Shown here: positions 1 through 64,000 of the stretch, piece after piece
Layout: each line of letters starts with the position of its first letter
Numbering within the stretch: position 1 is the stretch's first letter
Assembly (NCBI RefSeq): GCF_001419985.1
Contig: NZ_LJAL01000008.1
Span: forward strand, 1-64,000
Direction: 5' to 3'
DNA from: Loktanella sp. 5RATIMAR09
Lineage (GTDB): Bacteria; Pseudomonadota; Alphaproteobacteria; Rhodobacterales; Rhodobacteraceae
Length of the DNA: 64,000 nucleotides
The notes under the pieces: model-generated
The model's database searches: none
What the model was told of the DNA's origin: nothing
The model's input: the letters and a program-made list of their open reading frames with translations, nothing else
Translations under genes and position numbers: made by a program

Positions 1-518
1 CCTGCACCTTCAATGACGGGTGACCCGTTGGCCGCCGTAATCAGAATGTTGGCCGCGCCATCGATCACGTAGTAAGCATTGCTCGCACTACCCACGCCGA
101 TCGATTCAGTACCTGTGCCATCTGTTCCAGTATCAACGATAGGATCACCAATAATAGGGTCCCCGTTGCCGTCCACATCGCCGTTAAGGTTGACGTTAAA
201 CAGCGTTTCCGCTTCGAAGACACTCACTGTTTCTGTTGCACCACCCGTCAAAACACCATCTGAGCCAACAGTCCAAGTAAGGTAGGAATCGCCGTCCGCA
301 AGCAAAAGTATATAACCTCCTGAACCGTCGGTTTCAGCCTGAATGATCGTCCCATTCTCTAAATTGCTGTCAGTCACGGCCTCAGACACTGAATCAACGA
401 CGAACGTAAGGGGAACATCAGCAGAATTTGTCTTGTCAAAAAGCCAGTACTCTCCAGCTTCGTTCTTCCCGAGATTTACATCGCCCAGGTCTTCGATTGG
501 GTCTCCAAAAATAGGCAT
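1..518 (-). CDS. Secreted/surface protein with acidic Asp/Gly-rich repeats (partial)
   Basis: The reading frame opens at an ATG (516-518, minus) behind a good AGGAG ribosome site and stays open to the window edge, so the C-terminal part is missing. The visible ~172 residues are acidic and rich in Gly, Asp, Thr and Val. They contain a segment with a conserved Trp (YLTWTVGSDGVL) followed by a Ca-binding-like run, LFNVNLNGDVDGNGD. That layout recalls the tryptophan-rich C-terminal-domain repeats and similar adhesin-like repeats of secreted bacterial proteins. No N-terminal signal peptide is seen, which fits type I secretion through a C-terminal signal. The type I exporter at 21970-25010 is a possible route, but this is inference. 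The exact family is not certain. Confidence 0.6.
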   Translation of the reverse strand, partial: MPIFGDPIEDLGDVNLGKNEAGEYWLFDKTNSADVPLTFVVDSVSEAVTDSNLENGTIIQAETDGSGGYILLLADGDSYLTWTVGSDGVLTGGATETVSVFEAETLFNVNLNGDVDGNGDPIIGDPIVDTGTDGTGTESIGVGSASNAYYVIDGAANILITAANGSPVIEGA

Positions 519-912
519 GATCGCTCCTAATAATAAACTTCTGTTAACTAAGTGTTAAACTGCAATTTGGGCAAAGTTGTGGTGCCGATGTGCCAAAGTC
601 CGTTTTTTACGGCAGGTGCCCCCTTTTTATAATAATCAATCAAGACGACATTGATAGATTGTCTATTCACGCGGAACAAATCGCGAAAAACTTGTACTTT
701 CGCTCCCACTACGAGACCAAACTCAAAGGGTTCAAAGGTGCACCAAATCCCTACTAAATAGAAATTTTAAACTTGCGGTGGATTCCAGAACGCAGTTGCC
801 AACCATCGTTGCAAGACAGTGCAACAACGGCATGACATGCATTCCTTACTTCGTCAGAAATGCGCTGAGAACGTAGATTTGGCGCTGCTCCGTCAATGTG
901 CATTGCAACATT
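519..912. other. Intergenic region, no gene supported
   Basis: About 390 bases, AT-rich, lying between the start of the surface-protein gene and the end of the acyltransferase gene (both minus strand). It should hold the promoter for the gene at 1-518. I see no convincing ORF, RNA gene or strong hairpin in it. Confidence 0.5.
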
Positions 913-2856
913 TTAGCGGGCATTTTCTGCCAGTGCCTGTTGAATGACCGAGGCGATCAGTATCGCACCGTAGTGGCTGACGTGATTATCATCAAAGTAG
1001 AGTACAGCCCCATCACGCTGCGCGTTACACAGCATTGCTTCACAGAATATATCCACTGTCGGGATCGCAATAGCACTGCCAGCGCTGTCAAAAATCTTAT
1101 CAATAGGTGCATGCACTGCTTCATAGCCAGCACGAGGCAACTGACTTGGAACAGGTCGGCTCCATTCGAGCGATTTTGCGACCGCACTGGGGACGTGCCA
1201 CGGCTGCCCCGGCACTGTCTTTAACCAAAAAACCCTTTTGTCTTGTGCTTCCAGCGCTGCAACCGTTCGCTGAACTGAGGCTGCGAGGTTGCCACTCTCG
1301 GGTAGCTTCAAAACTGCTTCCCAGAATGAAACATCGTTACCAGTGTGGAACTGGCTGATATTATCCGTTGTCAGCCAACGTGAAACAAGAATGACGTCTC
1401 TTGTATGTTGCATCTCAAGAAATTTTAGGACTTCCAAGTTATGTTCATTGCAGTTTGTACGAAAAGGTAAGTTGCGGTTTCGCCGCCCCAAAAGAGAACT
1501 GCAGCCATTCTTGTAGATCACGAGGCCGGATGTATCTGTGTCCAGTGCCAGTTGAGCGAACCCCGCCCGCATAGCCCCGGCATGACTGTCGCCCCAAACA
1601 ATAAAATCGTAAGAGTCTTTTTCCGCGCCAACCTCGCAGGTGTTGCCATTTGGCAAGGCGGCAACAAAAACATTCCGACAGCCGAACCGAACCGCCGGAT
1701 CCACTTTGCCGGCCACACTCATTGCCGACAGAGAATCGGGGTGCCATCGATTTGGGAGCCCCTGTCCAGTGGTCAACACCGCTCCAAGCAAACTGATAGC
1801 GGCGAGAGTTGCTCCTAAAACTGACAGAAAGCGCGCAGTCGTGACAAAATCAGATTTCTTGCGAAAAGGTTGTTCTATGAAACGGTAACTCAGGACTGCA
1901 GCTACAAAGCTGGCGATGACAGCCAATGTTGTCTGGAGCAAGGTTAAGTCTATGACAGTGACATATTTTGCATATGATAAAATCGGCCAATGCCACAGAT
2001 AGACCGAGTAACTGATCAGCCCAATCCAGACAAAAAGCTTATAAGATAGAAGTCTGTTACATATGCTTTCTGGTCCTGCCCAGATATAGAGCGCTGCCCC
2101 AATCACACACGGTACAGCAAGTAAACCTGGGAAGGGCGGTCCTTTGCTGAGAAGCATAATCGATCCTAAAATCAAAACGCTACCAAGTACTGATGCGACT
2201 TGCGCGGTAAAACCTTTGGGGTCCCGTGTCGCGCAAATCCCAAGAACGGCGCCAATCCCCATTTCCCAAAACCGTGAAGTCAGCATGTAGAAAGCCCCAC
2301 TAGGGTTTGTGACGACAAGATACAGAGCTGCTGTAAATGATGCAATCGTCAGCAAAACAAGGGTTGAGACGACCCAGTTTGCCCGAAAGCGATAAACAAG
2401 GATCATCACGATTGGCGTAACAATATAGAACTGCTCTTCGACAGCTAAAGACCATAGGTGCAGCAGTGAGTAATTTTCTAGTGGGTCGGCAAAATACTGT
2501 ACTTCGTTCATAAAATAGAAGTTGGAAAGGAAGAGTGAAGATGCCACGGTTGCCTCACCAAGCGACTTCAAGTCATCGGGCAGGTAGATTAGTAATCCTG
2601 CGCACAACGCAAAAATGACAACGACAAGAAGTGCAGGCAAGATACGGCGTGCGCGGCGTTCATAAAATCGCCAGAAGGAAAAATCACCAGCTTCCAAATC
2701 TTGCATAATGATTCGGCAGATCAAAAAGCCAGAAATGACAAAGAAAATATCAACTCCGACAAAACCGCCAGGCAACAAGCTTTCATTCGCATGGAAACCG
2801 ACCACACTTAAAACAGCAACTGCTCTTAGACCGTCAATGTCTTTGCGGTACTGCAT
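913..2856 (-). CDS. Membrane acyltransferase (AT3 family) with C-terminal SGNH domain
   Basis: 647 residues. The N-terminal half is an acyltransferase-3 (OafA/OatA-like) membrane domain of about ten hydrophobic segments. It opens with RKDIDGLRAVAVL and the conserved His22 (VVGFHA), and carries GGFVGVDIFFVISGFLI and YSVYLWHWPIL. The C-terminal third is an SGNH-hydrolase-like domain with the block GDSHAG near residue 425 and the catalytic pair D622/H625 in DDNHVS. Proteins of this architecture move acetyl or other short acyl groups across the inner membrane onto periplasmic or extracellular polysaccharide. Its place beside the EPS genes suggests O-acylation of that polymer. The start follows directly from the conserved N-terminus. 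Confidence 0.9.
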   Translation of the reverse strand: MQYRKDIDGLRAVAVLSVVGFHANESLLPGGFVGVDIFFVISGFLICRIIMQDLEAGDFSFWRFYERRARRILPALLVVVIFALCAGLLIYLPDDLKSLGEATVASSLFLSNFYFMNEVQYFADPLENYSLLHLWSLAVEEQFYIVTPIVMILVYRFRANWVVSTLVLLTIASFTAALYLVVTNPSGAFYMLTSRFWEMGIGAVLGICATRDPKGFTAQVASVLGSVLILGSIMLLSKGPPFPGLLAVPCVIGAALYIWAGPESICNRLLSYKLFVWIGLISYSVYLWHWPILSYAKYVTVIDLTLLQTTLAVIASFVAAVLSYRFIEQPFRKKSDFVTTARFLSVLGATLAAISLLGAVLTTGQGLPNRWHPDSLSAMSVAGKVDPAVRFGCRNVFVAALPNGNTCEVGAEKDSYDFIVWGDSHAGAMRAGFAQLALDTDTSGLVIYKNGCSSLLGRRNRNLPFRTNCNEHNLEVLKFLEMQHTRDVILVSRWLTTDNISQFHTGNDVSFWEAVLKLPESGNLAASVQRTVAALEAQDKRVFWLKTVPGQPWHVPSAVAKSLEWSRPVPSQLPRAGYEAVHAPIDKIFDSAGSAIAIPTVDIFCEAMLCNAQRDGAVLYFDDNHVSHYGAILIASVIQQALAENAR

Positions 2857-2998
2857 CTAAAATTCGCTCTCAAGAATATACAAGCTGTCCTTAAATCACT
2901 TGTTCCGTCTAATGGCTGGCGGGTCAAGATCAGTGTCGCGCATAGCTAATGGGTTTATTCTACCTGGCAATGTGATTGCCGGATGCTAGGATCACGCC

Positions 2999-3480
2999 TC
3001 ATGACCGGAATATGACGATTGCTGCGACAGAGATTGGTGACAGGAACACTTTAGGGCAGAGATCCTAGCGGGTTAAGACACGTCACCAGTCTTTGAGCCT
3101 CCCGAACATGCGATTGATGCGGTTCCGGCGTCTCTAGCGACGCTTGTCGTATCTGACGACCTTGTTGCGTGACTTTCGACCTGAGATGCAAGGACGAGTT
3201 CCCGTGTCTGCCAAGACTTCCCGGATCCAACCTGCCTCATAACCCCAATCAGCCAATAGCCGTTCAGCATCCGGTAGACTTTTCAGCAAAGCTAATGCAG
3301 CGGTGTAATCGCTGACTTGACCGGCGGTGATAATGAAACGGATTGAGCGACCGTTGGCGTCAGTGACGGGGCGTAGTTTTGTATTCATGCCAACCTTGGT
3401 CCGCCCAGTCAGACATCCACGCCCCTTTTCTCAGCCCCAGACTTGTGACCTGACACTTTCTGCAAAGGCAGACGCAAGAT
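2999..3480 (-). pseudogene. IS5-family transposase remnant
   Basis: Read on the minus strand, the sequence gives a typical IS5-group DDE transposase C-terminal half: GRTKVGMNTKLRPVTD, LLADWGYEAGWIREVL, RPCISGRKSRNKVVRYDK, then RNRINRMFGRLKDW and CPKVFL. In-frame stops occur after YDKRR, after KDW and after VLTR, and the N-terminal half is missing. It is therefore a dead fragment. It is clearly related to the fragment at 11190-11700, which has the same orientation. Confidence 0.85.
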
Positions 3481-3622
3481 AGCGGGCCGCGGAAGGACAA
3501 GATCGATAGAAATGAAGCTAAGCTAGTTGAAATTCGCTTCGACGAATGGGTATGAAGGCCTGTGCTCTTTGAATTACTTAGTTTAGGTTATCTTCATTTG
3601 ACACAGGTAAGAAGGGTTTTGC

Positions 3623-4426
3623 ATGCGCAGTTTCAGACATCTGATGAAGCTCGGCCTCGAGCGTCTCTCCGGCTACCAGGCTTGGCTTGAGCGATCTTCG
3701 GATGTTGGAGAGATTCGAGCCTTATTGAGATCGCTAGCACCCGTGCTCACCGAGCAACCCCTTGTAAGGATCGGTGGGCAGGATGATGGCGGCTATCTCC
3801 TACCTGACGACCTGTCAGGAGTTAAGGCTCTCATTTCACCGGGTGTTTCAACCGAAGTCAGTTTCGATCTTGCCATCGCAGATCGTTCAATAGATGTTTT
3901 CATGGCAGACGCCTCGGTTGATGGGCCGCCGGTCGAAAACCCACGTTTTCATTTTCACCCAAAGTTCGTAGACGTGTACGAAGATGATAAAAATATGCGG
4001 CTAGACACCCTATGCGGGTTACAGCCGGCAGGCGAAGACGGCGATCGAATTCTTCAAATGGACATTGAGGGAGCAGAATACCGCGTTCTTCTTGATCTCG
4101 ACGAAGAAATCCTCAAAAGCTTCCGGATCATGGTGATCGAGTTTCATCATTTGGACAAAATGTTTGCATCCTTCCCTCTAGATATAATTCACGCAACGTT
4201 TCAGAAGCTTTTACGTTATCACCAAGTTGTTCATATTCACCCTAATAATGTCGCGGAGCCAACAACAAGAGGCGATATTATCATACCGCCCATAATGGAG
4301 TTCACCTTTTACCGGAAGGATCGAGCGTCGGTGATGAAAAATCAAAGGCAGCAGTTCCCACACGAACTTGATCGAGACAATGTACCAGGTCGCCCAAAGC
4401 TCGTTCTTCCACGCTGCTGGCAATGA
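3623..4426 (+). CDS. FkbM-family methyltransferase
   Basis: 267 residues. The signature MDIEGAEYRVL at residues 146-156 is the conserved post-I block of FkbM-type SAM-dependent methyltransferases, and an upstream region around VRIGGQDDGGYLLPD is also typical. Enzymes of this type in polysaccharide clusters usually O-methylate a sugar residue. The gene sits first in a plus-strand run of EPS genes, just right of an IS5 remnant. The last ~30 residues (after FYRKD) look unlike the rest, so the C-terminus may have been altered by rearrangement. The substrate cannot be told from sequence. Confidence 0.8.
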   Translation: MRSFRHLMKLGLERLSGYQAWLERSSDVGEIRALLRSLAPVLTEQPLVRIGGQDDGGYLLPDDLSGVKALISPGVSTEVSFDLAIADRSIDVFMADASVDGPPVENPRFHFHPKFVDVYEDDKNMRLDTLCGLQPAGEDGDRILQMDIEGAEYRVLLDLDEEILKSFRIMVIEFHHLDKMFASFPLDIIHATFQKLLRYHQVVHIHPNNVAEPTTRGDIIIPPIMEFTFYRKDRASVMKNQRQQFPHELDRDNVPGRPKLVLPRCWQ

Positions 4427-4545
4427 CGAATATCTTCGCACCGGTGGGACTATTTTTCGACTAATACTTGGGCGATGCTCGTAAATTATCCAGTCGCAAT
4501 GGGTGGCGTTTCGACTGGCACCTTCAAATACCACAAGAAAGCAAA

Positions 4546-5340
4546 ATGATGTTTGATAAGTTCATTCCAAATGTACTGGATATGTATCGGAATAGGTTCT
4601 TCCAAGCTGATCCAAAAAAAGACACTTTTCTAGCTTCGTTTCCCCGATCAGGCAATACTTGGATCCGAACCATCCTCTTCCACTCCATACAAAATCGTCA
4701 ACCAATAAACCTATCTGAAGTTGATTTTGGAATTCCAGATACTCACTATCGTGTACCCCGCAACAAGATTATGAATTCATTAAATAGTGAGACTCAACAT
4801 CGACATATTGTAAAGACGCATGAACCTTATCGATGGGAAGTTGAGTATATCAACGCCGTTTATGTTGTTAGAGACCCACGAGACGTAATTCCATCATATT
4901 ATCGTTATATAAGCCGCAAGACAAACTCTGTAGAAATCGACTTCAATGAATTTGCTATTTCTTGCGTCAAAGGAGCCGTCTGGCCTTGCAGCTGGTTCGA
5001 ACATGCAATGTCATGGAAACATTTTCACGACATTGCCCCAGACAGAATAAGTCTGTTTCAATACCAAAAGCTTAAAATGCTAGACGTCGCAGAGATCGAA
5101 AGGTTCGGACGTGCTTTGAAAGTGCCCAAAACATGTGAACTCATTTCGCTTTTCAAATACTACGACATTGACCGAATGAGAAATCTCGAAGAGCTTGGAA
5201 ATCGTTCCAACGAATCTGCGCCAGGTTTCATTGGGACCGGGTATGCCCCCGCCGAACAAGCGGCGATCGTCGATGACACTATTAGGCAACACACACCGCA
5301 TTGGTATAGTTTGATGACTGAGTTTGGATATTCCACTTGA
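4546..5340 (+). CDS. PAPS-dependent sulfotransferase (sulfotransferase-1 type)
   Basis: 264 residues from the ATG at 4546, chosen because upstream codons look like untranslated sequence. The 5'-phosphosulfate loop is FPRSGNTW at residues 32-39. The 3'-phosphate-binding block is VVRDPRDVIPSYYRY from about residue 107. Both are diagnostic of cytosolic-type sulfotransferases that use PAPS. The C-terminal GYAPAEQAAI..HTPHWYSLMTEFGY is also usual for the family. Placement between a methyltransferase and a flippase suggests sulfation of the exopolysaccharide repeat unit or of a lipid-linked intermediate. The coding sequence is noticeably AT-rich, consistent with horizontal transfer. Confidence 0.85.
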   Translation: MMFDKFIPNVLDMYRNRFFQADPKKDTFLASFPRSGNTWIRTILFHSIQNRQPINLSEVDFGIPDTHYRVPRNKIMNSLNSETQHRHIVKTHEPYRWEVEYINAVYVVRDPRDVIPSYYRYISRKTNSVEIDFNEFAISCVKGAVWPCSWFEHAMSWKHFHDIAPDRISLFQYQKLKMLDVAEIERFGRALKVPKTCELISLFKYYDIDRMRNLEELGNRSNESAPGFIGTGYAPAEQAAIVDDTIRQHTPHWYSLMTEFGYST

Positions 5341-5379
5341 TACGATCAGGCAATTTCGACCCGCTGATGTGGCAAGCAT

Positions 5380-6939
5380 GTGGCCGTTGTTAGTCCAGTG
5401 AAGGCTTCTTTCTCTGCAGCGTCACGTGCTCGAAGCTTTGCAATGTCCCCTGGGGGCATGAGCATTATCGAACACGTAGCCTATCTCCTCATATCCATGG
5501 TAACGTTCGCTAGTTTGCTGAGCCGTTTCGGACTGGAAATTGTGGGCCTTTGGGTTCTGGTCACGGCTCTGCTAAATTATGCGCAGATCGGTGATCTCTG
5601 GTCCAAAGGGCTGCTGAGTTTCATCGGTCAGGAGCGCGGTCGTGGCGCACCTTCGGACGCTGCTGAATATGCATCGACGACGATTGTGACAGGTGCGATG
5701 GGATATCTTTTAGCAATGTCCATCGGTGGAGCGGCACTATACATTTTTGCGCCCCAACTCCTCCCCCCACACCATGTGGAGCTAGTTCGACATAATATAC
5801 CCCTGATGGTGGCTACCTATTGGCTTATCAACTCTGCTGGAAACTTTAGGCTCGCCTTTGTCGGTTTTGGTTTGGTATGGGTAAGTGCAATCCAACGGAT
5901 TGGAGGGTCGCTACTTTTTCTACTGGGGGTATTAGCGTTAGATCCGAGCAGCGGACTCACTGGCATCCTAACGTTACAGTTATTCCAGGGGGCAGTGATG
6001 CTGACCTTTGGAGTTCTTGCATTTTACGGCTTCATTGCTCGAAACATTCGCTATGCGCTCTGGGACCGAGCCAAATTCAGGCAACTTTTTAGTTTCGGCA
6101 GCAAGCTATTCTTTGTCGGTAGCGTGGAACTATCGATCCAACCAATGATTAGGCTTCTGTGCAGTCAAGTCGGCGGGCTTGAGTTGGTGGCTGTTCTAGA
6201 GATTGTGATGCGACTCATCGAAGGTTTCCGTGGGATGATTATTTCAGTTGGACAGGTAATGGTCACTTCATTGGCCCGGCATCACAGTAGTTCCCAGCCG
6301 GAGGACAAGACGGTGTTGCGCGATAATTTTGTTCAAGCTACGCAAGTGTTAATGGGCGGCGCTCTTATTGCCTTTTCCCTGCTCTTTTCAGCCGGCCCAT
6401 TAATCTCGCTTTTGTTTCTGGATGCCGATGCTCAATCTGGGCCGGGTGCTTCATTCCAGATCATGCTCTGGATGTTGGGTACAGCTTGGTTCATTAGCAC
6501 TTCTGCCGCAGCAGGATATTTCTTGTTGATGGCTTTGAGAGCATCGCGACAGCTGGTTCTTACAGTAATTATTCGGGCAGGGCTGATCGCTCTTATGGGG
6601 TTTCCACTTGGAGAAGCCTTCGGCCTATGTGGAGTACTAGCGACTGTGCTTCTAGCTTTCACATTGTCTTCAGCTCATTTATTCGTGAGGGTTTCCAAGT
6701 CCGTCCACCTTCAGTGCCCGCAAGGGCTGGTTGATTTGCTTCAGTCACAGTCATCTACCTTCATACCCTTCGCTTGGGCTAATGCGCTGTCGATCCTTTG
6801 GATCGTGTCGGCCAATTTAGTTGGCCAGCCTCTCATGTATGCCGTATATTCGGTTGGCTTTATTTCCACGGGACTTCTAGTAATTCGCTTCGGCCGCGTA
6901 AGGTGGCTGTTGCGAACCATAATGGACCTTCATGCGTGA
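5380..6939 (+). CDS. Polysaccharide flippase (Wzx-like, MOP superfamily)
   Basis: 519 residues with about a dozen hydrophobic segments spread along the whole length. The layout is that of MOP-family polysaccharide transporters: an N-terminal segment beginning near SIIEHVAYLLISMVTF, a central GSKLFFVGSVELSIQPMIR region and a C-terminal tail ending in a basic patch. Such proteins flip undecaprenyl-linked repeat units to the periplasm. A GTG at 5380 is the longest start; ATGs at residues 22 and 27 are alternatives. A Wzy-like polymerase lies downstream (8828), so a Wzx/Wzy route is likely. Confidence 0.8.
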   Translation: MAVVSPVKASFSAASRARSFAMSPGGMSIIEHVAYLLISMVTFASLLSRFGLEIVGLWVLVTALLNYAQIGDLWSKGLLSFIGQERGRGAPSDAAEYASTTIVTGAMGYLLAMSIGGAALYIFAPQLLPPHHVELVRHNIPLMVATYWLINSAGNFRLAFVGFGLVWVSAIQRIGGSLLFLLGVLALDPSSGLTGILTLQLFQGAVMLTFGVLAFYGFIARNIRYALWDRAKFRQLFSFGSKLFFVGSVELSIQPMIRLLCSQVGGLELVAVLEIVMRLIEGFRGMIISVGQVMVTSLARHHSSSQPEDKTVLRDNFVQATQVLMGGALIAFSLLFSAGPLISLLFLDADAQSGPGASFQIMLWMLGTAWFISTSAAAGYFLLMALRASRQLVLTVIIRAGLIALMGFPLGEAFGLCGVLATVLLAFTLSSAHLFVRVSKSVHLQCPQGLVDLLQSQSSTFIPFAWANALSILWIVSANLVGQPLMYAVYSVGFISTGLLVIRFGRVRWLLRTIMDLHA

Positions 6940-7358
6940 CACAGCGCACATTATGAGCAAAGTGATTTGCAACCTGAAAATTCAAACTGAATTACCAATA
7001 CCTTTTCAGGGCACCCGACAATTTTGCAACCACTACCTTTGTATCTTAGGCTGTAAAATCGAGCACCGTCAGCCCTTAGCAGTGCTGCCGATTGCTTATG
7101 ACCTACACCCCAAGTTACCTCCAGTTTTGCGCAAAGCCGTTGCGATCAGATCTGTGACCTTAGGTGACCGTTTTGCCCATCGTATGTCTCTGCAATAATC
7201 CCATTGGCGTCAGGCTGACCAACAATCAGTATAGCCTGCACAAGTAGCAATCTTCTTGTCACTCTTCCAACGCTTCAAGCGAACTGTTTAGTATGTCAAG
7301 CAGCGTTTCATTCAAGCATTTTTAAAGCAGCGTGCGATTCTCATGACTATTAGAAATC
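6940..7358. other. Non-coding stretch left of an IS3 remnant
   Basis: About 420 bases between the flippase gene and an IS3-type transposase fragment. A short plus frame (6932-7198) lacks any recognisable domain and overlaps the flippase end, so I do not call it. This looks like insertion debris. Confidence 0.4.
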
Positions 7359-7628
7359 ATGCGCGAACTAGGGTTCATGGTATCGATGAGCGCAAATGGT
7401 GATTGTCATAACAACGCCAACGTCGAGACGTTCTTCAAGACCATCAAAGATGAACTGATCTGGCGACGGTCTGGGGAAACCCGCAGGCTAGCCGAGATAC
7501 GATATTCGAAGACAACAACGAACTTGCACTCTCCGCGCCGCCGCCATTCAGCTCTAGGCTGCAAAAGCCCCTTCACAAGCGAACGAAAGGTGGCTCAAAC
7601 GAGTACTTGGGGCGGCACAAAAGCGTGA
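7359..7628 (+). pseudogene. IS3-family OrfB transposase C-terminal remnant
   Basis: The translation shows the tail of an IS3-type integrase-core transposase: VSMSANGDCHNNANVETFFK, TIKDELIWRRSGETR, then RRRHSALGCKSP and VAQTSTWGG. The catalytic Glu region (NVETFFKTIK) is present, but the whole N-terminal part and OrfA are gone. It is a dead fragment in the same strand sense as the EPS genes. Confidence 0.85.
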
Positions 7629-7848
7629 CAGGTCCACTTTTAGCGGCGCATATAATGATGTAGTTTTTACTACATAGATCCTTTCAACAGTGTTGAAAGA
7701 GTTCTGATATAACAATAGGGTGGGTAACGTGATGAATACGAAAGGTTCTATTTGATGGGTGGACCACACAAGGCATCCTCTCTCTGGCGGAATTTTGCCT
7801 CTTTCAGTGCAGTGAAGCAAGCATCCTTGGTAGTTGGCTCCGAACTTT

Positions 7849-8637
7849 ATGGATGAGCTTTCTGGAAAAAATAGTCTCGGTAAGCATGATGGTGACAAAA
7901 CAGCACCTTTCGTTACAGTCATTACTTCGACCCTCAATGCGGAGAAAACCATTGATGCGTTGATAAGTTCTTTGCGCGATCAAAGTGATCGCAATTTTAA
8001 ATGGATCGTGGCTGACGGAGCATCAACTGACCAAACTTTAGATAGAATCAGAGAGGCCGGAGATGTCGTTACGCAGCTCATCATGGGACCAGATTTCGGA
8101 ATATATGATGGACTCAACAGGGCGATTGGATTCGTTAAAACTCCCTATTATTTGGTCATTGGCGCGGACGACGTGTTAGACCCTGACGCGATTGCAAGCT
8201 TCAACCATGCAGCAAAGGACAGCGAATTTGATTTTATTTCAGGTCATGTCCGCATGTCGGGTGGAGGCATGCTCCGGCCTAAGCGCGGGAACGCATTTCG
8301 ATATGGTCACTTAGCATACGTGTCTCAGCATTCAGTTGGAACTCTGATCAAGACAGATTTGCACCAAAAGATAGGCCTATATTCTAACCGCTTTCCAATC
8401 GCAGCTGATCGACATTTCATCCTGAATGCCATTGAGCATCACGGGGCATCCGTTGAGGCACTTGACACAACGATAGGGACCTACGCCATGACGGGAACGT
8501 CAAACACGCAACTGTATAATACGCTTCTCGATATGTACAAGGTTGACTATGCTCTTTCCAAAAGACCTTTTCTTACTGCACTTAAGTCGGTTGTGAGGCA
8601 CGTCGCCAACCTGCCGCGCCTTGCTCGACAAGGTTGA
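7849..8637 (+). CDS. Family 2 glycosyltransferase
   Basis: 262 residues from ATG 7849. It opens with the GT2 nucleotide-binding block VTVITSTLNAEKTIDALI and continues with WIVADGASTDQT, GPDFGIYDGLNRAI and the metal-binding acidic stretch IGADDVLDPDA. This is a WcaA/WcaE-like GT-A enzyme. It is related to the enzyme at 13609-14358, which shares the GASTD and GIYD(G/A)LN blocks. Expected role: adding one sugar to the lipid-linked EPS repeat unit on the cytoplasmic face. The sugar specificity is unknown. Confidence 0.88.
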   Translation: MDELSGKNSLGKHDGDKTAPFVTVITSTLNAEKTIDALISSLRDQSDRNFKWIVADGASTDQTLDRIREAGDVVTQLIMGPDFGIYDGLNRAIGFVKTPYYLVIGADDVLDPDAIASFNHAAKDSEFDFISGHVRMSGGGMLRPKRGNAFRYGHLAYVSQHSVGTLIKTDLHQKIGLYSNRFPIAADRHFILNAIEHHGASVEALDTTIGTYAMTGTSNTQLYNTLLDMYKVDYALSKRPFLTALKSVVRHVANLPRLARQG

Positions 8638-8827
8638 TACATTTTGAAGAATTGCTTCTCTTATCCAAATTCTATTGCCAAGTGATTTTGCAAAGAACCC
8701 AAAGCAGTAGGCAGCCAACATTTTTCATTGCTGAAACATGGTGCAAAAATATGTTTGACCATACTGCGCAGTATACCTCATTATTGATAAGCGCGGACTA
8801 TCTGCCCTACGACCGACGATATCCAAG

Positions 8828-10084
8828 ATGATCTCTTTCAGAAAAAGCCTTGGACTTTTATTTTGCATCTTAGCCCTGATGCCATGGGTAAGTATGGGGA
8901 CCAATAACCTTGACTCGCAACCATGGCCAACTTTGGGAGGAATCATTTTTATTGCCTCATGCGGATTAAAATTAAAAACTCCACCGCATTTGTTGATTGT
9001 TGTTGCACTGATATCTTTCGGTTTCGTAATTTCTGCGCTCGTTTCTGATCAATTAGGAGGTTTCATATTTGCCCGTGCTGTGATGACCTACTTATCTATC
9101 ATTGTTTCATACATGGCTTTCTATCTATTTATTATTCGTTATGGCTTCCCTTGGCGCATCGTTATTTTCATAAACATCTTCTGGATAGCGATTGGAGTTG
9201 CCGAGTTGCTTAACCCCGAAATATCAGAGATGTTTGGACAGCGAAGAACTACTCTGGATCGCGGTGTGACGTCCCTTGCACCCGAACCTACATACTTTGC
9301 GATATACCTTTTCTTCAGTTCTTGGCTAATGCTCTTCGCCGCCCACTACAAACCGAAAGGAGGTGTCTCGGCATTGATACTCCTCAATATCACGGCGATC
9401 CTCTTCCTGGCAAAATCAACCATGGGAGTTCTGTTCGTGATCATTGCCGTGTTTGCGCTTGCCGCCTACAAAGCAAGTCGGTTCCGCCCAAATCAGCGCG
9501 ATCTATTGATCATTGGTACTTGCGCAATAGCATTTTACGTCTTTGCGGCGGCTGGAGATTTTTTTCTCGAAGAAAGCAGGATCGCAAGAATCAGCAGTAC
9601 TTTTGCAGACTTGTCTATATTGGATGTCATGCAAGTAGATGCCAGCATCAACCAGCGGCTAGAGGCGGTTGTCTTGTCGTTGCATGGTGCCCTTTACCAC
9701 AATCTAATACCTGCCGGGCTGGATACTTTTTTGGTTACACGAGACAGAGTCGTGGACCAATACAATGGTTTCTTCTGGTATCTCACGGAATCAAACAAGA
9801 TCATGAGTTGGATTGGGGCTATGGTTTATGAATTGGGAGTCTTTGGCATAGCAGCACTGAGTTTAATGTTCTCAGCGGCGTTTGACAAAACAGTTAGATC
9901 CTTTTGGGGGTTATGCGTACTGTTCATATTGCTCCTCAGTGCGATTCCCCTCTCATTTCCGCTCGTACCGATGCTTCTGGCCATGATGACTGCTCAGCAT
10001 AGTGTCGCATTCAAGGCGCCATTGGTTCGTAAGGCTCATCATGTCGATGCCCAAAGACTCCGAGGCTATCAGAGGTCTGGCTGA
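8828..10084 (+). CDS. O-antigen/EPS polymerase (Wzy-like)
   Basis: 418 residues, strongly hydrophobic, with roughly ten predicted membrane segments and a large loop around residues 240-320 that carries SINQRLEAVVLSLHGAL. Wzy/O-antigen-ligase-type proteins have little sequence identity, so the call rests on topology, the periplasmic-loop layout and the position between GT2 and GT4 genes. The gene is AT-rich. An O-antigen-ligase-like enzyme is the alternative. Confidence 0.7.
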   Translation: MISFRKSLGLLFCILALMPWVSMGTNNLDSQPWPTLGGIIFIASCGLKLKTPPHLLIVVALISFGFVISALVSDQLGGFIFARAVMTYLSIIVSYMAFYLFIIRYGFPWRIVIFINIFWIAIGVAELLNPEISEMFGQRRTTLDRGVTSLAPEPTYFAIYLFFSSWLMLFAAHYKPKGGVSALILLNITAILFLAKSTMGVLFVIIAVFALAAYKASRFRPNQRDLLIIGTCAIAFYVFAAAGDFFLEESRIARISSTFADLSILDVMQVDASINQRLEAVVLSLHGALYHNLIPAGLDTFLVTRDRVVDQYNGFFWYLTESNKIMSWIGAMVYELGVFGIAALSLMFSAAFDKTVRSFWGLCVLFILLLSAIPLSFPLVPMLLAMMTAQHSVAFKAPLVRKAHHVDAQRLRGYQRSG

Positions 10085-10138
10085 TCTTATGCTAGAACTT
10101 TTTCATGTCTGCTGAATCTGAATCCAGGGAGCCACATC

Positions 10139-11203
10139 TTGATCTACTATGACGGTATAATTAGTCAGCTCCAACGAAATGGGGGCGTTACTATTTATTT
10201 TGCTGAAATTTTGTCGCGATTGATGCGTGATGAAATATCATTCTTCTATGAGGCATATGGAGAAAGTGAGCTTACCAAGCTGCTTTCCAATCATCAAAAC
10301 GAACACTTGTCGTCTCGCCTTACGCCGAGGCTTTTTGAAAGATATCGCGCGTCGCGGGTGAGTAAGGATGCAAAGCTTTTTCACTCAACGTATTATCGGC
10401 TCCCTTCGATGCGGTCGATGCCCATTGTAACGACGGTTCATGACTTTACCTACGAGCGAAAGGTTGGTGGATTGCGAACAGCGGTCCACAGCGCGCAGAA
10501 ACGGGCTGCCATACTCGCCTCAGACGCAGTAATATGTGTATCAGAGTCAACAAAATCTGATCTTCTTGATGTTATCGGAAACTGTGATCCCTCGAAAGTC
10601 CAAGTGATCTACAACGGTGTTAGTGATGATTATTTGCCCTTGCCTAGTGTCCGACAAGCGGCACAGAGCGAAAGGCCCTTCGTGCTATTTGTAGGCTCTA
10701 GGTGCGGTTACAAGAACTTCGACATTGCGGCAAAGGTTGTCTCAGATTTATCTGATCATGCTTTAGTTGCGGTGGGAGGTGGAGATCTTTCAAATTCTGA
10801 ACGCAGTCTTGTTTCAACCCTTCTGCCTGGGAGGTTTCGGCACGTCGGTTTCGTCTCTACTGATGCTTTGAACCGGCTTTACAATCAGGCCTCATTCCTA
10901 CTCTATCCATCATCTTATGAGGGATTTGGCATTCCAATTGCTGAAGCAATGAAAGTGGGCTGCCCGATTGTAGCTGTCAGATCCTCTTCAATTCCTGAAG
11001 TGGCAGGGCCAGCCGGATTTCTTGCCGAAGAGGCAACAAGAGAATCTCTCAGCGATACTATTATTATGCTTCATGACACAAAAGAAAAACAGAAGAGAAT
11101 TTCGCTTGGGATAGACTGGGCTAGGAAGTTTTCTTGGGAAAGCACCTATGCCGCTACAAATCGTGTCTACTCGTCGCTATGTTCAGGACTCACAACCAAT
11201 TGA
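10139..11203 (+). CDS. Family 4 glycosyltransferase
   Basis: 354 residues from a TTG start preceded by AGGGAG. It is a GT-B enzyme: the N-terminal domain contains GGVTIYFAEILSRL, and the C-terminal domain has VLFVGSRCGYKNF and the EX7E motif EGFGIPIAEA near residues 261-268, followed by VRSSSIPEVAG. Retaining GT4 enzymes of this form act on lipid-linked repeat units. The last few codons overlap the end of the IS5 remnant that follows on the other strand, so the natural C-terminus may have been lost or replaced. Confidence 0.88.
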   Translation: MIYYDGIISQLQRNGGVTIYFAEILSRLMRDEISFFYEAYGESELTKLLSNHQNEHLSSRLTPRLFERYRASRVSKDAKLFHSTYYRLPSMRSMPIVTTVHDFTYERKVGGLRTAVHSAQKRAAILASDAVICVSESTKSDLLDVIGNCDPSKVQVIYNGVSDDYLPLPSVRQAAQSERPFVLFVGSRCGYKNFDIAAKVVSDLSDHALVAVGGGDLSNSERSLVSTLLPGRFRHVGFVSTDALNRLYNQASFLLYPSSYEGFGIPIAEAMKVGCPIVAVRSSSIPEVAGPAGFLAEEATRESLSDTIIMLHDTKEKQKRISLGIDWARKFSWESTYAATNRVYSSLCSGLTTN

Positions 11204-11700
11204 TGAAGGTTGTGGCGAGAGCATTCGCTGCTAGGAAGACCTTGGGACACCAGTTGTATCTGGTTGCGACCCGCCGACAATCTTGCAGTCTGCCGAACAT
11301 GATTTCGATGCGATCGCGTCGCTTGTGTCTGCGTTTGTCGCACCCCACAGCTTTATCGCGAGATTTCCGACCTGGAATGCATGGCCTTACGCCCCCGTCT
11401 TGCAAGGTTTCCCTGAACCAATCAGCATCATATCCACGATCCCCGAGCAGCTAGTCGGCGCGTGCAGGCGGTTCAATAGGGTCCGTGCGCCGATGTAGTC
11501 ACTGACCTTTCCGGCCATGAAAATGAAGCTGATAGGCGCCGTCCCTAGCTGTCACTGAACGCATGAAGCCTCGCATTCATGCCACCCTTGGTCCGCCCAA
11601 AAGACGCCCACGCCCACCTTTTTCACGCGCATACTAGGCGCGGTACGATGTGACTTCAAATAGGTGGCACCCAAGGCCCGACAGTCGAAATGAAGTTTCG
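11190..11700 (-). pseudogene. Second IS5-family transposase remnant
   Basis: The minus strand encodes RPCIPGRKSRDKAVGCDKRR, RRDRIEIMFGRLQDCRRVAT and CPKVFLAANALATTFINWL, ending at 11190. Upstream, in broken frames, GRGRLLGGPRVA and a degraded counterpart of MNTKLxxVTD (residue identities changed) appear around 11500-11620. Frameshifts and stops make it inactive. It matches the fragment at 2999-3480 in family and orientation. Confidence 0.8.
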
Positions 11701-11755
11701 ATGAGTGGGGATCGTGATAGTCTTTTGCTCGCAGTGGTCTTCGACCACACCTATC

Positions 11756-13285
11756 ATGATCAGGGCAAAAACATCCTGCCCCAGAAACCGTTTTCCAGAT
11801 AGAACCAAAGCCGATGATAGACTAACATCTGTGGAAGACAGTTCCGGTTGGGATGATCCGGATTTGAAGGAGAAGAATTTGCCCCATAGAATAATTGTCT
11901 ATGAACTGAATGAAGTGCCGTATAAAGTCTTTGACCATTATTGTGACCACTTTAAAAATGGTGCACTTGCGCGACTTAGGAAGCAGTCTACCGCGTTCGA
12001 AACCTTTGCAGAAGATTCGGGTCACTTAAGTCCATGGGTTACGTGGCCAACACTCCATCGGGGAGTATTGAATGACGAACATGAAATAACCGATTTTGGT
12101 CAAAATTTACGTTCAGTGAACCGTGAACTTCCTCCGATTTGGGATATACTATCGCGCCGAGGCATTAAAGTTGGAATGTTTGGAAGTCTCCACACTCACC
12201 CTCTTCCTGATAACGTTAAGGACTATGCATTCTATGTTCCTGATACATTTGCAGCCGGCCCCGAGTGTTTCCCTGAGCAGTACGAAGTGTTTCAGGCTTT
12301 CAATCTGGCGATGACGGGTAAGAACGCGTCACAAGTAAATAGCGGCATCGCACTAAAGGAAGCCGCACGCTTTGTTGCCGCTTCGCCGGGACTTGGCATA
12401 TCAGGTCGAACACTCACAAAACTGGTCGGTCAGATAGCCTCCGAGCGGCTGAACAAGAACCGGCTTGTCAGACGGAGAACGTCTCAAGTTCAAATCGCCT
12501 TCGACTTCTTTTTGAAAGCACTTTGGCGAGAGCATCCTGAGGCAAGTTTCTTTTTTACAAATCATGTGGCGTCTTCCCTTCATCGCTACTGGCCATCTTT
12601 GTTTCCAGAAGACTATGAAGATCTAAGGTATGATCTCGACTGGCTGACTGCTTGGAAGAATGAAATACCGTTCACTCTTCATGAAGCGGACTATCAAGTT
12701 TCCCAACTGATAGCATTCACAGAGCGGAATCCGGGCTACAAGCTGATAGTTGCAACAAGCATGGGCCAAGCCGCAGTTCAAGGAACAGAGCGTGAGAATC
12801 GGAGGGTGGTGGTCACAGGTTTGAACCGCTTGATGAAAGGCTTGGGGCTAGGAGACGAAGAATGGAAAAAGCGGCCTGCAATGGTACCACACTACAACGC
12901 ATGGATCACACCCGAGAAACGCAACGAATTTCTTCAAAAATTGAGCGCTCTGACCATTAACGGTAAGTGCATTCGTGCCGAACCGCTTGGTGAGGGTATT
13001 TATCGGCTTGAAATTAGTTTGATAAATCAGGCGGAGATACTTGTTGAATTTGAAGGTGGACCCGCTGATCCAGCTGTGTTCGGAATAGCTAATTTGGATT
13101 TGCAGGATGCAGCTGGCTCAAACGCATACCATGTACCTGACGGGATTCTAGCAATTTACGACCCTAGGATTGCAGGTTCATTAGAACGTCATCGCATTTC
13201 AACTCTAGATGTTGCACCGACAATTCTCCAAAACTTTGGAATTACCCCACCTCAATATATGCAGTCTGGATTTAAGCTCGGCTGA
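11756..13285 (+). CDS. Alkaline-phosphatase-superfamily protein (phosphodiesterase-like)
   Basis: About 509 residues from ATG 11756; the frame is open from 11705, and the first ~45 residues are uncertain because they adjoin IS debris. After HRIIVYELNEVPYKVFD comes SPWVTWPTLHRG, where the Thr resembles the nucleophile of the nucleotide pyrophosphatase/phosphodiesterase group. FFTNHVASSLHRYWPSLFPE and a late region, STLDVAPTILQNFGI, are also characteristic of the superfamily. The place where active members have a DHG metal motif reads ATSMGQAAV here. It may modify the polysaccharide (for example a phospho-substituent) or act structurally. Function is inferred only. Confidence 0.65.
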   Translation: MIRAKTSCPRNRFPDRTKADDRLTSVEDSSGWDDPDLKEKNLPHRIIVYELNEVPYKVFDHYCDHFKNGALARLRKQSTAFETFAEDSGHLSPWVTWPTLHRGVLNDEHEITDFGQNLRSVNRELPPIWDILSRRGIKVGMFGSLHTHPLPDNVKDYAFYVPDTFAAGPECFPEQYEVFQAFNLAMTGKNASQVNSGIALKEAARFVAASPGLGISGRTLTKLVGQIASERLNKNRLVRRRTSQVQIAFDFFLKALWREHPEASFFFTNHVASSLHRYWPSLFPEDYEDLRYDLDWLTAWKNEIPFTLHEADYQVSQLIAFTERNPGYKLIVATSMGQAAVQGTERENRRVVVTGLNRLMKGLGLGDEEWKKRPAMVPHYNAWITPEKRNEFLQKLSALTINGKCIRAEPLGEGIYRLEISLINQAEILVEFEGGPADPAVFGIANLDLQDAAGSNAYHVPDGILAIYDPRIAGSLERHRISTLDVAPTILQNFGITPPQYMQSGFKLG

Positions 13286-13608
13286 TTAATGTTTATACAC
13301 CCCCGTCGCCTGTTTTTGCGACAGACGAACAAATAACGTCATTGGCCATAAAGTGCTTATAATGCTTCGCTTGCAACTTGGCTTCTCGCCCTCTGATCAC
13401 TCCGGTGATATTGGTCTAGCCAAGACAGCTCATTTGCATCTTTCTTCCTTCAAAAGGTCTCACCAACACTGTATCAGGCGAAGTGTTGGGGTTGACAGGC
13501 TCAGTGATACTTCTACCGCAAAGGTATACTTCATCGCTGAAACGATTGGCTGTTCCAATTTTGGGAAATTGTTCATATATAACACACTTAATATATTCAG
13601 AGATTCAT
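13286..13608. other. Intergenic region before the second GT2 gene
   Basis: About 320 bases. Plus-strand frames can be extended upstream from the GT2 gene, but they show no conserved content. It becomes AT-rich near 13570-13605 (TATATAA-like runs), which could hold the promoter of the next gene. Nothing else is recognised. Confidence 0.35.
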
Positions 13609-14358
13609 TTGAAATTCACAATCATCACCGCTGTACGGAACCGGTCCAAGACCATCGGCCAGGCCATCGATAGTGTCTCGAAGCAAGGCTACGCAGATGT
13701 CGAGCATGTAGTTGTCGATGGCGCATCCACGGACGGTACGATTGAAGTCGTAGATGCGCGTCATCATTACGGAATGCTGGTGATCAGTGAGCCTGATCTT
13801 GGGATCTACGATGCGTTGAACAAGGGTATTGAAGCTGCTAACGGAGATGTGATTGGCGTGATGCACAGCGACGACTTCTATGCCCACAATGATGTCCTCG
13901 CGAAGGTGGAGGCTTGTTTTGCGGAGACCGGAGCGGACCTAGTCTACGGCGATCTTGACTACGTTTCCACGGCGAATACTGATAAAATCATTCGGCATTG
14001 GCGCTCGGGCGACTACAATCGGAAAAAGCTGAGACGAGGATGGATGCCACCGCATCCGGCTTTGTTTGTGCGGCGAGATGTCATTGAGCGCTTTGGCACC
14101 TATGACACCTCCTTTCAGATTGCAGCGGATTACGACGCGATGCTGCGCTGGCTTTGGACCGGCAGTATTCATGCCGCGTATGTTCCAGAAGTTCTGGTAA
14201 AGATGCGTGTAGGTGGCGAAAGCAACCGATCGATAGGGCGCATTCTTAGGAAAAGCAAAGAGGACTATCGAGCGCTGCGCTCAAATGACGTAGGTGGACT
14301 AGCTACTCTTGCGTGGAAAAATATTAGAAAAATTCCACAATTCGTGACCAAATATTAA
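13609..14358 (+). CDS. Family 2 glycosyltransferase
   Basis: 249 residues from TTG 13609. I chose this start because conserved sequence begins at once (KFTIITAVRNRSKTIGQAI). The GT-A blocks are VVVDGASTDGT, EPDLGIYDALNKGI, the acidic GVMHSDDFYAHND and PPHPALFVRRDVIERFG. The last block is typical of WcaA-like and PGL/p-HBAD-type transferases. It is a paralogue of the enzyme at 7849-8637. It closes the plus-strand EPS run and is followed by a decayed recombinase. Confidence 0.88.
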   Translation: MKFTIITAVRNRSKTIGQAIDSVSKQGYADVEHVVVDGASTDGTIEVVDARHHYGMLVISEPDLGIYDALNKGIEAANGDVIGVMHSDDFYAHNDVLAKVEACFAETGADLVYGDLDYVSTANTDKIIRHWRSGDYNRKKLRRGWMPPHPALFVRRDVIERFGTYDTSFQIAADYDAMLRWLWTGSIHAAYVPEVLVKMRVGGESNRSIGRILRKSKEDYRALRSNDVGGLATLAWKNIRKIPQFVTKY

Positions 14359-14380
14359 GATATATTTGACACGAATACCT

Positions 14381-14600
14381 TCAGAAAATGGCCTCATTCT
14401 TAAGTTCAATCACTTGGTCCAGAGCATCATGATCGGCATGATAGAGATAAGTTGCAAGTACCTTGATGGATTTCCATCCACCTCAAGTTACAATCACAAC
14501 CGCATCAAAGCTAATCTTTAGAAGCTACTGTGCCAAACGCAGGCGTTTAGCCTTACCAATGCAAACCGCAATGTCGGAGGCATAGATGGGACATTGTCTT
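14381..14600 (-). pseudogene. Tyrosine-recombinase C-terminal remnant
   Basis: Read on the minus strand, this stretch aligns residue by residue with the C-terminus of the intact recombinase at 25179-26093. DIAVCIGKAKRLRLAQ faces DVAAFSGHSMRVGAAQ, and GGWKSIKVLATYLYHADHD faces GGWKSVNVLVRYLEHAEHN. There are two in-frame stops, and the catalytic HxxR has become KxxR. The N-terminal two thirds are not found. It is a decayed cousin of the intact gene, in the same orientation. Confidence 0.75.
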
Positions 14601-14706
14601 GCATGAGACTGAGCAAATCCAGCTTGTGACCGCTCATGCTCCATTAGGTCATCGTTCGTTCAGCAACAATCGCCATTCACGGCCTTACGCAGTCATAAAA
14701 GAGAAG

Positions 14707-14742
14707 GCCTACGAGACACAGTTCTGGTCAAGCATCGTAGGC
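14707..14742 (-). terminator. Possible terminator-like hairpin after the wzc-like gene
   Basis: The 8-base inverted repeat GCCTACGA...TCGTAGGC has a 20-base loop. Read on the minus strand it is followed by the pyrimidine-rich CTTCTCTTTTATG. It could end the long minus-strand EPS transcript, but the loop is large and the T-run imperfect. Confidence 0.3.
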
Positions 14743-14779
14743 GGCGGCTTCTAGAATCATAGTCAACCGTGACTTGCAA

Positions 14780-16969
14780 TTACTCACCCGACTTGTAGCT
14801 GTACCGCGCATTGTAAGCGTAACTATAGCCATAGCGTCCCCGCGCGCTTTTCGGGTCAAAGTCATTGAGGATCGCGCCCGAGAGCTTCACGCCGGAAGTC
14901 TCAAGCGTCTTCTTCATAGCAAGAACCTCTCCTGGGTGCGTCCGTCCGAAGCGGGCTACTCCAATCACGGCACCGGCGGCACGTCCGAGGACGACAGGGT
15001 CGGTCACGGCCAGCACAGGGGGCGCATCGATGATAATCAGGTCGAAGTCCCCGTCGAGGAGCTTGATCAGCCTAGAAAGGTCCTCCCGCATCAGGAGTTC
15101 GGAAGGATTTGGCGGAAAAGGGCCGCTTGAGAGGACGGAGAGGTTTTCCACCTGTGTCGGGACGAGGGCTGAAGCAAGTTCGACTTCGCCCGAAAGGACC
15201 TGCGCAAGGCCCGGATGGGCTTTGGACAACCCAAAATATTTGCGCTGCTGCCCGCGTCGCATGTCGGCGTCAATCAGACACACTTTCTGACCCGACTGCG
15301 CCGCAACAACTGCGAGGTTAGCAGAAATGAAGCTCTTGCCGACGCCTGGCGCAGGGCTGGTGAAGACAACGGACCGCGTCTGCGCGTCCAGCATGCCAAA
15401 GTGGAGCCCTGTCCGCAGTGAACGCAAACCTTCAACAAAGAGATCACCGGGCGTTTCAACTGCGACAAGAGGCAGGTTCTTTCGGCCCTTTGCCGATTGT
15501 GGTGCCGACGGATGGCGATTGAGCGTCGCGAATACAGGAAGACCCATGGCCTCAAGCTCTTCGCTACCGTCAACGGTCTTGCGCAGATATCGCTTTGTCA
15601 AAACCACTGCAGTTCCGCACATCAGCCCCAGCAAACCGGCAATCGCAAGAACGAGGAGCTTGCGTGGAGAAACGGGCCGCTCGGCGGTGCGTGCTGTGTC
15701 GACGATACGGACGTTCCCGATGTTGCTTGCCCTCAAGACCTGTAATTCCTGTGCGCGATTGCGCAGTTGAATAAACACCTCGCGCGCCAGTTCGAGGTCC
15801 TGTGTCAGGTTCAGCACCTCACGTTGTGTCGCGGGTAATGCACGGACTTCCTCGCGCAGGCTGGCAAGGCGGTCTTCGATCCGCTCTCTGTTATTCAGCA
15901 ATCTCTGGTATTCGGGGTGGTTGCGCGTGTACCGCTCTGCCACCTCTTCCTCGACGGCCGCGAGATCGATCAGTTCAGCCTCAAGTGTACGGATCTGCGT
16001 CAGAAGCGCCTCGCCCTCGGCGCTCAGGTTGATCGCCTCTTCATCCTGCCGAAAGGTGTTCAGCGCGGCTTCTGCCTCTTGCACCGCCTCGCGTGCGGCG
16101 GGCAGTTGGCTCTCAACGAAGGCAAGACCGCTGTCGGCCTCTGCCGCGCTGCGGTCGGCATTCTGGGACAGGTAGCCCTGCGCAATTGCGTCGAGTGTGC
16201 GCCGAGCTGTCTCGGGTGAATCGGCCTCATAGGTCATCCGTAGAATGCCGGAATTGCGCCCTTGTTCAGCAATACTCAGCGCATCCGCCACGCGTGCGAT
16301 CGCCTCAATTTCGGAGAGTTGTTCAAGGATAAAGACGCGGCCCGGTTCTGCGACAAGCGCACCAACGCGCAGCGACAGCCCGACGTCTTCCGCAATCACG
16401 GGTTCGCCCACCTGTCCCTGCACCTGCTGTCCGTTTGGCAAGGTCAGCGTAAAGCGCCCCTCACCCTCTGCTGTCAGGCGGATTTTCTCAACCAACCAGA
16501 CAGCGGGAACATCAAGCAGATCAAGGCGGATGGCATCACCGGGGCGGGCAAATTGGGCCAGAAAACCCCAGGCAGGCAAAGGGAGATCCTGTGTCGCCAG
16601 CAAATGTCCGATGACCGGCGCCTGAAGTGGTGCGGCGTACCAATCAAGATTGAGCCGGGACACAGCACGCCCGACCACCATGCGCGACCGGATGATCTCG
16701 ATCTCGGTCACAGCGCGGGGGCTATCCCCTGACAGGTCGGCAAGGCTTTCCGGCAGACCCAGTTGGCTTGCCTTTTCTTCAAGTTGCAAGAGGCTGTCGG
16801 CTTGATACGTGGGGGGCGTGTTCAGAACATAAAACAGCCCCGCCAGCACGCCGAAGATCGCAAAGACAATGATCGTGACTTTGCCAGCCCATATCTGTCC
16901 AAACAGTTGCAGCAGATCAATTTCATCGTCCTCGATCGGATCACGCCGGGTTTGTAGCTGGTCCGTCAT
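14780..16969 (-). CDS. wzc: Wzc/ExoP-like polysaccharide co-polymerase and tyrosine autokinase
   Basis: 729 residues. An N-terminal Wzz domain is anchored by a membrane segment near residues 33-52 and one near 435-455, with a long coiled-coil periplasmic region between them. A cytoplasmic BY-kinase domain follows, with Walker A SPAPGVGKSF (about residue 540), Walker A' CLIDADMRRG and Walker B LIIIDAPPVL. The C-terminus is a Tyr cluster (GRYGYSYAYNARYSY), the usual autophosphorylation tail. It would control chain length and export of a Wzy-made polysaccharide together with the phosphatase (16973) and the outer-membrane lipoprotein (17423). Confidence 0.93.
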   Translation of the reverse strand: MTDQLQTRRDPIEDDEIDLLQLFGQIWAGKVTIIVFAIFGVLAGLFYVLNTPPTYQADSLLQLEEKASQLGLPESLADLSGDSPRAVTEIEIIRSRMVVGRAVSRLNLDWYAAPLQAPVIGHLLATQDLPLPAWGFLAQFARPGDAIRLDLLDVPAVWLVEKIRLTAEGEGRFTLTLPNGQQVQGQVGEPVIAEDVGLSLRVGALVAEPGRVFILEQLSEIEAIARVADALSIAEQGRNSGILRMTYEADSPETARRTLDAIAQGYLSQNADRSAAEADSGLAFVESQLPAAREAVQEAEAALNTFRQDEEAINLSAEGEALLTQIRTLEAELIDLAAVEEEVAERYTRNHPEYQRLLNNRERIEDRLASLREEVRALPATQREVLNLTQDLELAREVFIQLRNRAQELQVLRASNIGNVRIVDTARTAERPVSPRKLLVLAIAGLLGLMCGTAVVLTKRYLRKTVDGSEELEAMGLPVFATLNRHPSAPQSAKGRKNLPLVAVETPGDLFVEGLRSLRTGLHFGMLDAQTRSVVFTSPAPGVGKSFISANLAVVAAQSGQKVCLIDADMRRGQQRKYFGLSKAHPGLAQVLSGEVELASALVPTQVENLSVLSSGPFPPNPSELLMREDLSRLIKLLDGDFDLIIIDAPPVLAVTDPVVLGRAAGAVIGVARFGRTHPGEVLAMKKTLETSGVKLSGAILNDFDPKSARGRYGYSYAYNARYSYKSGE

Positions 16970-16972
16970 TGA

Positions 16973-17416
16973 TCACTCCGGTTTCTTGGGCGATAGGCGC
17001 AACACCCAGGCCATTGAGGCCTCTTGAATAAGCCCAAAGACGTACTCGTGGAATTCCCCACTCTTGCGATAAGGGTCAGGAATGTCAGTATCGCCGCTCC
17101 AACGGCTGAGCCGCATAACGCGGCCCGAAAGCTCTGGCGCAATCCGTTCGATCTCTCGCTTGTGCCCGCCTTCGAGCACCAGAATGACGTCATGTTGCTC
17201 ACCGATTTCACGCGTAAACTGTCTGGCCACATGGGCATTATCGGCAACACCTGCGGCGGCTGCAACCTCGGCTGCTGTCGCGTCCACACCGCGCCCCACG
17301 ACTGCAGCGATCCCCGCCGACGTCACCGTATGATCAGGCAAGTGCTCTCGGAGTATGGCCGCTGCAATGGGAGAACGGCAAATATTGCCCACGCAAACAG
17401 TCAATATCCTCTTCAT
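16973..17416 (-). CDS. wzb: Low-molecular-weight protein-tyrosine phosphatase (Wzb-like)
   Basis: 147 residues. The P-loop CVGNICRSP puts the nucleophile at Cys8 and the phosphate-binding Arg at Arg14. The general-acid region reads DIPDPYRKS. It is the cognate partner expected to dephosphorylate the Tyr tail of the Wzc-like kinase, whose gene starts 3 bases downstream. The tight spacing to both neighbours marks one operon. Confidence 0.93.
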   Translation of the reverse strand: MKRILTVCVGNICRSPIAAAILREHLPDHTVTSAGIAAVVGRGVDATAAEVAAAAGVADNAHVARQFTREIGEQHDVILVLEGGHKREIERIAPELSGRVMRLSRWSGDTDIPDPYRKSGEFHEYVFGLIQEASMAWVLRLSPKKPE

Positions 17417-17422
17417 CGCGGC

Positions 17423-18496
17423 TTACAGCCCGTCGACGGTTGCGTTGGTGGACGCGACCGCGCCAACCGTTGGCAGCAAACCATTGATCGTATCGTTCCA
17501 ACGCTGGCGGGGTGAGCGGGTCACATAAACGACATCGCCGGGCTCAAGACCAAAGCGGGTCCCCAACAAGAAGCCTGTCGGCGACTCGACAGAAAGCTGG
17601 AAGACGGTCATGTTGTCATTGGTCCCGCGGAACACGAAAATACCACGCGCATCAGCGCGCAGCTCATCAAGCCCGCCCTGCCGTGCGAGCGCCTGCGTGA
17701 GAGACAGCTCTTCACCGTCGAGATCAATACCAGCGGGCCGGCCAACCTCACCAAGAATGTACACTTCTTGCGGCGCGCGTGCCGGGATGTAGATCACATC
17801 ACCAAAACCCAGCATCGGATTATTGCGGGCCTGCCCACGCTCAAGAAACCCTTCAAGGTCGACATTGTAAGTGCGCCCGTTGCGCTGGATCGTCACGCGC
17901 TCCGGATCGGCATCTGGCTCTAGACCGCCTGCGGCGTTTACGGCATCAAGAAGTGTCATTGGCACAGTTGTCACGGGCAGACGCTGTGGCGTTACAACAG
18001 CACCTGTGATGTTGATGGATTGGGAATTGAAGGCGGCAACGCGGACTTCAAGCTGCGGGTCGGCGATATATTCCGCTAAGCTTAGCATCAGGTTTGCACG
18101 TATTTGTTCGGGCGCCAGACCTGACGCCTGCACCTGCCCCACAAAAGGATAAAAGAATGTGCCGTCCGACTGGACGCGGAAGCCGGATTCAGCAGCACTG
18201 CGCTCGGGACCGGCGGGCATGGTCAACTCTGGATGGTTGAAGACAAGAACACTCAGAATATCACCGGGTGCGACGCGGTAGTTCCACGCGACCGACCCAG
18301 GCAAACGCTGTGCGTCTTCGGTGGATTGCGCAAGTTGACGTCGGAATGACCTGATATTCTCTGCATTGAGCTGGATGACGACAACATCCTCACTCAAAGC
18401 GTCCTGCGCGGAAGGCGCCACAGGAAACTCACTGACGCCATCGGTGCATGCTGCCAGCCCAAGACCAATCAGTAAGGCGATCAAGAAACGCATCAT
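17423..18496 (-). CDS. wza: Polysaccharide export outer-membrane lipoprotein (Wza-like)
   Basis: 357 residues from ATG 18496, chosen because it gives a clean lipoprotein signal (MMRFLIALLIGLGLAAC, Cys17) behind a GGAGCT ribosome site. The frame continues further upstream without conserved sequence. The PES domain YRVAPGDILSVLVFNHPELT is followed by SLBB repeats (ITGAVVTPQRLPVTTVPMT; VYILGEVGRPAGIDLDG). It ends in a hydrophilic tail rather than an obvious amphipathic helix. It forms the export channel for the polymer across the periplasm and outer membrane. It is co-transcribed with wzb and wzc. Confidence 0.92.
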   Translation of the reverse strand: MMRFLIALLIGLGLAACTDGVSEFPVAPSAQDALSEDVVVIQLNAENIRSFRRQLAQSTEDAQRLPGSVAWNYRVAPGDILSVLVFNHPELTMPAGPERSAAESGFRVQSDGTFFYPFVGQVQASGLAPEQIRANLMLSLAEYIADPQLEVRVAAFNSQSINITGAVVTPQRLPVTTVPMTLLDAVNAAGGLEPDADPERVTIQRNGRTYNVDLEGFLERGQARNNPMLGFGDVIYIPARAPQEVYILGEVGRPAGIDLDGEELSLTQALARQGGLDELRADARGIFVFRGTNDNMTVFQLSVESPTGFLLGTRFGLEPGDVVYVTRSPRQRWNDTINGLLPTVGAVASTNATVDGL

Positions 18497-18725
18497 AGCT
18501 CCAAATACACCGTGACCGCCCAAGACTCGCACACCGATCATATTTTGGGAAAGAAAACAGCCATAGCTGTCGCCAAAACCCCAAGCGGGTGTGCTTTTCG
18601 AATCACAAATTGCGACACACGTTAAAAGCAAAAAGATACGTCCGGTTTAAGACCCCTGATGAAACATCAAAGCATCAAAAACCGGCGTATCTGCAGCATC
18701 GCCCCCAAAAAAGGACGAAACGGCT

Positions 18726-18929
18726 TTAGCTACCGCCGCCTGAGCTACCGGCGGCGACTGCTGCAACGACAGCAAGGGCCAGCAGAGGGATCCAAAGAGG
18801 TGTGGACTCTTCTACGACGACCGGGGCAACGACCGGAGTTTCCACGACTTCATCAAGAAGGCCGCCTGCATTCGCGGACGAGGCGGCAATTGCAAAAATT
18901 GCGGCTGCCGAAATTGCTTTAATTTTCAT
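18726..18929 (-). CDS. Small secreted YjbE-like protein
   Basis: 67 residues from ATG 18929. A clear Sec signal (MKIKAISAAAIFAIAASSANA) is followed by a short Val/Pro/Glu-rich stretch, a hydrophobic helix (PLWIPLLALAVVAAVAA) and a Gly/Ser tail, GSSGGGS. Enterobacterial yjbEFGH operons start with a similarly small, signal-bearing, low-complexity protein, YjbE. Here the gene sits between the YjbF-like and Wza-like genes. The YjbE link rests on position, size and composition, not on residue identity. Confidence 0.6.
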   Translation of the reverse strand: MKIKAISAAAIFAIAASSANAGGLLDEVVETPVVAPVVVEESTPLWIPLLALAVVAAVAAGSSGGGS

Positions 18930-18999
18930 TGTGAGTGTCTCCTGTATACACTTTTCATATACCTTGAACCGCATAACACATCAACCCAAGACTGCATTG

Positions 19000-19650
19000 T
19001 CACAGTTTCTGAATATCGACCAACCCGACCCTGCCAGACACCCATTGCCGCGACTGCCAGATCGCACCAGCCGCGTCGATCCAGTAGAGATTTGTAAAGC
19101 CGCCTGTATCACCGGTGCAGGTCTCGCGGACAACACGCGTTCGATATTGACGCTGAAAAATCTCGATCACTTCGTTGCGAAGCGTGGCCATCTCGCACTG
19201 GAATATGCTGCGGATAATCTGGTCTTCACCGCCCAGGTAATCATGCACCCGCTGCGCACGGCCACTCCCCCTGACGATTGCTGGATAGACTTGCGCCACA
19301 TCAGCGCCCATCAGGTCATTTCCTAAGCCACGGGTGGCAATGACGATCCCATCCCGCAGCGTCAGGCTGTCCCCTTCATCAGAAACCCAAGTCACCCTGT
19401 CGGCATTTACAGCCACACGCGCAAACACCGATGCAACCTCTTCGTTAACCGGCGCAAAGAGCAACAGGTCATTCGCGGCGGCGTCGATGCGCTCTCTTGT
19501 GAGTGTTTCTCTGGGGTCGCGGTCTTGTTCCCATATATCCGCACCTGCGCTGGCTAGCCCCTGAAAAGCATTTACAAGCGGCTGGTTCTGCGCCAGCGGC
19601 CCGCAGGCCGTCAGACCAAAGAGCACCATGAGCAAAGATAGTGTTCTCAT
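19000..19650 (-). CDS. yjbF: YjbF/GfcB-like outer-membrane lipoprotein
   Basis: 216 residues from ATG 19650. The lipobox is LTAC with Cys16. The mature protein has family features such as VTWVSDEGDSLTLRDGIVIATRGLGNDLMGADV and VHDYLGGEDQII. The YjbF/GfcB family is tied to exopolysaccharide and group 4 capsule export. The start codon overlaps the stop of the upstream yjbH-like gene by 4 bases (ATGA), so the two are translationally coupled. Confidence 0.85.
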   Translation of the reverse strand: MRTLSLLMVLFGLTACGPLAQNQPLVNAFQGLASAGADIWEQDRDPRETLTRERIDAAANDLLLFAPVNEEVASVFARVAVNADRVTWVSDEGDSLTLRDGIVIATRGLGNDLMGADVAQVYPAIVRGSGRAQRVHDYLGGEDQIIRSIFQCEMATLRNEVIEIFQRQYRTRVVRETCTGDTGGFTNLYWIDAAGAIWQSRQWVSGRVGLVDIQKL

Positions 19651-21755
19651 CTCCAAAACCGCCCCCAACTTTCCTGAAGGGCAACAACATGGCCGCCGCG
19701 CACCGTTTCGTACAAGCGGTCATCAACGTTCAGCCGCGCCCCGCCATCACGGCTCAGCGAAGATAGGCTGACATCTGTTCTGTCGCGCGTCGCATTGCCG
19801 ATGGCCCAATCGAGTGGGATTGTCAGCTGAATGCCCTTATCAAACGACCCTTCGCCAAAATCCTCGAAGGGCACATCGGTTAAGGTCGCATAGGCCCCGA
19901 CGCGCCAGCCATTGGCGAATTCACGGTCCAGCGCAAAGGTGGCGCCCCAATCACCAGCGAGATAGCGCCCGACGTCAATTCTGCCGTGGAAATCGTTTTC
20001 GAAGTCATAGTAGACCGACGCATGCCCCGTCATGACATCGTAGACACCGTCGAGTTCGGGGAAATCCTGTGCTCCGAAGCCAAGGTCATAGGCGCGTTGC
20101 ACAACGTAGTTGAGCTCGGCCCCAAGCGCCACGCGGCTGTCGACGGGTTTCCACAGAAGTTCCGTCGAAGCCCCAGCAAACATCTTTTCGAGATAGCCAA
20201 GTGATACGCGGCTATAAAGCGCGCGGCCGGGCCGCTCGTACCAGTGAAGCGCAAGGTCTTCGATCCCGATCTCGCCCGCCTCTCCGTAGAGCGCCACATT
20301 CCGCCGGACCGGTTGGAGCGTTGAATCCGAGACACGCGCATCCGAGCGGTTCTCGGAAATCCGGTAGCGCGCCGTCCCTTGAAGGGTGAGATTGGGCTGT
20401 AACGCATAGCGCAGATCAGCCTGCAGACCGTATTCGCCCCGTAGCGGGTTTGACCCGTCGAAAAGCTGAACGGCATAATAGGGTGATATACCCCACTCAA
20501 ACGCACTCACCTGCGATTCAACCACAGACCATGGCGTGCCAACTCCCGCCTCGGCGACGATCGCACGGTCAAGGATTTGTGCTGCCGCGTTCGGACGGTT
20601 TTCGAGCGCTTCCATATCGGATCGCCGGATAGAAACGGTCGATAGGGGCAACCCTGCACGGGTCGGCTCAAGCACGAAAACCTCGATAGATGGTGGCATC
20701 GTTCTGGTCAGCACCCGCGCGACACGGCCCAAAGCCTGCGCGTCAGCGCGGTATCTCTCGTTTTCAAAACGCACCCGAACAGTGCGGCCTGCCAGGTCAA
20801 GGCTCTGTAATACCACGCCCTCTTCCAGAAGGCCGGTGGCGGTCGCGCGGCGCAGCGTATTCTCTGTTAGCCCATTAGTACTGGTGCGGCCGCGCAAGAC
20901 AATAGGCTGCGGTGCAGGCTCAAGGCCACTGCGCGCTGCGCGGTCCTTGGGGTCAATGACAATCGTTGCCGAAAGCCCCAACTCACTTCCCCCCAAAGCG
21001 TAGGCGCTCAGGACGTAATCACGGCGTGGCGCATAGCTAAGGCCGAAGTTGAAGGGCGTCTCGCGCTCGACGACCCCCAATGACGTCTCGCGCACGTAGG
21101 CGTCACTGGAGTATTCAGCCGTGGCCGTCAAACTGTCACTGATCCGCCATTCAGCACCGCCAAAGAATGCCGCGTCACCACGGAAGAACTGATCAAACGC
21201 AGGCGTGCCACCGTCACCAAAATCAAGCGGTGGCCGTTCATTCAGCGTCTCGTCAAACACACCCAAGGGGTTATCAAAACCGCCTTCAGTACCAAGGCGC
21301 CCCCAGCCCAAGCCCACAGTTGCACGCAAGCGAGGTGAGAGTGCTTTGCTGGCAACGAGATACTCGCCAGTATAACGACCGGTCCCAAGGAAGTCGCGCA
21401 AACCCATCGCGACTGCAGGTTGCAGACTACCTTCTGTCAGAAGCTGGTAATGCAAATCAAAACTGCGGTCATAAAGATCATCCGTCTCCGGTCCTGAAAA
21501 CTCGGCAAACCGCGAATAGCGAAACGTGCCGCTCAAACGCGGTGTGACCTGAAAATTGAATGATGCCCTTTGCTGGTTTTCAAATCCCCCGAGGGTCACG
21601 CCAATCTCGGCATCCGGACGCACGAAAGCCGAGGGCATTTCGATGAGGCCCGGGGTGCCGTAGAGAGTATATCCACTGCGCCAATCCTCTGCCGCTGCTG
21701 CGGTCGCATCCAATACGCAGCAGGCCAAGATAGATATTCGAAAGGATCTTTTCAT
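19647..21755 (-). CDS. yjbH: YjbH/GfcD-like outer-membrane protein
   Basis: 702 residues from ATG 21755, with a signal peptide ending around ATAAAAED. The first mature block, YTLYGTPGLIEMPSAFV, is the hallmark of the YjbH family. The rest alternates short hydrophobic and polar strands as in a large outer-membrane beta-barrel and ends in WGRFWR. It is the usual partner of YjbF/GfcB proteins in polysaccharide secretion. It is the first gene of the minus-strand run that continues to the wzc-like gene. Confidence 0.88.
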   Translation of the reverse strand: MKRSFRISILACCVLDATAAAAEDWRSGYTLYGTPGLIEMPSAFVRPDAEIGVTLGGFENQQRASFNFQVTPRLSGTFRYSRFAEFSGPETDDLYDRSFDLHYQLLTEGSLQPAVAMGLRDFLGTGRYTGEYLVASKALSPRLRATVGLGWGRLGTEGGFDNPLGVFDETLNERPPLDFGDGGTPAFDQFFRGDAAFFGGAEWRISDSLTATAEYSSDAYVRETSLGVVERETPFNFGLSYAPRRDYVLSAYALGGSELGLSATIVIDPKDRAARSGLEPAPQPIVLRGRTSTNGLTENTLRRATATGLLEEGVVLQSLDLAGRTVRVRFENERYRADAQALGRVARVLTRTMPPSIEVFVLEPTRAGLPLSTVSIRRSDMEALENRPNAAAQILDRAIVAEAGVGTPWSVVESQVSAFEWGISPYYAVQLFDGSNPLRGEYGLQADLRYALQPNLTLQGTARYRISENRSDARVSDSTLQPVRRNVALYGEAGEIGIEDLALHWYERPGRALYSRVSLGYLEKMFAGASTELLWKPVDSRVALGAELNYVVQRAYDLGFGAQDFPELDGVYDVMTGHASVYYDFENDFHGRIDVGRYLAGDWGATFALDREFANGWRVGAYATLTDVPFEDFGEGSFDKGIQLTIPLDWAIGNATRDRTDVSLSSLSRDGGARLNVDDRLYETVRGGHVVALQESWGRFWR

Positions 21756-21969
21756 AGCCTGAGTGCCCTGCCCCACCATCCTGTCTGGTCACCCCACATC
21801 AGATATGGTCTTTTTTCTTGCATCTTTGTCTACGCAAACTTTCGCTCGAAAGCCAATTGCTTTTGACGCACATTCACCGCAGGCATTTGCACGGTTTGCA
21901 ATGAGATCTGGGTGACATCCCCTATTGGGCGATCATTGGCAAAGCGCCATCGGGGATTACCAGAGCCAA

Positions 21970-23274
21970 TCACGTCTCGCGGAATGCTCGGACGAAATAG
22001 TCGGCAAGCGGCTTAATCAGGAACTGAAGCGGGCTGCGATCCAGTGTGCGTGCAAACGCCTGCACCGGCATGCCGGGGATCAGCGTCATTTCCTCAGGCA
22101 GCCGGTCCATCTCGCCTGCTGCAAGCTCGATCTCGGCACGGTAATACGAGAGCCCGGAGTTTTCATTCTGGAACGCATCGGCGGAGACCAGCGTGACAGT
22201 GCCATTCAGTTCAGGCGTGCGGCGCTGATCAAAAGCCGAGAACCGCAAGGTGACCTCTTGGCCGACATAAATCTGGTCGATGTCCGTTACTTGCACCTGC
22301 GTGGCAATGACAAGCGGGCGGTCCTGCGGGATCAGGAACAGCACCGGATCTGCGGCGCGGATCACCGATTGCGGCGCAAATACCTGCAAACCATACACAA
22401 TGCCCGACACTGGTGCGCGTATATCCAGCCGGTCAAGCTGGCGGCGCAGGGTACGACGGCGCTCGGACAGTTCCAGTTCGTTGAATTCCAGATCTCGCAA
22501 CCGCGTGATGGCCTCCTCGCGGCGCGTCGATGACAAACCAAGGACCTGAAGCTCGATCTCTGTCATACGCTCGGCCGCCTGTGCAGCTTGCGCCGTGAGT
22601 TCACCAACACGGCCAAGCAGACTTGCTTCTTCACGCTGCAGCGCAAGAACACGACTTGCTTGCGCCAGCCCCCGGTCGAACAGGCTTTGCTGATCCGCAA
22701 GCTCTTTGCCAATCAGATCGCGTTGGGTCGAGAGTGCCTCTTGCTGCGCACTAATCCCTGCAAGTTGGCTGGCAACTTGCGCGCGCTGCTGGCTAAGCTG
22801 CTCGATCGCACTCTGATTGGTTTCCAGTCGCGCACGGAACAAGCGTTCCTGCCCATCCATGAGTTTTTGCACTTCCGGCGTCGCCACTTCGGTCAGGATC
22901 GGGCTGAAGGTCAATTCAGGTGCATCGTCCCTTTCGGCCTCCAGTCGCGCGCGGCGCGCAAGGATCTCAAAAAGCTGACCCTCTACAATCACGAGTTCTG
23001 ATTGCAGGATCGTCGGATCCAGCCGGAGCAAGAGATCGCCTGCCTGCACAGCATCGCCCTCATCAACGACGATCTCATCGACAACGCCACCATCAGGATG
23101 CTGCACGACCTGCCTGTTACGTTCCACTTCGATTTGACCCGAAGTGATGACCGCACCTGAGATTTGCGCCATGACCGACCAGGTCCCGAAACCGCCCACA
23201 AGGATCAGCAACGCAAGACCACCAATTGTAAGATGCTTGTTTGCTGACCAGCGCTTGGCGACATTCTCAATCAT
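21970..23274 (-). CDS. Type I secretion membrane-fusion protein (HlyD/PrsE family)
   Basis: 434 residues. There is a short cytoplasmic N-terminus, one membrane segment ([16 protein letters not shown], about residues 15-35), a biotinyl-lipoyl-like half ([27 protein letters not shown]), a long coiled-coil with Gln/Arg/Ala repeats, and a C-terminal beta-barrel with [20 protein letters not shown]. The gene overlaps the ABC gene by 4 bases. It bridges the inner-membrane ABC exporter to a TolC-type channel, which is not encoded nearby. Confidence 0.92.
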
Positions 23275-25010
23275 GACACGCCCCCGCCTTTGCCAGTGCT
23301 GCGTTGAATTTCGCCGTGGTTCTTCACCATCTCAGCCAGAACAGCGTCTTTCGGACCGAAGGCCCGTCTTGTGCCATTCTCGAGCACCAGCAAGAGATCA
23401 CATTCCTGAATGGCAGACGGCCGATGCGCCATGATGAAGACCACTTTACCGTCGGCTTTCAGTGCCTTGATAGCCTTGTTCAGCGCAAGGGACCCGTCAT
23501 TGTCGAGATTCGAGTTGGGTTCGTCCAAGACAACAATCACCGGATCGCCGTAAAGCGCCCGCGCCAGACCGATCCTTTGAATCTGACCGCCCGACAATCG
23601 CCCGCTACTCGATGACACGCGGGTATCATAACCGTCCGGCAATTTTAGGATCATTTCATGGGCATCGGCGGTTTTTGCCGCAACGATCACCTTGGCGTCA
23701 TCAGGTGCCATCGACATCCGCGCAATGTTCTCTTTAATCGTGCCGTCAAAAAGATGGACACGTTGCGGCAAATAGCCGACATGCTGACCCAGCACATCCG
23801 GTTCATATTGATCAAGTGCCGCACCATCGAGCCGGATCTTGCCAACCGCAGGCGACCAGACACCGGTGAGAATACGGGCAAGTGTCGACTTGCCAGCACC
23901 CGACTGACCAATCACGCCAACGGCCTGTCCCGGCGAAACCGCAAAGCTGATATTCCGCAGCGCTGCCTGTTGCTCGCCTGGCGGCACCGCACTGATCTGA
24001 TCAGCAACAAGCTTGGCCGAAGGCTTTGGAAGTTCGGTACGCGGCTCGTCTTCTGGCACTTGCCCGAGAAGCTCGGACAAGTTGCGCCAGCCTTCGCGCC
24101 CACGCTGGAACACGGCCCACTGTCCCACGAGCTGTTCAATCGGTGCCAGCGCGCGTCCTAGCAGGATGGACCCCGCGATCATGGCACCGGGTGACAACTC
24201 ATTGATCAAGACAAGATAAGCTCCGAGACCGAGCATCGCAGATTGTAGAAACAGCCGGAATGACTTGGTGATCGCCGTGAATGTGCCCGACGTATCTGCG
24301 GCATCAATGGCTGTATCCAAAGACTTGCCACGCGCGAGTTGCCAACGATCAAATGCAGCGCCCCGCATGCCAAGGGAATGCACCATTTCACTCTCACTGC
24401 GGATTTGAGTACCCAATTGGTTTGAAGCGAAACTCGCTGCATTTGCGGCTTCCAGAGGTTTGCGCGACGTGAATTGGTTGAGCAAAGCGACAATCAGCAG
24501 GACCACCGCTCCGACGATCGCCAACAGTCCCATCAATGGGTGAAAAATGAAGATGCCCAAGAAGAAGAGCGGCACCCATGGCAAATCAAACAGCGCCATC
24601 AGTGCGGGTGATGTAATCAGGCGCTGAACAGATTCGAGATCACGCAGACCGGTTGCCGCCTCACGCGGCGCCCTGTTCAGGGTTGTCGCCTTGAGTACCG
24701 CCCCAAAGACCCGCCGGTCCAAATCGGCCTGAAAGCGGGCGCCCACACGGCCCATGACACGGCCGCGCACAAAATCCAGAATGCCCATCATCGCGTAAAG
24801 GAACGCCACCAAAACGGACAAAGCGAGCAATGTTTCAAACGACCGCGAGCTAAGCACGCGGTCATAGACATTGAGCATGTAAAGCGGCCCGGTCAGCATG
24901 AGCAGGTTTACAAAGAAGCTGAAAACTGCAACCGCCCAATACAGAGAACGGCTCTTCTTACGCGTTTCAGCAAGCTCCGCTCTGCCCCGAACTGAGTTTT
25001 CAGTAGACAT
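23271..25010 (-). CDS. Type I secretion ABC transporter, permease/ATPase (PrtD/PrsD-like)
   Basis: 579 residues. An N-terminal six-helix exporter domain includes [23 protein letters not shown], the usual PrtD/PrsD opening. The nucleotide-binding domain has Walker [10 protein letters not shown] (about residue 365), signature [15 protein letters not shown] and Walker [14 protein letters not shown]. There is no N-terminal C39-like domain, so the substrates are probably proteins with a C-terminal signal, such as RTX proteins or polysaccharide lyases. Rhizobial PrsDE exports EPS-processing enzymes, which fits this setting but is inference. Confidence 0.93.
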
Positions 25011-25178
25011 TTGTTATTGATTACCTCGAAGGCCTCTGCTCGCAGGCATCATAAGGCCTAATCGCATAGACACAATTGTGAATGTCCTATTTGCTCGGCA
25101 GCGGGTTGGCTATGGGAACGAGGGTTGCTCAAGATGTTGCCCCGACATTAGGAAACGCGCCCACTATCGCCTGCCCTC

Positions 25179-26093
25179 TCACTCCCAGACATTATGCTCG
25201 GCATGTTCGAGGTAGCGAACAAGCACGTTCACGGATTTCCATCCACCTGCGCGCATAATCGCTGCGGTATCAAATCCATTCTTGAGGAGGTCCTGTGCTG
25301 CGCCGACACGCATCGAGTGACCACTGAACGCTGCAACGTCTGACGCATCAAAACCTGCGCGCTGCGCAGCAGTCTTGATCACTCTTTTAACCGTCGTCGT
25401 GCTGAGGTCGCGGTTAATAGGCTGTGACTGGTAGATCGGACAAAAGAGCCATTCGATATCTGTCCCTTTAAAGGCCATCCACCTGCGCAAGAGCCTGGCA
25501 GTGGTCAAGGACGTGAATGCAATTCGCCCTGCCCCAAATTGATCAACCTTGCTCCTTCGGATTAGCACCCGCAGCGTCCCATCGGGCCGATCTTCAATAT
25601 CGTCATTCTTGAGCGCGACAAGTTCTGACCGCCGCGTCAGCAGTTCATATCCAAGTGATAGCATGGCACGGTTACGCAGTCCCCAAGGAGTATTAGGCTC
25701 ACTTTCGATGAACCGCGTGAGATGATCATGGGTGAGCCCCTTAGCCTGCTTTGGCCGGACCGGTTTGGCACGCTTCACACGGCGCATCGCGAGGTTGATA
25801 TCCTCGTCATGTGTGGGGTCTGGCAGACGGAGCAACCTGTGAACCTTCCTAATGGCGTAGAGACGGCGGCGCACCGTTGATGGCGTCAAGTCCTTGCCCT
25901 GATCTTCGAGAAAGCGACACACTGTTTCAACCTCTGCTGGGAACGGATTTTCGCTGTGTGCATAGCACCAACTTTCAAACGCCTCGACATCTGCGTAGTA
26001 ACTACGCATTGTAGCTGGCGCATATGCGCCATCAAGACGGTTGAATTCCGCACGCCAATTGTGGACGTTAATATTTGGCATTAATAATGTCAT
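25179..26093 (-). CDS. Tyrosine recombinase/integrase (XerC/D-like)
   Basis: 304 residues from ATG 26093; ATG 26081 is also possible. A SAM-like N-terminal core-binding domain (APATMRSYYADVEAFESWC) precedes the catalytic domain. Catalytic residues are visible: Arg in LLTRRSELVAL, Lys in RRSKVDQFG, GHSMR, GGWKS and Tyr in VRYLEH. The gene appears complete and functional. Such stand-alone integrases are common in mobile islands of Rhodobacteraceae. It is divergent from an XRE regulator across a palindromic region. No tRNA attachment site adjoins it. Confidence 0.92.
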   Translation of the reverse strand: MTLLMPNINVHNWRAEFNRLDGAYAPATMRSYYADVEAFESWCYAHSENPFPAEVETVCRFLEDQGKDLTPSTVRRRLYAIRKVHRLLRLPDPTHDEDINLAMRRVKRAKPVRPKQAKGLTHDHLTRFIESEPNTPWGLRNRAMLSLGYELLTRRSELVALKNDDIEDRPDGTLRVLIRRSKVDQFGAGRIAFTSLTTARLLRRWMAFKGTDIEWLFCPIYQSQPINRDLSTTTVKRVIKTAAQRAGFDASDVAAFSGHSMRVGAAQDLLKNGFDTAAIMRAGGWKSVNVLVRYLEHAEHNVWE

Positions 26094-26114
26094 TATTGGC
26101 ACTTTAAGTGCCAA
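26083..26114. promoter_or_regulatory. Two overlapping palindromes between integrase and XRE regulator
   Basis: AATAATGTCATTATT (26083-26097, arms of 7) overlaps by two bases TTGGCACTTTAAGTGCCAA (26096-26114, arms of 9). Both have a single central base. They lie across the 5' end of the integrase gene and just upstream of the XRE start, where an operator for a dimeric HTH protein would be expected. Binding by the neighbouring regulator is inference. Confidence 0.6.
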
Positions 26115-26128
26115 AAAGAGAGGTGTCA

Positions 26129-26380
26129 ATGATCACTGGTGCTCAAATTCGAATTGCCAGAACAGCGGTTCGGTGGACCGCTGAAGAATTGGCCGCAAAC
26201 AGTGGTGTAGGCGCAAGAACAATTAAGCGCATTGAGAAAGCAAACGGGCTACCCGACTCGACAGTATCGACGATATCCAAACTTAAAAACACACTCGAAG
26301 CCGCCGGCATTGAATTCATCGGCACCCCTGAAGATGGCCCTGGGATCCGGATCCATGCAAAGCCGGATCGCGACGCTTAG
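26129..26380 (+). CDS. Small XRE-type transcriptional regulator
   Basis: 83 residues from ATG 26129, preceded by AGAGAGG. The Cro/C1-type helix-turn-helix occupies most of the protein: GAQIRIARTAVRWTAEELA, then NSGVGARTIKRIEKANGLP. The tail, KNTLEAAGIEFIGTPEDG, is the typical ending of short roseobacter XRE proteins (LEAAGIEFI). It probably represses its own promoter and the divergent integrase through the palindromes at 26083-26114. It is followed 9 bases later by the vanZ-like gene. Confidence 0.88.
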   Translation: MITGAQIRIARTAVRWTAEELAANSGVGARTIKRIEKANGLPDSTVSTISKLKNTLEAAGIEFIGTPEDGPGIRIHAKPDRDA

Positions 26381-26389
26381 GAACATCTG

Positions 26390-26752
26390 TTGATCTCCGT
26401 CTCATCTTTGCAACCCGAAACACGCAAGGCGCTTGCATACGGGCTTACCGCCGCACTTGCGTTTGTGATTGCGGCGCTCACGTTGCTCCCACTTCCCGCG
26501 CCGCCTCTTGCCGCTGACGGTGGCGACAAGGTCTATCATTTCATAGCCTTTGCGGCCCTGACACTGCCGGTCGCAACGCTACGACCGAAAGCGCTTGTCT
26601 GGATGATCCCGGCGGCTTTGCTCTTTGGCGCCGGCATCGAGATCTTACAGCCCTTCGTAAATCGCAGTCGGGATCTGGCGGATTTCTTGGCAGATGCCGC
26701 TGGCGTTCTTGCAGGCGCTGCAATTGGCGCGGCCCTTCATCGGTTCACCTAG
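26390..26752 (+). CDS. VanZ-like small membrane protein
   Basis: 120 residues from TTG 26390 behind AGGAAC. Four hydrophobic helices are visible. The conserved blocks are GGDKVYHFIAFAALTLP and FGAGIEILQPFVNRSRD followed by LADFLADAAGVLAG, the family's usual E-x-x-Q-x-x and D-x-x-D-x-x-A-N/G pattern. VanZ-like proteins are of uncertain function; one was named from a teicoplanin-resistance cluster. A truncated second copy of its 3' two thirds lies at 27663-27881. Confidence 0.85.
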   Translation: MISVSSLQPETRKALAYGLTAALAFVIAALTLLPLPAPPLAADGGDKVYHFIAFAALTLPVATLRPKALVWMIPAALLFGAGIEILQPFVNRSRDLADFLADAAGVLAGAAIGAALHRFT

Positions 26753-27050
26753 GAACTTCGGCTACCGTTGATGAGACGCTATACCTTTCACTGTCTGTGG
26801 GCAGGAGAATTGACGCAAATCAGCCAGCAACAGTTGTTCTCGCAACAATCGACAGAAAACCGCACCATCGTATCGCATATAGACACAACCTATTGAGATA
26901 ATTTATTTTTCTTAAATTTCATGCTATAAAAATCATGATATCTGGATTCGAGATATTGTTTGTTGCGGCGCGGTTGAGTGAATACGGCGCGCGCGGCAGT
27001 GTTCCCAAGTCCGCCGTTTTGTGGCGGCCTGTTGTAGTTAGTAGTGTGTT
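26753..27050. other. Intergenic region upstream of the Hint-fold gene
   Basis: About 300 bases with an AT-rich stretch near 26895-26950, which is a reasonable place for a promoter. No ORF or strong hairpin is recognised. Confidence 0.4.
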
Positions 27051-27611
27051 ATGATCCAGAACTCAGACTTTTCTGATTCCAGTTTGCTGCAAAAAGTTGC
27101 GGCCCAATGTGGCCAAGCGGCAGCCAGTCCAAAAGTGCCAGCGACTGCGGCCGAGGGGTCATGGTACCTGCCGGGTTTTGGTGCTGGCGCGCGGGTGGCA
27201 ACGGCATTCGGCTATGTGCCGGTTGAAGCCTTACGACGTCGCGATCCCATCAAGACACAGGATGGTCGCTTCCTGCGGGTTGCGCATGTGGACACCGTGC
27301 GGCTTGATCGCCGTTACCTTCTGACCCATCCAGAGGCGCAGCCCATCGCGATCCGAAAGAACGGATTGGCACCGTCTATTCCTAGCCAAGAAATCCTGAT
27401 GTCCGGTGCTCAGAAGATTTCACCTTTGGGGCGCTTTGATCAGGTGACGTGCAAAGTCGCGGCAGATTACATCGCACTCGGCAGGGCAGAGCGGAAACTG
27501 CACGGACATTTCACGTACTATGTATTCCATTGTGGTGAGCCCTGTACCGTCAATATCAATGGTATTTGGATCGACCTGGACCCCGGCAGTCTTAGAACAC
27601 GTCAAGACTGA
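27051..27611 (+). CDS. Hint-fold protein, apparently inactive
   Basis: 186 residues. From residue 35 it follows the plan of Hint_2 (hedgehog/intein-like) proteins that are abundant in Rhodobacteraceae: FGAGARVATAFGYVPVEALR for the opening strand, DPIKTQDGRFLRVAHVDTV, then QPIAIRKNGLAPSIPSQEIL and a closing YYVFHCGEPCTVNINGIW. The usual opening Cys (C-F-x-x-G-T) is Gly here. The usual SPDHR block reads MSGAQK. Self-processing is therefore unlikely. No signal peptide is seen. Function unknown. Confidence 0.7.
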   Translation: MIQNSDFSDSSLLQKVAAQCGQAAASPKVPATAAEGSWYLPGFGAGARVATAFGYVPVEALRRRDPIKTQDGRFLRVAHVDTVRLDRRYLLTHPEAQPIAIRKNGLAPSIPSQEILMSGAQKISPLGRFDQVTCKVAADYIALGRAERKLHGHFTYYVFHCGEPCTVNINGIWIDLDPGSLRTRQD

Positions 27612-27662
27612 CGCCGCGACCAGTGTGGTGACGTATAAGTCGTAGGCAACGAGATCGCTTGC

Positions 27663-27881
27663 TTGCATTTTAAGGGTGGCTTGACCGACACGCTGGACCT
27701 CGCATCGCTACGATCGCACGCCCTCCTTTGGATGATCCCAACGGCTTGGCTCTTTGGCGCCGGGATCCATATCTTACAGCTCTTCGTGAGTCGCAATCGT
27801 GATCAGTTGGACTTCTTAGCGGATGCCGTTGGCTTTCTGGCAGGCGCAGCATTTGGCGTGGTCCTCTATCGGCTCACCTAG
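27663..27881 (+). pseudogene. Truncated second copy of the vanZ-like gene
   Basis: The translation LRSHALLWMIPTAWLFGAG and the following ILQLFVSRNRDQLDFLADAVG closely match the C-terminal two thirds of the intact gene at 26390-26752, ending at the same residue (YRLT versus HRFT). The first two helices are missing, and an in-frame stop lies just upstream (27636). It is best read as a leftover of a partial duplication, though a short product from TTG 27663 cannot be excluded. Confidence 0.8.
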
Positions 27882-27893
27882 CGGCCACAGCTA

Positions 27894-27950
27894 TTGACAT
27901 CTAGTTACTACATATTGTATCAATATTTGCAAATGCATACTACATATTGT
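27894..27950 (+). promoter_or_regulatory. Promoter with 13-bp direct repeats
   Basis: TTGACA (27894-27899), an 18-base spacer and TATCAA (27918-27923) form a sigma-70-like promoter. TACTACATATTGT occurs twice (27906-27918 and 27938-27950), 32 bases apart start to start, about three helical turns. The first copy overlaps the -10 end and contains the palindrome TACATATTGTA. This looks like an operator for the three-gene cassette that begins at 28021. Confidence 0.55.
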
Positions 27951-28020
27951 GTTTCATGCAGAAATGTACCATACTGATGGCACACTCTGAAAATCGGAAC
28001 GTGCAAAAGGAAGCAAGGAC

Positions 28021-28605
28021 ATGAAACAGCCAAGTCCACCAGCAGCAAAGCCCAGCAAGGCGCCGACAGCACCTACATTACTGCAGCAAAGTCCGCCCGG
28101 AGCGGATACCCCGCTGACCCACGCGCAAGAAGAGCTGCTGGAAGAGCTTTCACCATCAACTCCAATCGCCGTGAGCATTGCCCGCGACATTATAATGGTC
28201 GATGGCGAACTGGCGTTGCTTCCAAAACGTCGCAATACGATCCTCTGGCAGAGTGCCATAACGCCCATGTTCGACCTTCTTCGCCGCAGCGAGGGATGTG
28301 ATGACAAACAAGCGGAGGACTTGGCAATCGCGTGGGCCAAAGGATGTCGAGATGCCGAAGGCGCGATTATTTCCCTCGGTGTGGATCCGACGATCGCCCA
28401 CAATCAGGCCTATCTCGAAAACATTCTTCTTATTGGGAACATGGAAAAGCAGATCGAACGCCTTGAACGCAGACGCCGTCAACTGCTTGTTGACTACAGC
28501 CATTTGAATACCGATGGGAGAATCAACCGAACGCGAAGTCTTGGCGCAATTGATGATGCTGAAATCGTCGCGGATTTGGAAAGCGGGCCTGCCAATGTCA
28601 GCTGA
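28021..28605 (+). CDS. Hypothetical protein, first gene of a phage-like cassette
   Basis: 194 residues behind AAGGAAGCAAGGAC. The first ~45 residues are Pro/Ala-rich and probably disordered. The rest is predicted helical, with NMEKQIERLERRRRQLLVDY near the C-terminus as a likely coiled-coil. No known domain is recognised. Its stop overlaps the start of the next gene by 11 bases, so translation is coupled. The context (a terminase-like gene two positions on) suggests a phage- or satellite-derived origin. Confidence 0.75.
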   Translation: MKQPSPPAAKPSKAPTAPTLLQQSPPGADTPLTHAQEELLEELSPSTPIAVSIARDIIMVDGELALLPKRRNTILWQSAITPMFDLLRRSEGCDDKQAEDLAIAWAKGCRDAEGAIISLGVDPTIAHNQAYLENILLIGNMEKQIERLERRRRQLLVDYSHLNTDGRINRTRSLGAIDDAEIVADLESGPANVS

Positions 28606-29053
28606 ACCAACCCGCGAAAGAGACCGCCGCGCCACAGGTCCACGGACATCTGAAGGACGCAAACGCGCAGCCCAAAATGCCCGGCGCCACGGCCTCACCG
28701 CAAGCAGATCAAACGAAGCGGCAATCACTGCGCAAGTCGCGCATTGGATCACAGGGACTCTGCTCGCCACCGCACCGTACACTGCTCTTATGAGGCTTGC
28801 CGAAGCACGCTATCAAGTTGCGCAGGTACGGGACTATCAAGTTTTTCTGCTTGAGCAACTCAGTAACTTTGTCAGTGCCGAAGCCCAGCAGCTGAGTGCG
28901 ACAGATCAGCCAACGCAAACTGATCGCACCACTCTCGTCCAACACTATCAACTTTCTTTACGTTACCGCGCCGAAGCAGAAGCACGCGTACGGAAAGCAC
29001 TACGGGACATAACGGCGCACATGACCGCAAGAAATGCCACAGGGAATACATGA
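28595..29053 (+). CDS. Hypothetical protein with TGPRT..G...N..RHG motif
   Basis: 152 residues from ATG 28595, which overlaps the stop of the preceding gene; the longer frame to 28514 lies inside that gene. The N-terminus RRATGPRTSEGRKRAAQNAR followed by RHGLTA is a short basic motif seen in many small proteins of mobile elements and prophage-like loci. The remainder is helical (YQVAQVRDYQVFLLEQLSNF). No enzymatic motif is seen. A nucleic-acid-binding role is a guess from the basic N-terminus. Confidence 0.75.
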   Translation: MSAEPTRERDRRATGPRTSEGRKRAAQNARRHGLTASRSNEAAITAQVAHWITGTLLATAPYTALMRLAEARYQVAQVRDYQVFLLEQLSNFVSAEAQQLSATDQPTQTDRTTLVQHYQLSLRYRAEAEARVRKALRDITAHMTARNATGNT

Positions 29054-29054
29054 G

Positions 29055-29684
29055 ATGCCGCGCAGGAAAGCAAAACCCAAAAGCCCGTTGCGGCGCACAT
29101 GGCCGCTCGACTCGGAGCAACATGAGGCCTTTGTGCGGGAGTACCATGAGAGCTTTGACCCTGTCAGAGCTGCCTTGCGCGCAGGCATTGAGACCCCTCA
29201 CGTCAGCGGGCCACAATTGCTTGAACGTGAAGACATTCAGGCTCGCTTGCGCGGATACCGCATCGGCACCGATGCGCCGGCGCACTCGGCATCCGGCATA
29301 GCAAGACATCTGCTTCAAAGTTCGTTTGCAACGCGCAAACCCGGTCTTACTCAAGACATCGTGACGGGTCAGATGCGACCGAATTGGGAGTTGATTAACG
29401 AGCAGGATCCACACTTTGTTGAGCATGAAGAGATCATTCAGAACAAAGGTGGCATTCCTGTCCGGACAACCCGCCTGCGCAAGCGCGCAACCTTTGAAGC
29501 CCTAAAAACAGTGGCGCAGCAGCTCGATGCACTCGTGCAGCATTCAGGGGACTCCGATGATCGTTTGTCGCAGGCGCTCATCGATATCAGCCGGAGAGGC
29601 TCCGCTGCGCCAATCGCAACAGAAGTGAGAAGAAAAGCAGGCGCTGCCGCAAGACTGCAAGAAGATAAGGCAAAGGATACATGA
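29055..29684 (+). CDS. Terminase-small-subunit-like protein
   Basis: 209 residues from ATG 29055, one base after the previous stop. Residues 19-60 (EQHEAFVREYHESFDPVRAA, then LRAGIETPHVSGPQLLEREDIQARL) follow the helix-turn-helix of phage terminase small subunits: a KQ/EAFVREY start, an A-A-x-R-A-G centre and LL..xxIQ at the end. The middle part (NWELINEQDPHFVE) and basic tail are also compatible. No large terminase, portal or capsid gene follows, so this is a stand-alone or domesticated copy. Confidence 0.6.
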   Translation: MPRRKAKPKSPLRRTWPLDSEQHEAFVREYHESFDPVRAALRAGIETPHVSGPQLLEREDIQARLRGYRIGTDAPAHSASGIARHLLQSSFATRKPGLTQDIVTGQMRPNWELINEQDPHFVEHEEIIQNKGGIPVRTTRLRKRATFEALKTVAQQLDALVQHSGDSDDRLSQALIDISRRGSAAPIATEVRRKAGAAARLQEDKAKDT

Positions 29685-30201
29685 GGCCTACAGCACCTTG
29701 GTGTCCTCAGCACAGGTACTGAAACCGGAGACAACCCGAAAAATGTATTTTCCCGAAACGAACTCCCCCAAAATGACCATGGGAAATCAACCCTGCTTAA
29801 GCAGTGCTGACACTGCGTATATCGCCCGAAATGATCACCTATCCGCAATGGCCAGGAGGCGCATAGCAGCCCCTGTCATCTCAAACGCCCAATCTCACCA
29901 CTTTGCCGGTTTGCAAACGCCCGATAACGCGCAAATCGCTGTTGCCCGGCTGTCAGGGAGGTTGGTCGGTCTTGGCAGCGAAAACGCAGGACGGCTCTGG
30001 CAAAGCCAAGCATTACTCTAAGTTCATGCCCCAAAGCCACCGTGCCGCCTCGGTCCGTCACAGACCCTTCAGGACGCAGCGCAAAACACCAGACATGCAA
30101 GCCGTCGGCGGCATTCATGTTGCATAGAACTGTTGGCATTTCAGCGCCTGCATGGGACAACCTACATCGACGATTTCATTCTTGGACAAGCACGCATTAA
30201 A
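29685..30201. other. Intergenic region before gmd
   Basis: About 515 bases. Open frames exist on both strands (for example 29876-30160 minus) but none has a recognisable domain or good start. The region must carry the gmd promoter. It looks like a boundary between the mobile cassette and the sugar-nucleotide operon. Confidence 0.45.
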
Positions 30202-31323
30202 ATGACAAAAACTGCACTCATCACAGGCATCACCGGGCAAGATGGCTCTTACCTTGCTGAATTCTTGCTCGAAAAAGGGTACAAGGTACATGGCATCAAA
30301 CGCCGTGCGTCCTCTTTCAACACCCAGCGGGTCGATCACATCTATGAGGATCCCCATGTCGATAACGCGCGTTTCAAGCTGCATTATGGTGATCTGACCG
30401 ACACCTCGAACCTCACACGCATCCTGTCCGAGGTTCAGCCCGATGAGGTCTATAACCTTGGCGCGCAATCCCATGTTGCGGTGAGTTTCGAGGCCCCCGA
30501 ATACACCGCCGATGTTGATGGCATCGGGACATTGCGGCTTTTGGAAGCCATCCGTTTTCTGGGGCTCGACAAAAAATCCCGTTTCTATCAGGCCTCCACA
30601 TCCGAACTTTACGGCCTTGTCCAAGAGACGCCCCAACGCGAAACAACGCCATTTTACCCGCGCTCTCCTTACGCGGTTGCAAAGCTCTATTCCTATTGGA
30701 TGACAGTCAATTACCGCGAGGCCTACGGGCTTTATGCCTGCAACGGCATCCTGTTTAACCACGAAAGCCCGCGGCGCGGCGAAACCTTTGTGACGCGCAA
30801 GATTACCCGTGGTCTGGCGCATATCGCCCAAGGGCTGGAGCCGTGTCTTTATATGGGCAACATCGACAGCCTGCGCGACTGGGGCCATGCCAAGGATTAC
30901 GTGCGGATGCAGTGGATGATGCTGCAACAGGACGAGCCCGAGGATTTTGTCATCGCCACCGGCAAGCAACACTCTGTGCGTGACTTCATCAACTGGTCTG
31001 CGGCCGAATTGGGGCTGACGCTGAAATTTACCGGCGAAGGTGTGGATGAGGTGGCCAGGGTCGCCAGCATCACCGGCGATATGGCCCCTGCCCTGAAGCC
31101 GGGCGATGTGATCATGCGGATCGACCCGCGCTATTTCCGCCCCGCCGAAGTTGAAACGCTGCTCGGCGATCCTTCCAAGGCCAAGCAGAAACTTGGCTGG
31201 GAACCCCAGATCACTGCTCAAGAAATGTGCGCCGAAATGGTGGCCGAAGACCTGAAAACCGCCCGGAGGCACGCGTTTCTCAAGGCGAACGGGATGGACG
31301 TACCCGTCGCATATGAGAGCTGA
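30202..31323 (+). CDS. gmd: GDP-mannose 4,6-dehydratase
   Basis: 373 residues from ATG 30202; the frame is open upstream but the conserved protein starts here ([20 protein letters not shown]). It is an SDR-fold enzyme with the NAD(P)-binding TGITGQDG, the T-E pair in STSELYG and the catalytic Tyr-Lys in [10 protein letters not shown]. It converts GDP-D-mannose to GDP-4-keto-6-deoxy-D-mannose, the first step to GDP-L-fucose. It is followed directly by fcl and then manC and manB, a complete pathway operon. Confidence 0.96.
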
Positions 31324-31324
31324 G

Positions 31325-32293
31325 ATGGCGGGGATGCAAAAGGTATATGTGGCAGGCCATCGCGGCATGGTTGGCGGCGCCATCCTGCGCCAGTTGAAAG
31401 AACGCGGGGATGCAGAGATCATCACCCGCACCCATGCGGAACTGGACCTGACAGACCAACCAGCGGTACGTGATTTCATGCAGGCCGAACAGCCCGACGT
31501 CGTCATCCTTGCCGCTGCCAAAGTGGGGGGCATCCACGCCAACAACACCTACCCCGCTGATTTTATTTACGAAAACCTGATGATTGCTAGCAATGTCATC
31601 CATCAGGCCTATGCTGCGGGCGTCACGCGCCTGCTACAACTGGGCTCGTCGTGCATCTATCCGCGCGATGTGGCCCAGCCGATGCGCGAAGACGCTTTGC
31701 TGACAGGCACGCTTGAACCCACAAACGAACCTTACGCTGTGGCCAAAATCGCAGGGATCAAGCTTTGCGAAAGCTACAACCGCCAGCACGGTGTCGATTA
31801 TCGCAGTGTGATGCCGACCAATCTTTACGGCCCCGGCGATAATTTCCACCCTGAAAACAGCCATGTCTTGCCCGCTTTGATGCGCCGCTTCCATGAAGCC
31901 ACGCAACAAAACCGGGACGAGGTTGTGATCTGGGGCACAGGATCGCCACGGCGCGAATTCCTGCATGTCGATGATATGGCCGCTGCCTCGCTCTTTGTGC
32001 TGGACCTGCCGAAACCCGACTATGACGCCAACACCGATCCGATGCTGAGCCACATCAATGTGGGTTCTGGCACCGATATTTCGATCCTTGAACTGGCGCA
32101 TGCTCTGGCAAAGATCACCGGTTTTCAGGGCCGGATCACAACCGACCCCACCAAGCCTGACGGCACGCCACGCAAACTGATGGATGTGGGGCGTCTGGCC
32201 AAGATGGGCTGGCGCGCGCGCATCGGCCTTGAGAAAGGGATCGCGGAAACTTACCAATGGTATTTGGCGAATGTGGAAAACCTGAGGGGTTAA
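31325..32293 (+). CDS. fcl: GDP-L-fucose synthase
   Basis: 322 residues from ATG 31325, one base after the gmd stop; ATGs at 31313 and 31334 are alternatives. The epimerase/reductase motifs are [14 protein letters not shown] (cofactor loop), GSSCIYPRD (Ser/Cys) and [13 protein letters not shown] (Tyr-Lys). It turns GDP-4-keto-6-deoxy-mannose into GDP-L-fucose. Its presence says L-fucose is likely a component of the polysaccharide made by this strain. Confidence 0.95.
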
Positions 32294-32299
32294 GGCGGC

Positions 32300-33748
32300 A
32301 TGGCACATATGATCAATCCGGTATTGCTCTGCGGCGGCGCAGGCACACGGCTTTGGCCGCTGTCGCGCAAATCCTACCCAAAACAGTTCGTAAAATTGAT
32401 CGGCGAGGAAAGCCTGTTTCAGGCCTCGGCGCGGCGGCTGAGCGGTGCGGGTTTTACCGCCCCATCTGTGGTAACAGCGGCGGATTTCCGGTTCGTCGTG
32501 CTGGAACAACTGGCCGCGCTGGAAATCGCCCCCGCCGATGTCCTGATCGAACCCGCAGCCAAAAACACCGCCGCCGCGATTTGTGCTGCGGCACTGGCGC
32601 TTGACGCCCGCGCACCCGGCGCGTTGATGTTGATTGCCCCGTCGGATCACGTGATCCCTGACGCCGAGCAGTTCCGCGCAACGGTTGCCGCTGCTGTACC
32701 CGCAGCGCTGGACGGTCAATTGGTGACTTTCGGCATCCGGCCAGACCGCCCCGAAACAGGCTATGGCTGGCTTGCCCTGTCAGACGCGCCTACCGCTGAC
32801 TTTGCACCCACGCCACAACCGTTGCAGGGCTTCGTCGAAAAGCCGGATCTTGCGACGGCGCAGACGCTTTTGTCGGGTGGGATGCACCTGTGGAATGCAG
32901 GAATTTTCCTGTTCTCGACAACTACGATCCTTGCCGCCTTTGCGCAACATGCGCCTGAGGTGCTGGCCGCAACGCGTGCGGCCTTTGAAGCCGCCGAGGC
33001 CGATCTCTCCTTTACCCGCCTCGCCCCTGACGCTTGGGCGGATTGTCCCGAAATCTCCATTGACTACGCCGTGATGGAACAGGCCAAGAACCTGACCGTC
33101 GTGCCCTATGGCGGCGCGTGGTCCGACCTTGGCGATTGGCAGGCGGTTTGGCGTGACGGCAAAGCAGACGCGCAGGGTGTTGTTACATCCGGCCCCGCCA
33201 CCTCCATCGACTGCAAAGACACGCTTTTGCAGGCAACCAGCGGCGCGCAGCAACTGGTTGGCATTGGGTTGGACGGTCTGGTCGCCATCGCAATGCCCGA
33301 TGCCGTTCTGATCGCGCACAAAGACCGTGCGCAGGATGTCAAACAGGCGGTTGTCAAACTCAAGGCCGCTGATGTCCCCCAAGCCGAAACCCTGCCCCGC
33401 GATTATCGCCCTTGGGGGTGGTACGAAAGCCTCGTGGTGGGGACACGTTTTCAGGTGAAGCGGATCGTCGTGCATCCGGGTGCGGCACTATCGCTGCAAA
33501 GCCACCATCACCGGGCCGAACACTGGATTGTCGTTGAAGGGACCGCGAAAGTGACCATCGACGACACGGTCCAGCTATTGAGCGAGAACCAGTCTGTTTA
33601 TATCCCGCTGGGCGCAGTGCACCGCATGGAAAACCCCGGCAAGTTGCCGCTGACACTGATCGAGGTGCAGACAGGGGGCTATTTGGGTGAGGACGATATC
33701 ATCCGCTACGACGACGTTTACGCCCGCGGCCAAGGGGCGAAAGGATGA
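32300..33748 (+). CDS. manC: Mannose-1-phosphate guanylyltransferase / mannose-6-phosphate isomerase
   Basis: 482 residues, bifunctional. The N-terminal pyrophosphorylase domain has LLCGGAGTRLWPLSRKSYPK and FVEKPDLATAQTLL. The C-terminal cupin isomerase domain has RPWGWYESLVVGTRFQVKRI, LSLQSHHHRAEHWIVVEG and IPLGAVHRMENPG. It supplies GDP-mannose for gmd. It overlaps manB by 4 bases. Confidence 0.95.
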   Translation: MAHMINPVLLCGGAGTRLWPLSRKSYPKQFVKLIGEESLFQASARRLSGAGFTAPSVVTAADFRFVVLEQLAALEIAPADVLIEPAAKNTAAAICAAALALDARAPGALMLIAPSDHVIPDAEQFRATVAAAVPAALDGQLVTFGIRPDRPETGYGWLALSDAPTADFAPTPQPLQGFVEKPDLATAQTLLSGGMHLWNAGIFLFSTTTILAAFAQHAPEVLAATRAAFEAAEADLSFTRLAPDAWADCPEISIDYAVMEQAKNLTVVPYGGAWSDLGDWQAVWRDGKADAQGVVTSGPATSIDCKDTLLQATSGAQQLVGIGLDGLVAIAMPDAVLIAHKDRAQDVKQAVVKLKAADVPQAETLPRDYRPWGWYESLVVGTRFQVKRIVVHPGAALSLQSHHHRAEHWIVVEGTAKVTIDDTVQLLSENQSVYIPLGAVHRMENPGKLPLTLIEVQTGGYLGEDDIIRYDDVYARGQGAKG

Positions 33749-35112
33749 GCCCGCTTACCTGTTTCAAGGCTTACGATATCAGGGGGCGGCTTGGCATCGA
33801 CCTTGATGCCGGAATCGCCTACCGCATTGGCCGCGCCTTTGCAGAAGCGTTGGGTGCAAAAACCGTGGTTCTCGGGCGCGACGTCAGGGCCTCGTCCGAG
33901 GAACTCGCAGCAAGTGTCGCGCGCGGGGTGATGGATGCGGGCTGTGATGTGCTTGATCTGGGGCTTGCGGGCACCGAAGAGATGTATTTCGCAACCACAC
34001 ATTTCAATGCGGATGGCGGGATCTGCGTGACGGCCTCGCATAATCCGATGGATTATAACGGGATGAAAATGGTGCGGTCGGGGTCTGCGCCATTAGATGC
34101 GGCGCACGGGTTGGCGCGGATCAAAACGCTAGCCGAGAAAAATGAGTTCGCCAATGCCGACACCGCCGGTGCGCTACGCGATATCGCAGCCGAAGCGCGT
34201 GTCGCCTATGTCGATTGCATGATGTCTTTCGTTGATCTGGACGCACTCAATCCGCTCAAGATTTTGGTGAACGCCGGACACGGGACGGCCGGGCCAACCT
34301 TTGATGCCATCGCCGCAAAGCTTGAGTTACTTGGTGCGCCCCTGACATTTGAACGGCTCTTCCATACGCCCGACGGCACCTTCCCCCAAGGTATCCCCAA
34401 CCCGCTCTTGCCCGAGAACCGCCCTGCAACGGCATCGGCTGTCGCCCGATCGGGTGCGGATTTCGGCGTCGCGTGGGACGGTGATTTTGACCGCTGTTTC
34501 TTCTTTGACCACACAGGTGATTTCATCGACGGCGAATATGTCGTGGGGCTTTTGGCCGAGGCGTTTTTGGCCAAAGAACCGGGTGCCAAAATCATCCACG
34601 ACCCACGCATCATCTGGAATACCCAAGACATCGTGAGCAAGGCAGGCGGCAAAGCCGTGCAATCGCCCACCGGCCACGCCTTTATCAAACAGGCGATGCG
34701 TGATGAGAACGCCGTCTATGGCGGCGAGATGTCGGCACACCACTATTTCCGCGACTTTGTGTTTTGTGACAGCGGCATGATCCCCCTGCTACTCGTTGCC
34801 GAACTGGTCAGCCGCAACGGCCCTCTTGCGGATCTTGTGGCGCAGCGCAAGATTGCCTTCCCGTCGTCGGGAGAGATCAATTTCTCACTGGACGATCCAA
34901 AGGCCGCAATCGCGCGGGTCCGCGCCGCATACGCCCCTCAGGCCAGCGCAATCGACGAAACAGATGGCCTTGGAATGATCATGGGGGACTGGCGTTTCAA
35001 CCTGCGCAGCTCGAATACCGAGCCGATTGTCCGCTTGAATGTCGAAGCGCGCGGTGATGCCCGTCTGGTCAGCGAAGGTGTCGCGCATTTGAAAAGGCTT
35101 CTTCTTCTCTGA
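33745..35112 (+). CDS. manB: Phosphomannomutase
   Basis: 455 residues. The alpha-D-phosphohexomutase blocks are all present: the phospho-Ser loop TASHNPMDYNGMK, the Mg-binding DGDFDRCFF, the sugar-recognition GGEMSAHHYFRDF and the phosphate-binding RSSNTEPIVRLN. It interconverts mannose-6- and mannose-1-phosphate. It is the last gene of the gmd-fcl-manC-manB operon and converges on the WecA-like gene. Confidence 0.95.
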   Translation: MSPLTCFKAYDIRGRLGIDLDAGIAYRIGRAFAEALGAKTVVLGRDVRASSEELAASVARGVMDAGCDVLDLGLAGTEEMYFATTHFNADGGICVTASHNPMDYNGMKMVRSGSAPLDAAHGLARIKTLAEKNEFANADTAGALRDIAAEARVAYVDCMMSFVDLDALNPLKILVNAGHGTAGPTFDAIAAKLELLGAPLTFERLFHTPDGTFPQGIPNPLLPENRPATASAVARSGADFGVAWDGDFDRCFFFDHTGDFIDGEYVVGLLAEAFLAKEPGAKIIHDPRIIWNTQDIVSKAGGKAVQSPTGHAFIKQAMRDENAVYGGEMSAHHYFRDFVFCDSGMIPLLLVAELVSRNGPLADLVAQRKIAFPSSGEINFSLDDPKAAIARVRAAYAPQASAIDETDGLGMIMGDWRFNLRSSNTEPIVRLNVEARGDARLVSEGVAHLKRLLLL

Positions 35113-35147
35113 TCGTCCGGTATGAACGTGAAAATCCGGCGGCCTGG

Positions 35148-36251
35148 CTAGGCCTCTCGCGATCTTTGCCGAAAGGCGCGTACCGCTGGAACTGAGACCA
35201 GATAGGACCCGAAGAAAGCGGCGAGAAACGCCAGCACAGCCAGAAACGCAGCGCGGTTATCATTCCAGAACAGCACGCCGCACACCTGCGGCGCAATCAC
35301 GAATGGCGCAAGCACGAGTGTCGTCAGCGGATTGGCAATGCGGCGCCGCTTGCGTCCGAGAAAGCAAATCTCCAACCCGCGCATCACAAGTTGATGAAAG
35401 TGCAGACGGTCCGGCGACATGGCATCTTTCTTTGACCTGCTGCGCCGGTACATCGCAAAGAGCGTATCCGCGAGCGGCCAGAACAACGTCAGCAAGATCG
35501 CCCATGCGGACACCTGCGGCGCAAAGATCAGCACGGCAATACCGAACCAACAGAGCATAAAACCGATTGTATAGGCGCCAGCATCGCCGAGAAAAATCAA
35601 ACCGAGCGGGAAATTCACCAAAAAGAAACCCAAGACAACAGCAGCGAGCATCATGCTCAAAATGACCATCGTTCCATGCCCGGCCTGCAGCGAAATGAGT
35701 GCGATGGATACAGCAGCACCAATCGCGGTCAGCCCCGCGAGACCGTTCACACCATCAATCAGGTTAAAACCGTTCGCAACGCCAGCTGTGATCAACAAGG
35801 TGAAAGGCACGCCGACAATCCAATACTGCATCAACAGGTCGAAATACGGCACATTGATGCGCGGCAACCAGACGCCAAACAGGGCGATGACAATCAAACT
35901 GGCAAGACAAACCGCCAGCAGCCGCCTGCGCGGTGAAACCCGAAAACCCAGATCCTCGCTCAGTCCCACAAAGAAAAGCAGCGTTGTTGCGATGATGAAA
36001 CCGGCATAGTTCGGCAGGATGGTGTCCGGCGCAAAGACGACACTCAGGGCAAGAGCAAGAAAGATCGCTACACCACCGATGCGCGGCGTCGGCCGCGAAT
36101 GCATTGATTGCACTGCATTCTCATCATCGCCGCGGCCGCGCAACCGCGGGAAAATCTGCGCCAGTGCGATGATGCCCAAACACCCCACGAATGAAACGAA
36201 CATCAGGTAGCCCAGATAATACTGAAAGAGCTGGGCCACGTCAGACTGCAT
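35148..36251 (-). CDS. WecA/MraY-type UDP-sugar:undecaprenyl-phosphate transferase
   Basis: 367 residues from ATG 36251; a TTG at 36263 is also possible. Roughly ten membrane helices are seen. The conserved loops are MHSRPTPRIGGVAIF, NGFNLIDGVNGLAG (catalytic Asp), FLGDAGAYTIGF and the cytoplasmic DRLHFHQLV. This fits a polyprenyl-phosphate HexNAc-1-P transferase that starts repeat-unit synthesis. The usual DD pair reads SEDLGF here. As no other initiating transferase is in the window, it may prime the EPS. Confidence 0.88.
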   Translation of the reverse strand: MQSDVAQLFQYYLGYLMFVSFVGCLGIIALAQIFPRLRGRGDDENAVQSMHSRPTPRIGGVAIFLALALSVVFAPDTILPNYAGFIIATTLLFFVGLSEDLGFRVSPRRRLLAVCLASLIVIALFGVWLPRINVPYFDLLMQYWIVGVPFTLLITAGVANGFNLIDGVNGLAGLTAIGAAVSIALISLQAGHGTMVILSMMLAAVVLGFFLVNFPLGLIFLGDAGAYTIGFMLCWFGIAVLIFAPQVSAWAILLTLFWPLADTLFAMYRRSRSKKDAMSPDRLHFHQLVMRGLEICFLGRKRRRIANPLTTLVLAPFVIAPQVCGVLFWNDNRAAFLAVLAFLAAFFGSYLVSVPAVRAFRQRSREA

Positions 36252-36457
36252 CAATACCGCCAAATCTTCAATTCTAGATAGATTTATTGGGCCTCTTATA
36301 CAGCAACACTGTCGTCATCAATAGCTATACAGAGCAGCTCTCGCCAGCAACGCAGCAAGGTTGCGCCTGTGCATGTCACACGCCAGACGTGCGTTTGGCA
36401 GGACAGGTACGGCAACCTCTGGCCCATTCGCCCCAGTGAACTCAAGCGGTGCTGACC

Positions 36458-38851
36458 CTAGAACGGTACGTCATCGGCTTTGTCCGCGCTGACCACATAT
36501 TGCGCTACCACATGCTTTGATCCGGCCTTATCGAATTCGATCACCAGCTTGTCACCTTCGATCCCGATCACTTCACCATAGCCGAATTTTTGATGGAACA
36601 CGCGCTCGCCTTCGGTAAAGGCACTGACGGCGGTCATATCAATGGTCATATTGCGCGCTTCGGACGGCATTGCCATACCGCGCTGCTGGCTGCGCGACTG
36701 CAACCGGCGCCAGCCCGGAGAGTTATAGACATCCGCATTATGCGCCTTTTCATGCAGGTCGGATCCCACCATGCCCGCCATAGCAGGAGATGCGCTTGCC
36801 GCCATGCCCGCCGCACCATAACCACCGCCATAAAGGCCCGGCGGCGTCAGCACCTCGACATGATCTTGTGGCAATTCATCAATAAAGCGCGACGGCATGG
36901 CCGACTGCCATTGGCCATATACCCGCCGGTTGGCCGCGAAAGACACGGTGCAAATCTCTTCGGCCCGCGTAATGCCGACATAGGCCAGACGCCGCTCTTC
37001 TTCGAGGCCTTTGACCCCGCTTTCGTCCATTGAGCGTTGTGACGGGAACAACCCGTCTTCCCATCCTGGCAGGAAAACAGCCGGAAATTCCAGACCTTTT
37101 GCGGCATGCAAAGTCATAATGCTGACTTTCTCGCCCTGCTCTTCGGTCTCATTGTCCATGATCAGACTGACATGTTCGAGGAACCCTTGCAGGTTGTCAA
37201 AATTCTCCAGCGCCTTGACCAGTTCCTTGAGGTTCTCAAGCCGCCCCGGTGCCTCTGGCGTTTTGTCATTCTGCCAAAACCCGGTGTAGCCGCTCTCATC
37301 CAAAATCATCTCGGCCAGTTCAACATGAGTATCCGCCTCGGCGCGCACCTGCGCGTGCCACCGATCCAATGAGCCCACCAAAAACGTCAGTTCTTTCAGC
37401 CCCTTACCGCCAAGCAATTTTCCCTGACACACCAGCCGCGCACCCTCAACCAGCGACACACCATTGCTGCGCGCCGTGCGCTGGATTGTTTGGATGGCCT
37501 TGTCACCCAGACCCCGCTTCGGTGTGTTCACGATCCGCTCGAACGCCAGATCATCCTCGGGGCTGACGGCCAGCCGGAAATAGGCCATCGCATCGCGGAT
37601 TTCCATCCGCTCGTAAAAACGTGGACCGCCTATGACGCGATAAGGCAGGCCGATCGTCAAGAACCGGTCTTCAAAGGCGCGCATCTGATGCGATGCGCGC
37701 ACCAAAATTGCCATACTATCAAGGCCCATGGGTGCCAAACCGCGTGTGCCGCGCTGCATCGCTTCCACCTCTTCGCCGATCCAGCGCGCCTCTTCCTCGC
37801 CATCCCAATGGCCGATCAGGCGCAGTTTCTCGCCGTCAGGGCGCGACGTGAACAACGTCTTGCCCAAGCGCCCCTTATTGGCGGCAATCACACCAGAAGC
37901 GGCAGCCAGAATATGCGGGGTCGAGCGGTAATTCTCCTCCAGTCGCACGACATGCGCACCAGGAAAATCCTTTTCAAACCGCAGGATATTGCCCACCTCG
38001 GCCCCACGCCAACCATAGATCGACTGGTCATCATCGCCGACACAGCAGATATTCTTGTGAGACGCGGCCAGCAGGCGCAGCCACATATATTGGGCCACGT
38101 TGGTATCCTGATACTCGTCCACCAGAATATAGCGGAACCAGCGTTGATATTGATCCAGCACGTCTTCGTGTTTTTGAAAAATCGTGACCATATGCAAGAG
38201 AATATCGCCGAAATCGACAGCATTCAGGTCCAGCAAACGGCGCTGATAGGCGGCGTAGAGTTCAATACCCTTGTGATCAAAGGCTCCGCTGTCGGCGACA
38301 GGCACCTTGTCGGGTGTCAGCGCCTTATTCTTCCAGCCATCAATGATCCCCGAAAGCATCCGCGCAGGCCAGCGTTTGTGATCAATGCCAGCCGCCTCGA
38401 TCAACTGCTTCATCAGGCGGATCTGATCGTCGGTGTCCAGAATGGTGAAGTTCGATTTCAGGCCCACAAGTTCGGCATGACGGCGCAACTGTTTGGCACA
38501 GATCGCATGAAAGGTGCCCAGCCACGGCATCCCCTCGACCGCTTCGCCCATCAGCCCGCCAATGCGCGATTTCATCTCGCGCGCGGCTTTGTTGGTAAAA
38601 GTCACCGCCAAAATCTCATGCGGGCGGGCGGTGCCGGTCGCCAAAAGATGCGAGATACGCGTGGTCAGCGCCTTGGTCTTACCGGTGCCAGCGCCCGCCA
38701 ACATCAAGACAGGCCCGCTCAATGTCTCAACCGCCTCGCGTTGGGCGGCGTTCAAACCATCCAGATAGGCCATGCTCGGCCGCGCCATCGCCCGCTGGCT
38801 CAGCGGCAGGGCGGCGGCCTCAAAGGCATCATCTTCGGAAAAACTGTTCAT
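36458..38851 (-). CDS. uvrD: UvrD/PcrA-type DNA helicase
   Basis: 797 residues from ATG 38851. The open frame runs on to 39526, but that extension is antisense to the next gene and lacks conservation. SF1A motifs: Q-motif LNAAQREAVE, Walker A GAGTGKT (53-59), motif II VDEYQDTN, motif III VGDDDQSIYGWRGA, motif V TLHAAKGLEFPAV and motif VI RRLAYVGITRA. The tail, FGYGEVIGIEGDKLVIEFD, is the Tudor-like C-terminal domain. It acts in nucleotide excision and mismatch repair. Confidence 0.95.
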   Translation of the reverse strand: MNSFSEDDAFEAAALPLSQRAMARPSMAYLDGLNAAQREAVETLSGPVLMLAGAGTGKTKALTTRISHLLATGTARPHEILAVTFTNKAAREMKSRIGGLMGEAVEGMPWLGTFHAICAKQLRRHAELVGLKSNFTILDTDDQIRLMKQLIEAAGIDHKRWPARMLSGIIDGWKNKALTPDKVPVADSGAFDHKGIELYAAYQRRLLDLNAVDFGDILLHMVTIFQKHEDVLDQYQRWFRYILVDEYQDTNVAQYMWLRLLAASHKNICCVGDDDQSIYGWRGAEVGNILRFEKDFPGAHVVRLEENYRSTPHILAAASGVIAANKGRLGKTLFTSRPDGEKLRLIGHWDGEEEARWIGEEVEAMQRGTRGLAPMGLDSMAILVRASHQMRAFEDRFLTIGLPYRVIGGPRFYERMEIRDAMAYFRLAVSPEDDLAFERIVNTPKRGLGDKAIQTIQRTARSNGVSLVEGARLVCQGKLLGGKGLKELTFLVGSLDRWHAQVRAEADTHVELAEMILDESGYTGFWQNDKTPEAPGRLENLKELVKALENFDNLQGFLEHVSLIMDNETEEQGEKVSIMTLHAAKGLEFPAVFLPGWEDGLFPSQRSMDESGVKGLEEERRLAYVGITRAEEICTVSFAANRRVYGQWQSAMPSRFIDELPQDHVEVLTPPGLYGGGYGAAGMAASASPAMAGMVGSDLHEKAHNADVYNSPGWRRLQSRSQQRGMAMPSEARNMTIDMTAVSAFTEGERVFHQKFGYGEVIGIEGDKLVIEFDKAGSKHVVAQYVVSADKADDVPF

Positions 38852-38992
38852 GCCCCACACATAGCGCCAACCGGCGCGGGTGAAAACCCTTGTTCTACTT
38901 CCGTTCTCATCGTTATTATCGGCCCGAAAAATATCCCCGCCGGAGGCTCCGACCCATTGCCAAGCACACCCGCGCCGCAATAGCGTCAGCCC

Positions 38993-40141
38993 ATGACACA
39001 CCATAGCCGCTACCCCGCCATTTCCGATCTCAAGGCCCGCGCGCGCAGGCGGATTCCGCATTTCGTCTGGGAATACCTCGACAGTGCCACGGGGGTAGAG
39101 GCCACGCAAAAACGCAACCGTATTGAGCTGGATCGCGTATTGTTCAACCCGTCGGTCCTGCACGGCGAATTTAAACCTGATCTTTCGACAACACTGCTGG
39201 GCCACACGCATCCGCTGCCAATTGGAATAGCCCCTGTGGGCATGTCGGGGCTGATCTGGCCCGGTGCGGAACAGATGTTGGCGCGCACAGCCGCCGCCGA
39301 AAACATCCCCTACGGGCTTTCCACCGTCGCCAGCCAACTGCCCGAAGACGTGGGACCCCATGCAGGCCCGCATGCATGGTTCCAGCTCTACCCGCCGCGT
39401 GACCCCGGCATCCGCGATGATCTTCTCAAGCGCGCCCGCGACAGTGGTTTCACCGCCATCGTGCTGACAGTCGATGTTCCCGTGGCATCGCGCCGTGAAC
39501 GCCAGACCCGCGGGGGGCTGACACAACCGCCGAAACTGACGCCAAGGCTGGCACTACAGGCGGCGCAATGCCCCGCATGGCTGAACGGGATCCGCAAAAC
39601 CGGCATGCCGCGCCTGCGCCTGATGGAGAGCTATTCGGATATCAAAGGTACCCTGCCCTCGAATGAACATGTGGGCTACCTTTTACGCACCTCGCCCGAT
39701 TGGGACTATTTCAAAGCGCTGCGCGATGCATGGGAGGGCCCGTTGATCGTCAAAGGGGTCAGCCTGCCCCAAGATGCTGCACGCCTGACAGCGGAAGGCG
39801 CCGATGTCATCTGGGTCAGCAACCATGCCGGCCGTCAGTTCGACGGTGGACCCTCCACGATCGAAACGCTGCCGCAGGTGCGTGCAGCAACCGATCTGCC
39901 CGTTATTTTCGACAGCGGCATCGAAGGCGGTCTGGATGTTTTGCGCGCGCTCGCATTGGGCGCGGATTTCGTCATGCTTGGCCGCGCCTTCCATTATGGT
40001 GTAGCGGCCCTGGGTGAACCGGGGGCCGCGCATGTGCTGGATATCCTGCGTCAGGACATGATCAGCAATATGGGCCAATTGGGCACACGTACACTGGCTG
40101 ATCTGGCCGGTCGCCTGCGCAAGCCGCCGCAAATATCCTAG
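38993..40141 (+). CDS. lldD: FMN-dependent alpha-hydroxy-acid dehydrogenase (LldD family)
   Basis: 382 residues. The family pattern includes RRIPHFVWEYLDSATGVE, IAPVGMSGLIWPGAEQMLA, the active-site His in VSNHAGRQFDGGPSTIE and FDSGIEGGLDVLRALALGAD. Members oxidise L-lactate or other 2-hydroxy acids using FMN and pass electrons to the membrane chain. The lactate call is by family only. It is divergent from uvrD. Confidence 0.88.
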   Translation: MTHHSRYPAISDLKARARRRIPHFVWEYLDSATGVEATQKRNRIELDRVLFNPSVLHGEFKPDLSTTLLGHTHPLPIGIAPVGMSGLIWPGAEQMLARTAAAENIPYGLSTVASQLPEDVGPHAGPHAWFQLYPPRDPGIRDDLLKRARDSGFTAIVLTVDVPVASRRERQTRGGLTQPPKLTPRLALQAAQCPAWLNGIRKTGMPRLRLMESYSDIKGTLPSNEHVGYLLRTSPDWDYFKALRDAWEGPLIVKGVSLPQDAARLTAEGADVIWVSNHAGRQFDGGPSTIETLPQVRAATDLPVIFDSGIEGGLDVLRALALGADFVMLGRAFHYGVAALGEPGAAHVLDILRQDMISNMGQLGTRTLADLAGRLRKPPQIS

Positions 40142-40192
40142 ACGCGCCGCTTTTTGCAGCTTACCAATGCTGCAACTGCAAAAGGACCCATT

Positions 40193-43100
40193 ATGACCGA
40201 CTTCAAGAAAATCCTGATTGCCAACCGCGGCGAAATCGCCATCCGCATTATGCGCGCCGCCAATGAGATGGGCAAAAAAACGGTCGCTGTCTTTGCAGAA
40301 GAAGACAAGCTGGGCCTGCACCGGTTCAAAGCCGACGAAGCCTACCGCATTGGCGAAGACCTTGGCCCCGTCGCCGCCTACCTGTCGATTGACGAGATTA
40401 TCCGTGTCGCCAAGATGTCCGGCGCCGATGCGATCCACCCCGGCTATGGGCTTTTGTCCGAAAACCCCGATTTCGTCGATGCCTGCCACGCCAACGGGAT
40501 CACCTTTATCGGGCCCAAAGCTGAAACGATGCGCCAGTTGGGCGACAAAGCCAGCGCGCGCCGTGTCGCGATGGAAGCTGGCGTTCCTGTAATCCCCGCG
40601 ACCGAAGTCCTTGGCGATGATATGAAAGCCATCAAGAAAGAGGCAGCCGAGGTCGGCTATCCGTTGATGCTCAAGGCCTCTTGGGGTGGTGGCGGGCGCG
40701 GCATGCGCCCCATCATGTCCGAGGATGAGCTGGAAGAAAAAGTCCTTGAAGGACGGCGCGAGGCTGAGGCCGCATTTGGTAACGGCGAGGGTTATCTGGA
40801 AAAGATGATCATGCGCGCCCGCCACGTCGAGGTGCAGATCTTGGGCGACAGCCACGGCCAGATTTATCACCTGTGGGAACGTGATTGTTCCGTCCAGCGT
40901 CGCAACCAAAAGGTCGTGGAACGCGCCCCTGCTCCGTATCTGAGCGGCACGCAGCGCGAGCAGCTTTGCAATCTGGGCAAGAAAATCTGCCAGCACGTGA
41001 ATTACGAATGTGCAGGCACCGTCGAGTTCCTGATGGATATGGACAGCGGCGAGTTTTACTTCATCGAAGTGAACCCCCGCGTGCAGGTCGAACACACCGT
41101 CACTGAAGAGGTCACAGGCATCGACATCGTCCGCGCCCAAATCCTGATTGCCGAAGGCAAATCACTGGTCGAGGCAACAGGCTGTGCCAGCCAATATGAC
41201 GTGAAACTTGACGGTCACGCCCTGCAATGCCGTGTGACCACCGAAGACCCGCAAAACAACTTTATCCCCGATTACGGGCGCATCCAGATGTACCGCTCGG
41301 CCACAGGCCCGGGTATCCGGTTGGACGGCGGCACCGCCTATTCCGGTGCGGTCATCACCCGTTATTACGACAGTCTGCTGACGAAAGTGACCGCCCGCGC
41401 GCCCACGCCCGAAATGGCGATTGCCCGCATGGACCGCGCCCTGCGCGAGTTCCGTATTCGCGGTGTGTCCACCAACATCGCTTTCGTGGAAAACCTGCTG
41501 AAACACCCGACGTTTCTGAACAATGAATACCACACCAAATTCATTGACGAGACACCCGACCTTTTCAAATTCTCCAAACGCCGTGACCGCGCGACAAAAA
41601 TCCTGACCTATATCGCGGATATCACCGTAAACGGACACCCAGAAACCACAGGCCGCCCGCGCCCTGCGGCAGATGTGAAACCACCGCGCCCACCAGTAAA
41701 GCCGACCACGGACGTCACCCCCGGCACACGCAATATACTTGACGAGTTTGGCCCAGAGGCAGTCGCCGACTGGATGCGCGATCAAAAGCAGCTTTTGATC
41801 ACTGACACGACAATGCGCGACGGACACCAGTCTTTGCTGGCCACGCGCATGCGCTCGATTGATATGATCAACGCAGCGCCTGCCTATGCCGCCAAAATGC
41901 ATCAGCTTTTCAGCGTCGAATGCTGGGGCGGTGCGACCTTTGATGTGGCCTATCGATTCTTGCAGGAATGTCCGTGGCAACGCCTGCGCGATATCCGCGC
42001 GGTTATGCCCAATATCATGACACAGATGTTGCTGCGCGCCTCGAACGGTGTGGGGTATACAAATTATCCTGACAATGTGGTGCAAAGCTTTGTGGCGCAG
42101 GCGGCAACCTCTGGCGTTGACGTCTTCCGCGTGTTTGACAGCCTGAACTGGGTGGAAAACATGCGTGTCGCGATGGATGCGGTGATCAAGGCGAATAAGG
42201 TCTGCGAAGGTACGATCTGCTACACGGGCGACCTTCTGGACCCGAACCGCGCGAAATATGACCTGAAATATTACGTCGGCATGGCCAAAGAGCTGGAGGC
42301 CGCAGGCGCGCATGTGCTGGGTTTGAAAGACATGGCGGGCCTGATGAAACCTGCGGCGGCAACGGCACTTGTTAAAGCGCTGAAAGAAGAAACTAATCTG
42401 CCAATCCACTTCCACACCCACGACACGTCCGGTGCGGCGATTGCGACGATCCTTGCAGCCACTGCTGCGGGTGTTGATGCAGTTGACGCAGCGATGGACG
42501 CACTGTCCGGCAATACCTCGCAGCCGACATTGGGTTCGATCGTCGAGGCCCTGCGCGGCGACGCCCGCGACACCGGTCTCGACATCAAGGCGATCCGCGA
42601 GATCAGCAATTATTTCGAACAGGTCCGCGCTCACTACACGGCCTTCGAATCCGGGCTTCAGGCCCCTGCATCCGAGGTGTACTTGCACGAAATGCCCGGC
42701 GGTCAGTTCACCAACCTCAAGGCGCAGGCGCGGTCCTTGGGGCTTGAGGAACGCTGGCACGAGGTTGCCCAGACCTATGCAGATGTGAACGCGATGTTCG
42801 GCGATATCGTGAAGGTTACGCCGTCGTCCAAGGTTGTGGGTGACATGGCCCTGATGATGGTCAGCCAGAACCTGACCCGTGCGCAGGTCGAAGACCCCGC
42901 AATTGACGTGGTGTTCCCTGACAGCGTCGTTGACATGATGCATGGCGATCTGGGGCAACCGCCGGGTGGCTGGCCTGCTGCAATCCAGAAAAAAATCCTC
43001 AAGGGCGAAAAGCCGATCACGGACCGCCCCGGCAAACACCTCGCCCCTGTCGATCTTGAGGCCGCGCGCGCGGATCTTTCAAGTCAGCTTGAAGGCAAAG

Positions 43101-43636
43101 CCGTGGATGACGAGGACCTTAACGGCTATCTGATGTATCCCAAGGTTTTCCTTGATTACATGGGCCGCCACAGGACCTATGGTCCCGTGCGCACACTGCC
43201 GACCAAGACTTTTTTCTACGGCATGGAGCCCGGTGACGAGATCACAGCCGAAATCGACCCCGGCAAAACCCTCGAAATCCGTATGCAGGCTGTTGCCGAT
43301 ATGAACGAGGACGGTGAGGTCAAAGTGTTCTTTGAACTGAACGGCCAACCGCGCACCATTCGTGTGATGAACCGGCTTGCCGCATCAGAAAAGGTATCGC
43401 GCCCCAAGGCCGAAAACGGTAACCCGAACCACGTCGGCGCACCCATGCCCGGGGTCGTTGCGACGGTGGCGGTGGTGGCTGGAAAATCCGTGAAACAGGG
43501 TGACCTGCTGTTGACTATCGAGGCGATGAAGATGGAAACGGGGATTCACGCCGAGCGCGACGCCGTTGTCAAAGCCGTGCATGTGCAAGCAGGCAGCCAG
43601 ATTGATGCCAAAGACTTGTTGGTTGAGTTCGAGTAG
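40193..43636 (+). CDS. pyc: Pyruvate carboxylase
   Basis: 1147 residues from ATG 40193 (MTDFKKILIANRGEIAIRIM). Domains in order: biotin carboxylase with GGGGRGMR and FIEVNPRVQVEH; carboxyltransferase with TDTTMRDGHQSLLATRMR and the metal-binding HFHTHDTSGA; and a biotin carrier domain with EAMKMETG (Lys1113). Full single-chain length is normal. It makes oxaloacetate for anaplerosis and gluconeogenesis. Confidence 0.97.
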   Translation: MTDFKKILIANRGEIAIRIMRAANEMGKKTVAVFAEEDKLGLHRFKADEAYRIGEDLGPVAAYLSIDEIIRVAKMSGADAIHPGYGLLSENPDFVDACHANGITFIGPKAETMRQLGDKASARRVAMEAGVPVIPATEVLGDDMKAIKKEAAEVGYPLMLKASWGGGGRGMRPIMSEDELEEKVLEGRREAEAAFGNGEGYLEKMIMRARHVEVQILGDSHGQIYHLWERDCSVQRRNQKVVERAPAPYLSGTQREQLCNLGKKICQHVNYECAGTVEFLMDMDSGEFYFIEVNPRVQVEHTVTEEVTGIDIVRAQILIAEGKSLVEATGCASQYDVKLDGHALQCRVTTEDPQNNFIPDYGRIQMYRSATGPGIRLDGGTAYSGAVITRYYDSLLTKVTARAPTPEMAIARMDRALREFRIRGVSTNIAFVENLLKHPTFLNNEYHTKFIDETPDLFKFSKRRDRATKILTYIADITVNGHPETTGRPRPAADVKPPRPPVKPTTDVTPGTRNILDEFGPEAVADWMRDQKQLLITDTTMRDGHQSLLATRMRSIDMINAAPAYAAKMHQLFSVECWGGATFDVAYRFLQECPWQRLRDIRAVMPNIMTQMLLRASNGVGYTNYPDNVVQSFVAQAATSGVDVFRVFDSLNWVENMRVAMDAVIKANKVCEGTICYTGDLLDPNRAKYDLKYYVGMAKELEAAGAHVLGLKDMAGLMKPAAATALVKALKEETNLPIHFHTHDTSGAAIATILAATAAGVDAVDAAMDALSGNTSQPTLGSIVEALRGDARDTGLDIKAIREISNYFEQVRAHYTAFESGLQAPASEVYLHEMPGGQFTNLKAQARSLGLEERWHEVAQTYADVNAMFGDIVKVTPSSKVVGDMALMMVSQNLTRAQVEDPAIDVVFPDSVVDMMHGDLGQPPGGWPAAIQKKILKGEKPITDRPGKHLAPVDLEAARADLSSQLEGKAVDDEDLNGYLMYPKVFLDYMGRHRTYGPVRTLPTKTFFYGMEPGDEITAEIDPGKTLEIRMQAVADMNEDGEVKVFFELNGQPRTIRVMNRLAASEKVSRPKAENGNPNHVGAPMPGVVATVAVVAGKSVKQGDLLLTIEAMKMETGIHAERDAVVKAVHVQAGSQIDAKDLLVEFE

Positions 43637-43674
43637 CTCTAAAGCCAAAGGGTCGGTTCCGGACAGGAGGAAGC

Positions 43675-44490
43675 ATGATGCAGAAAATCCTCTTTGTGAC
43701 CGACCCGCATATTTGCGTACCCGGACAGCGCATAATCGGGCTCGATCCGTCGCTGCGCCTTGCTGCGGTGCTTGAGGCGGCGGAGCGAGCACATCCTGAT
43801 GCCGCAGCCTTGGTGCTTTTGGGTGACCTGACACATCATGGCTTGCCTGCGGAGTATGAGGAGTTGGGTCGCATCCTTGGCGCGGTTTCTGTGCCAGTGA
43901 TTCCCATGATCGGTAATCACGACAGACGCGACGCGTTTCTGGTGCAGTTCCCCGATGCGCCACAAACGCCGCAGGGCCATATTCAGACGTGGCGGGATAT
44001 TGGCGATCACCGGATTATCACGATGGATTCGCTTGATGGTCCGCCTTACCCGCAAGGGCATCATGCGGGCTTGCTCTGTCCTGATCGTCTTGCATTTCTG
44101 GAAAATGCCCTCGCCACGCGCGCAGGCCGTCACGCGATTGTCTGCATACACCACCCGCCGTTTGACACAGGTATCATCGGGATGGACCGGATCAAGCTGC
44201 GCAACGGGTCCGATGTTATTGATCTGCTGGCACGGCACGGCAACCTGCATCTGGTTTGCGGGCATTTGCACCAGACGGTGTCCGGCAATACCCGCGGTGT
44301 GCCATGGACTGTTTTAAAAAGCCCTTGCCACCAAGGTGTTGTAGATCTGGTCAAACAGAGTTCAAGCCTATCAACCGATGAGCCGGGTGCTTATGGATTG
44401 GGACTGCTGAGCGCGGAAGGGCTTATTCTACACAGCATCGACGTAGGTACCGGCGCGCGCGTCATCGACGGGTATGGCACCGCCACATAG
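43675..44490 (+). CDS. Metallophosphoesterase (CpdA-like)
   Basis: 271 residues behind GGAGGAAGC. The class III phosphodiesterase metal-binding blocks are in order: VTDPHI, LLGDLTHHG, IGNHDRRD, CIHHPPF and CGHLHQTVSG. The class includes cAMP phosphodiesterase (CpdA) and glycerophosphodiesterases. cAMP is the most usual substrate for this short form but is not proved by sequence. Confidence 0.88.
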   Translation: MMQKILFVTDPHICVPGQRIIGLDPSLRLAAVLEAAERAHPDAAALVLLGDLTHHGLPAEYEELGRILGAVSVPVIPMIGNHDRRDAFLVQFPDAPQTPQGHIQTWRDIGDHRIITMDSLDGPPYPQGHHAGLLCPDRLAFLENALATRAGRHAIVCIHHPPFDTGIIGMDRIKLRNGSDVIDLLARHGNLHLVCGHLHQTVSGNTRGVPWTVLKSPCHQGVVDLVKQSSSLSTDEPGAYGLGLLSAEGLILHSIDVGTGARVIDGYGTAT

Positions 44491-44538
44491 CCCTTGCCGC
44501 GCAGATACCGAAAAAACATCAATCCGTGCGATTTTGGT

Positions 44539-44566
44539 CTTGCAGAACTGCGCAACTCTTTATAGA
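44539..44566 (+). promoter_or_regulatory. Probable promoter of the tRNA-Gly gene
   Basis: CTTGCA, a 16-base spacer and TATAGA lie 20 bases before the tRNA, an acceptable sigma-70 layout for a tRNA promoter. Confidence 0.5.
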
Positions 44567-44586
44567 TCACGGCTCACGAAACGGAT

Positions 44587-44661
44587 GCGGGCGTAGCTCA
44601 GGGGTAGAGCATAACCTTGCCAAGGTTAGGGTCGTGAGTTCGAATCTCATCGCCCGCTCCA
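44587..44661 (+). tRNA. tRNA-Gly (anticodon GCC)
   Basis: 75 bases including an encoded CCA. The cloverleaf folds fully: acceptor GCGGGCG/CGCCCGC, D-arm GCTC..GAGC, anticodon arm TAACC-TTGCCAA-GGTTA with anticodon GCC, and T-arm GTGAG-TTCGAAT-CTCAT. Confidence 0.97.
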
Positions 44662-44671
44662 TTTCGAAATC

Positions 44672-44705
44672 CCAAAGGGCCGCAGCATGTGCTGCGGCCC
44701 TTTGG
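44672..44705. terminator. Strong bidirectional hairpin between tRNA-Gly and a minus-strand gene
   Basis: CCAAAGGGCCGCAGCA and its complement TGCTGCGGCCCTTTGG face each other across a 2-base centre. The stem ends in A/T runs on both sides, so it can stop the tRNA transcript and the convergent gene ending at 44735. Confidence 0.8.
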
Positions 44706-44734
44706 CGTTTCGTCGCGAAAGCATTTCGACACAC

Positions 44735-45412
44735 CTAGCTGGCTTGTGCGGCGGCAGGCGGTGGCGCTTGTAAAAAATGCGGTAGCGCTGTCTTGCGAAA
44801 GAGGGCCGCAACCTCAGCCGGGACAGGATCGTTTATGTGCTGGAACACCATGCTTTCAGCCGCAACCGCCATTTCGGACAAGGCCGGTGCCGCAATCGCA
44901 ACATCGGCGTAATCCGGCTCTTCGTTGTTCCATTCATCTGCCACTTCGGTCATCTGTGCATGCAACAAGAGCAAGGGTTCAGGCTGCGGTGTTTCGAACA
45001 CTTCCGGCACCTCGGCTACGTCCGCGTCCTCAACAAAAACCGGCAGTGTTATTGGCGCACTTACCGCTGAGAGCGCCAGTTTGCCCAAGATCCGCGCCGT
45101 CGTACCATGCCCGACCAACCCGTAAAGGCTGGGGATCAGCTCAAAAAGGTCATCGGTTTCATCTGCTGTCCGGTCTGTCACAAGAATGGCGCTGAGAAAG
45201 GGGTTTTTACGTTCGGCAGACAGCGCAATTGCATGGGTGAGCTGCCCCTCGACCCGTTCATCCATGATCAGCAGATCAATGGTATCCAACCGGATCAGCG
45301 CATGGGCAAGCGCTTGCGTATCAACCGATAGGATCTGGAACCCCTTGTCGATCAGCGCGTGAGCCGTGGAAAGGGATGCCGCGGCATCGTTGCGTAGTAT
45401 GAGGGCTTTCAT
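44735..45412 (-). CDS. Degenerate receiver-domain protein
   Basis: 225 residues from ATG 45412, behind AGGAGAA. The first ~115 residues have the alternating pattern of a CheY-like receiver: MKALILRNDAAASL, DLLIMDERVEG (phospho-Asp position) and AILVTDRTADE (Thr position). The usual Asp pair near the N-terminus is reduced to ND, and the Lys of the last strand is absent (YGLVGHGTTARIL). The C-terminal half is acidic and Ala/Pro-rich with no output domain. It is probably a pseudo-receiver. Role unknown. Confidence 0.65.
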   Translation of the reverse strand: MKALILRNDAAASLSTAHALIDKGFQILSVDTQALAHALIRLDTIDLLIMDERVEGQLTHAIALSAERKNPFLSAILVTDRTADETDDLFELIPSLYGLVGHGTTARILGKLALSAVSAPITLPVFVEDADVAEVPEVFETPQPEPLLLLHAQMTEVADEWNNEEPDYADVAIAAPALSEMAVAAESMVFQHINDPVPAEVAALFRKTALPHFLQAPPPAAAQAS

Positions 45413-45559
45413 CGGATTCTCCTGATCAATGACTTTCGCCCTGACCATACGAATCGAACCCTTAAATTTTGTTGAAAATGCCACAACAGAATGCGTCAGG
45501 CTTGGCCCCTGCGCTTGTTCCGCCTATAGAGCAGGGGAAACTCCAAAGGACGCGACACC

Positions 45560-46147
45560 ATGCGGACAGCAACAATCACCCGCCAAACGGCAGAAACCGA
45601 TATTTCGGTGACGATCAACCTTGATGGCACAGGCGTTTATGACAACCAGACCGGCGTTGGATTCTTTGACCACATGCTGGACCAACTGTCGCGCCACGCG
45701 CTGATCGACATGACTGTCCGCGCCGCAGGCGATCTGCACATTGACGATCACCACACGGTCGAGGACGTGGGTATTGCCCTTGGGCAAGCGCTCACACAGG
45801 CCTTGGGTGATAAACGCGGCATCCGCCGGTATGGCAGCTGCCACTTGGCGATGGATGATGCACAGGTGCGTTGTGCTCTTGATCTATCAGCGCGCCCGTA
45901 TCTGATCTGCAATCTTGATCTGCCCTTCGGCAAAATCGGCACGTTCGATACCGAACTGGTGCGCGAATTCTTCCAAGCGCTGAGCACACATGGCGGCATC
46001 ACCTTGCACATCGACAGATTGCACGGTTTCAACGCCCACCACATCGCCGAGGCCGCCTTTAAAGCGGTCGCGCGCGCCTTGCGTGAAGCGGTCGAAACCG
46101 ATCCGCGCAAAGCCGATGCCATTCCATCGACCAAGGGTAGCCTATGA
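45560..46147 (+). CDS. hisB: Imidazoleglycerol-phosphate dehydratase
   Basis: 195 residues. The metal-binding His motifs are [41 protein letters not shown] and [15 protein letters not shown], the hallmark of the dehydratase. It is the single-function form, without a phosphatase domain. It carries out the sixth step of histidine synthesis. It overlaps hisH by 4 bases. Confidence 0.97.
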
Positions 46148-46782
46148 CAACCGCACTCGTCGATTATGACAGCGGCAACCTGCATTCAGCGCAAAAGGCG
46201 TTTGAGCGTATGGCAGCCGAGGTCGGGTCGGGCTCTATCATCGTGACCTCTGATCCCGATGTCGTGTCCAAAGCCGACCGGATCGTGCTGCCTGGTGATG
46301 GCGCGTTCCCGCATTGCCGGTCCGAACTCTTTGCCCGCAGCGGCCTGGCCGAAGCAATTGTAGAGGCCGTGACAACCCGCGCCCGCCCTTTCTTTGGTAT
46401 TTGCGTGGGCATGCAGATGATGGCGACCACGGGACATGAATACGAAGAAACCGCAGGCTTTGGTTGGGTTTCGGGCGATATTCGCAAGATCACCCCGTCT
46501 GATCCCGCGCTGAAGGTGCCGCATATGGGCTGGAACGATCTGGTCATCGACCATCCGCACCCGGTGCTCGCAGGTATTACGACAGGAGAACACGCTTATT
46601 TCGTTCATTCCTATGCGATGGATGTGACCACCCCGAATGAGCGTCTGGCCCATGTCGACTATGGTGGCGATGTGACCGCAATCATCGGACGCGACACGAT
46701 GATCGGCACCCAGTTCCACCCTGAAAAGAGCCAAAGCGCAGGACTGCGCATGATCGGCAATTTCTTGCGCTGGACGCCATAG
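46144..46782 (+). CDS. hisH: Imidazole glycerol phosphate synthase, glutaminase subunit
   Basis: 212 residues. The class I glutamine amidotransferase triad is visible: Cys in [11 protein letters not shown], and His/Glu in [11 protein letters not shown]. It supplies ammonia to HisF. It is translationally coupled to hisB through ATGA. Confidence 0.97.
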
Positions 46783-46960
46783 CCACGCAGCACGTTGATA
46801 TTGAATAACAATTGTTGCTTGGCGACTGTTGGCCTTGCGTCGGTGAACCGTTGACCCCATCGGCCTGTCTGGTCAGGCTTTGTGAAGAGTGGTTCTATGC
46901 GGCGCAGGTCAATAAACCACACCCGCGCCAAACAAGAGCGCCAAAAGAGAGCAGACCCTC

Positions 46961-47428
46961 ATGTTGAACCGCCGCCATTTTATTGTTGTCGCCACCGGTG
47001 CGCTTGTCGCCTGCGGGCAGCGCGATGAAGCAAGTCCCGCGAGCCGGACGCGCAGCATCCCGCTTTATCCAAACGAGACGCCGGAACTGCGCCGCCTGAT
47101 TAACAAATACGCCGATGTGCATGATATTCCTGTCACGCTGCTGCACCGCGTCATTATACGCGAAAGCACCCATAACCCCGCCGCACGCAATGGTCCCTAT
47201 TACGGGTTGATGCAAATCCATCCGCAGACCGCACGCGCGATGGGCTATCGCGGGGCACCTGAGGGGCTTTTGGATGCGGAAACCAACCTGATCTACGCGG
47301 GGCGGTATCTGCGCGGTGCGTGGCTGGTATCGGACGGGGATGAAGCGACCGCCGTCAGTTGGTACGCGCGCGGCTATTACTATGAGGCCAAGCGGCGGGG
47401 CTTGCTGGAAGAAACAGGGCTGCGCTAG
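46961..47428 (+). CDS. Lytic transglycosylase lipoprotein (SLT domain)
   Basis: 155 residues. A twin-arginine-like start is combined with a lipobox (LNRRHFIVVATGALVAC, Cys18). The SLT catalytic domain follows with Glu in VIIRESTHNPAA, then YYGLMQIHPQTARAMGY, NLIYAGRYLRGA and AVSWYARGYY. It cleaves peptidoglycan in the periplasm. It sits inside the his gene group without an obvious link to histidine. Confidence 0.9.
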   Translation: MLNRRHFIVVATGALVACGQRDEASPASRTRSIPLYPNETPELRRLINKYADVHDIPVTLLHRVIIRESTHNPAARNGPYYGLMQIHPQTARAMGYRGAPEGLLDAETNLIYAGRYLRGAWLVSDGDEATAVSWYARGYYYEAKRRGLLEETGLR

Positions 47429-47513
47429 GCTCGACAGTTAAGCGACGTGGGATAGCGGTATCGCTTTGGTCGAATGGAACGAACGACAGCAGCGCCCAAA
47501 CCTTTGCCCGCAC

Positions 47514-47542
47514 AAAAAAGCCCCCGCAAAGCGGGGGCTTTT
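47514..47542. terminator. Bidirectional rho-independent terminator
   Basis: AAAAAAGCCCCCGC, a 3-base AAA loop, and GCGGGGGCTTTT form a tight GC stem flanked by A- and T-runs. It lies between the convergent transglycosylase and DUF2147 genes and can serve both. Confidence 0.9.
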
Positions 47543-47564
47543 CGTCATAATGGAATGGTTCGTC

Positions 47565-47954
47565 TTATCCCACACGCACCCAGTTCTGGCTGGAGCAGAG
47601 CAGACCACCGGCGACACAGCCACGCAGACGCAGCGCATTTCCGTCAACATCCATTTTCCCGATGTAGATCTTGTTGTTGGACGGACGCCAAACCGACCCT
47701 TCGTAGGCTCCGCCGCCTTGTGGGACCATGTCGATCACAAGCGTCTTGCCGATGTTTTCGGATTGATATTCGCCATCGGCGTTAAACGTCCGGCTGATCA
47801 CCCCACAGACGGCAGCACCGCATGGGGCAATTGTGATGTGCGCATACGCGCCGTCATCTACCTCGGTCTGCCACACGCCAAGGGCCGCGTCCTGGGCGGA
47901 TGCGGCGGTCGCAAAGGCAAACAGTGAAGCCGCCAAAATCAAAAGTTTCTTCAT
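47565..47954 (-). CDS. DUF2147-family secreted protein
   Basis: 129 residues from ATG 47954; a TTG two codons upstream is possible. A Sec signal (MKKLLILAASLFAFATAASA) is followed by GVWQTEVDDGAYAHITIAPC, then WRPSNNKIYIGKMDVDGNAL and LRGCVAGGLLCSSQNWVR. This is the DUF2147 pattern of small periplasmic or outer-membrane proteins. Function unknown. Confidence 0.88.
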   Translation of the reverse strand: MKKLLILAASLFAFATAASAQDAALGVWQTEVDDGAYAHITIAPCGAAVCGVISRTFNADGEYQSENIGKTLVIDMVPQGGGAYEGSVWRPSNNKIYIGKMDVDGNALRLRGCVAGGLLCSSQNWVRVG

Positions 47955-48095
47955 ACTCAATTCCTCCCTGAGTTCTGCTGCCGATCATGAGAGCGAAATG
48001 CCTATGCGATCAAGAAAGACGTTGGGTCAAAGCCTGCGTTGCAATCCCGCGCTGCCCATGCATAAACGCGCACAAACGCGAAAGGTGTCCTGACG

Positions 48096-48812
48096 ATGAT
48101 CCTCTATCCTGCCATTGACCTCAAAGACGGAAACGCGGTGCGGCTTGTGCATGGCGATATGGATCAGACGACAGTCTTTAACGACGACCCCGCAGCGCAG
48201 GCCAAGGCATTTGTGGCCGCAGGCTGTACGTGGTTGCATCTGGTCGATCTCAACGGCGCTTTTGCCGGTGAACCTGTGAACGCGGCCCCCGTTGAGGCAA
48301 TCCTGAAGGCCTGCCCCGTTCCTGCACAACTTGGTGGCGGAATTCGCGATATGGCCACGATTGAACGCTGGCTCGACAAAGGGTTGGCGCGCGTGATTCT
48401 GGGGACTGTCGCTGTGGAAAACCCTGATCTGGTCCGCGCAGCGGCGCGCGCCTTCCCCGGTCAGGTGGCCGTTGGGCTTGATGCGCGCAACGGGCGCGTC
48501 GCCACACGCGGATGGGCGGAAGAAACCGACGTGATGGTCACCGACCTTGCCAAATCATTCGAAGATGCAGGGATTGCCGCGATCATCTACACCGACATTC
48601 TGCGCGATGGCGCGATGAAAGGCCCCAACATCGACGCAACCGCCGAGCTGGCCCGCGCTGTCGATATCCCCGTCATCGCCTCAGGTGGCGTCTCGTCGAT
48701 GGACGATCTGACCGCGCTCAAAGCAACCGGCGTGATCTCGGGTGCAATATCGGGCCGTGCGCTTTATGACGGGGCGATTGATCTCAAAGCGGCTCTGGCA
48801 GCACTTCGCTAA
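48096..48812 (+). CDS. hisA: Phosphoribosylformimino-5-aminoimidazole carboxamide ribotide isomerase
   Basis: 238 residues. A TIM barrel with [20 protein letters not shown] (catalytic Asp), [23 protein letters not shown] and [12 protein letters not shown]. It carries out the Amadori rearrangement of the histidine pathway. It is 69 bases from hisF. Confidence 0.97.
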
Positions 48813-48881
48813 CACCTTGTCTTTGAAAAAACTCCGAATAGCACGCTTGCGGCACGCCTTGCCCGCGCTTAGACAGAAGCC

Positions 48882-49643
48882 ATGCTGAAAACCCGTATCA
48901 TCCCCTGTCTGGACGTCGCCGAAGGCCGCGTCGTCAAAGGCGTGAACTTTGTTGATCTGATCGACGCTGGCGATCCGGTGGATGCCGCGATTGCCTATAA
49001 TGCGGCGGGTGCGGATGAGCTTTGTTTTCTCGATATCATGGCCACGCAAGAAAACCGCGGCACGATGTTTGATCTTGCGACCCGCACAGCCGAGCAGTGC
49101 TTTATGCCGCTGACCATCGGGGGCGGTGTGCGCACGCACCATGATGTGCGCGATCTGCTGCTTGCCGGGGCCGATAAGGTCAGCTTCAACTCTGCCGCTG
49201 TCGCCAACCCCGATGTGGTCGCCGAAGCGGCTATGCGGTTCGGTTCGCAATGCATTGTTGTGGCGATAGACGCCAAGACAGTCGCGCCGGGCAAATGGGA
49301 GATTTTCACCCATGGTGGTCGGCGTGCCACAGGCATTGACGCGGTCGCATTCGCCAAAACTGTCGTGGAAAAAGGGGCAGGAGAAATCCTGCTCACATCC
49401 ATGGACCGCGACGGCACGAAAGCAGGGTTCAACCTGCCCCTGACGCGCGCCATTTCCGACGCTGTGGATGTCCCTGTCATCGCATCCGGCGGCGTGGGTA
49501 CGCTGGATCACCTTGTCGAAGGTGTGACGATGGGCGGCGCTTCTGCCGTCCTTGCCGCGTCAATCTTTCACTTTGGCACCTACACCATCGGCGAGGCCAA
49601 GGCCCATATGGCCGCCGCCGGCATCCCTGTGAGGCTGACATGA
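48882..49643 (+). CDS. hisF: Imidazole glycerol phosphate synthase, cyclase subunit
   Basis: 253 residues. A TIM barrel with [18 protein letters not shown] (first catalytic Asp), [21 protein letters not shown] (second Asp) and [12 protein letters not shown]. It works with HisH. It overlaps hisE by 4 bases. Confidence 0.97.
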
Positions 49644-49948
49644 CCCTGAATGATCTGGCTGCCATTATTGCTGCGCGCAAGTCAGCTGATCCTGACAGCA
49701 GTTGGACAGCGAAACTCCTGTCTCAGGGGCCGGATAAATGCGCAGAGAAATTCGGTGAAGAGGCGATTGAAGCCATTATCGAAGCCATCAAAGGCGACAA
49801 GGCGCGCCTGACCTCGGAAGCAGCGGATGTAGTGTACCATCTTTTGGTCATGCTGACCGCCTGTGATGTGACGCTGGACGATGTGATTGCCGAATTGGCT
49901 GCGCGCCAAGGCACCTCTGGTATCGCCGAGAAAGCCGCCCGCACGTAG
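49640..49948 (+). CDS. hisE: Phosphoribosyl-ATP pyrophosphatase
   Basis: 102 residues. The all-alpha MazG-like fold has [20 protein letters not shown] followed by EAIEAIIEA, and [15 protein letters not shown], the HisE signature. It is the separate form, not fused to HisI. It is the last gene of the visible his group. Confidence 0.95.
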
Positions 49949-49958
49949 CTGCGTGCGG
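49939..49958. terminator. Hairpin at the end of hisE
   Basis: CCGCACG and CGTGCGG face each other around a 6-base loop over the hisE stop codon, between convergent hisE and kinase genes. There is no T-run, so a rho-independent role is uncertain. Confidence 0.4.
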
Positions 49959-49970
49959 CCCACGACCCGC

Positions 49971-51302
49971 CTACCGCCCGCGAGAGACCCACTCAAAGAT
50001 CTTTGAGGAAATACGTTCGTCCTCAACCTGCTTTCGTGCCTGCGCGGCCTCTTGTTCCGCCAGTGCTGCGAGGCGCGCCTCATGTGCAAGACGGGCCTCT
50101 CGGGCCTGATGCGCTGCTTGAATTGCTGCGGCACGTTCAGCCTCAATCCGCTTTTTTTCTTCAGCCTCAAAGGTTTCGCGGTTGAACTCCTCAACCCACT
50201 CGGGCTTGAAACCATCGCGTTTCGGCGTCACCTGTTTGCGCGGGGCGGGTGTTTCGACACGCTTTTGGGCATCTGCACTCAAGACATGCTTGTTGGTTTC
50301 TTCAATCAGCTCACTCAGCGTTTTCGTCAGCGTCTTGTTTTCAGGTATTTTGACCGTTTTGACCTTCTTAGTTTCCTGCGCAATCAGGTCCAACCAGTCC
50401 TTTGCAGACTGGATACGCTCTTTGGGGGACACACGCATCGCCTGGTCAATTGCCGCCAAAAACGCGGTTTCATATTGGGGGAAGCGGCCTGCAATGGGCT
50501 CATAGGGATCGGGCTCACCGCCTGCCATCGCGGACACACGGGTCTGACTGTTGGGCGGTGCTTCACCCGAAATCAGATGGTACATCGTGGCGGCCAGCGC
50601 ATAAAGGTCACTGCAAGGGCCCTGTACGCCGCCTGCAACGTAGAATTCATGTGGCGAATAGCCGTCTTTGACAACGAGCATTGTCGAAACGGCATTGGTC
50701 TTTTGGCTCGCATCCTCGCGGGCGGCACCAAAGTCGATCAATGCGGGCGTGCCCCATTTATCCAGCAGGATATTGTCAGGCGAAATATCACGGTGCAACA
50801 GGTCGTTGCTGTGCACCAGATCAATGGCGTCCAGCACTTTCACCAGAATATCGCGCACCTGATCAGGGCTCAGTGCGTCATTATCATCCTCAATGACATC
50901 AAGCAGGTCGCGCCCCTCGAACAGATCCAGCACCATATAGGCGGTGCCGTTTTCCTCAAACGCCTGATGGACGCTGACGATATTGGGGTGGCGCAACTTG
51001 GCGATACTGCGCGCCTCGCGCATGAACATCTCGACGATCTGGCGGTACTGCGCATCATGGGCGGGTGCATTCACGGTGACGCGGTTGCCAAAACGCATAC
51101 AGACCGATTCAGGAAAGCATTCCTTGATCACAACGGGCCGTTCCAGAAACGTATCCATCGCCAGATAGGTTATCCCGAATCCACCTGCGCCAATCTGACG
51201 GTCAATCTTGAATTTCCCATCCAGCAGTTCCAATCCGGTCGGCAGGCCCTGCCCCTGACTTTCATAGGTCTGAGATGCGTCAATTATGCGTGTTTCTTGC
51301 AT
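49971..51302 (-). CDS. Serine/threonine protein kinase with C-terminal coiled-coil
   Basis: 443 residues. The Hanks-type kinase domain has the G-loop GAGGFG (38-43), VVIKECFPE (VAIK-equivalent Lys), LLHRDISPDNILLD, IDFGAARE and an activation segment with VVKDGYSPHEFY. From about residue 325 it is a Lys/Glu/Ala/Arg-rich helix (EEKKRIEAERAAAIQAAHQ, then EARLAALAEQEAAQARKQ). No membrane segment is seen, so it is probably cytosolic. The kinase substrate is unknown. Confidence 0.92.
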   Translation of the reverse strand: MQETRIIDASQTYESQGQGLPTGLELLDGKFKIDRQIGAGGFGITYLAMDTFLERPVVIKECFPESVCMRFGNRVTVNAPAHDAQYRQIVEMFMREARSIAKLRHPNIVSVHQAFEENGTAYMVLDLFEGRDLLDVIEDDNDALSPDQVRDILVKVLDAIDLVHSNDLLHRDISPDNILLDKWGTPALIDFGAAREDASQKTNAVSTMLVVKDGYSPHEFYVAGGVQGPCSDLYALAATMYHLISGEAPPNSQTRVSAMAGGEPDPYEPIAGRFPQYETAFLAAIDQAMRVSPKERIQSAKDWLDLIAQETKKVKTVKIPENKTLTKTLSELIEETNKHVLSADAQKRVETPAPRKQVTPKRDGFKPEWVEEFNRETFEAEEKKRIEAERAAAIQAAHQAREARLAHEARLAALAEQEAAQARKQVEDERISSKIFEWVSRGR

Positions 51303-51511
51303 TGATTATCCATAGTCGTGAGGCACAACGGAAAAACAAAGACTGATACTGGAACTAACCTATAGGTGTGACAGCGGGCCGATGAGTCAATGACGAAACA
51401 TTTGCAATTTAATGCATTTAGAATCGCCTTGGCGCGCAGTCACTACAACCCTGTCGGGCAATTGTGCCATTCTTGTGGCACATTAGGACTTATTTAATAA
51501 AAAGCGTTTGT

Positions 51512-51985
51512 TTACAGCTGCAACTTTGACGAGATTATGCCAGTCGCAAAACCCGCCATGCGCAGTTCCGAAAACAGTCTCTGGTATTCGATCTTCGGAC
51601 AACGGTCCGCGATCACATCGACACCGCGGGCTTGTGCTTCGGCTGCGGCCTGCGGATGCGACACGCCGATCTGCATCCAGATTGTTTGCAGGTCGGGCCA
51701 CCGTGCAAGCGATGCCGTCACAATAGGCGGCACCTGTTCGGACCGGCGAAAGATATCTACCATATCCACATCGTCGGGAATTTCGGACACGTCACCATAA
51801 ACCTTTTCCCCCAAAAGCGTCTGGCCCGCCAGACCGGGGTTCACAGGAATGATCCGGTAACCTTTCAGGCTCAGATAGCGCGCTACATAATAACTGGGGC
51901 GGATTTCATTCGCGGACACGCCCACGATCGCAATCGTTTTCGTGCGCCTCAGAATCATACGCAGGTGATCGTCGGAATAACTCAT
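51512..51985 (-). CDS. CoA-binding domain protein (YccU-like)
   Basis: 157 residues. A Rossmann-type CoA-binding domain: TKTIAIVGVSANEIRPSYYV, YRIIPVNPGLAG, then VDMVDIFRRSEQVPPIV and IWMQIGVSHPQA. Stand-alone proteins of this family bind CoA in vitro. The cellular role is not settled. Confidence 0.88.
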   Translation of the reverse strand: MSYSDDHLRMILRRTKTIAIVGVSANEIRPSYYVARYLSLKGYRIIPVNPGLAGQTLLGEKVYGDVSEIPDDVDMVDIFRRSEQVPPIVTASLARWPDLQTIWMQIGVSHPQAAAEAQARGVDVIADRCPKIEYQRLFSELRMAGFATGIISSKLQL

Positions 51986-52013
51986 GCCGTAACATACACC
52001 GCGCGTTCACAAG

Positions 52014-52040
52014 AAAAAAGCGCCCGGACAAACCGGGCGC
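52014..52040 (-). terminator. Rho-independent terminator (minus strand)
   Basis: Read on the minus strand, GCGCCCGG-TTTGT-CCGGGCGC is followed by TTTTTT. It ends the rlmB/zinc-ribbon transcript before the CoA-binding gene. Confidence 0.88.
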
Positions 52041-52180
52041 AAGTCGTGGAACGAGGGACAGTGAGACAATGCGCGCATGTTCCGGCGGCGCGCTGTCCCT
52101 ACCGAGGTGTGCGCGACAGAGGCACAAACGAAGGGGCACTCAAGCGAATGTGATAGGCCGTGTGCCGGGGCAATGATGCG

Positions 52181-52492
52181 TCAGTCGAAAATTTCATCAA
52201 CGACGTCTTCGACAACATCCCAAATCTGCGACATGACGCGCCGGCCAAAACCCTTGGACTTCTTACGCTTCATGGGGCGATCATGGCGGTATTCGGGATA
52301 TTTCTCGACCCGTTTTCGCGGCGCAGGACGGGCGGATGCCGCCGAGGGCGCAGTTTGTTTTGGCAACATCTTGAGCGCGCGCAGGGGCGCACCGCAGTTG
52401 CTACAGGTCAGCTCGTGCCGATCCTGCCCGCGCAGGACAAGAGCCGCTTTCGTACCGCAATAACAACATGTCGCAATCTTTGTGGCAGCCAT
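52181..52492 (-). CDS. Small zinc-ribbon protein
   Basis: 103 residues from ATG 52492. The N-terminus holds a CxxC zinc ribbon (CCYCGTKA ... LTCSNCGAPL). The rest is basic and Pro/Lys/Arg-rich and ends in an amphipathic, acidic helix (IWDVVEDVVDEIFD). A nucleic-acid or ribosome role is possible but not shown. It lies 17 bases after rlmB. Confidence 0.8.
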   Translation of the reverse strand: MAATKIATCCYCGTKAALVLRGQDRHELTCSNCGAPLRALKMLPKQTAPSAASARPAPRKRVEKYPEYRHDRPMKRKKSKGFGRRVMSQIWDVVEDVVDEIFD

Positions 52493-52509
52493 CAATCCGG
52501 TCCTGTCAT

Positions 52510-53298
52510 TCAGCCTTTGACAGCATATAGGGCCACTGCCGCCGCATTTGAGACGTTGAGCGAACCAAATCCGGCCGCTGCGTCGATTTTGACCAATGTG
52601 TCGCAAGTCTCGCGGGTCTTTTCGCGCAATCCCGGCCCTTCGGCCCCCATCACCAACGCGACGGGACGGTCGCGCTTGCCCTCAACCGCCGCCTCAATCG
52701 TGGTTTCCGCTTCACCATCAAGGCCCAGCACAAGATAGCCCATGCCCTTCAGCGCCTCCATCGCATCCGCAAGATTGCGCACGCGCAAATAGGGTTGCCG
52801 TTCCAGCGCCCCACTGGCCGTTTTCGCCAATGCGCCTGTCTCGGGGGCCGAATGCCGCTGAACGGCCACAACGGCGCGCGCACCAAAAACCTCAGCCGAG
52901 CGTAAAATAGCACCCACGTTGTGCGGGTCCGTCACACGGTCAAGCAGCACGATGCGCGGTGGCATCGGACCGTCGCCCAGCGCCACATCCTCCAGAGTAC
53001 CCCAATCAAGCGGTTTGACCTCAAGTGCCGCCCCCTGATGCACCGACTGCGGATCAAGCGGGGCTGCAAATTTGCGCGGATCCGAAATCTCGGGTTCCAT
53101 CCCGCTTTGCGCCACAGCCTCGCCCAGTCGTTCCAGCGCATTGCGCGTCACCACCAGCCGCAGCTTCGTGCGCGCGGGGTTTTCCAGCGCATCGCGCACC
53201 GCATGCAAGCCAAACAGCCAAACGGTTTCCTGCGCGGCAATCCGTTTGCCCTGCTCTTTTGCAATCACCCACTTTGGCTTTTTCATCTGCTTTCCCAT
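52510..53298 (-). CDS. rlmB: 23S rRNA 2'-O-ribose methyltransferase (RlmB/TrmH family)
   Basis: 262 residues. An N-terminal substrate-binding domain (WLFGLHAVRDALENPARTKL) precedes the SPOUT domain with RIVLLDRVTDPHNVGAILRS, ALVMGAEGPGLREKTRETCD and the knot motif GSLNVSNAAAVALYAV. It most likely methylates G2251 of 23S rRNA. TrmH-like tRNA enzymes are the alternative. Confidence 0.92.
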   Translation of the reverse strand: MGKQMKKPKWVIAKEQGKRIAAQETVWLFGLHAVRDALENPARTKLRLVVTRNALERLGEAVAQSGMEPEISDPRKFAAPLDPQSVHQGAALEVKPLDWGTLEDVALGDGPMPPRIVLLDRVTDPHNVGAILRSAEVFGARAVVAVQRHSAPETGALAKTASGALERQPYLRVRNLADAMEALKGMGYLVLGLDGEAETTIEAAVEGKRDRPVALVMGAEGPGLREKTRETCDTLVKIDAAAGFGSLNVSNAAAVALYAVKG

Positions 53299-53412
53299 CT
53301 GGCATGTCCGCCCCCGCGATACCCCACTCGGGCGTGGCTGTGAAGAGGATCACACATTGAGCCACTTTTGCGGTTGACGCACCCTGGGGGCGCGGGTAAT
53401 CAGCGCTTGGTT

Positions 53413-53496
53413 GGGCGACAGGCCGCAAGGTGTGGCAGGGGACTGTAACTCCCTCGAGGCGACTCACGCCTGGTTCGATTCCAGGGTCGCCCACCA
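53413..53496 (+). tRNA. tRNA-Tyr (anticodon GTA)
   Basis: 84 bases including CCA. Acceptor GGGCGAC/GTCGCCC, anticodon arm GGGGA-CTGTAAC-TCCCT (anticodon GTA), a long class II variable arm (CGAGGCGACTCACG), and T-arm CCTGG-TTCGATT-CCAGG. It lies divergent from rlmB. Confidence 0.96.
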
Positions 53497-53698
53497 TTTT
53501 TCTAGACAATACAATTAGGTCACCGCCCCGAGTGGGCGCGATAGAATGGTGCGTATGAGACTTTATCGGCGTAGCCTGCCACGCAGTTAATGCTCGACGC
53601 CATGTCGCTGTTCCGCGATGATGAGGCGCGTGAAAGCGGGTCGAAGGGTTCTTTGCAGCCCCTCAAAGCGCCGCCCTTGCTGGGGAAAGCCGGATCAA

Positions 53699-55588
53699 AT
53701 GCAACAGACCACCTCTGACCGGTTGAAGACAGCGCTTTTGCTGGTCTCGGTCGGAGGTTTGCTGTCGGGGCTGGCGCTCTATTTCAACGGACGTAGCGAT
53801 ATCGCCAGCATCGTCTGGTTTGTGGGCGTTGTGCCTGTGCTCGCAGCACTGGTCATCGAGATCATCCGCAGTCTTTGGCAAGGCGAGGTCGGGTTGGATA
53901 TCGTTGCGGCACTTTCGATGACCGCAGCACTTGTCTTTGGTGAAACACTGGCCGCAGCCGTTGTCGCGGTCATGTATTCCGGCGGCACCTTTCTGGAAAG
54001 CTTTGCCGAAGGGCGCGCCCGCCGTGAAATGCGTGATTTGCTGTCACGTGTCCCCCGCACGGCAACCCGTTACAACAATGGTGGTCTGGAAGAGGTCGCA
54101 TTGGACGCAATTCGACCGGGTGACCTGTTGCTGATCCGGCAGGGCGACGTTGTTCCCGTTGATGGCACTGTCGCTTCCGATGACGCTTTCGTCGACACCT
54201 CGGCGCTGACCGGTGAATCACTGCCCGCCCGCCTCGCGCGCGGCGCAGATGCGATGAGCGGCGCGACGAATGCGGGCGAACCCTTTGACCTCACAGCGAC
54301 ACGGTTGGCCGAGGACAGCACCTATGCGGGTATCGTGCGTCTGGTTGAAGAGGCCCAGCGCGCCAAAGCACCCATGGCCCGCCTCGCGGATCGTTGGTCG
54401 CTTGGGTTTCTTGTCGTCACGGTCACAATAGCCTTTGCCGCATGGTGGTTCACAGGCGATCCGATCCGGGCGGTGGCCGTGCTCGTGGTGGCAACGCCCT
54501 GCCCTTTGATCCTTGCAGTGCCCGTGGCACTGGTGGCGGGCCTGTCGCGCGCCGCGCATTTCGGCATCTTGATCAAAGGTGCCGGAGCGCTTGAAACGAT
54601 GGCGCGGATCGGCACTTTGATCCTCGACAAGACAGGCACTCTGACGGTCGGGCGGCCGCAGATCGTGTCTATCGACAGCCGCGACGGGCGTGCGGGCAAT
54701 GACATCCTGCGCCTTGCCGCAGCAATGGATCAGGTGTCACAGCACCCTGTCGCGCAGGCCGTCGTCGCGGCGGCGAAGGCACGCGAACTTGCGTTGCCGC
54801 TCCCCTCCGAGGTTACCGAAATCCCCGGAGAGGGGGTGACCGGCCATGTCGAGGGGCACAAAGTGATTGTCGGGGGGGCCGATTTTGTCGCCCAGCGTAT
54901 CGGGCATCCGGCAGGCGATCACCCTACAGGTGCGGCGGGATCTGTCCTTGTTGCCATCGCGGTTGACGGCAAAATGGCCGGGCATCTCGTGATGGCCGAC
55001 CCCTTGCGTGACGGAACGGGCACCATGCTTGCGCGGTTGCGCCGCGAAGGGATCACACGGATTCTGCTGGCCACAGGCGACAGAGCGGCGGTCGCAGAGC
55101 GGATCACCAAGGACCTCGGTCTTGATCGCGTGCACGCGGGTCTGACACCCGACATGAAGGTACAGCTGGTGCTGGCCGAGCGCAAAAGCAGACCGGTGAT
55201 GATGGTTGGTGACGGCGTGAACGATGCGCCGGCCCTTGCCGCTGCGGATGTGGGCGTGGCGATGGGCGCGCGGGGTGCAGCCGCCTCGGCCGAGGCGGCG
55301 GACGTGGTCTTGCTGGTGGACCGGGTGGACCGGCTTGCGCAGGGTATCGAAATCGCGCGCCGTGCCCGACGTATCGCGGTGCAGAGTGTGGTCGCGGGGA
55401 TCGGCCTATCGGTTGCGGGAATGATTGCTGCGGCATTTGGCTATCTGACACCGGTTCAGGGCGCGCTGTTGCAAGAGGTGATCGACGTGGCCGTTATCCT
55501 GAATGCGCTGCGCGCGCTCTGGATTGAACCGTCAGGCATGGGCGCACCGCAGGGCACGTCCCCGGACCGTAAGCAAGCGCCGGTATAG
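53699..55588 (+). CDS. P1B-type metal-transporting ATPase
   Basis: 629 residues from ATG 53699. About eight membrane helices. Motifs: actuator ALTGESLPA, ion-site TPCP (Cys268), phosphorylation DKTGTLT (Asp310), SQHPVAQA (the HP motif) and hinge GDGVNDAPALAAADVG. No N-terminal heavy-metal-binding domain is present, so it is a minimal P1B protein. The metal (Zn/Cd/Co/Pb-type versus Cu) cannot be fixed without comparing transmembrane residues. Confidence 0.92.
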   Translation: MQQTTSDRLKTALLLVSVGGLLSGLALYFNGRSDIASIVWFVGVVPVLAALVIEIIRSLWQGEVGLDIVAALSMTAALVFGETLAAAVVAVMYSGGTFLESFAEGRARREMRDLLSRVPRTATRYNNGGLEEVALDAIRPGDLLLIRQGDVVPVDGTVASDDAFVDTSALTGESLPARLARGADAMSGATNAGEPFDLTATRLAEDSTYAGIVRLVEEAQRAKAPMARLADRWSLGFLVVTVTIAFAAWWFTGDPIRAVAVLVVATPCPLILAVPVALVAGLSRAAHFGILIKGAGALETMARIGTLILDKTGTLTVGRPQIVSIDSRDGRAGNDILRLAAAMDQVSQHPVAQAVVAAAKARELALPLPSEVTEIPGEGVTGHVEGHKVIVGGADFVAQRIGHPAGDHPTGAAGSVLVAIAVDGKMAGHLVMADPLRDGTGTMLARLRREGITRILLATGDRAAVAERITKDLGLDRVHAGLTPDMKVQLVLAERKSRPVMMVGDGVNDAPALAAADVGVAMGARGAAASAEAADVVLLVDRVDRLAQGIEIARRARRIAVQSVVAGIGLSVAGMIAAAFGYLTPVQGALLQEVIDVAVILNALRALWIEPSGMGAPQGTSPDRKQAPV

Positions 55589-55674
55589 GCTGGACGAAAA
55601 CGATTGTTTCAAGCAAAGTCACGGCAAATTCCTAAAGTGATGCAGGTGGTCTTTTCCACACTGATGGAACAGTC

Positions 55675-57285
55675 TTGCATCCTATGCTCAGATCCGGTTT
55701 TCGCATGATCCCCAAGATAATCCACCAGACATGGCGCGATCATAATCTGCCGGTCCCCAAGGCGTGGCCCGAAAGCTGGAAGCGCCTCAATCCGGATTGG
55801 GAGTATCGTCTATGGACTGACGACGATCTGCTTGCCTTCGTTCAAAGAAATTATCCCGAACTGGAAACGCTCTACCTGTCCTATCCCAAGCCGGTGCAGC
55901 GGGCGGACATGGCACGCTATCTGATCTTGCATCACCACGGCGGGGTCTACGCGGACATAGATACCGAATGCATGGGCTCGCTTGATCTTATCGCGGACGA
56001 ACACCGGATTGTCTTTTCGGCAGAACCCGTCGAACAGGCATTCCATGCGCACCGTCTGGGCATGGATCTGGTGTTGTCGAACGCCGTGATGGCAAGCCCC
56101 CAAGGACACCCTTTCTGGCCCTATCTTTGTGAGGCGATGGTCCGTTGTCAGCACGGCAAGGCGCATGTCCTCGAAACAACAGGTCCGCTTTTGCTGACGG
56201 CCGCTTACGAGACCTATCCTGAGAAAGGGACAATCTCTGTCAGTTCCTGCCATCTCTTCAATCCCCTCGACATGGCATTGACCGCAAGCCCGAGCCCGCG
56301 TTTCGGGGACTATCCGCAACAAACGCTTGCGCACCACTATTGGGGCAGCACCTGGTTTTCCCGGTTCAGACAGACACGGCGCATGCGTTTGGAATTCAAA
56401 TTGCGCAGAGCCGTTCACCGGTTCACCCGCGGTCCTGTGCTGACAAGGGCAGAAATGGCAAAGCAACTTGATACTGCTGTCCTGCACCGACCGATCAATC
56501 CGCAAGACGTGAATATTGCCATTCTGATCCCGGTCCGGGATGCAGAACCGTTCCTTGATCGGTGCTTCGCACTTCTGACACAGCTGACCTACCCCAAAAA
56601 ACGGCTGAAGGTCGTCTTTTGTGAAGGCGACAGCCGTGATGGCACGAAAGCAAAGCTTGCCGAACTGGTGGCGGCCCACGAGGGCATGTTTCGCGCGATG
56701 GACGTGACCACTTTCGATGTCAATGCGCCGCTGGAGCGCGCCAAACGATGGTTGCCTGCCTTGCAGCGGGAAAGGCGGTCAAATCTTGCAAAGGTGCGCA
56801 ATCATCTGATTGATCAGGGGGTCACGGATGACGATGACTGGGCCCTCTGGATTGATGTTGATGTCTGTGACTATGCACCCGACATCATCGAACGCCTCTT
56901 GTCAGAACAAGAGAAAGTCGTGACACCCGACTGTGTGCTGGACTGGGGCGGGCGCAGCTACGATCTGAACGCGTTCAACGATTTCGGCGAACGCAAGAAC
57001 CTGACCTATTACAGGTGTGTCAGAAACGGTATCTATATGCCCCCCGCACATCACCACGCGCGCAGGCATCTTCATGTGCTGCGGTCGTTGGACCGTGTCC
57101 CACTGACATCTGTCGGGGGAACAATGCTGTTGGTTCATGCCGCCGTTCACAAGGCTGGCGTGCGGTTTCCTGAACTGCCTTATGACGACCTGCTCGAGAC
57201 GGAGGGGTTCGGGCGGATGTGTTGCGATTTTGGTGTGTTGCCGATCGGGCTGCCAAATGTGCAAATCCGCCACGTCAGTAGTTAG
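55675..57285 (+). CDS. Two-domain glycosyltransferase: GT32-like plus Anp1/GT62-like
   Basis: 536 residues (or 526 from ATG 55705, MIPKIIHQTWRDH). The N-terminal half is a sugar transferase of the DXD-containing GT32 group: IPKIIHQTW, RADMARYLILHHHGGVYADIDTEC with D94/D96. The C-terminal half (from about residue 280) reads NIAILIPVRDAEPFLDR, FALLTQLTYPKKRLKVVFCE and WALWIDVDVCDYAPDIIERL with D394/D396. That is the plan of the Anp1/GT62 mannosyltransferase family, best known from fungi. Two catalytic modules in one chain suggest a two-step sugar addition. Confidence 0.75.
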   Translation: MHPMLRSGFRMIPKIIHQTWRDHNLPVPKAWPESWKRLNPDWEYRLWTDDDLLAFVQRNYPELETLYLSYPKPVQRADMARYLILHHHGGVYADIDTECMGSLDLIADEHRIVFSAEPVEQAFHAHRLGMDLVLSNAVMASPQGHPFWPYLCEAMVRCQHGKAHVLETTGPLLLTAAYETYPEKGTISVSSCHLFNPLDMALTASPSPRFGDYPQQTLAHHYWGSTWFSRFRQTRRMRLEFKLRRAVHRFTRGPVLTRAEMAKQLDTAVLHRPINPQDVNIAILIPVRDAEPFLDRCFALLTQLTYPKKRLKVVFCEGDSRDGTKAKLAELVAAHEGMFRAMDVTTFDVNAPLERAKRWLPALQRERRSNLAKVRNHLIDQGVTDDDDWALWIDVDVCDYAPDIIERLLSEQEKVVTPDCVLDWGGRSYDLNAFNDFGERKNLTYYRCVRNGIYMPPAHHHARRHLHVLRSLDRVPLTSVGGTMLLVHAAVHKAGVRFPELPYDDLLETEGFGRMCCDFGVLPIGLPNVQIRHVSS

Positions 57286-57369
57286 GGGACGCGTGTGTAA
57301 CGCGCGCCTGTTGCACCTCGCCTCTGCGCACGGCTAGAAAGGCAAAAGTCTTACAGGATCAGCACCTCA

Positions 57370-58371
57370 ATGGCCAAGCCGCCCAATTCGACATCCGATT
57401 TCAATATCCTGATCATCGGGCAAGGTGGACGTCTTGAATATGAGGCGCTTCTCTTTGCGGCCTCGTTGCGGACTTATGCGCCCGAATTCACTGGCGAGCT
57501 CTATATCGCCGAACCCCAGCCCGGCCCGCTGTGGGACCGCGACCCGCGCATGTCTGCCCCTGTCAAAGCACAGCTTGCCGCATTGGGCGGGAAAGTTGTG
57601 CCCTTCGTTTCGCGCCATTTCGGACAGTCCTATCCCCACGGCAACAAGATCGAAGGTTTGCAGGTGCTGCCCACAGGCGCGCCGTTTATTTTTTTCGACA
57701 CCGACACCCTGATCACCGGCGAACTGGCCGATATTCCTTTCGATTTCTCCCGCCCTGCTGCATCCATGCAGCGCGAGGGAACATGGCCTGTCGAAGAGCT
57801 ATACTGGCCCGGCTACACGGCGATCTGGAAATCGCTTTACGACCGTTTCGGACTGGATTTTGACACCTCGCGCGACCACACACAGCCCGTCGAATATTGG
57901 GAACACTATCTGTACTTCAACGCCGGATGGTTCTTCGGGGCCGATCCTGCAGAGTTCGGCCAAAGGTTTACAGATTATGCGGTCAGTGTGCGCGATAATC
58001 CCCCCGCCGAATTGGTGATCCAACCGCTTGACCCTTGGCTGGATCAGGTGGTGCTACCCTTGGTGATCCACGGGCTGGGTGGCGGCCGACCGGGGCCGGA
58101 ACTGGCAGGGCTTGATGGGGACGTCAGCTATCACTACCGGATGCTACCCCTGTTTTATGCAACCGCGACCGACAAACAGGTGGCGGCGCTGGAAGATGTC
58201 ACAGCCCCCAACAAGATCAAGAAACTGCTGAAACTGCACGAACCGTTCAAGCGGATCGTCTACCAAGGGCGCGGCGCAAAGGTGCGCGCGCTTTTTGATC
58301 GCGACAACCTGCCCCGCCACGAAAAAGCGATCCGGAACCAGATCAAATCAGCAGGGTTCTGGATGCGGTGA
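57370..58371 (+). CDS. Putative GT-A-type glycosyltransferase
   Basis: 333 residues. It has a nucleotide-diphosphosugar-transferase look: NILIIGQGGRLEYEALLFAA at the start, GAPFIFFDTDTLITGELADI with a DxD at D110/D112, and FNAGWFFGADPAEFGQRF, the typical acceptor-side loop of glycogenin-like enzymes. No family name can be given with certainty. It follows the two-domain transferase by 84 bases and likely works with it. Confidence 0.65.
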   Translation: MAKPPNSTSDFNILIIGQGGRLEYEALLFAASLRTYAPEFTGELYIAEPQPGPLWDRDPRMSAPVKAQLAALGGKVVPFVSRHFGQSYPHGNKIEGLQVLPTGAPFIFFDTDTLITGELADIPFDFSRPAASMQREGTWPVEELYWPGYTAIWKSLYDRFGLDFDTSRDHTQPVEYWEHYLYFNAGWFFGADPAEFGQRFTDYAVSVRDNPPAELVIQPLDPWLDQVVLPLVIHGLGGGRPGPELAGLDGDVSYHYRMLPLFYATATDKQVAALEDVTAPNKIKKLLKLHEPFKRIVYQGRGAKVRALFDRDNLPRHEKAIRNQIKSAGFWMR

Positions 58372-58406
58372 ACGGCGCGTCAGCGTCGTGCCGCTCCCTT
58401 TCAAAC

Positions 58407-59105
58407 CTAAATGCTGCCAGACACACCGGGAATATCGACGGTGCCGAACACACGCCCGGTCGGTGAGCCCGTTGGTGAACCGCCCACAGGCTCCTCACTA
58501 ACACCCAAGGTCAAAATACCCTCAACCGCAGCGATTTCCTGCGGCATCGCAATCCTGATTGTATCGCCCTGCGGCCAGAGCCCCACAGATGTGGCCGGCG
58601 CGCCCTCTCCATGCGCCCAGACTTGCAGAATGCGGCCTTCAGGGGCGGCGCCAGCGGTGCGGGTCAGAAAGACCTCATTGGTCGATTTGTCAACGACAGC
58701 CACGACGCGGAAATCCCCGTCTTCGGAAACGATCTCGGCCGTATAGAGCGGGCCATCTGCCGGGGTCGGATTGCCAAGGCCGGACGAGAGCAAGAACACC
58801 AGCAAAAGCACGCTGAGGGCGCTGACCCCTTGCCAGAGCCATAGCTTTGCCCACCAGGGTTTACGTTCTGGTGTCGGGAACAATTCTGCAAAAAGCGCCT
58901 GTTTGACAGCAGGTCGCGGCGCAACCGGCGCAAGTTCGTCCGTCATCGACGCCAAGCGTATTTCCCAATCGGTCACTGCCTGCGCGAACATGCGGTCGGT
59001 CGCCGCCAAACGCTTGGCCTCGGCCAACTGATCACCCGTCAAAAGCCCCATCGCATACTCTGCGGCCACGACGTCCATCTCGTCTGGTGTTTGCTCTGTG
59101 GTCAT
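58407..59105 (-). CDS. Anti-sigma factor (RskA/anti-sigma-K type)
   Basis: 232 residues from ATG 59105, overlapping the sigma-factor stop by 4 bases. An N-terminal anti-sigma region (EYAMGLLTGDQLAEAKRL) is followed by one membrane helix (QGVSALSVLLLVFLLSSGLG, about 92-111) and a periplasmic RskA domain with FRVVAVVDKSTNEVFLTRT and GRILQVWAHGEG. It should hold the neighbouring sigma factor at the membrane. Confidence 0.9.
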   Translation of the reverse strand: MTTEQTPDEMDVVAAEYAMGLLTGDQLAEAKRLAATDRMFAQAVTDWEIRLASMTDELAPVAPRPAVKQALFAELFPTPERKPWWAKLWLWQGVSALSVLLLVFLLSSGLGNPTPADGPLYTAEIVSEDGDFRVVAVVDKSTNEVFLTRTAGAAPEGRILQVWAHGEGAPATSVGLWPQGDTIRIAMPQEIAAVEGILTLGVSEEPVGGSPTGSPTGRVFGTVDIPGVSGSI

Positions 59106-59650
59106 CGTGCCATACACTCCCGCAGGGCTATCAAGCTTCGGCGCAACCATGTCCGCATCGTGTTCAGCGGCACATTGAATTGACCCGACAGCTCCTGATA
59201 GCTTTGCCCCTGAAGATATGCGCCCGAAATAGCGGCACGGCGATCTGCATCCAATTCATTCAGACACTGCGTAATACGTTTTGCCTCAGACTGCGCGATC
59301 GCCGCCTGTTCAGGCGACAGTCCGGGTGCAGCAAGGCGTTCGCTGTAATCGGCCACATCCTGGTCCAACTGACGCGCACGCAAACGGTCAATGGCCGTAT
59401 TGCGCGCAATCGTAATAAGCCACGTCATCGGTGAATGGCCCGTCACCTGATAGCGACCGGCATTCTTCCAGACTTTGACATAGGTCTCTTGCATTGCATC
59501 CTCGGCTGCGGCGCGCTCAGTTAACACACGCAGACAGACAGCAAATAGTTTCCCCGACGTGGCATCATACAGTTGCGAGAACGCCGTTTGATTGCCCAAA
59601 GCAGTCTGCGCAATCAGCGCTTCTATGTCATCGCGGCCATCAGTTTTCAT
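59102..59650 (-). CDS. ECF-type RNA polymerase sigma factor
   Basis: 182 residues. Region 2 has FSQLYDATSGKLFAVCLRVL, ERAAAEDAMQETYVKVWKN and MTWLITIARNTAIDRLRA. Region 4 has AISGAYLQGQSYQELSGQF and NVPLNTMRTWLRRSL. It pairs with the RskA-type anti-sigma gene in the usual sigma-first operon, resembling the SigK/RskA group. Targets are unknown, but the secreted-protein gene at 59840 diverges from it. Confidence 0.95.
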   Translation of the reverse strand: MKTDGRDDIEALIAQTALGNQTAFSQLYDATSGKLFAVCLRVLTERAAAEDAMQETYVKVWKNAGRYQVTGHSPMTWLITIARNTAIDRLRARQLDQDVADYSERLAAPGLSPEQAAIAQSEAKRITQCLNELDADRRAAISGAYLQGQSYQELSGQFNVPLNTMRTWLRRSLIALRECMAR

Positions 59651-59839
59651 TGTTTTTCAATATCAGAAGGCCAAGCACAGGTTACAAATGTCGCAAAGAG
59701 ACTATCGGCAAATCAGCAGGTTGGCCAATGTCCTTTCCTGGAAAAAAAGTAGAGCCCCGTGAAACTTTATCCAGTGCTCTCACGTGTTTTCCTCGATCTG
59801 CCGGACATGATGTCCTGTGGAATAATAATGGAGAGACAC

Positions 59840-60253
59840 ATGAAGACTTTTATTTCAGCTATCGCCCTGAGCATCGCCGCAACCGGTGCATTCGCCGCAG
59901 CCCACGCTGTGACCCCTTCGGTCGAAGCCACCAACCAGTCTGTTGCAAATGGCATCGTCAGCGCGAACATGGTTGTTGCCGCAGAGAACGGATGGATGGT
60001 CGTACATAAAACCGACGCTGCAATGACACCGGGCCCTGTTGTGGGTTACGCACCACTGCGCAAGGGTGACAACATTGATGTCGCCGCGATCCTGACCGAA
60101 GAGGTCGCGCCCGGTGATATGCTGATGCTGATGGTGCATTCCGAAGCTGGTGGTACTATGACAGGCGGCTTTGAGTATACTCTTGGCGCCGTAGAAGACG
60201 GCCCGATCCGCATTGACGGAAACCTTGTGATGGCTGTGATCACCGCCGAGTAA
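59840..60253 (+). CDS. Small secreted protein (DUF7282-like)
   Basis: 137 residues from ATG 59840 behind GGAGAG. A Sec signal (MKTFISAIALSIAATGAFAA) is followed by a single beta-rich domain: ANGIVSANMVVAAENGWMVV, YAPLRKGDNIDVAAIL, MLMLMVHSEAGGTMTGGFEY. The plan (SNGxxVTVxxVxLxxxGFVVVH) recalls DUF7282 proteins of archaea and marine bacteria. No enzyme motif is seen. It is divergent from the ECF sigma gene, so regulation by that sigma factor is likely but not shown. Confidence 0.7.
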   Translation: MKTFISAIALSIAATGAFAAAHAVTPSVEATNQSVANGIVSANMVVAAENGWMVVHKTDAAMTPGPVVGYAPLRKGDNIDVAAILTEEVAPGDMLMLMVHSEAGGTMTGGFEYTLGAVEDGPIRIDGNLVMAVITAE

Positions 60254-60316
60254 GCGCCAGAAATTCTTTGGCCCAAGGTTCCGAGTTTTGCGTTTCTGAT
60301 ATCGGGTCAGAGAAAC

Positions 60317-60355
60317 GGATCGCCCGCAACGCCGTCCCCGGGTTGCGGGCGATCC
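60317..60355. terminator. Perfect 14-base inverted repeat between convergent genes
   Basis: GGATCGCCCGCAAC and its exact complement GTTGCGGGCGATCC flank an 11-base loop, between the secreted-protein gene and the VOC gene. It is a strong hairpin able to stop both transcripts, although T-runs are weak. Confidence 0.7.
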
Positions 60356-60358
60356 CAC

Positions 60359-60772
60359 TTAGGTCGCGAATACGCCTTCCATGTCGGCGTAGCCTTTGAC
60401 TTCAATCGGGTTGCCCGACGGATCACGGAAAAACATGGTCCACTGCTCGCCCGGCTCGCCTTTGAACCGCACGGACGGCGCGATGATGAAATCGGTCTGA
60501 CGCTCTTCAAGGCGTCCCGCCAATGCGGTCCATTCCTCAAGCGGCAAGACAATCCCGAAATGGGGCATCGGCACCATGTGATCGCCAACTTTCCCCGTCG
60601 GCTCATTGGCAAAAGGCGTGCCCAGATGCAGGCTGAGTTGATGGCCAAAAAAGTCGAAATCCACCCAAGTGTCGGTTGAACGTCCTTCGGTCGCACCCAG
60701 CGCGCCAGAATAGAATTCTCGGGATTCGTCCAAATCCAAAACATGAAAGGCAAAATGGAATGGGTGCGGCAT
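60359..60772 (-). CDS. VOC-superfamily (glyoxalase-like) protein
   Basis: 137 residues from ATG 60772. Two beta-alpha-beta modules are visible: HFAFHVLDLDESREFYSGAL with a metal-binding His, and QWTMFFRDPSGNPIEVKGYA with the C-terminal Glu. The family includes glyoxalases, dioxygenases and resistance proteins. The reaction is not predictable here. Confidence 0.88.
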   Translation of the reverse strand: MPHPFHFAFHVLDLDESREFYSGALGATEGRSTDTWVDFDFFGHQLSLHLGTPFANEPTGKVGDHMVPMPHFGIVLPLEEWTALAGRLEERQTDFIIAPSVRFKGEPGEQWTMFFRDPSGNPIEVKGYADMEGVFAT

Positions 60773-60861
60773 GATCTTGTCCTTTGCGAATGAGGGCCGT
60801 TGAGGTGTTCCGGCTTTCCGCCTACACCTAGCGGCAACAACTTTCAAAGGGGAGACCAGAA

Positions 60862-62154
60862 ATGACCGACGGCCCAAGCTATGGCTTTGACACGCTGCAA
60901 ATTCACGCAGGCGCCCGCCCTGATCCGGCAACAGGCGCGCGCCAAGTGCCGATCTACCAGACCACCGCCTATGTGTTCCGCGATGCAGACCACGCGGCGG
61001 CTTTGTTCAACCTCCAAGAGGTTGGCTATATCTATTCCCGCCTGACCAATCCGACAGTTGCCGCGCTGCAAGAACGCATCGCGACACTTGAAGGCGGTGT
61101 TGGCGGTGTGTGCTGTTCGTCCGGTCACGCGGCGCAAATCATGGCGCTCTTCCCGCTGATGCAGCCGGGGCGCAACATTGTCGCGTCCAGCCGCCTCTAT
61201 GGTGGCACCGTCACGCAGTTCAGCCAGACGATCAAACGCTTTGGCTGGTCGGCAAAGTTCGTGGATTTCGACGATCACGATGCGGTTGCCGCCGCGATTG
61301 ACGATGACACGCGTGCGGTCTTCTGCGAAGCCATTGCCAACCCCGGCGGGCATATCACCGACCTTGATGCAATCTCGGCGATTTCAGACGCCGCAGGCAT
61401 CCCACTGATCGTGGATAACACGTCGGCCACGCCGTACCTGTGCCGCCCGATTGAACATGGGGCCACTCTGGTCGTGCACTCGACCACCAAATACCTGACC
61501 GGCAACGGCACCGTCACCGGCGGCTGTGTGGTCGATAGCGGCAAATTCGACTGGTCCGCCAATGACAAATTCCCCTCGCTCAGCCAACCGGAGCCTGCCT
61601 ATCATGGCCTCAAATTCGCCGAAACCTTCGGACCCTTGGCTTTTACCTTCCACGGTATCGCCATCGGCCTGCGCGATCTGGGTATGACAATGAATCCGCA
61701 GGCGGCGCATTACACGCTGATGGGGATCGAAACACTGTCGCTACGCATGGAGCGTCATGTTGAGAACGCCATGAAAATCGCCAAATGGCTCGAGGATGAT
61801 CCACGGACCGATTATGTGACCTATGCGGGGCTTGAGAGTTCGCCTTACTCTAAGCTTATCCCGAAAATCTGCCCGAAAGGGGCCGGTGCCTTGTTCACGG
61901 TCGCTGTGAAGGGCGGGTATGACGCTTGCATCAAGCTGGTCGATAGCCTTGAGATATTTAGCCATGTGGCTAACCTTGGCGATACGCGCAGTCTGATCAT
62001 TCATTCGGCCTCGACCACGCACCGCCAGTTGACGGCAGAGCAGCAAGAGGCCGCAGGTGCAGGCCCCGGCATCGTGCGTTTGTCCATCGGGATCGAAGAC
62101 GCGGACGACCTGATTGCCGATCTTGATCAGGCGCTTACCAAAGCGACGGCATAA
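60862..62154 (+). CDS. metY: O-acetylhomoserine sulfhydrylase
   Basis: 430 residues behind GGGGAGA. A Cys/Met-metabolism PLP enzyme with [55 protein letters not shown] and the PLP Lys in [13 protein letters not shown]. Length and DTLQIHAG start fit MetY rather than MetB or MetZ. It makes homocysteine from O-acetylhomoserine and sulfide. Confidence 0.93.
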
Positions 62155-62160
62155 CCATAA

Positions 62161-62195
62161 GAAACCCGCCCCTGCCCTTGGCGTGGGCGGGTTTC
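62161..62195 (+). terminator. Rho-independent-type terminator after metY
   Basis: GAAACCCGCCC and GGGCGGGTTTC face each other across a 13-base loop directly after the metY stop, with a TTTC tail. Confidence 0.75.
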
Positions 62196-62263
62196 TGCTT
62201 TAGGGTCCCGCCATGGGGGCAAAACGCGTTTTGCCTGTGGGACCAACATGCTAGAGCGTGACT

Positions 62264-64000
62264 ATGATCACCAACTTTGCGCTATCGCTTTCGCTTGACG
62301 GAATTGAGCTGCTTCATCGCGTGCCACGCGGGTGGCGGCCTGTCGGGCGCGTGGATGTCGCAAGTAAAACGCTTGAGGAAGATCTGAGCGCCTTGCGCGA
62401 AAAGGCCTTGTTGATCGAACCCGACGGGCTGCGGACCAAACTGGTTATTCCGCTTGATCAGATCAAATACATCGCACTTGATGGCACATTGACCAACGAG
62501 GCCGACATTGACGCCGCTTTGGATGGCGCAACGCCCTATGCGCTGGGTGATTTGGTCATCGATAGCGAAAAAAGTGGCGGGCGCACCCATGTTGCGGCCG
62601 TGGCGCGCGACACGCTCAGGGAAGCGGAAACTTTTGCCCAAGCGCACGGATTCCAGCCGGTCGCCTTTGTCGCAATTCCCGAACCCTTTACCTTTCAAAA
62701 AGAAGTCTTCTTTGGCCCGACAGAGATGGCACGCAGCATTGTCGGCCCGGACGCAATCATTGACCGCGATGATCTTCCGGTCATGCCGGTCGGCACGCGG
62801 ATCAAATCACGCCTGTTGGTGTTTGATCAGCCCGGCATTGCCGAGGAAGCCACTTATAAAGACGACCTCGCGATATTGATGGCTGCGCAGGATACGCCTG
62901 AACCGACAGTTGCACCCGAACCCCAGATGACAGATGAGGCTGCAAAGGCCCCCGCCGCCACCGTGCAAAAACAAACAGGATGGGTTGATCTGATACCGGC
63001 CGAGTATCATGCGCCGACCACACCCGCGACGCCTGAAATTACACCTCGAACGCAGGTTGATGCCCCCGCCGCAGTGACAAATCCCGTGCTTTTGGATCTG
63101 GTGATCCCCGAACATCACCGCCAATCACGCAAGAAAGCAAAGTCACCGCTGGTCGCGGTATTCGGCGGACAGAAAGGCGCGGCACCGGCTGTGTCACTCG
63201 GTGCGCCTGCGCCCTCGGTGGCTGCTCCGTCTGTGGCACCGCAAGCGAACCATCCGGCAGCCCCCGACGCAAACCGCCCGACAAGCGCACCTGAAACAAA
63301 TAAACGCCCTGCCTTGATTGCCGCTAGCATTGCTGCGGCCGCGTTGATGTTGGGTGGCATTATCTGGTCGCAGCAGACGACACCCGAAACAACCGCGCTC
63401 GTGCCAGAGCCTTTGGTTGCGACCGAAGAGGCGGTCGTCGCACAGGCACCGATAGAACAGCCGAACGTTGAGGAGGCTGCACCTGAAGCCGGACCAGAGA
63501 TCGCAGCTTACGCCATTCCCGATCTTGCCGCGCCACAAGCAACCGGCAGTGAACTCGCGACAACCGGACCCGAAACGCAAGCGCCGCGCGGCACCGCACC
63601 CGGGGAATTGGCGGTCGCCACTGCTGACGCCCCGCTGACAATAGTGCAAGCCCCGCCTGCCCCACCACCTGCCGAGGAAACAGCCCAAGCCACGGTTGGT
63701 GCGCCTGTCCTGCGCGCGCAGGTACTCAGCCCTGACGAGGCCGAGCGCATCTATGAAGCGACCGGTGTCTGGCAACGTGCCCCACGCTTCTTTGATGTGC
63801 CATCGGGTGTCGCGCCACTGGCGTTTGATCGCCCTGCAAACGTCGCAGTGCCAGCGCGACCAGCGCGGCCCGACATGGCGCAACTGGATGAATTCGAAAC
63901 CGATCTCAGCTTTATCGCGCCCGCCAATCCGCCCGCACCCGAGGTTACATTCGCGCGTGACGCGGACGGGTTCATTCTGGCAACCGAGGAAGGCACCGTC
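62264..64000 (+). CDS. Large bitopic membrane protein with GspL/PilM-like N-terminus (partial)
   Basis: 579 codons are visible and the frame runs off the right edge. The first ~180 residues (KLVIPLDQIKYIALDGTLT, DAALDGATPYALGDLVID, HVAAVARDTLREAETFAQAH) follow the plan of actin-like assembly proteins such as GspL or PilM. A Pro/Ala-rich linker, one membrane helix (ALIAASIAAAALMLGGIIW, about residues 349-367) and a long, low-complexity periplasmic part follow. The family link is inferred from pattern, and no partner genes are in the window. Confidence 0.6.
   Translation, partial: MITNFALSLSLDGIELLHRVPRGWRPVGRVDVASKTLEEDLSALREKALLIEPDGLRTKLVIPLDQIKYIALDGTLTNEADIDAALDGATPYALGDLVIDSEKSGGRTHVAAVARDTLREAETFAQAHGFQPVAFVAIPEPFTFQKEVFFGPTEMARSIVGPDAIIDRDDLPVMPVGTRIKSRLLVFDQPGIAEEATYKDDLAILMAAQDTPEPTVAPEPQMTDEAAKAPAATVQKQTGWVDLIPAEYHAPTTPATPEITPRTQVDAPAAVTNPVLLDLVIPEHHRQSRKKAKSPLVAVFGGQKGAAPAVSLGAPAPSVAAPSVAPQANHPAAPDANRPTSAPETNKRPALIAASIAAAALMLGGIIWSQQTTPETTALVPEPLVATEEAVVAQAPIEQPNVEEAAPEAGPEIAAYAIPDLAAPQATGSELATTGPETQAPRGTAPGELAVATADAPLTIVQAPPAPPPAEETAQATVGAPVLRAQVLSPDEAERIYEATGVWQRAPRFFDVPSGVAPLAFDRPANVAVPARPARPDMAQLDEFETDLSFIAPANPPAPEVTFARDADGFILATEEGTV

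Follow-up and report, generated by a model that had tools for sequence, protein, structure and literature searches.

A chromosomal Yoonia/Loktanella locus predicted to specify a fucose-containing, sulfated exopolysaccharide or capsule

Introduction

What is made by a locus in which genes for GDP-fucose synthesis lie with Wzx- and Wzy-like genes, a sulfotransferase and a capsule-type export set? We analysed this question in a 64,000-nucleotide stretch of DNA (the window), which a preliminary description had read as the parts list of a fucose-containing, possibly sulfated and acylated exopolysaccharide. Polymers of fucose and sulfate may be hard to degrade in seawater and similar to the fucans of algae. 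Our preferred reading, to which we give a probability of roughly 0.6, is that the locus directs a Wzx/Wzy-type exopolysaccharide or capsule, fucose-containing and sulfated, from the chromosome of a Yoonia/Loktanella species. It would give a genetic means of testing how fucose and sulfate polymers like the one from Salipiger mucosus may arise in marine roseobacters, and it provides candidates for two of the enzymes, GT2b for the fucosyltransferase and the product of 4468..5340 for the sulfotransferase.

Results

A shared frame and a replaceable cassette

Alignment with two relatives (G006 and G009) showed a fixed frame common to both, namely Wzc-Wzb-Wza-YjbF-YjbH, then gmd-fcl-manC-manB and the WecA-like initiator. 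Its left end is occupied by a replaceable cassette. Positions 14784-25091 and 29915-43882 are collinear with both relatives. On gene order, the export block and the fucose block belong to a single locus, because a sister species has them adjoining, without the insert. Between sister species, then, the frame for export and fucose stays fixed and the cassettes are exchanged. Two mobile regions had been described between the blocks; we found instead one integrase module separating them (25.1-29.9 kb), while the cassette itself contains two transposase remnants. The view that the blocks serve one polymer is favoured by this collinearity and by the relatives of GT2b, which lie mostly beside gmd-fcl, whereas sulfation and acylation of the polymer are features that we still infer.

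The cassette is the leftmost 14.8 kb, is low in GC (42.5-50.6% in nine cassette genes, against 55.8-59.3% in the seven frame genes measured) and has no DNA counterpart in the sister species. For the part left of 14784, a DNA search at E 1e-5 found nothing in 48 kb of G009, and GT2b alone matched at this threshold in 36 kb of G006. The window begins at a contig end, and the cassette is therefore cut; contig C18 probably lies across the gap. This contig end had been overlooked by the preliminary description, as had a 526-aa protein and a type I secretion pair (21970-25010). Elsewhere, of 26 genomes having both fcl and yjbH, 4 have the two genes no more than 30 kb apart, and gmd-fcl-manC and the closest export set of Yoonia litorea are on separate contigs. 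A tblastn search of the window for an RfaH-like gene gave no E value better than 1.7.

Table 1 Features of the locus, with positions in the window and supporting matches
Feature	Position	Strand	Evidence
Open-ended ORF cut by contig end, acidic protein	3..518	-	unmatched in NCBIfam and in Pfam at E 5
AT3-SGNH acyltransferase, likely O-acetyltransferase	913..2856	-	PF01757 1e-34, PF19040 1e-45
Transposase remnant	3134..3388	-	phrog_4716 4e-12
FkbM-type methyltransferase	3623..4426	+	PF05050 30.7 bits, cut-off 22.7
PAPS-type sulfotransferase	4468..5340	+	PF00685 (Sulfotransfer_1) 7.5e-20
Wzx-like membrane protein	5380..6939	+	10 hydrophobic segments
Transposase remnant	7359..7628	+	phrog_157 1e-14
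Glycosyltransferase GT2a	7834..8637	+	PF00535 1e-15
Wzy-like membrane protein	8828..10084	+	8 hydrophobic segments
Glycosyltransferase GT4	10139..11203	+	PF00534 3e-23
526-aa protein, distant alkaline-phosphatase-superfamily-like	11705..13285	+	matches of aligned relatives
Glycosyltransferase GT2b, candidate fucosyltransferase	13483..14358	+	PF00535 5e-23; homologous core ~13612-14358
Wzc	14780..16969	-	Wzz, WZC_N, GNVR, AAA_31
Wzb phosphatase	16973..17416	-	PF01451 9e-33
Wza export protein	17423..18631	-	PF02563, SLBB
YjbF	19000..19668	-	PF11102 8e-32
YjbH	19647..21779	-	PF06082 1e-198
HlyD-type adaptor (type I secretion)	21970..23274	-	TIGR01843 361 bits, cut-off 209
PrtD-type ABC exporter (type I secretion)	23271..25010	-	TIGR01842 675 bits, cut-off 510
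Cre-like tyrosine recombinase	25179..26129	-	PF00589 2e-21; 27.6% to P1 Cre over 87% of query
Divergent HTH regulator of recombinase module	26108..26380	+	PF01381 24.3 bits, cut-off 23
VanZ-like protein of recombinase module	26390..26752	+	PF04892 33.8 bits, cut-off 30.1
Terminase-small-subunit-like protein, weak	29034..29684	+	phrog_51 5e-05
Gmd, GDP-mannose 4,6-dehydratase	30133..31323	+	TIGR01472 583 bits, cut-off 415
Fcl, GDP-L-fucose synthase	31313..32293	+	NF047922 518 bits, cut-off 500
ManC	32300..33748	+	TIGR01479 570 bits, cut-off 373
ManB phosphomannomutase	33745..35112	+	PGM_PMM I-IV (Pfam)
WecA-like polyprenyl-phosphate glycosyl-1-phosphate transferase	35148..36263	-	PF00953 1.1e-27

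Fucose supply, assembly and export

Most of the enzyme classes named previously were borne out. For GDP-fucose synthesis, gmd, fcl and manC exceed curated cut-offs and manB is recognised by its Pfam domains (best NCBIfam model CpsG, 636 against a cut-off of 801); Fcl can be aligned over residues 8-326 with 1bsv, its E. coli counterpart. The initiator matches Glycos_transf_4, its score for the WecA model (96 bits) being far below the cut-off of 326. Pfam identified the three glycosyltransferases as GT2, GT4 and GT2, and supports every member of the Wza/Wzb/Wzc plus YjbF/YjbH export set. The putative flippase and polymerase are named from membrane topology (Kyte-Doolittle count of hydrophobic segments), and their assignment is weaker than had been claimed: in Pfam at E 5 the Wzx-like protein had no match, and the sole match of the Wzy-like protein was an irrelevant family (E 0.14).

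In 10 of the 11 organisms analysed, a relative of GT2b is found no more than 5 kb from gmd and fcl, the exception being Antarctobacter, where GT2b is present and gmd is not within this distance. Among organisms chosen from GT2b matches alone, the relatives are beside gmd-fcl in 6 of 7. GT2b compares at 47-62% with GT2 genes that are mostly beside gmd-fcl; its relative in Yoonia litorea is directly upstream of gmd, and in the window 16 kb separate it from gmd-fcl. Among the 40 fcl plasmid records listed, eight lack a GT2b match at 1e-50. The prevailing linkage to gmd-fcl points to GT2b as a candidate fucosyltransferase, and to fucose in the cassette polymer. Both GT2a and the GT2 of Dinoroseobacter shibae were rejected as the gmd-linked GT2.

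Sulfotransferase and other modifying enzymes

The PAPS sulfotransferase was confirmed by its family match and retained motifs. P59, S61-W65, K116, H118, R135, D136, R138, D139 and S143 are invariant in a five-row alignment, residues that we take to be the 5'-phosphosulfate loop, the catalytic histidine and the 3'-phosphate motif, and the same stretches align with SULTs in the PDB. For PAPS supply, an APS kinase domain was found in a 612-aa frame on contig C9. Three overlapping samples of 118, 389 and 397 other genomes contained relatives of the sulfotransferase in 0, 1 and 7 genomes respectively, all at 32% identity or less, so the enzyme has no close relative there. Among plasmids, a search at E 1e-5 matched a single organism, D. 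shibae (24%).

At the level of the family, PF00685 matches occur in 41 of 60 genomes (source genome counted) and lie within 30 kb of fcl in 4 of the 37 genomes with fcl, these being the source genome and three outside the genus. No annotated sulfotransferase was found near fcl in six of eight fcl plasmids. One is annotated near gmd-fcl in Sagittula stellata, D. shibae, Sulfitobacter W027 and Pseudosulfitobacter, and compact loci of S. stellata and of another alphaproteobacterium (G079) each unite gmd and fcl with genes for a sulfotransferase, an acyltransferase and a Wzy-like protein. With the four named taxa, and the S. mucosus exopolysaccharide as described in the available text of its report (PMC2953402), there is less reason to regard a locus of this type as remarkable for a marine alphaproteobacterium. 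The novelty is modest, that of a fresh example of a kind seen in related bacteria.

The FkbM methyltransferase passed the Pfam cut-off but stayed below that of NCBIfam TIGR01444 (28.8 against 37.7). The O-acyltransferase has AT3 and SGNH domains; its gene is on the opposite strand, beyond a transposase remnant, and a PDB search gave no match at 0.01. The 526-aa protein matched no Pfam family at E 1. Five of its eight aligned members match PF01663 (best 5e-05) and two match PF00884, and these relatives thus resemble the alkaline-phosphatase superfamily; against the PDB, the protein and its alignment gave short chance-like matches alone. Structures predicted from single sequences had a mean pLDDT of 32.3 for the sulfotransferase and likewise for the 526-aa protein.

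The recombinase module

The recombinase module between the blocks is an odder feature than the polymer locus. Its relatives lie near polysaccharide genes in 13 of 13 plasmids, a count with no control set, and one relative of the recombinase (67%) was found in viral contigs. The terminase-small-subunit-like protein is 38% to that of Roseivivax THAF40 over 53 aa. No lox-type repeat (11-bp arms, at most one mismatch, 5-10 base spacer) was present within 1.5 kb of the window recombinase; of 11 groups of recombinase genes, 5 share two overlapping 13-mers in the surrounding DNA, but not at a constant position. Tentatively, and with a probability well below even, the module (Cre-like recombinase, HTH, VanZ-like and terminase-small-like proteins) might reside in Rhodobacterales polysaccharide loci and aid exchange or rearrangement of their sugar cassettes, by which one common frame for fucose and export would come to serve different polymers, here a sulfated one. 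The element between the blocks would then be, just as tentatively, one copy of the module and not a random insertion.

Discussion

Proposed pathway and alternatives

In our model, the WecA-like enzyme would start the repeat unit on undecaprenyl phosphate, and GT2a, GT4 and GT2b would extend it, GT2b adding L-fucose from GDP-fucose. In the cytoplasm, the lipid-linked repeat would receive sulfate from PAPS through the sulfotransferase and a methyl group through the FkbM enzyme. Wzx would flip the repeat and Wzy would then polymerise it; the AT3-SGNH protein may O-acetylate the polymer in the periplasm, and Wzc/Wza with YjbF/YjbH would export it. The cassette was probably acquired as a block, giving a lineage-specific polymer on the shared export and fucose frame.

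It is rather unlikely that the product is instead a lipopolysaccharide O-antigen, ligated to lipid A-core, with the Wza/YjbH genes serving another glycan. The WecA-like initiator and Wzx/Wzy logic would fit, as would the Wzy_C protein (O-antigen ligase family) beside a flank gene at the end of C18, but in G006 and G009, as in the window, Wzc/Wza/YjbF/YjbH are the immediate neighbours of the variable region, and a lipo-oligosaccharide with a hexasaccharide skeleton has been reported for Loktanella rosea (PMC3210612, available text). A polymer that has fucose, with a sulfotransferase whose acceptor is something else (a small molecule, a lipid or a lipo-oligosaccharide), seems to us unlikely. The gene follows the FkbM ORF by 41 bp and precedes the Wzx-like ORF by 39 bp (counted from first start codons), all three co-directional within the cassette, and sulfotransferases recur inside gmd-fcl loci; on the other side, the solved structures nearest in sequence are SULTs whose names refer to small molecules such as phenols and steroids, and the source genome has four PF00685 matches. 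We know of no relative of the window enzyme with a known acceptor.

That GDP-fucose goes to another glycan, for example through the glycosyltransferase genes of contig C1, and that the imported cassette makes a polymer devoid of fucose, is quite improbable given that GT2b belongs to the gmd-fcl-linked family, even with 17 GT2 matches in the genome (seven on C1), a gmd-fcl block common to relatives with different cassettes, and fcl in 27 of the 36 genus genomes sampled.

Comparison with known systems

The preferred reading, a sulfated, fucose-containing exopolysaccharide or capsule, has partial counterparts elsewhere. YjbF (GfcB family) and YjbH with Wza-Wzb-Wzc presumably correspond to the group 4 capsule and Yjb export sets of E. 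coli; the window set differs in adjoining a type I secretion pair and a fucose block. On a plasmid of Sagittula stellata E-37 (NZ_CP155733; Roseobacteraceae), an O-antigen ligase family protein, a GT2b relative (55% to the window GT2b), gmd, an acyltransferase (sharing 44% with the AT3 domain of the window protein across 275 aa) and fcl stand in a row, with two annotated sulfotransferases just upstream; in BLAST at E 0.01, neither of these matched the sulfotransferase of the window. Unlike the window locus, this one is compact and plasmid-borne.

Plasmid pDSHI04 of D. shibae also has an FkbM gene, a sulfotransferase and gmd adjoining, together with fcl, manC, glycosyltransferases and a flippase, but it differs in a NodZ-type gene and an ABC permease, and the FkbM proteins are weakly similar. 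In rhizobia, NoeI and NoeE serve fucose decoration; a NodZ search matched D. shibae plasmids only. Equating the FkbM-sulfotransferase pairs of window and plasmid was rejected (sulfotransferases 24%, FkbM similarity weak and partial).

Sulfated polymers with a known cluster offer a further comparison, within the available text of their reports. The synechan (xss) cluster of the cyanobacterium Synechocystis is, like the window, of Wzx/Wzy type with sulfotransferases (two genes, sulfate measured), but its sugars are rhamnose, mannose, galactose and glucose, not the fucose predicted here (PMC8205485). The marine proteobacterium Vibrio sp. KMM 8419 makes a sulfated capsule of reported structure from a cluster with sulfotransferases and an acyltransferase, as in the window; it is of ABC-transporter type with UDP-Glc and dTDP-Rha pathways, and holds its PAPS genes in the cluster, whereas the APS kinase of the window genome is on another contig (PMC11641403). 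Salipiger mucosus A3T, of the same family (Roseobacteraceae), makes an exopolysaccharide with fucose, sulfate and acetyl, as predicted for the window; according to the available text of the 2010 report, fucose is 13.4% of carbohydrate, and sulfate and acetyl are each 0.9% by weight (PMC2953402). That polymer, in turn, is known by its chemistry, with low sulfate and 6% pyruvic acid (PMC2953402), and the window by its genes.

Gene content of the locus

The window covers the opening 64 kb of contig C8, which is 179,170 bases long and belongs to a genome of 3.70 Mb in 43 contigs. Searches of the window proteins against Pfam and NCBIfam mostly bore out the gene list of the preliminary description. 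Gmd, Fcl and ManC all scored above curated cut-offs, and residues 8-326 of Fcl align with the E. coli enzyme of 1bsv. The WecA-like, ManB and FkbM proteins were placed at family level and nothing finer was supported, while all that stood of the proposed Wzx-like flippase and Wzy-like polymerase was their hydrophobic segments (10 and 8, respectively), with no relevant Pfam family matched even at E 5. A 526-aa cassette protein was absent from that list. The window copy matched no family; since five of eight aligned members matched type I phosphodiesterase (best 5e-05) and two matched sulfatase, it would likely be an alkaline-phosphatase-type enzyme. Relatives of YjbH are found in Loktanella sp. 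PT4BL (82%) and Yoonia litorea (64%), and a second, distant YjbH (26%) lies on the same contig. An acidic ORF truncated by the start of the contig may encode a secreted surface protein and may also have caused the assembly break.

Coordinates of features of the locus and of related sequences
Feature	Location	Remark
Acidic ORF	window 3-518
GT2b	window 13483..14358 (+)	cassette glycosyltransferase
Collinear with G006 (blastn)	window 14784-25091 and 29915-43882	frame
Site without an RfaH-like gene	window 25010-25179	RfaH-like antiterminator gene stands here in G006 and G009; in the window the recombinase begins in its place
Recombinase module	window 25179-26752 and 29034-29684	recombinase, divergent HTH, VanZ-like, terminase-small-like
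Hint-domain protein	window 27051-27611	within insert, common to G006
Second YjbH	C8:132932-134632
Left-flank gene counterpart	C18 2110-3300	oriented toward contig start
571-aa ORF	C2 ~81.1-82.8 kb (stretches L004, L127)	sulfotransferase domain then GT2 domain, in frame
Second WecA-like gene of G006	stretch L071 4224-5348	64% to window copy, directly adjoins Wzc

A variable cassette on a fixed export frame

Two relatives were compared with the window by blastn. G006, assigned with G007 to the same genus as the window, is collinear with the frame formed by the export and gmd-fcl-manC-manB blocks, and G009 is collinear with nearly the same stretches. In G009 both halves adjoin, with 0.86 kb between them compared with the 4.9-kb insert of the window. 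This 0.86 kb carries an RfaH-like gene (120 bits, below the cut-off of 144.5); G006 has the recombinase as well as the RfaH-like gene (78%), and tblastn found no such gene within the 64-kb window. Left of 14784, GT2b was the sole DNA match to the fetched G006 stretch and there was none to the fetched G009 stretch. GC content was 42.5-50.6% in the nine cassette genes and 55.8-59.3% in the seven frame genes measured. At the cassette position G009 carries two methyltransferases, a Wzx-like protein, two GT4 glycosyltransferases, WecG and Wzy_C. The blocks make up one locus, a variable sugar cassette upon a fixed export frame, which is the usual pattern.

Because the gene flanking the G009 locus on the left has a counterpart (94%) on contig C18, followed there by a Wzy_C protein, C18 and C8 are probably neighbours across an assembly gap within the cassette, and cassette gene lists are incomplete on the C18 side.

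The insert encodes a Cre-like recombinase (27.6% to P1 Cre). Relatives of at least 60% occurred in 43 plasmid records from six genera, Rhodobacterales wherever a record was inspected. Polysaccharide or nucleotide-sugar genes lay within 10 kb of a recombinase copy in 13 of 13 records inspected, a count with no control for gene density; three of these came as fcl hits and the other ten were chosen from recombinase hits alone. An annotated HTH gene adjoins the recombinase in 9 of the 13 and a terminase small subunit is near it in 5; the window module carries the same HTH plus the VanZ-like protein. Sulfitobacter W027 has a second copy 11 kb from fcl. No target site was found among inverted repeats within 1.5 kb of the window gene or as a shared motif around recombinase genes, and what a literature search on a link between such recombinases and polysaccharide loci gave was unrelated, judged by title and abstract. 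The tie to polysaccharide genes is a lead, not a result.

Fucose and its candidate transferase

GT2b sits 16 kb away from the window gmd. Of 11 organisms with annotation inspected, 10 carry a relative (47-62%) no more than 5 kb from gmd and from fcl: Roseivivax THAF40, Sulfitobacter W027, S. faviae OXR-9, Pseudosulfitobacter MC52-18, Novosphingobium, Cereibacter, Sagittula, Citrobacter, Enterobacter and Proteus. Only Antarctobacter departs from this arrangement, with manC nearby. The first four were selected as fcl or recombinase hits and are not independent; among organisms chosen from GT2b hits alone the count is 6 of 7. The GT2b search returned 52 records, of which 30 are Pseudosulfitobacter plasmids, apparently almost identical. 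Where a record was listed for both genes (32 records), GT2b and fcl are 1.9-3.9 kb apart; of 40 fcl records listed out of 308, 8 gave no GT2b match at 1e-50. In Yoonia litorea a relative stands directly upstream of gmd. The nearest NCBIfam model, colanic-acid WcaE, gave 64 of 369 bits, far under cut-off. It is therefore from its relatives' neighbourhood with gmd and fcl that GT2b is the best candidate fucosyltransferase. We put the probability that the polymer contains fucose at about 0.85.

Probable sulfation of the polymer

The window sulfotransferase belongs to the Sulfotransfer_1 family (PF00685). Aligned with four bacterial relatives (22-27% identical), it conserves the phosphosulfate loop, the KTH histidine and the RDxRD...S motif, and the same stretches align to SULTs of known structure. 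The genome encodes an APS kinase, and therefore PAPS can be made. If the first possible start codons are taken, the FkbM, sulfotransferase and Wzx-like ORFs follow one another on the same strand at spacings of 41 and 39 bp. Three overlapping samples of other genomes yielded relatives in 0 of 118, 1 of 389 and 7 of 397, never above 32% identity, and no close relative was found in them. Sulfate on the polymer, the enzyme's putative acceptor, seems to us a reasonably good expectation; the case for O-acetylation is weaker.

In a set of 60 genomes that includes this one, 37 have fcl and 32 have yjbH. A PF00685 gene lay no more than 30 kb from fcl in 4 of the 37, this genome plus three from other genera, and no more than 20 kb from a yjbH in 3 of the 32, again counting this one. 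One alphaproteobacterium, G079, has a tight locus of Wzz, AT3, two sulfotransferases, flippase, pyruvyltransferase, GT2, WecG and fcl, with a Wzy-like protein below the Pfam cut-off and a neighbouring gene judged by eye to be gmd. Annotated sulfotransferases occurred in two of eight Rhodobacterales plasmids found by fcl (Sulfitobacter W027 and Pseudosulfitobacter SM26-46) and were absent from the inspected stretch of the other six, where gene tables are incomplete and the proteins of Aestuarium mostly unnamed. The D. shibae and Sagittula stellata loci, reached by other routes, also have them. Because these enzymes span different Pfam families (PF00685, PF03567, PF13469), sulfation may have been acquired repeatedly.

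Elsewhere in the genome, the 571-aa ORF of contig C2 is, judged from its reading frame, a natural sulfotransferase-glycosyltransferase fusion. PF00685 frames of 500-600 aa are seen in several relatives, and one longer frame, in G021, is a TPR-sulfotransferase.

Comparison with known polysaccharides

The locus is real and mostly ordinary. Among the literature matches listed, with subscription journals mostly outside coverage, no roseobacter locus for a sulfated fucose polysaccharide was found. It adds one more case to the known fucose exopolysaccharide loci, here with sulfate probably added too. Gene clusters are described for sulfated bacterial polysaccharides such as synechan (PMC8205485) and those of Vibrio KMM 8419 (PMC11641403) and Cobetia marina (PMC11766843). 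Salipiger mucosus, which shares the family Roseobacteraceae with the window organism, makes an exopolysaccharide for which fucose is reported as 13.4% of carbohydrate, with 0.9% sulfate and 0.9% acetyl (PMC2953402).
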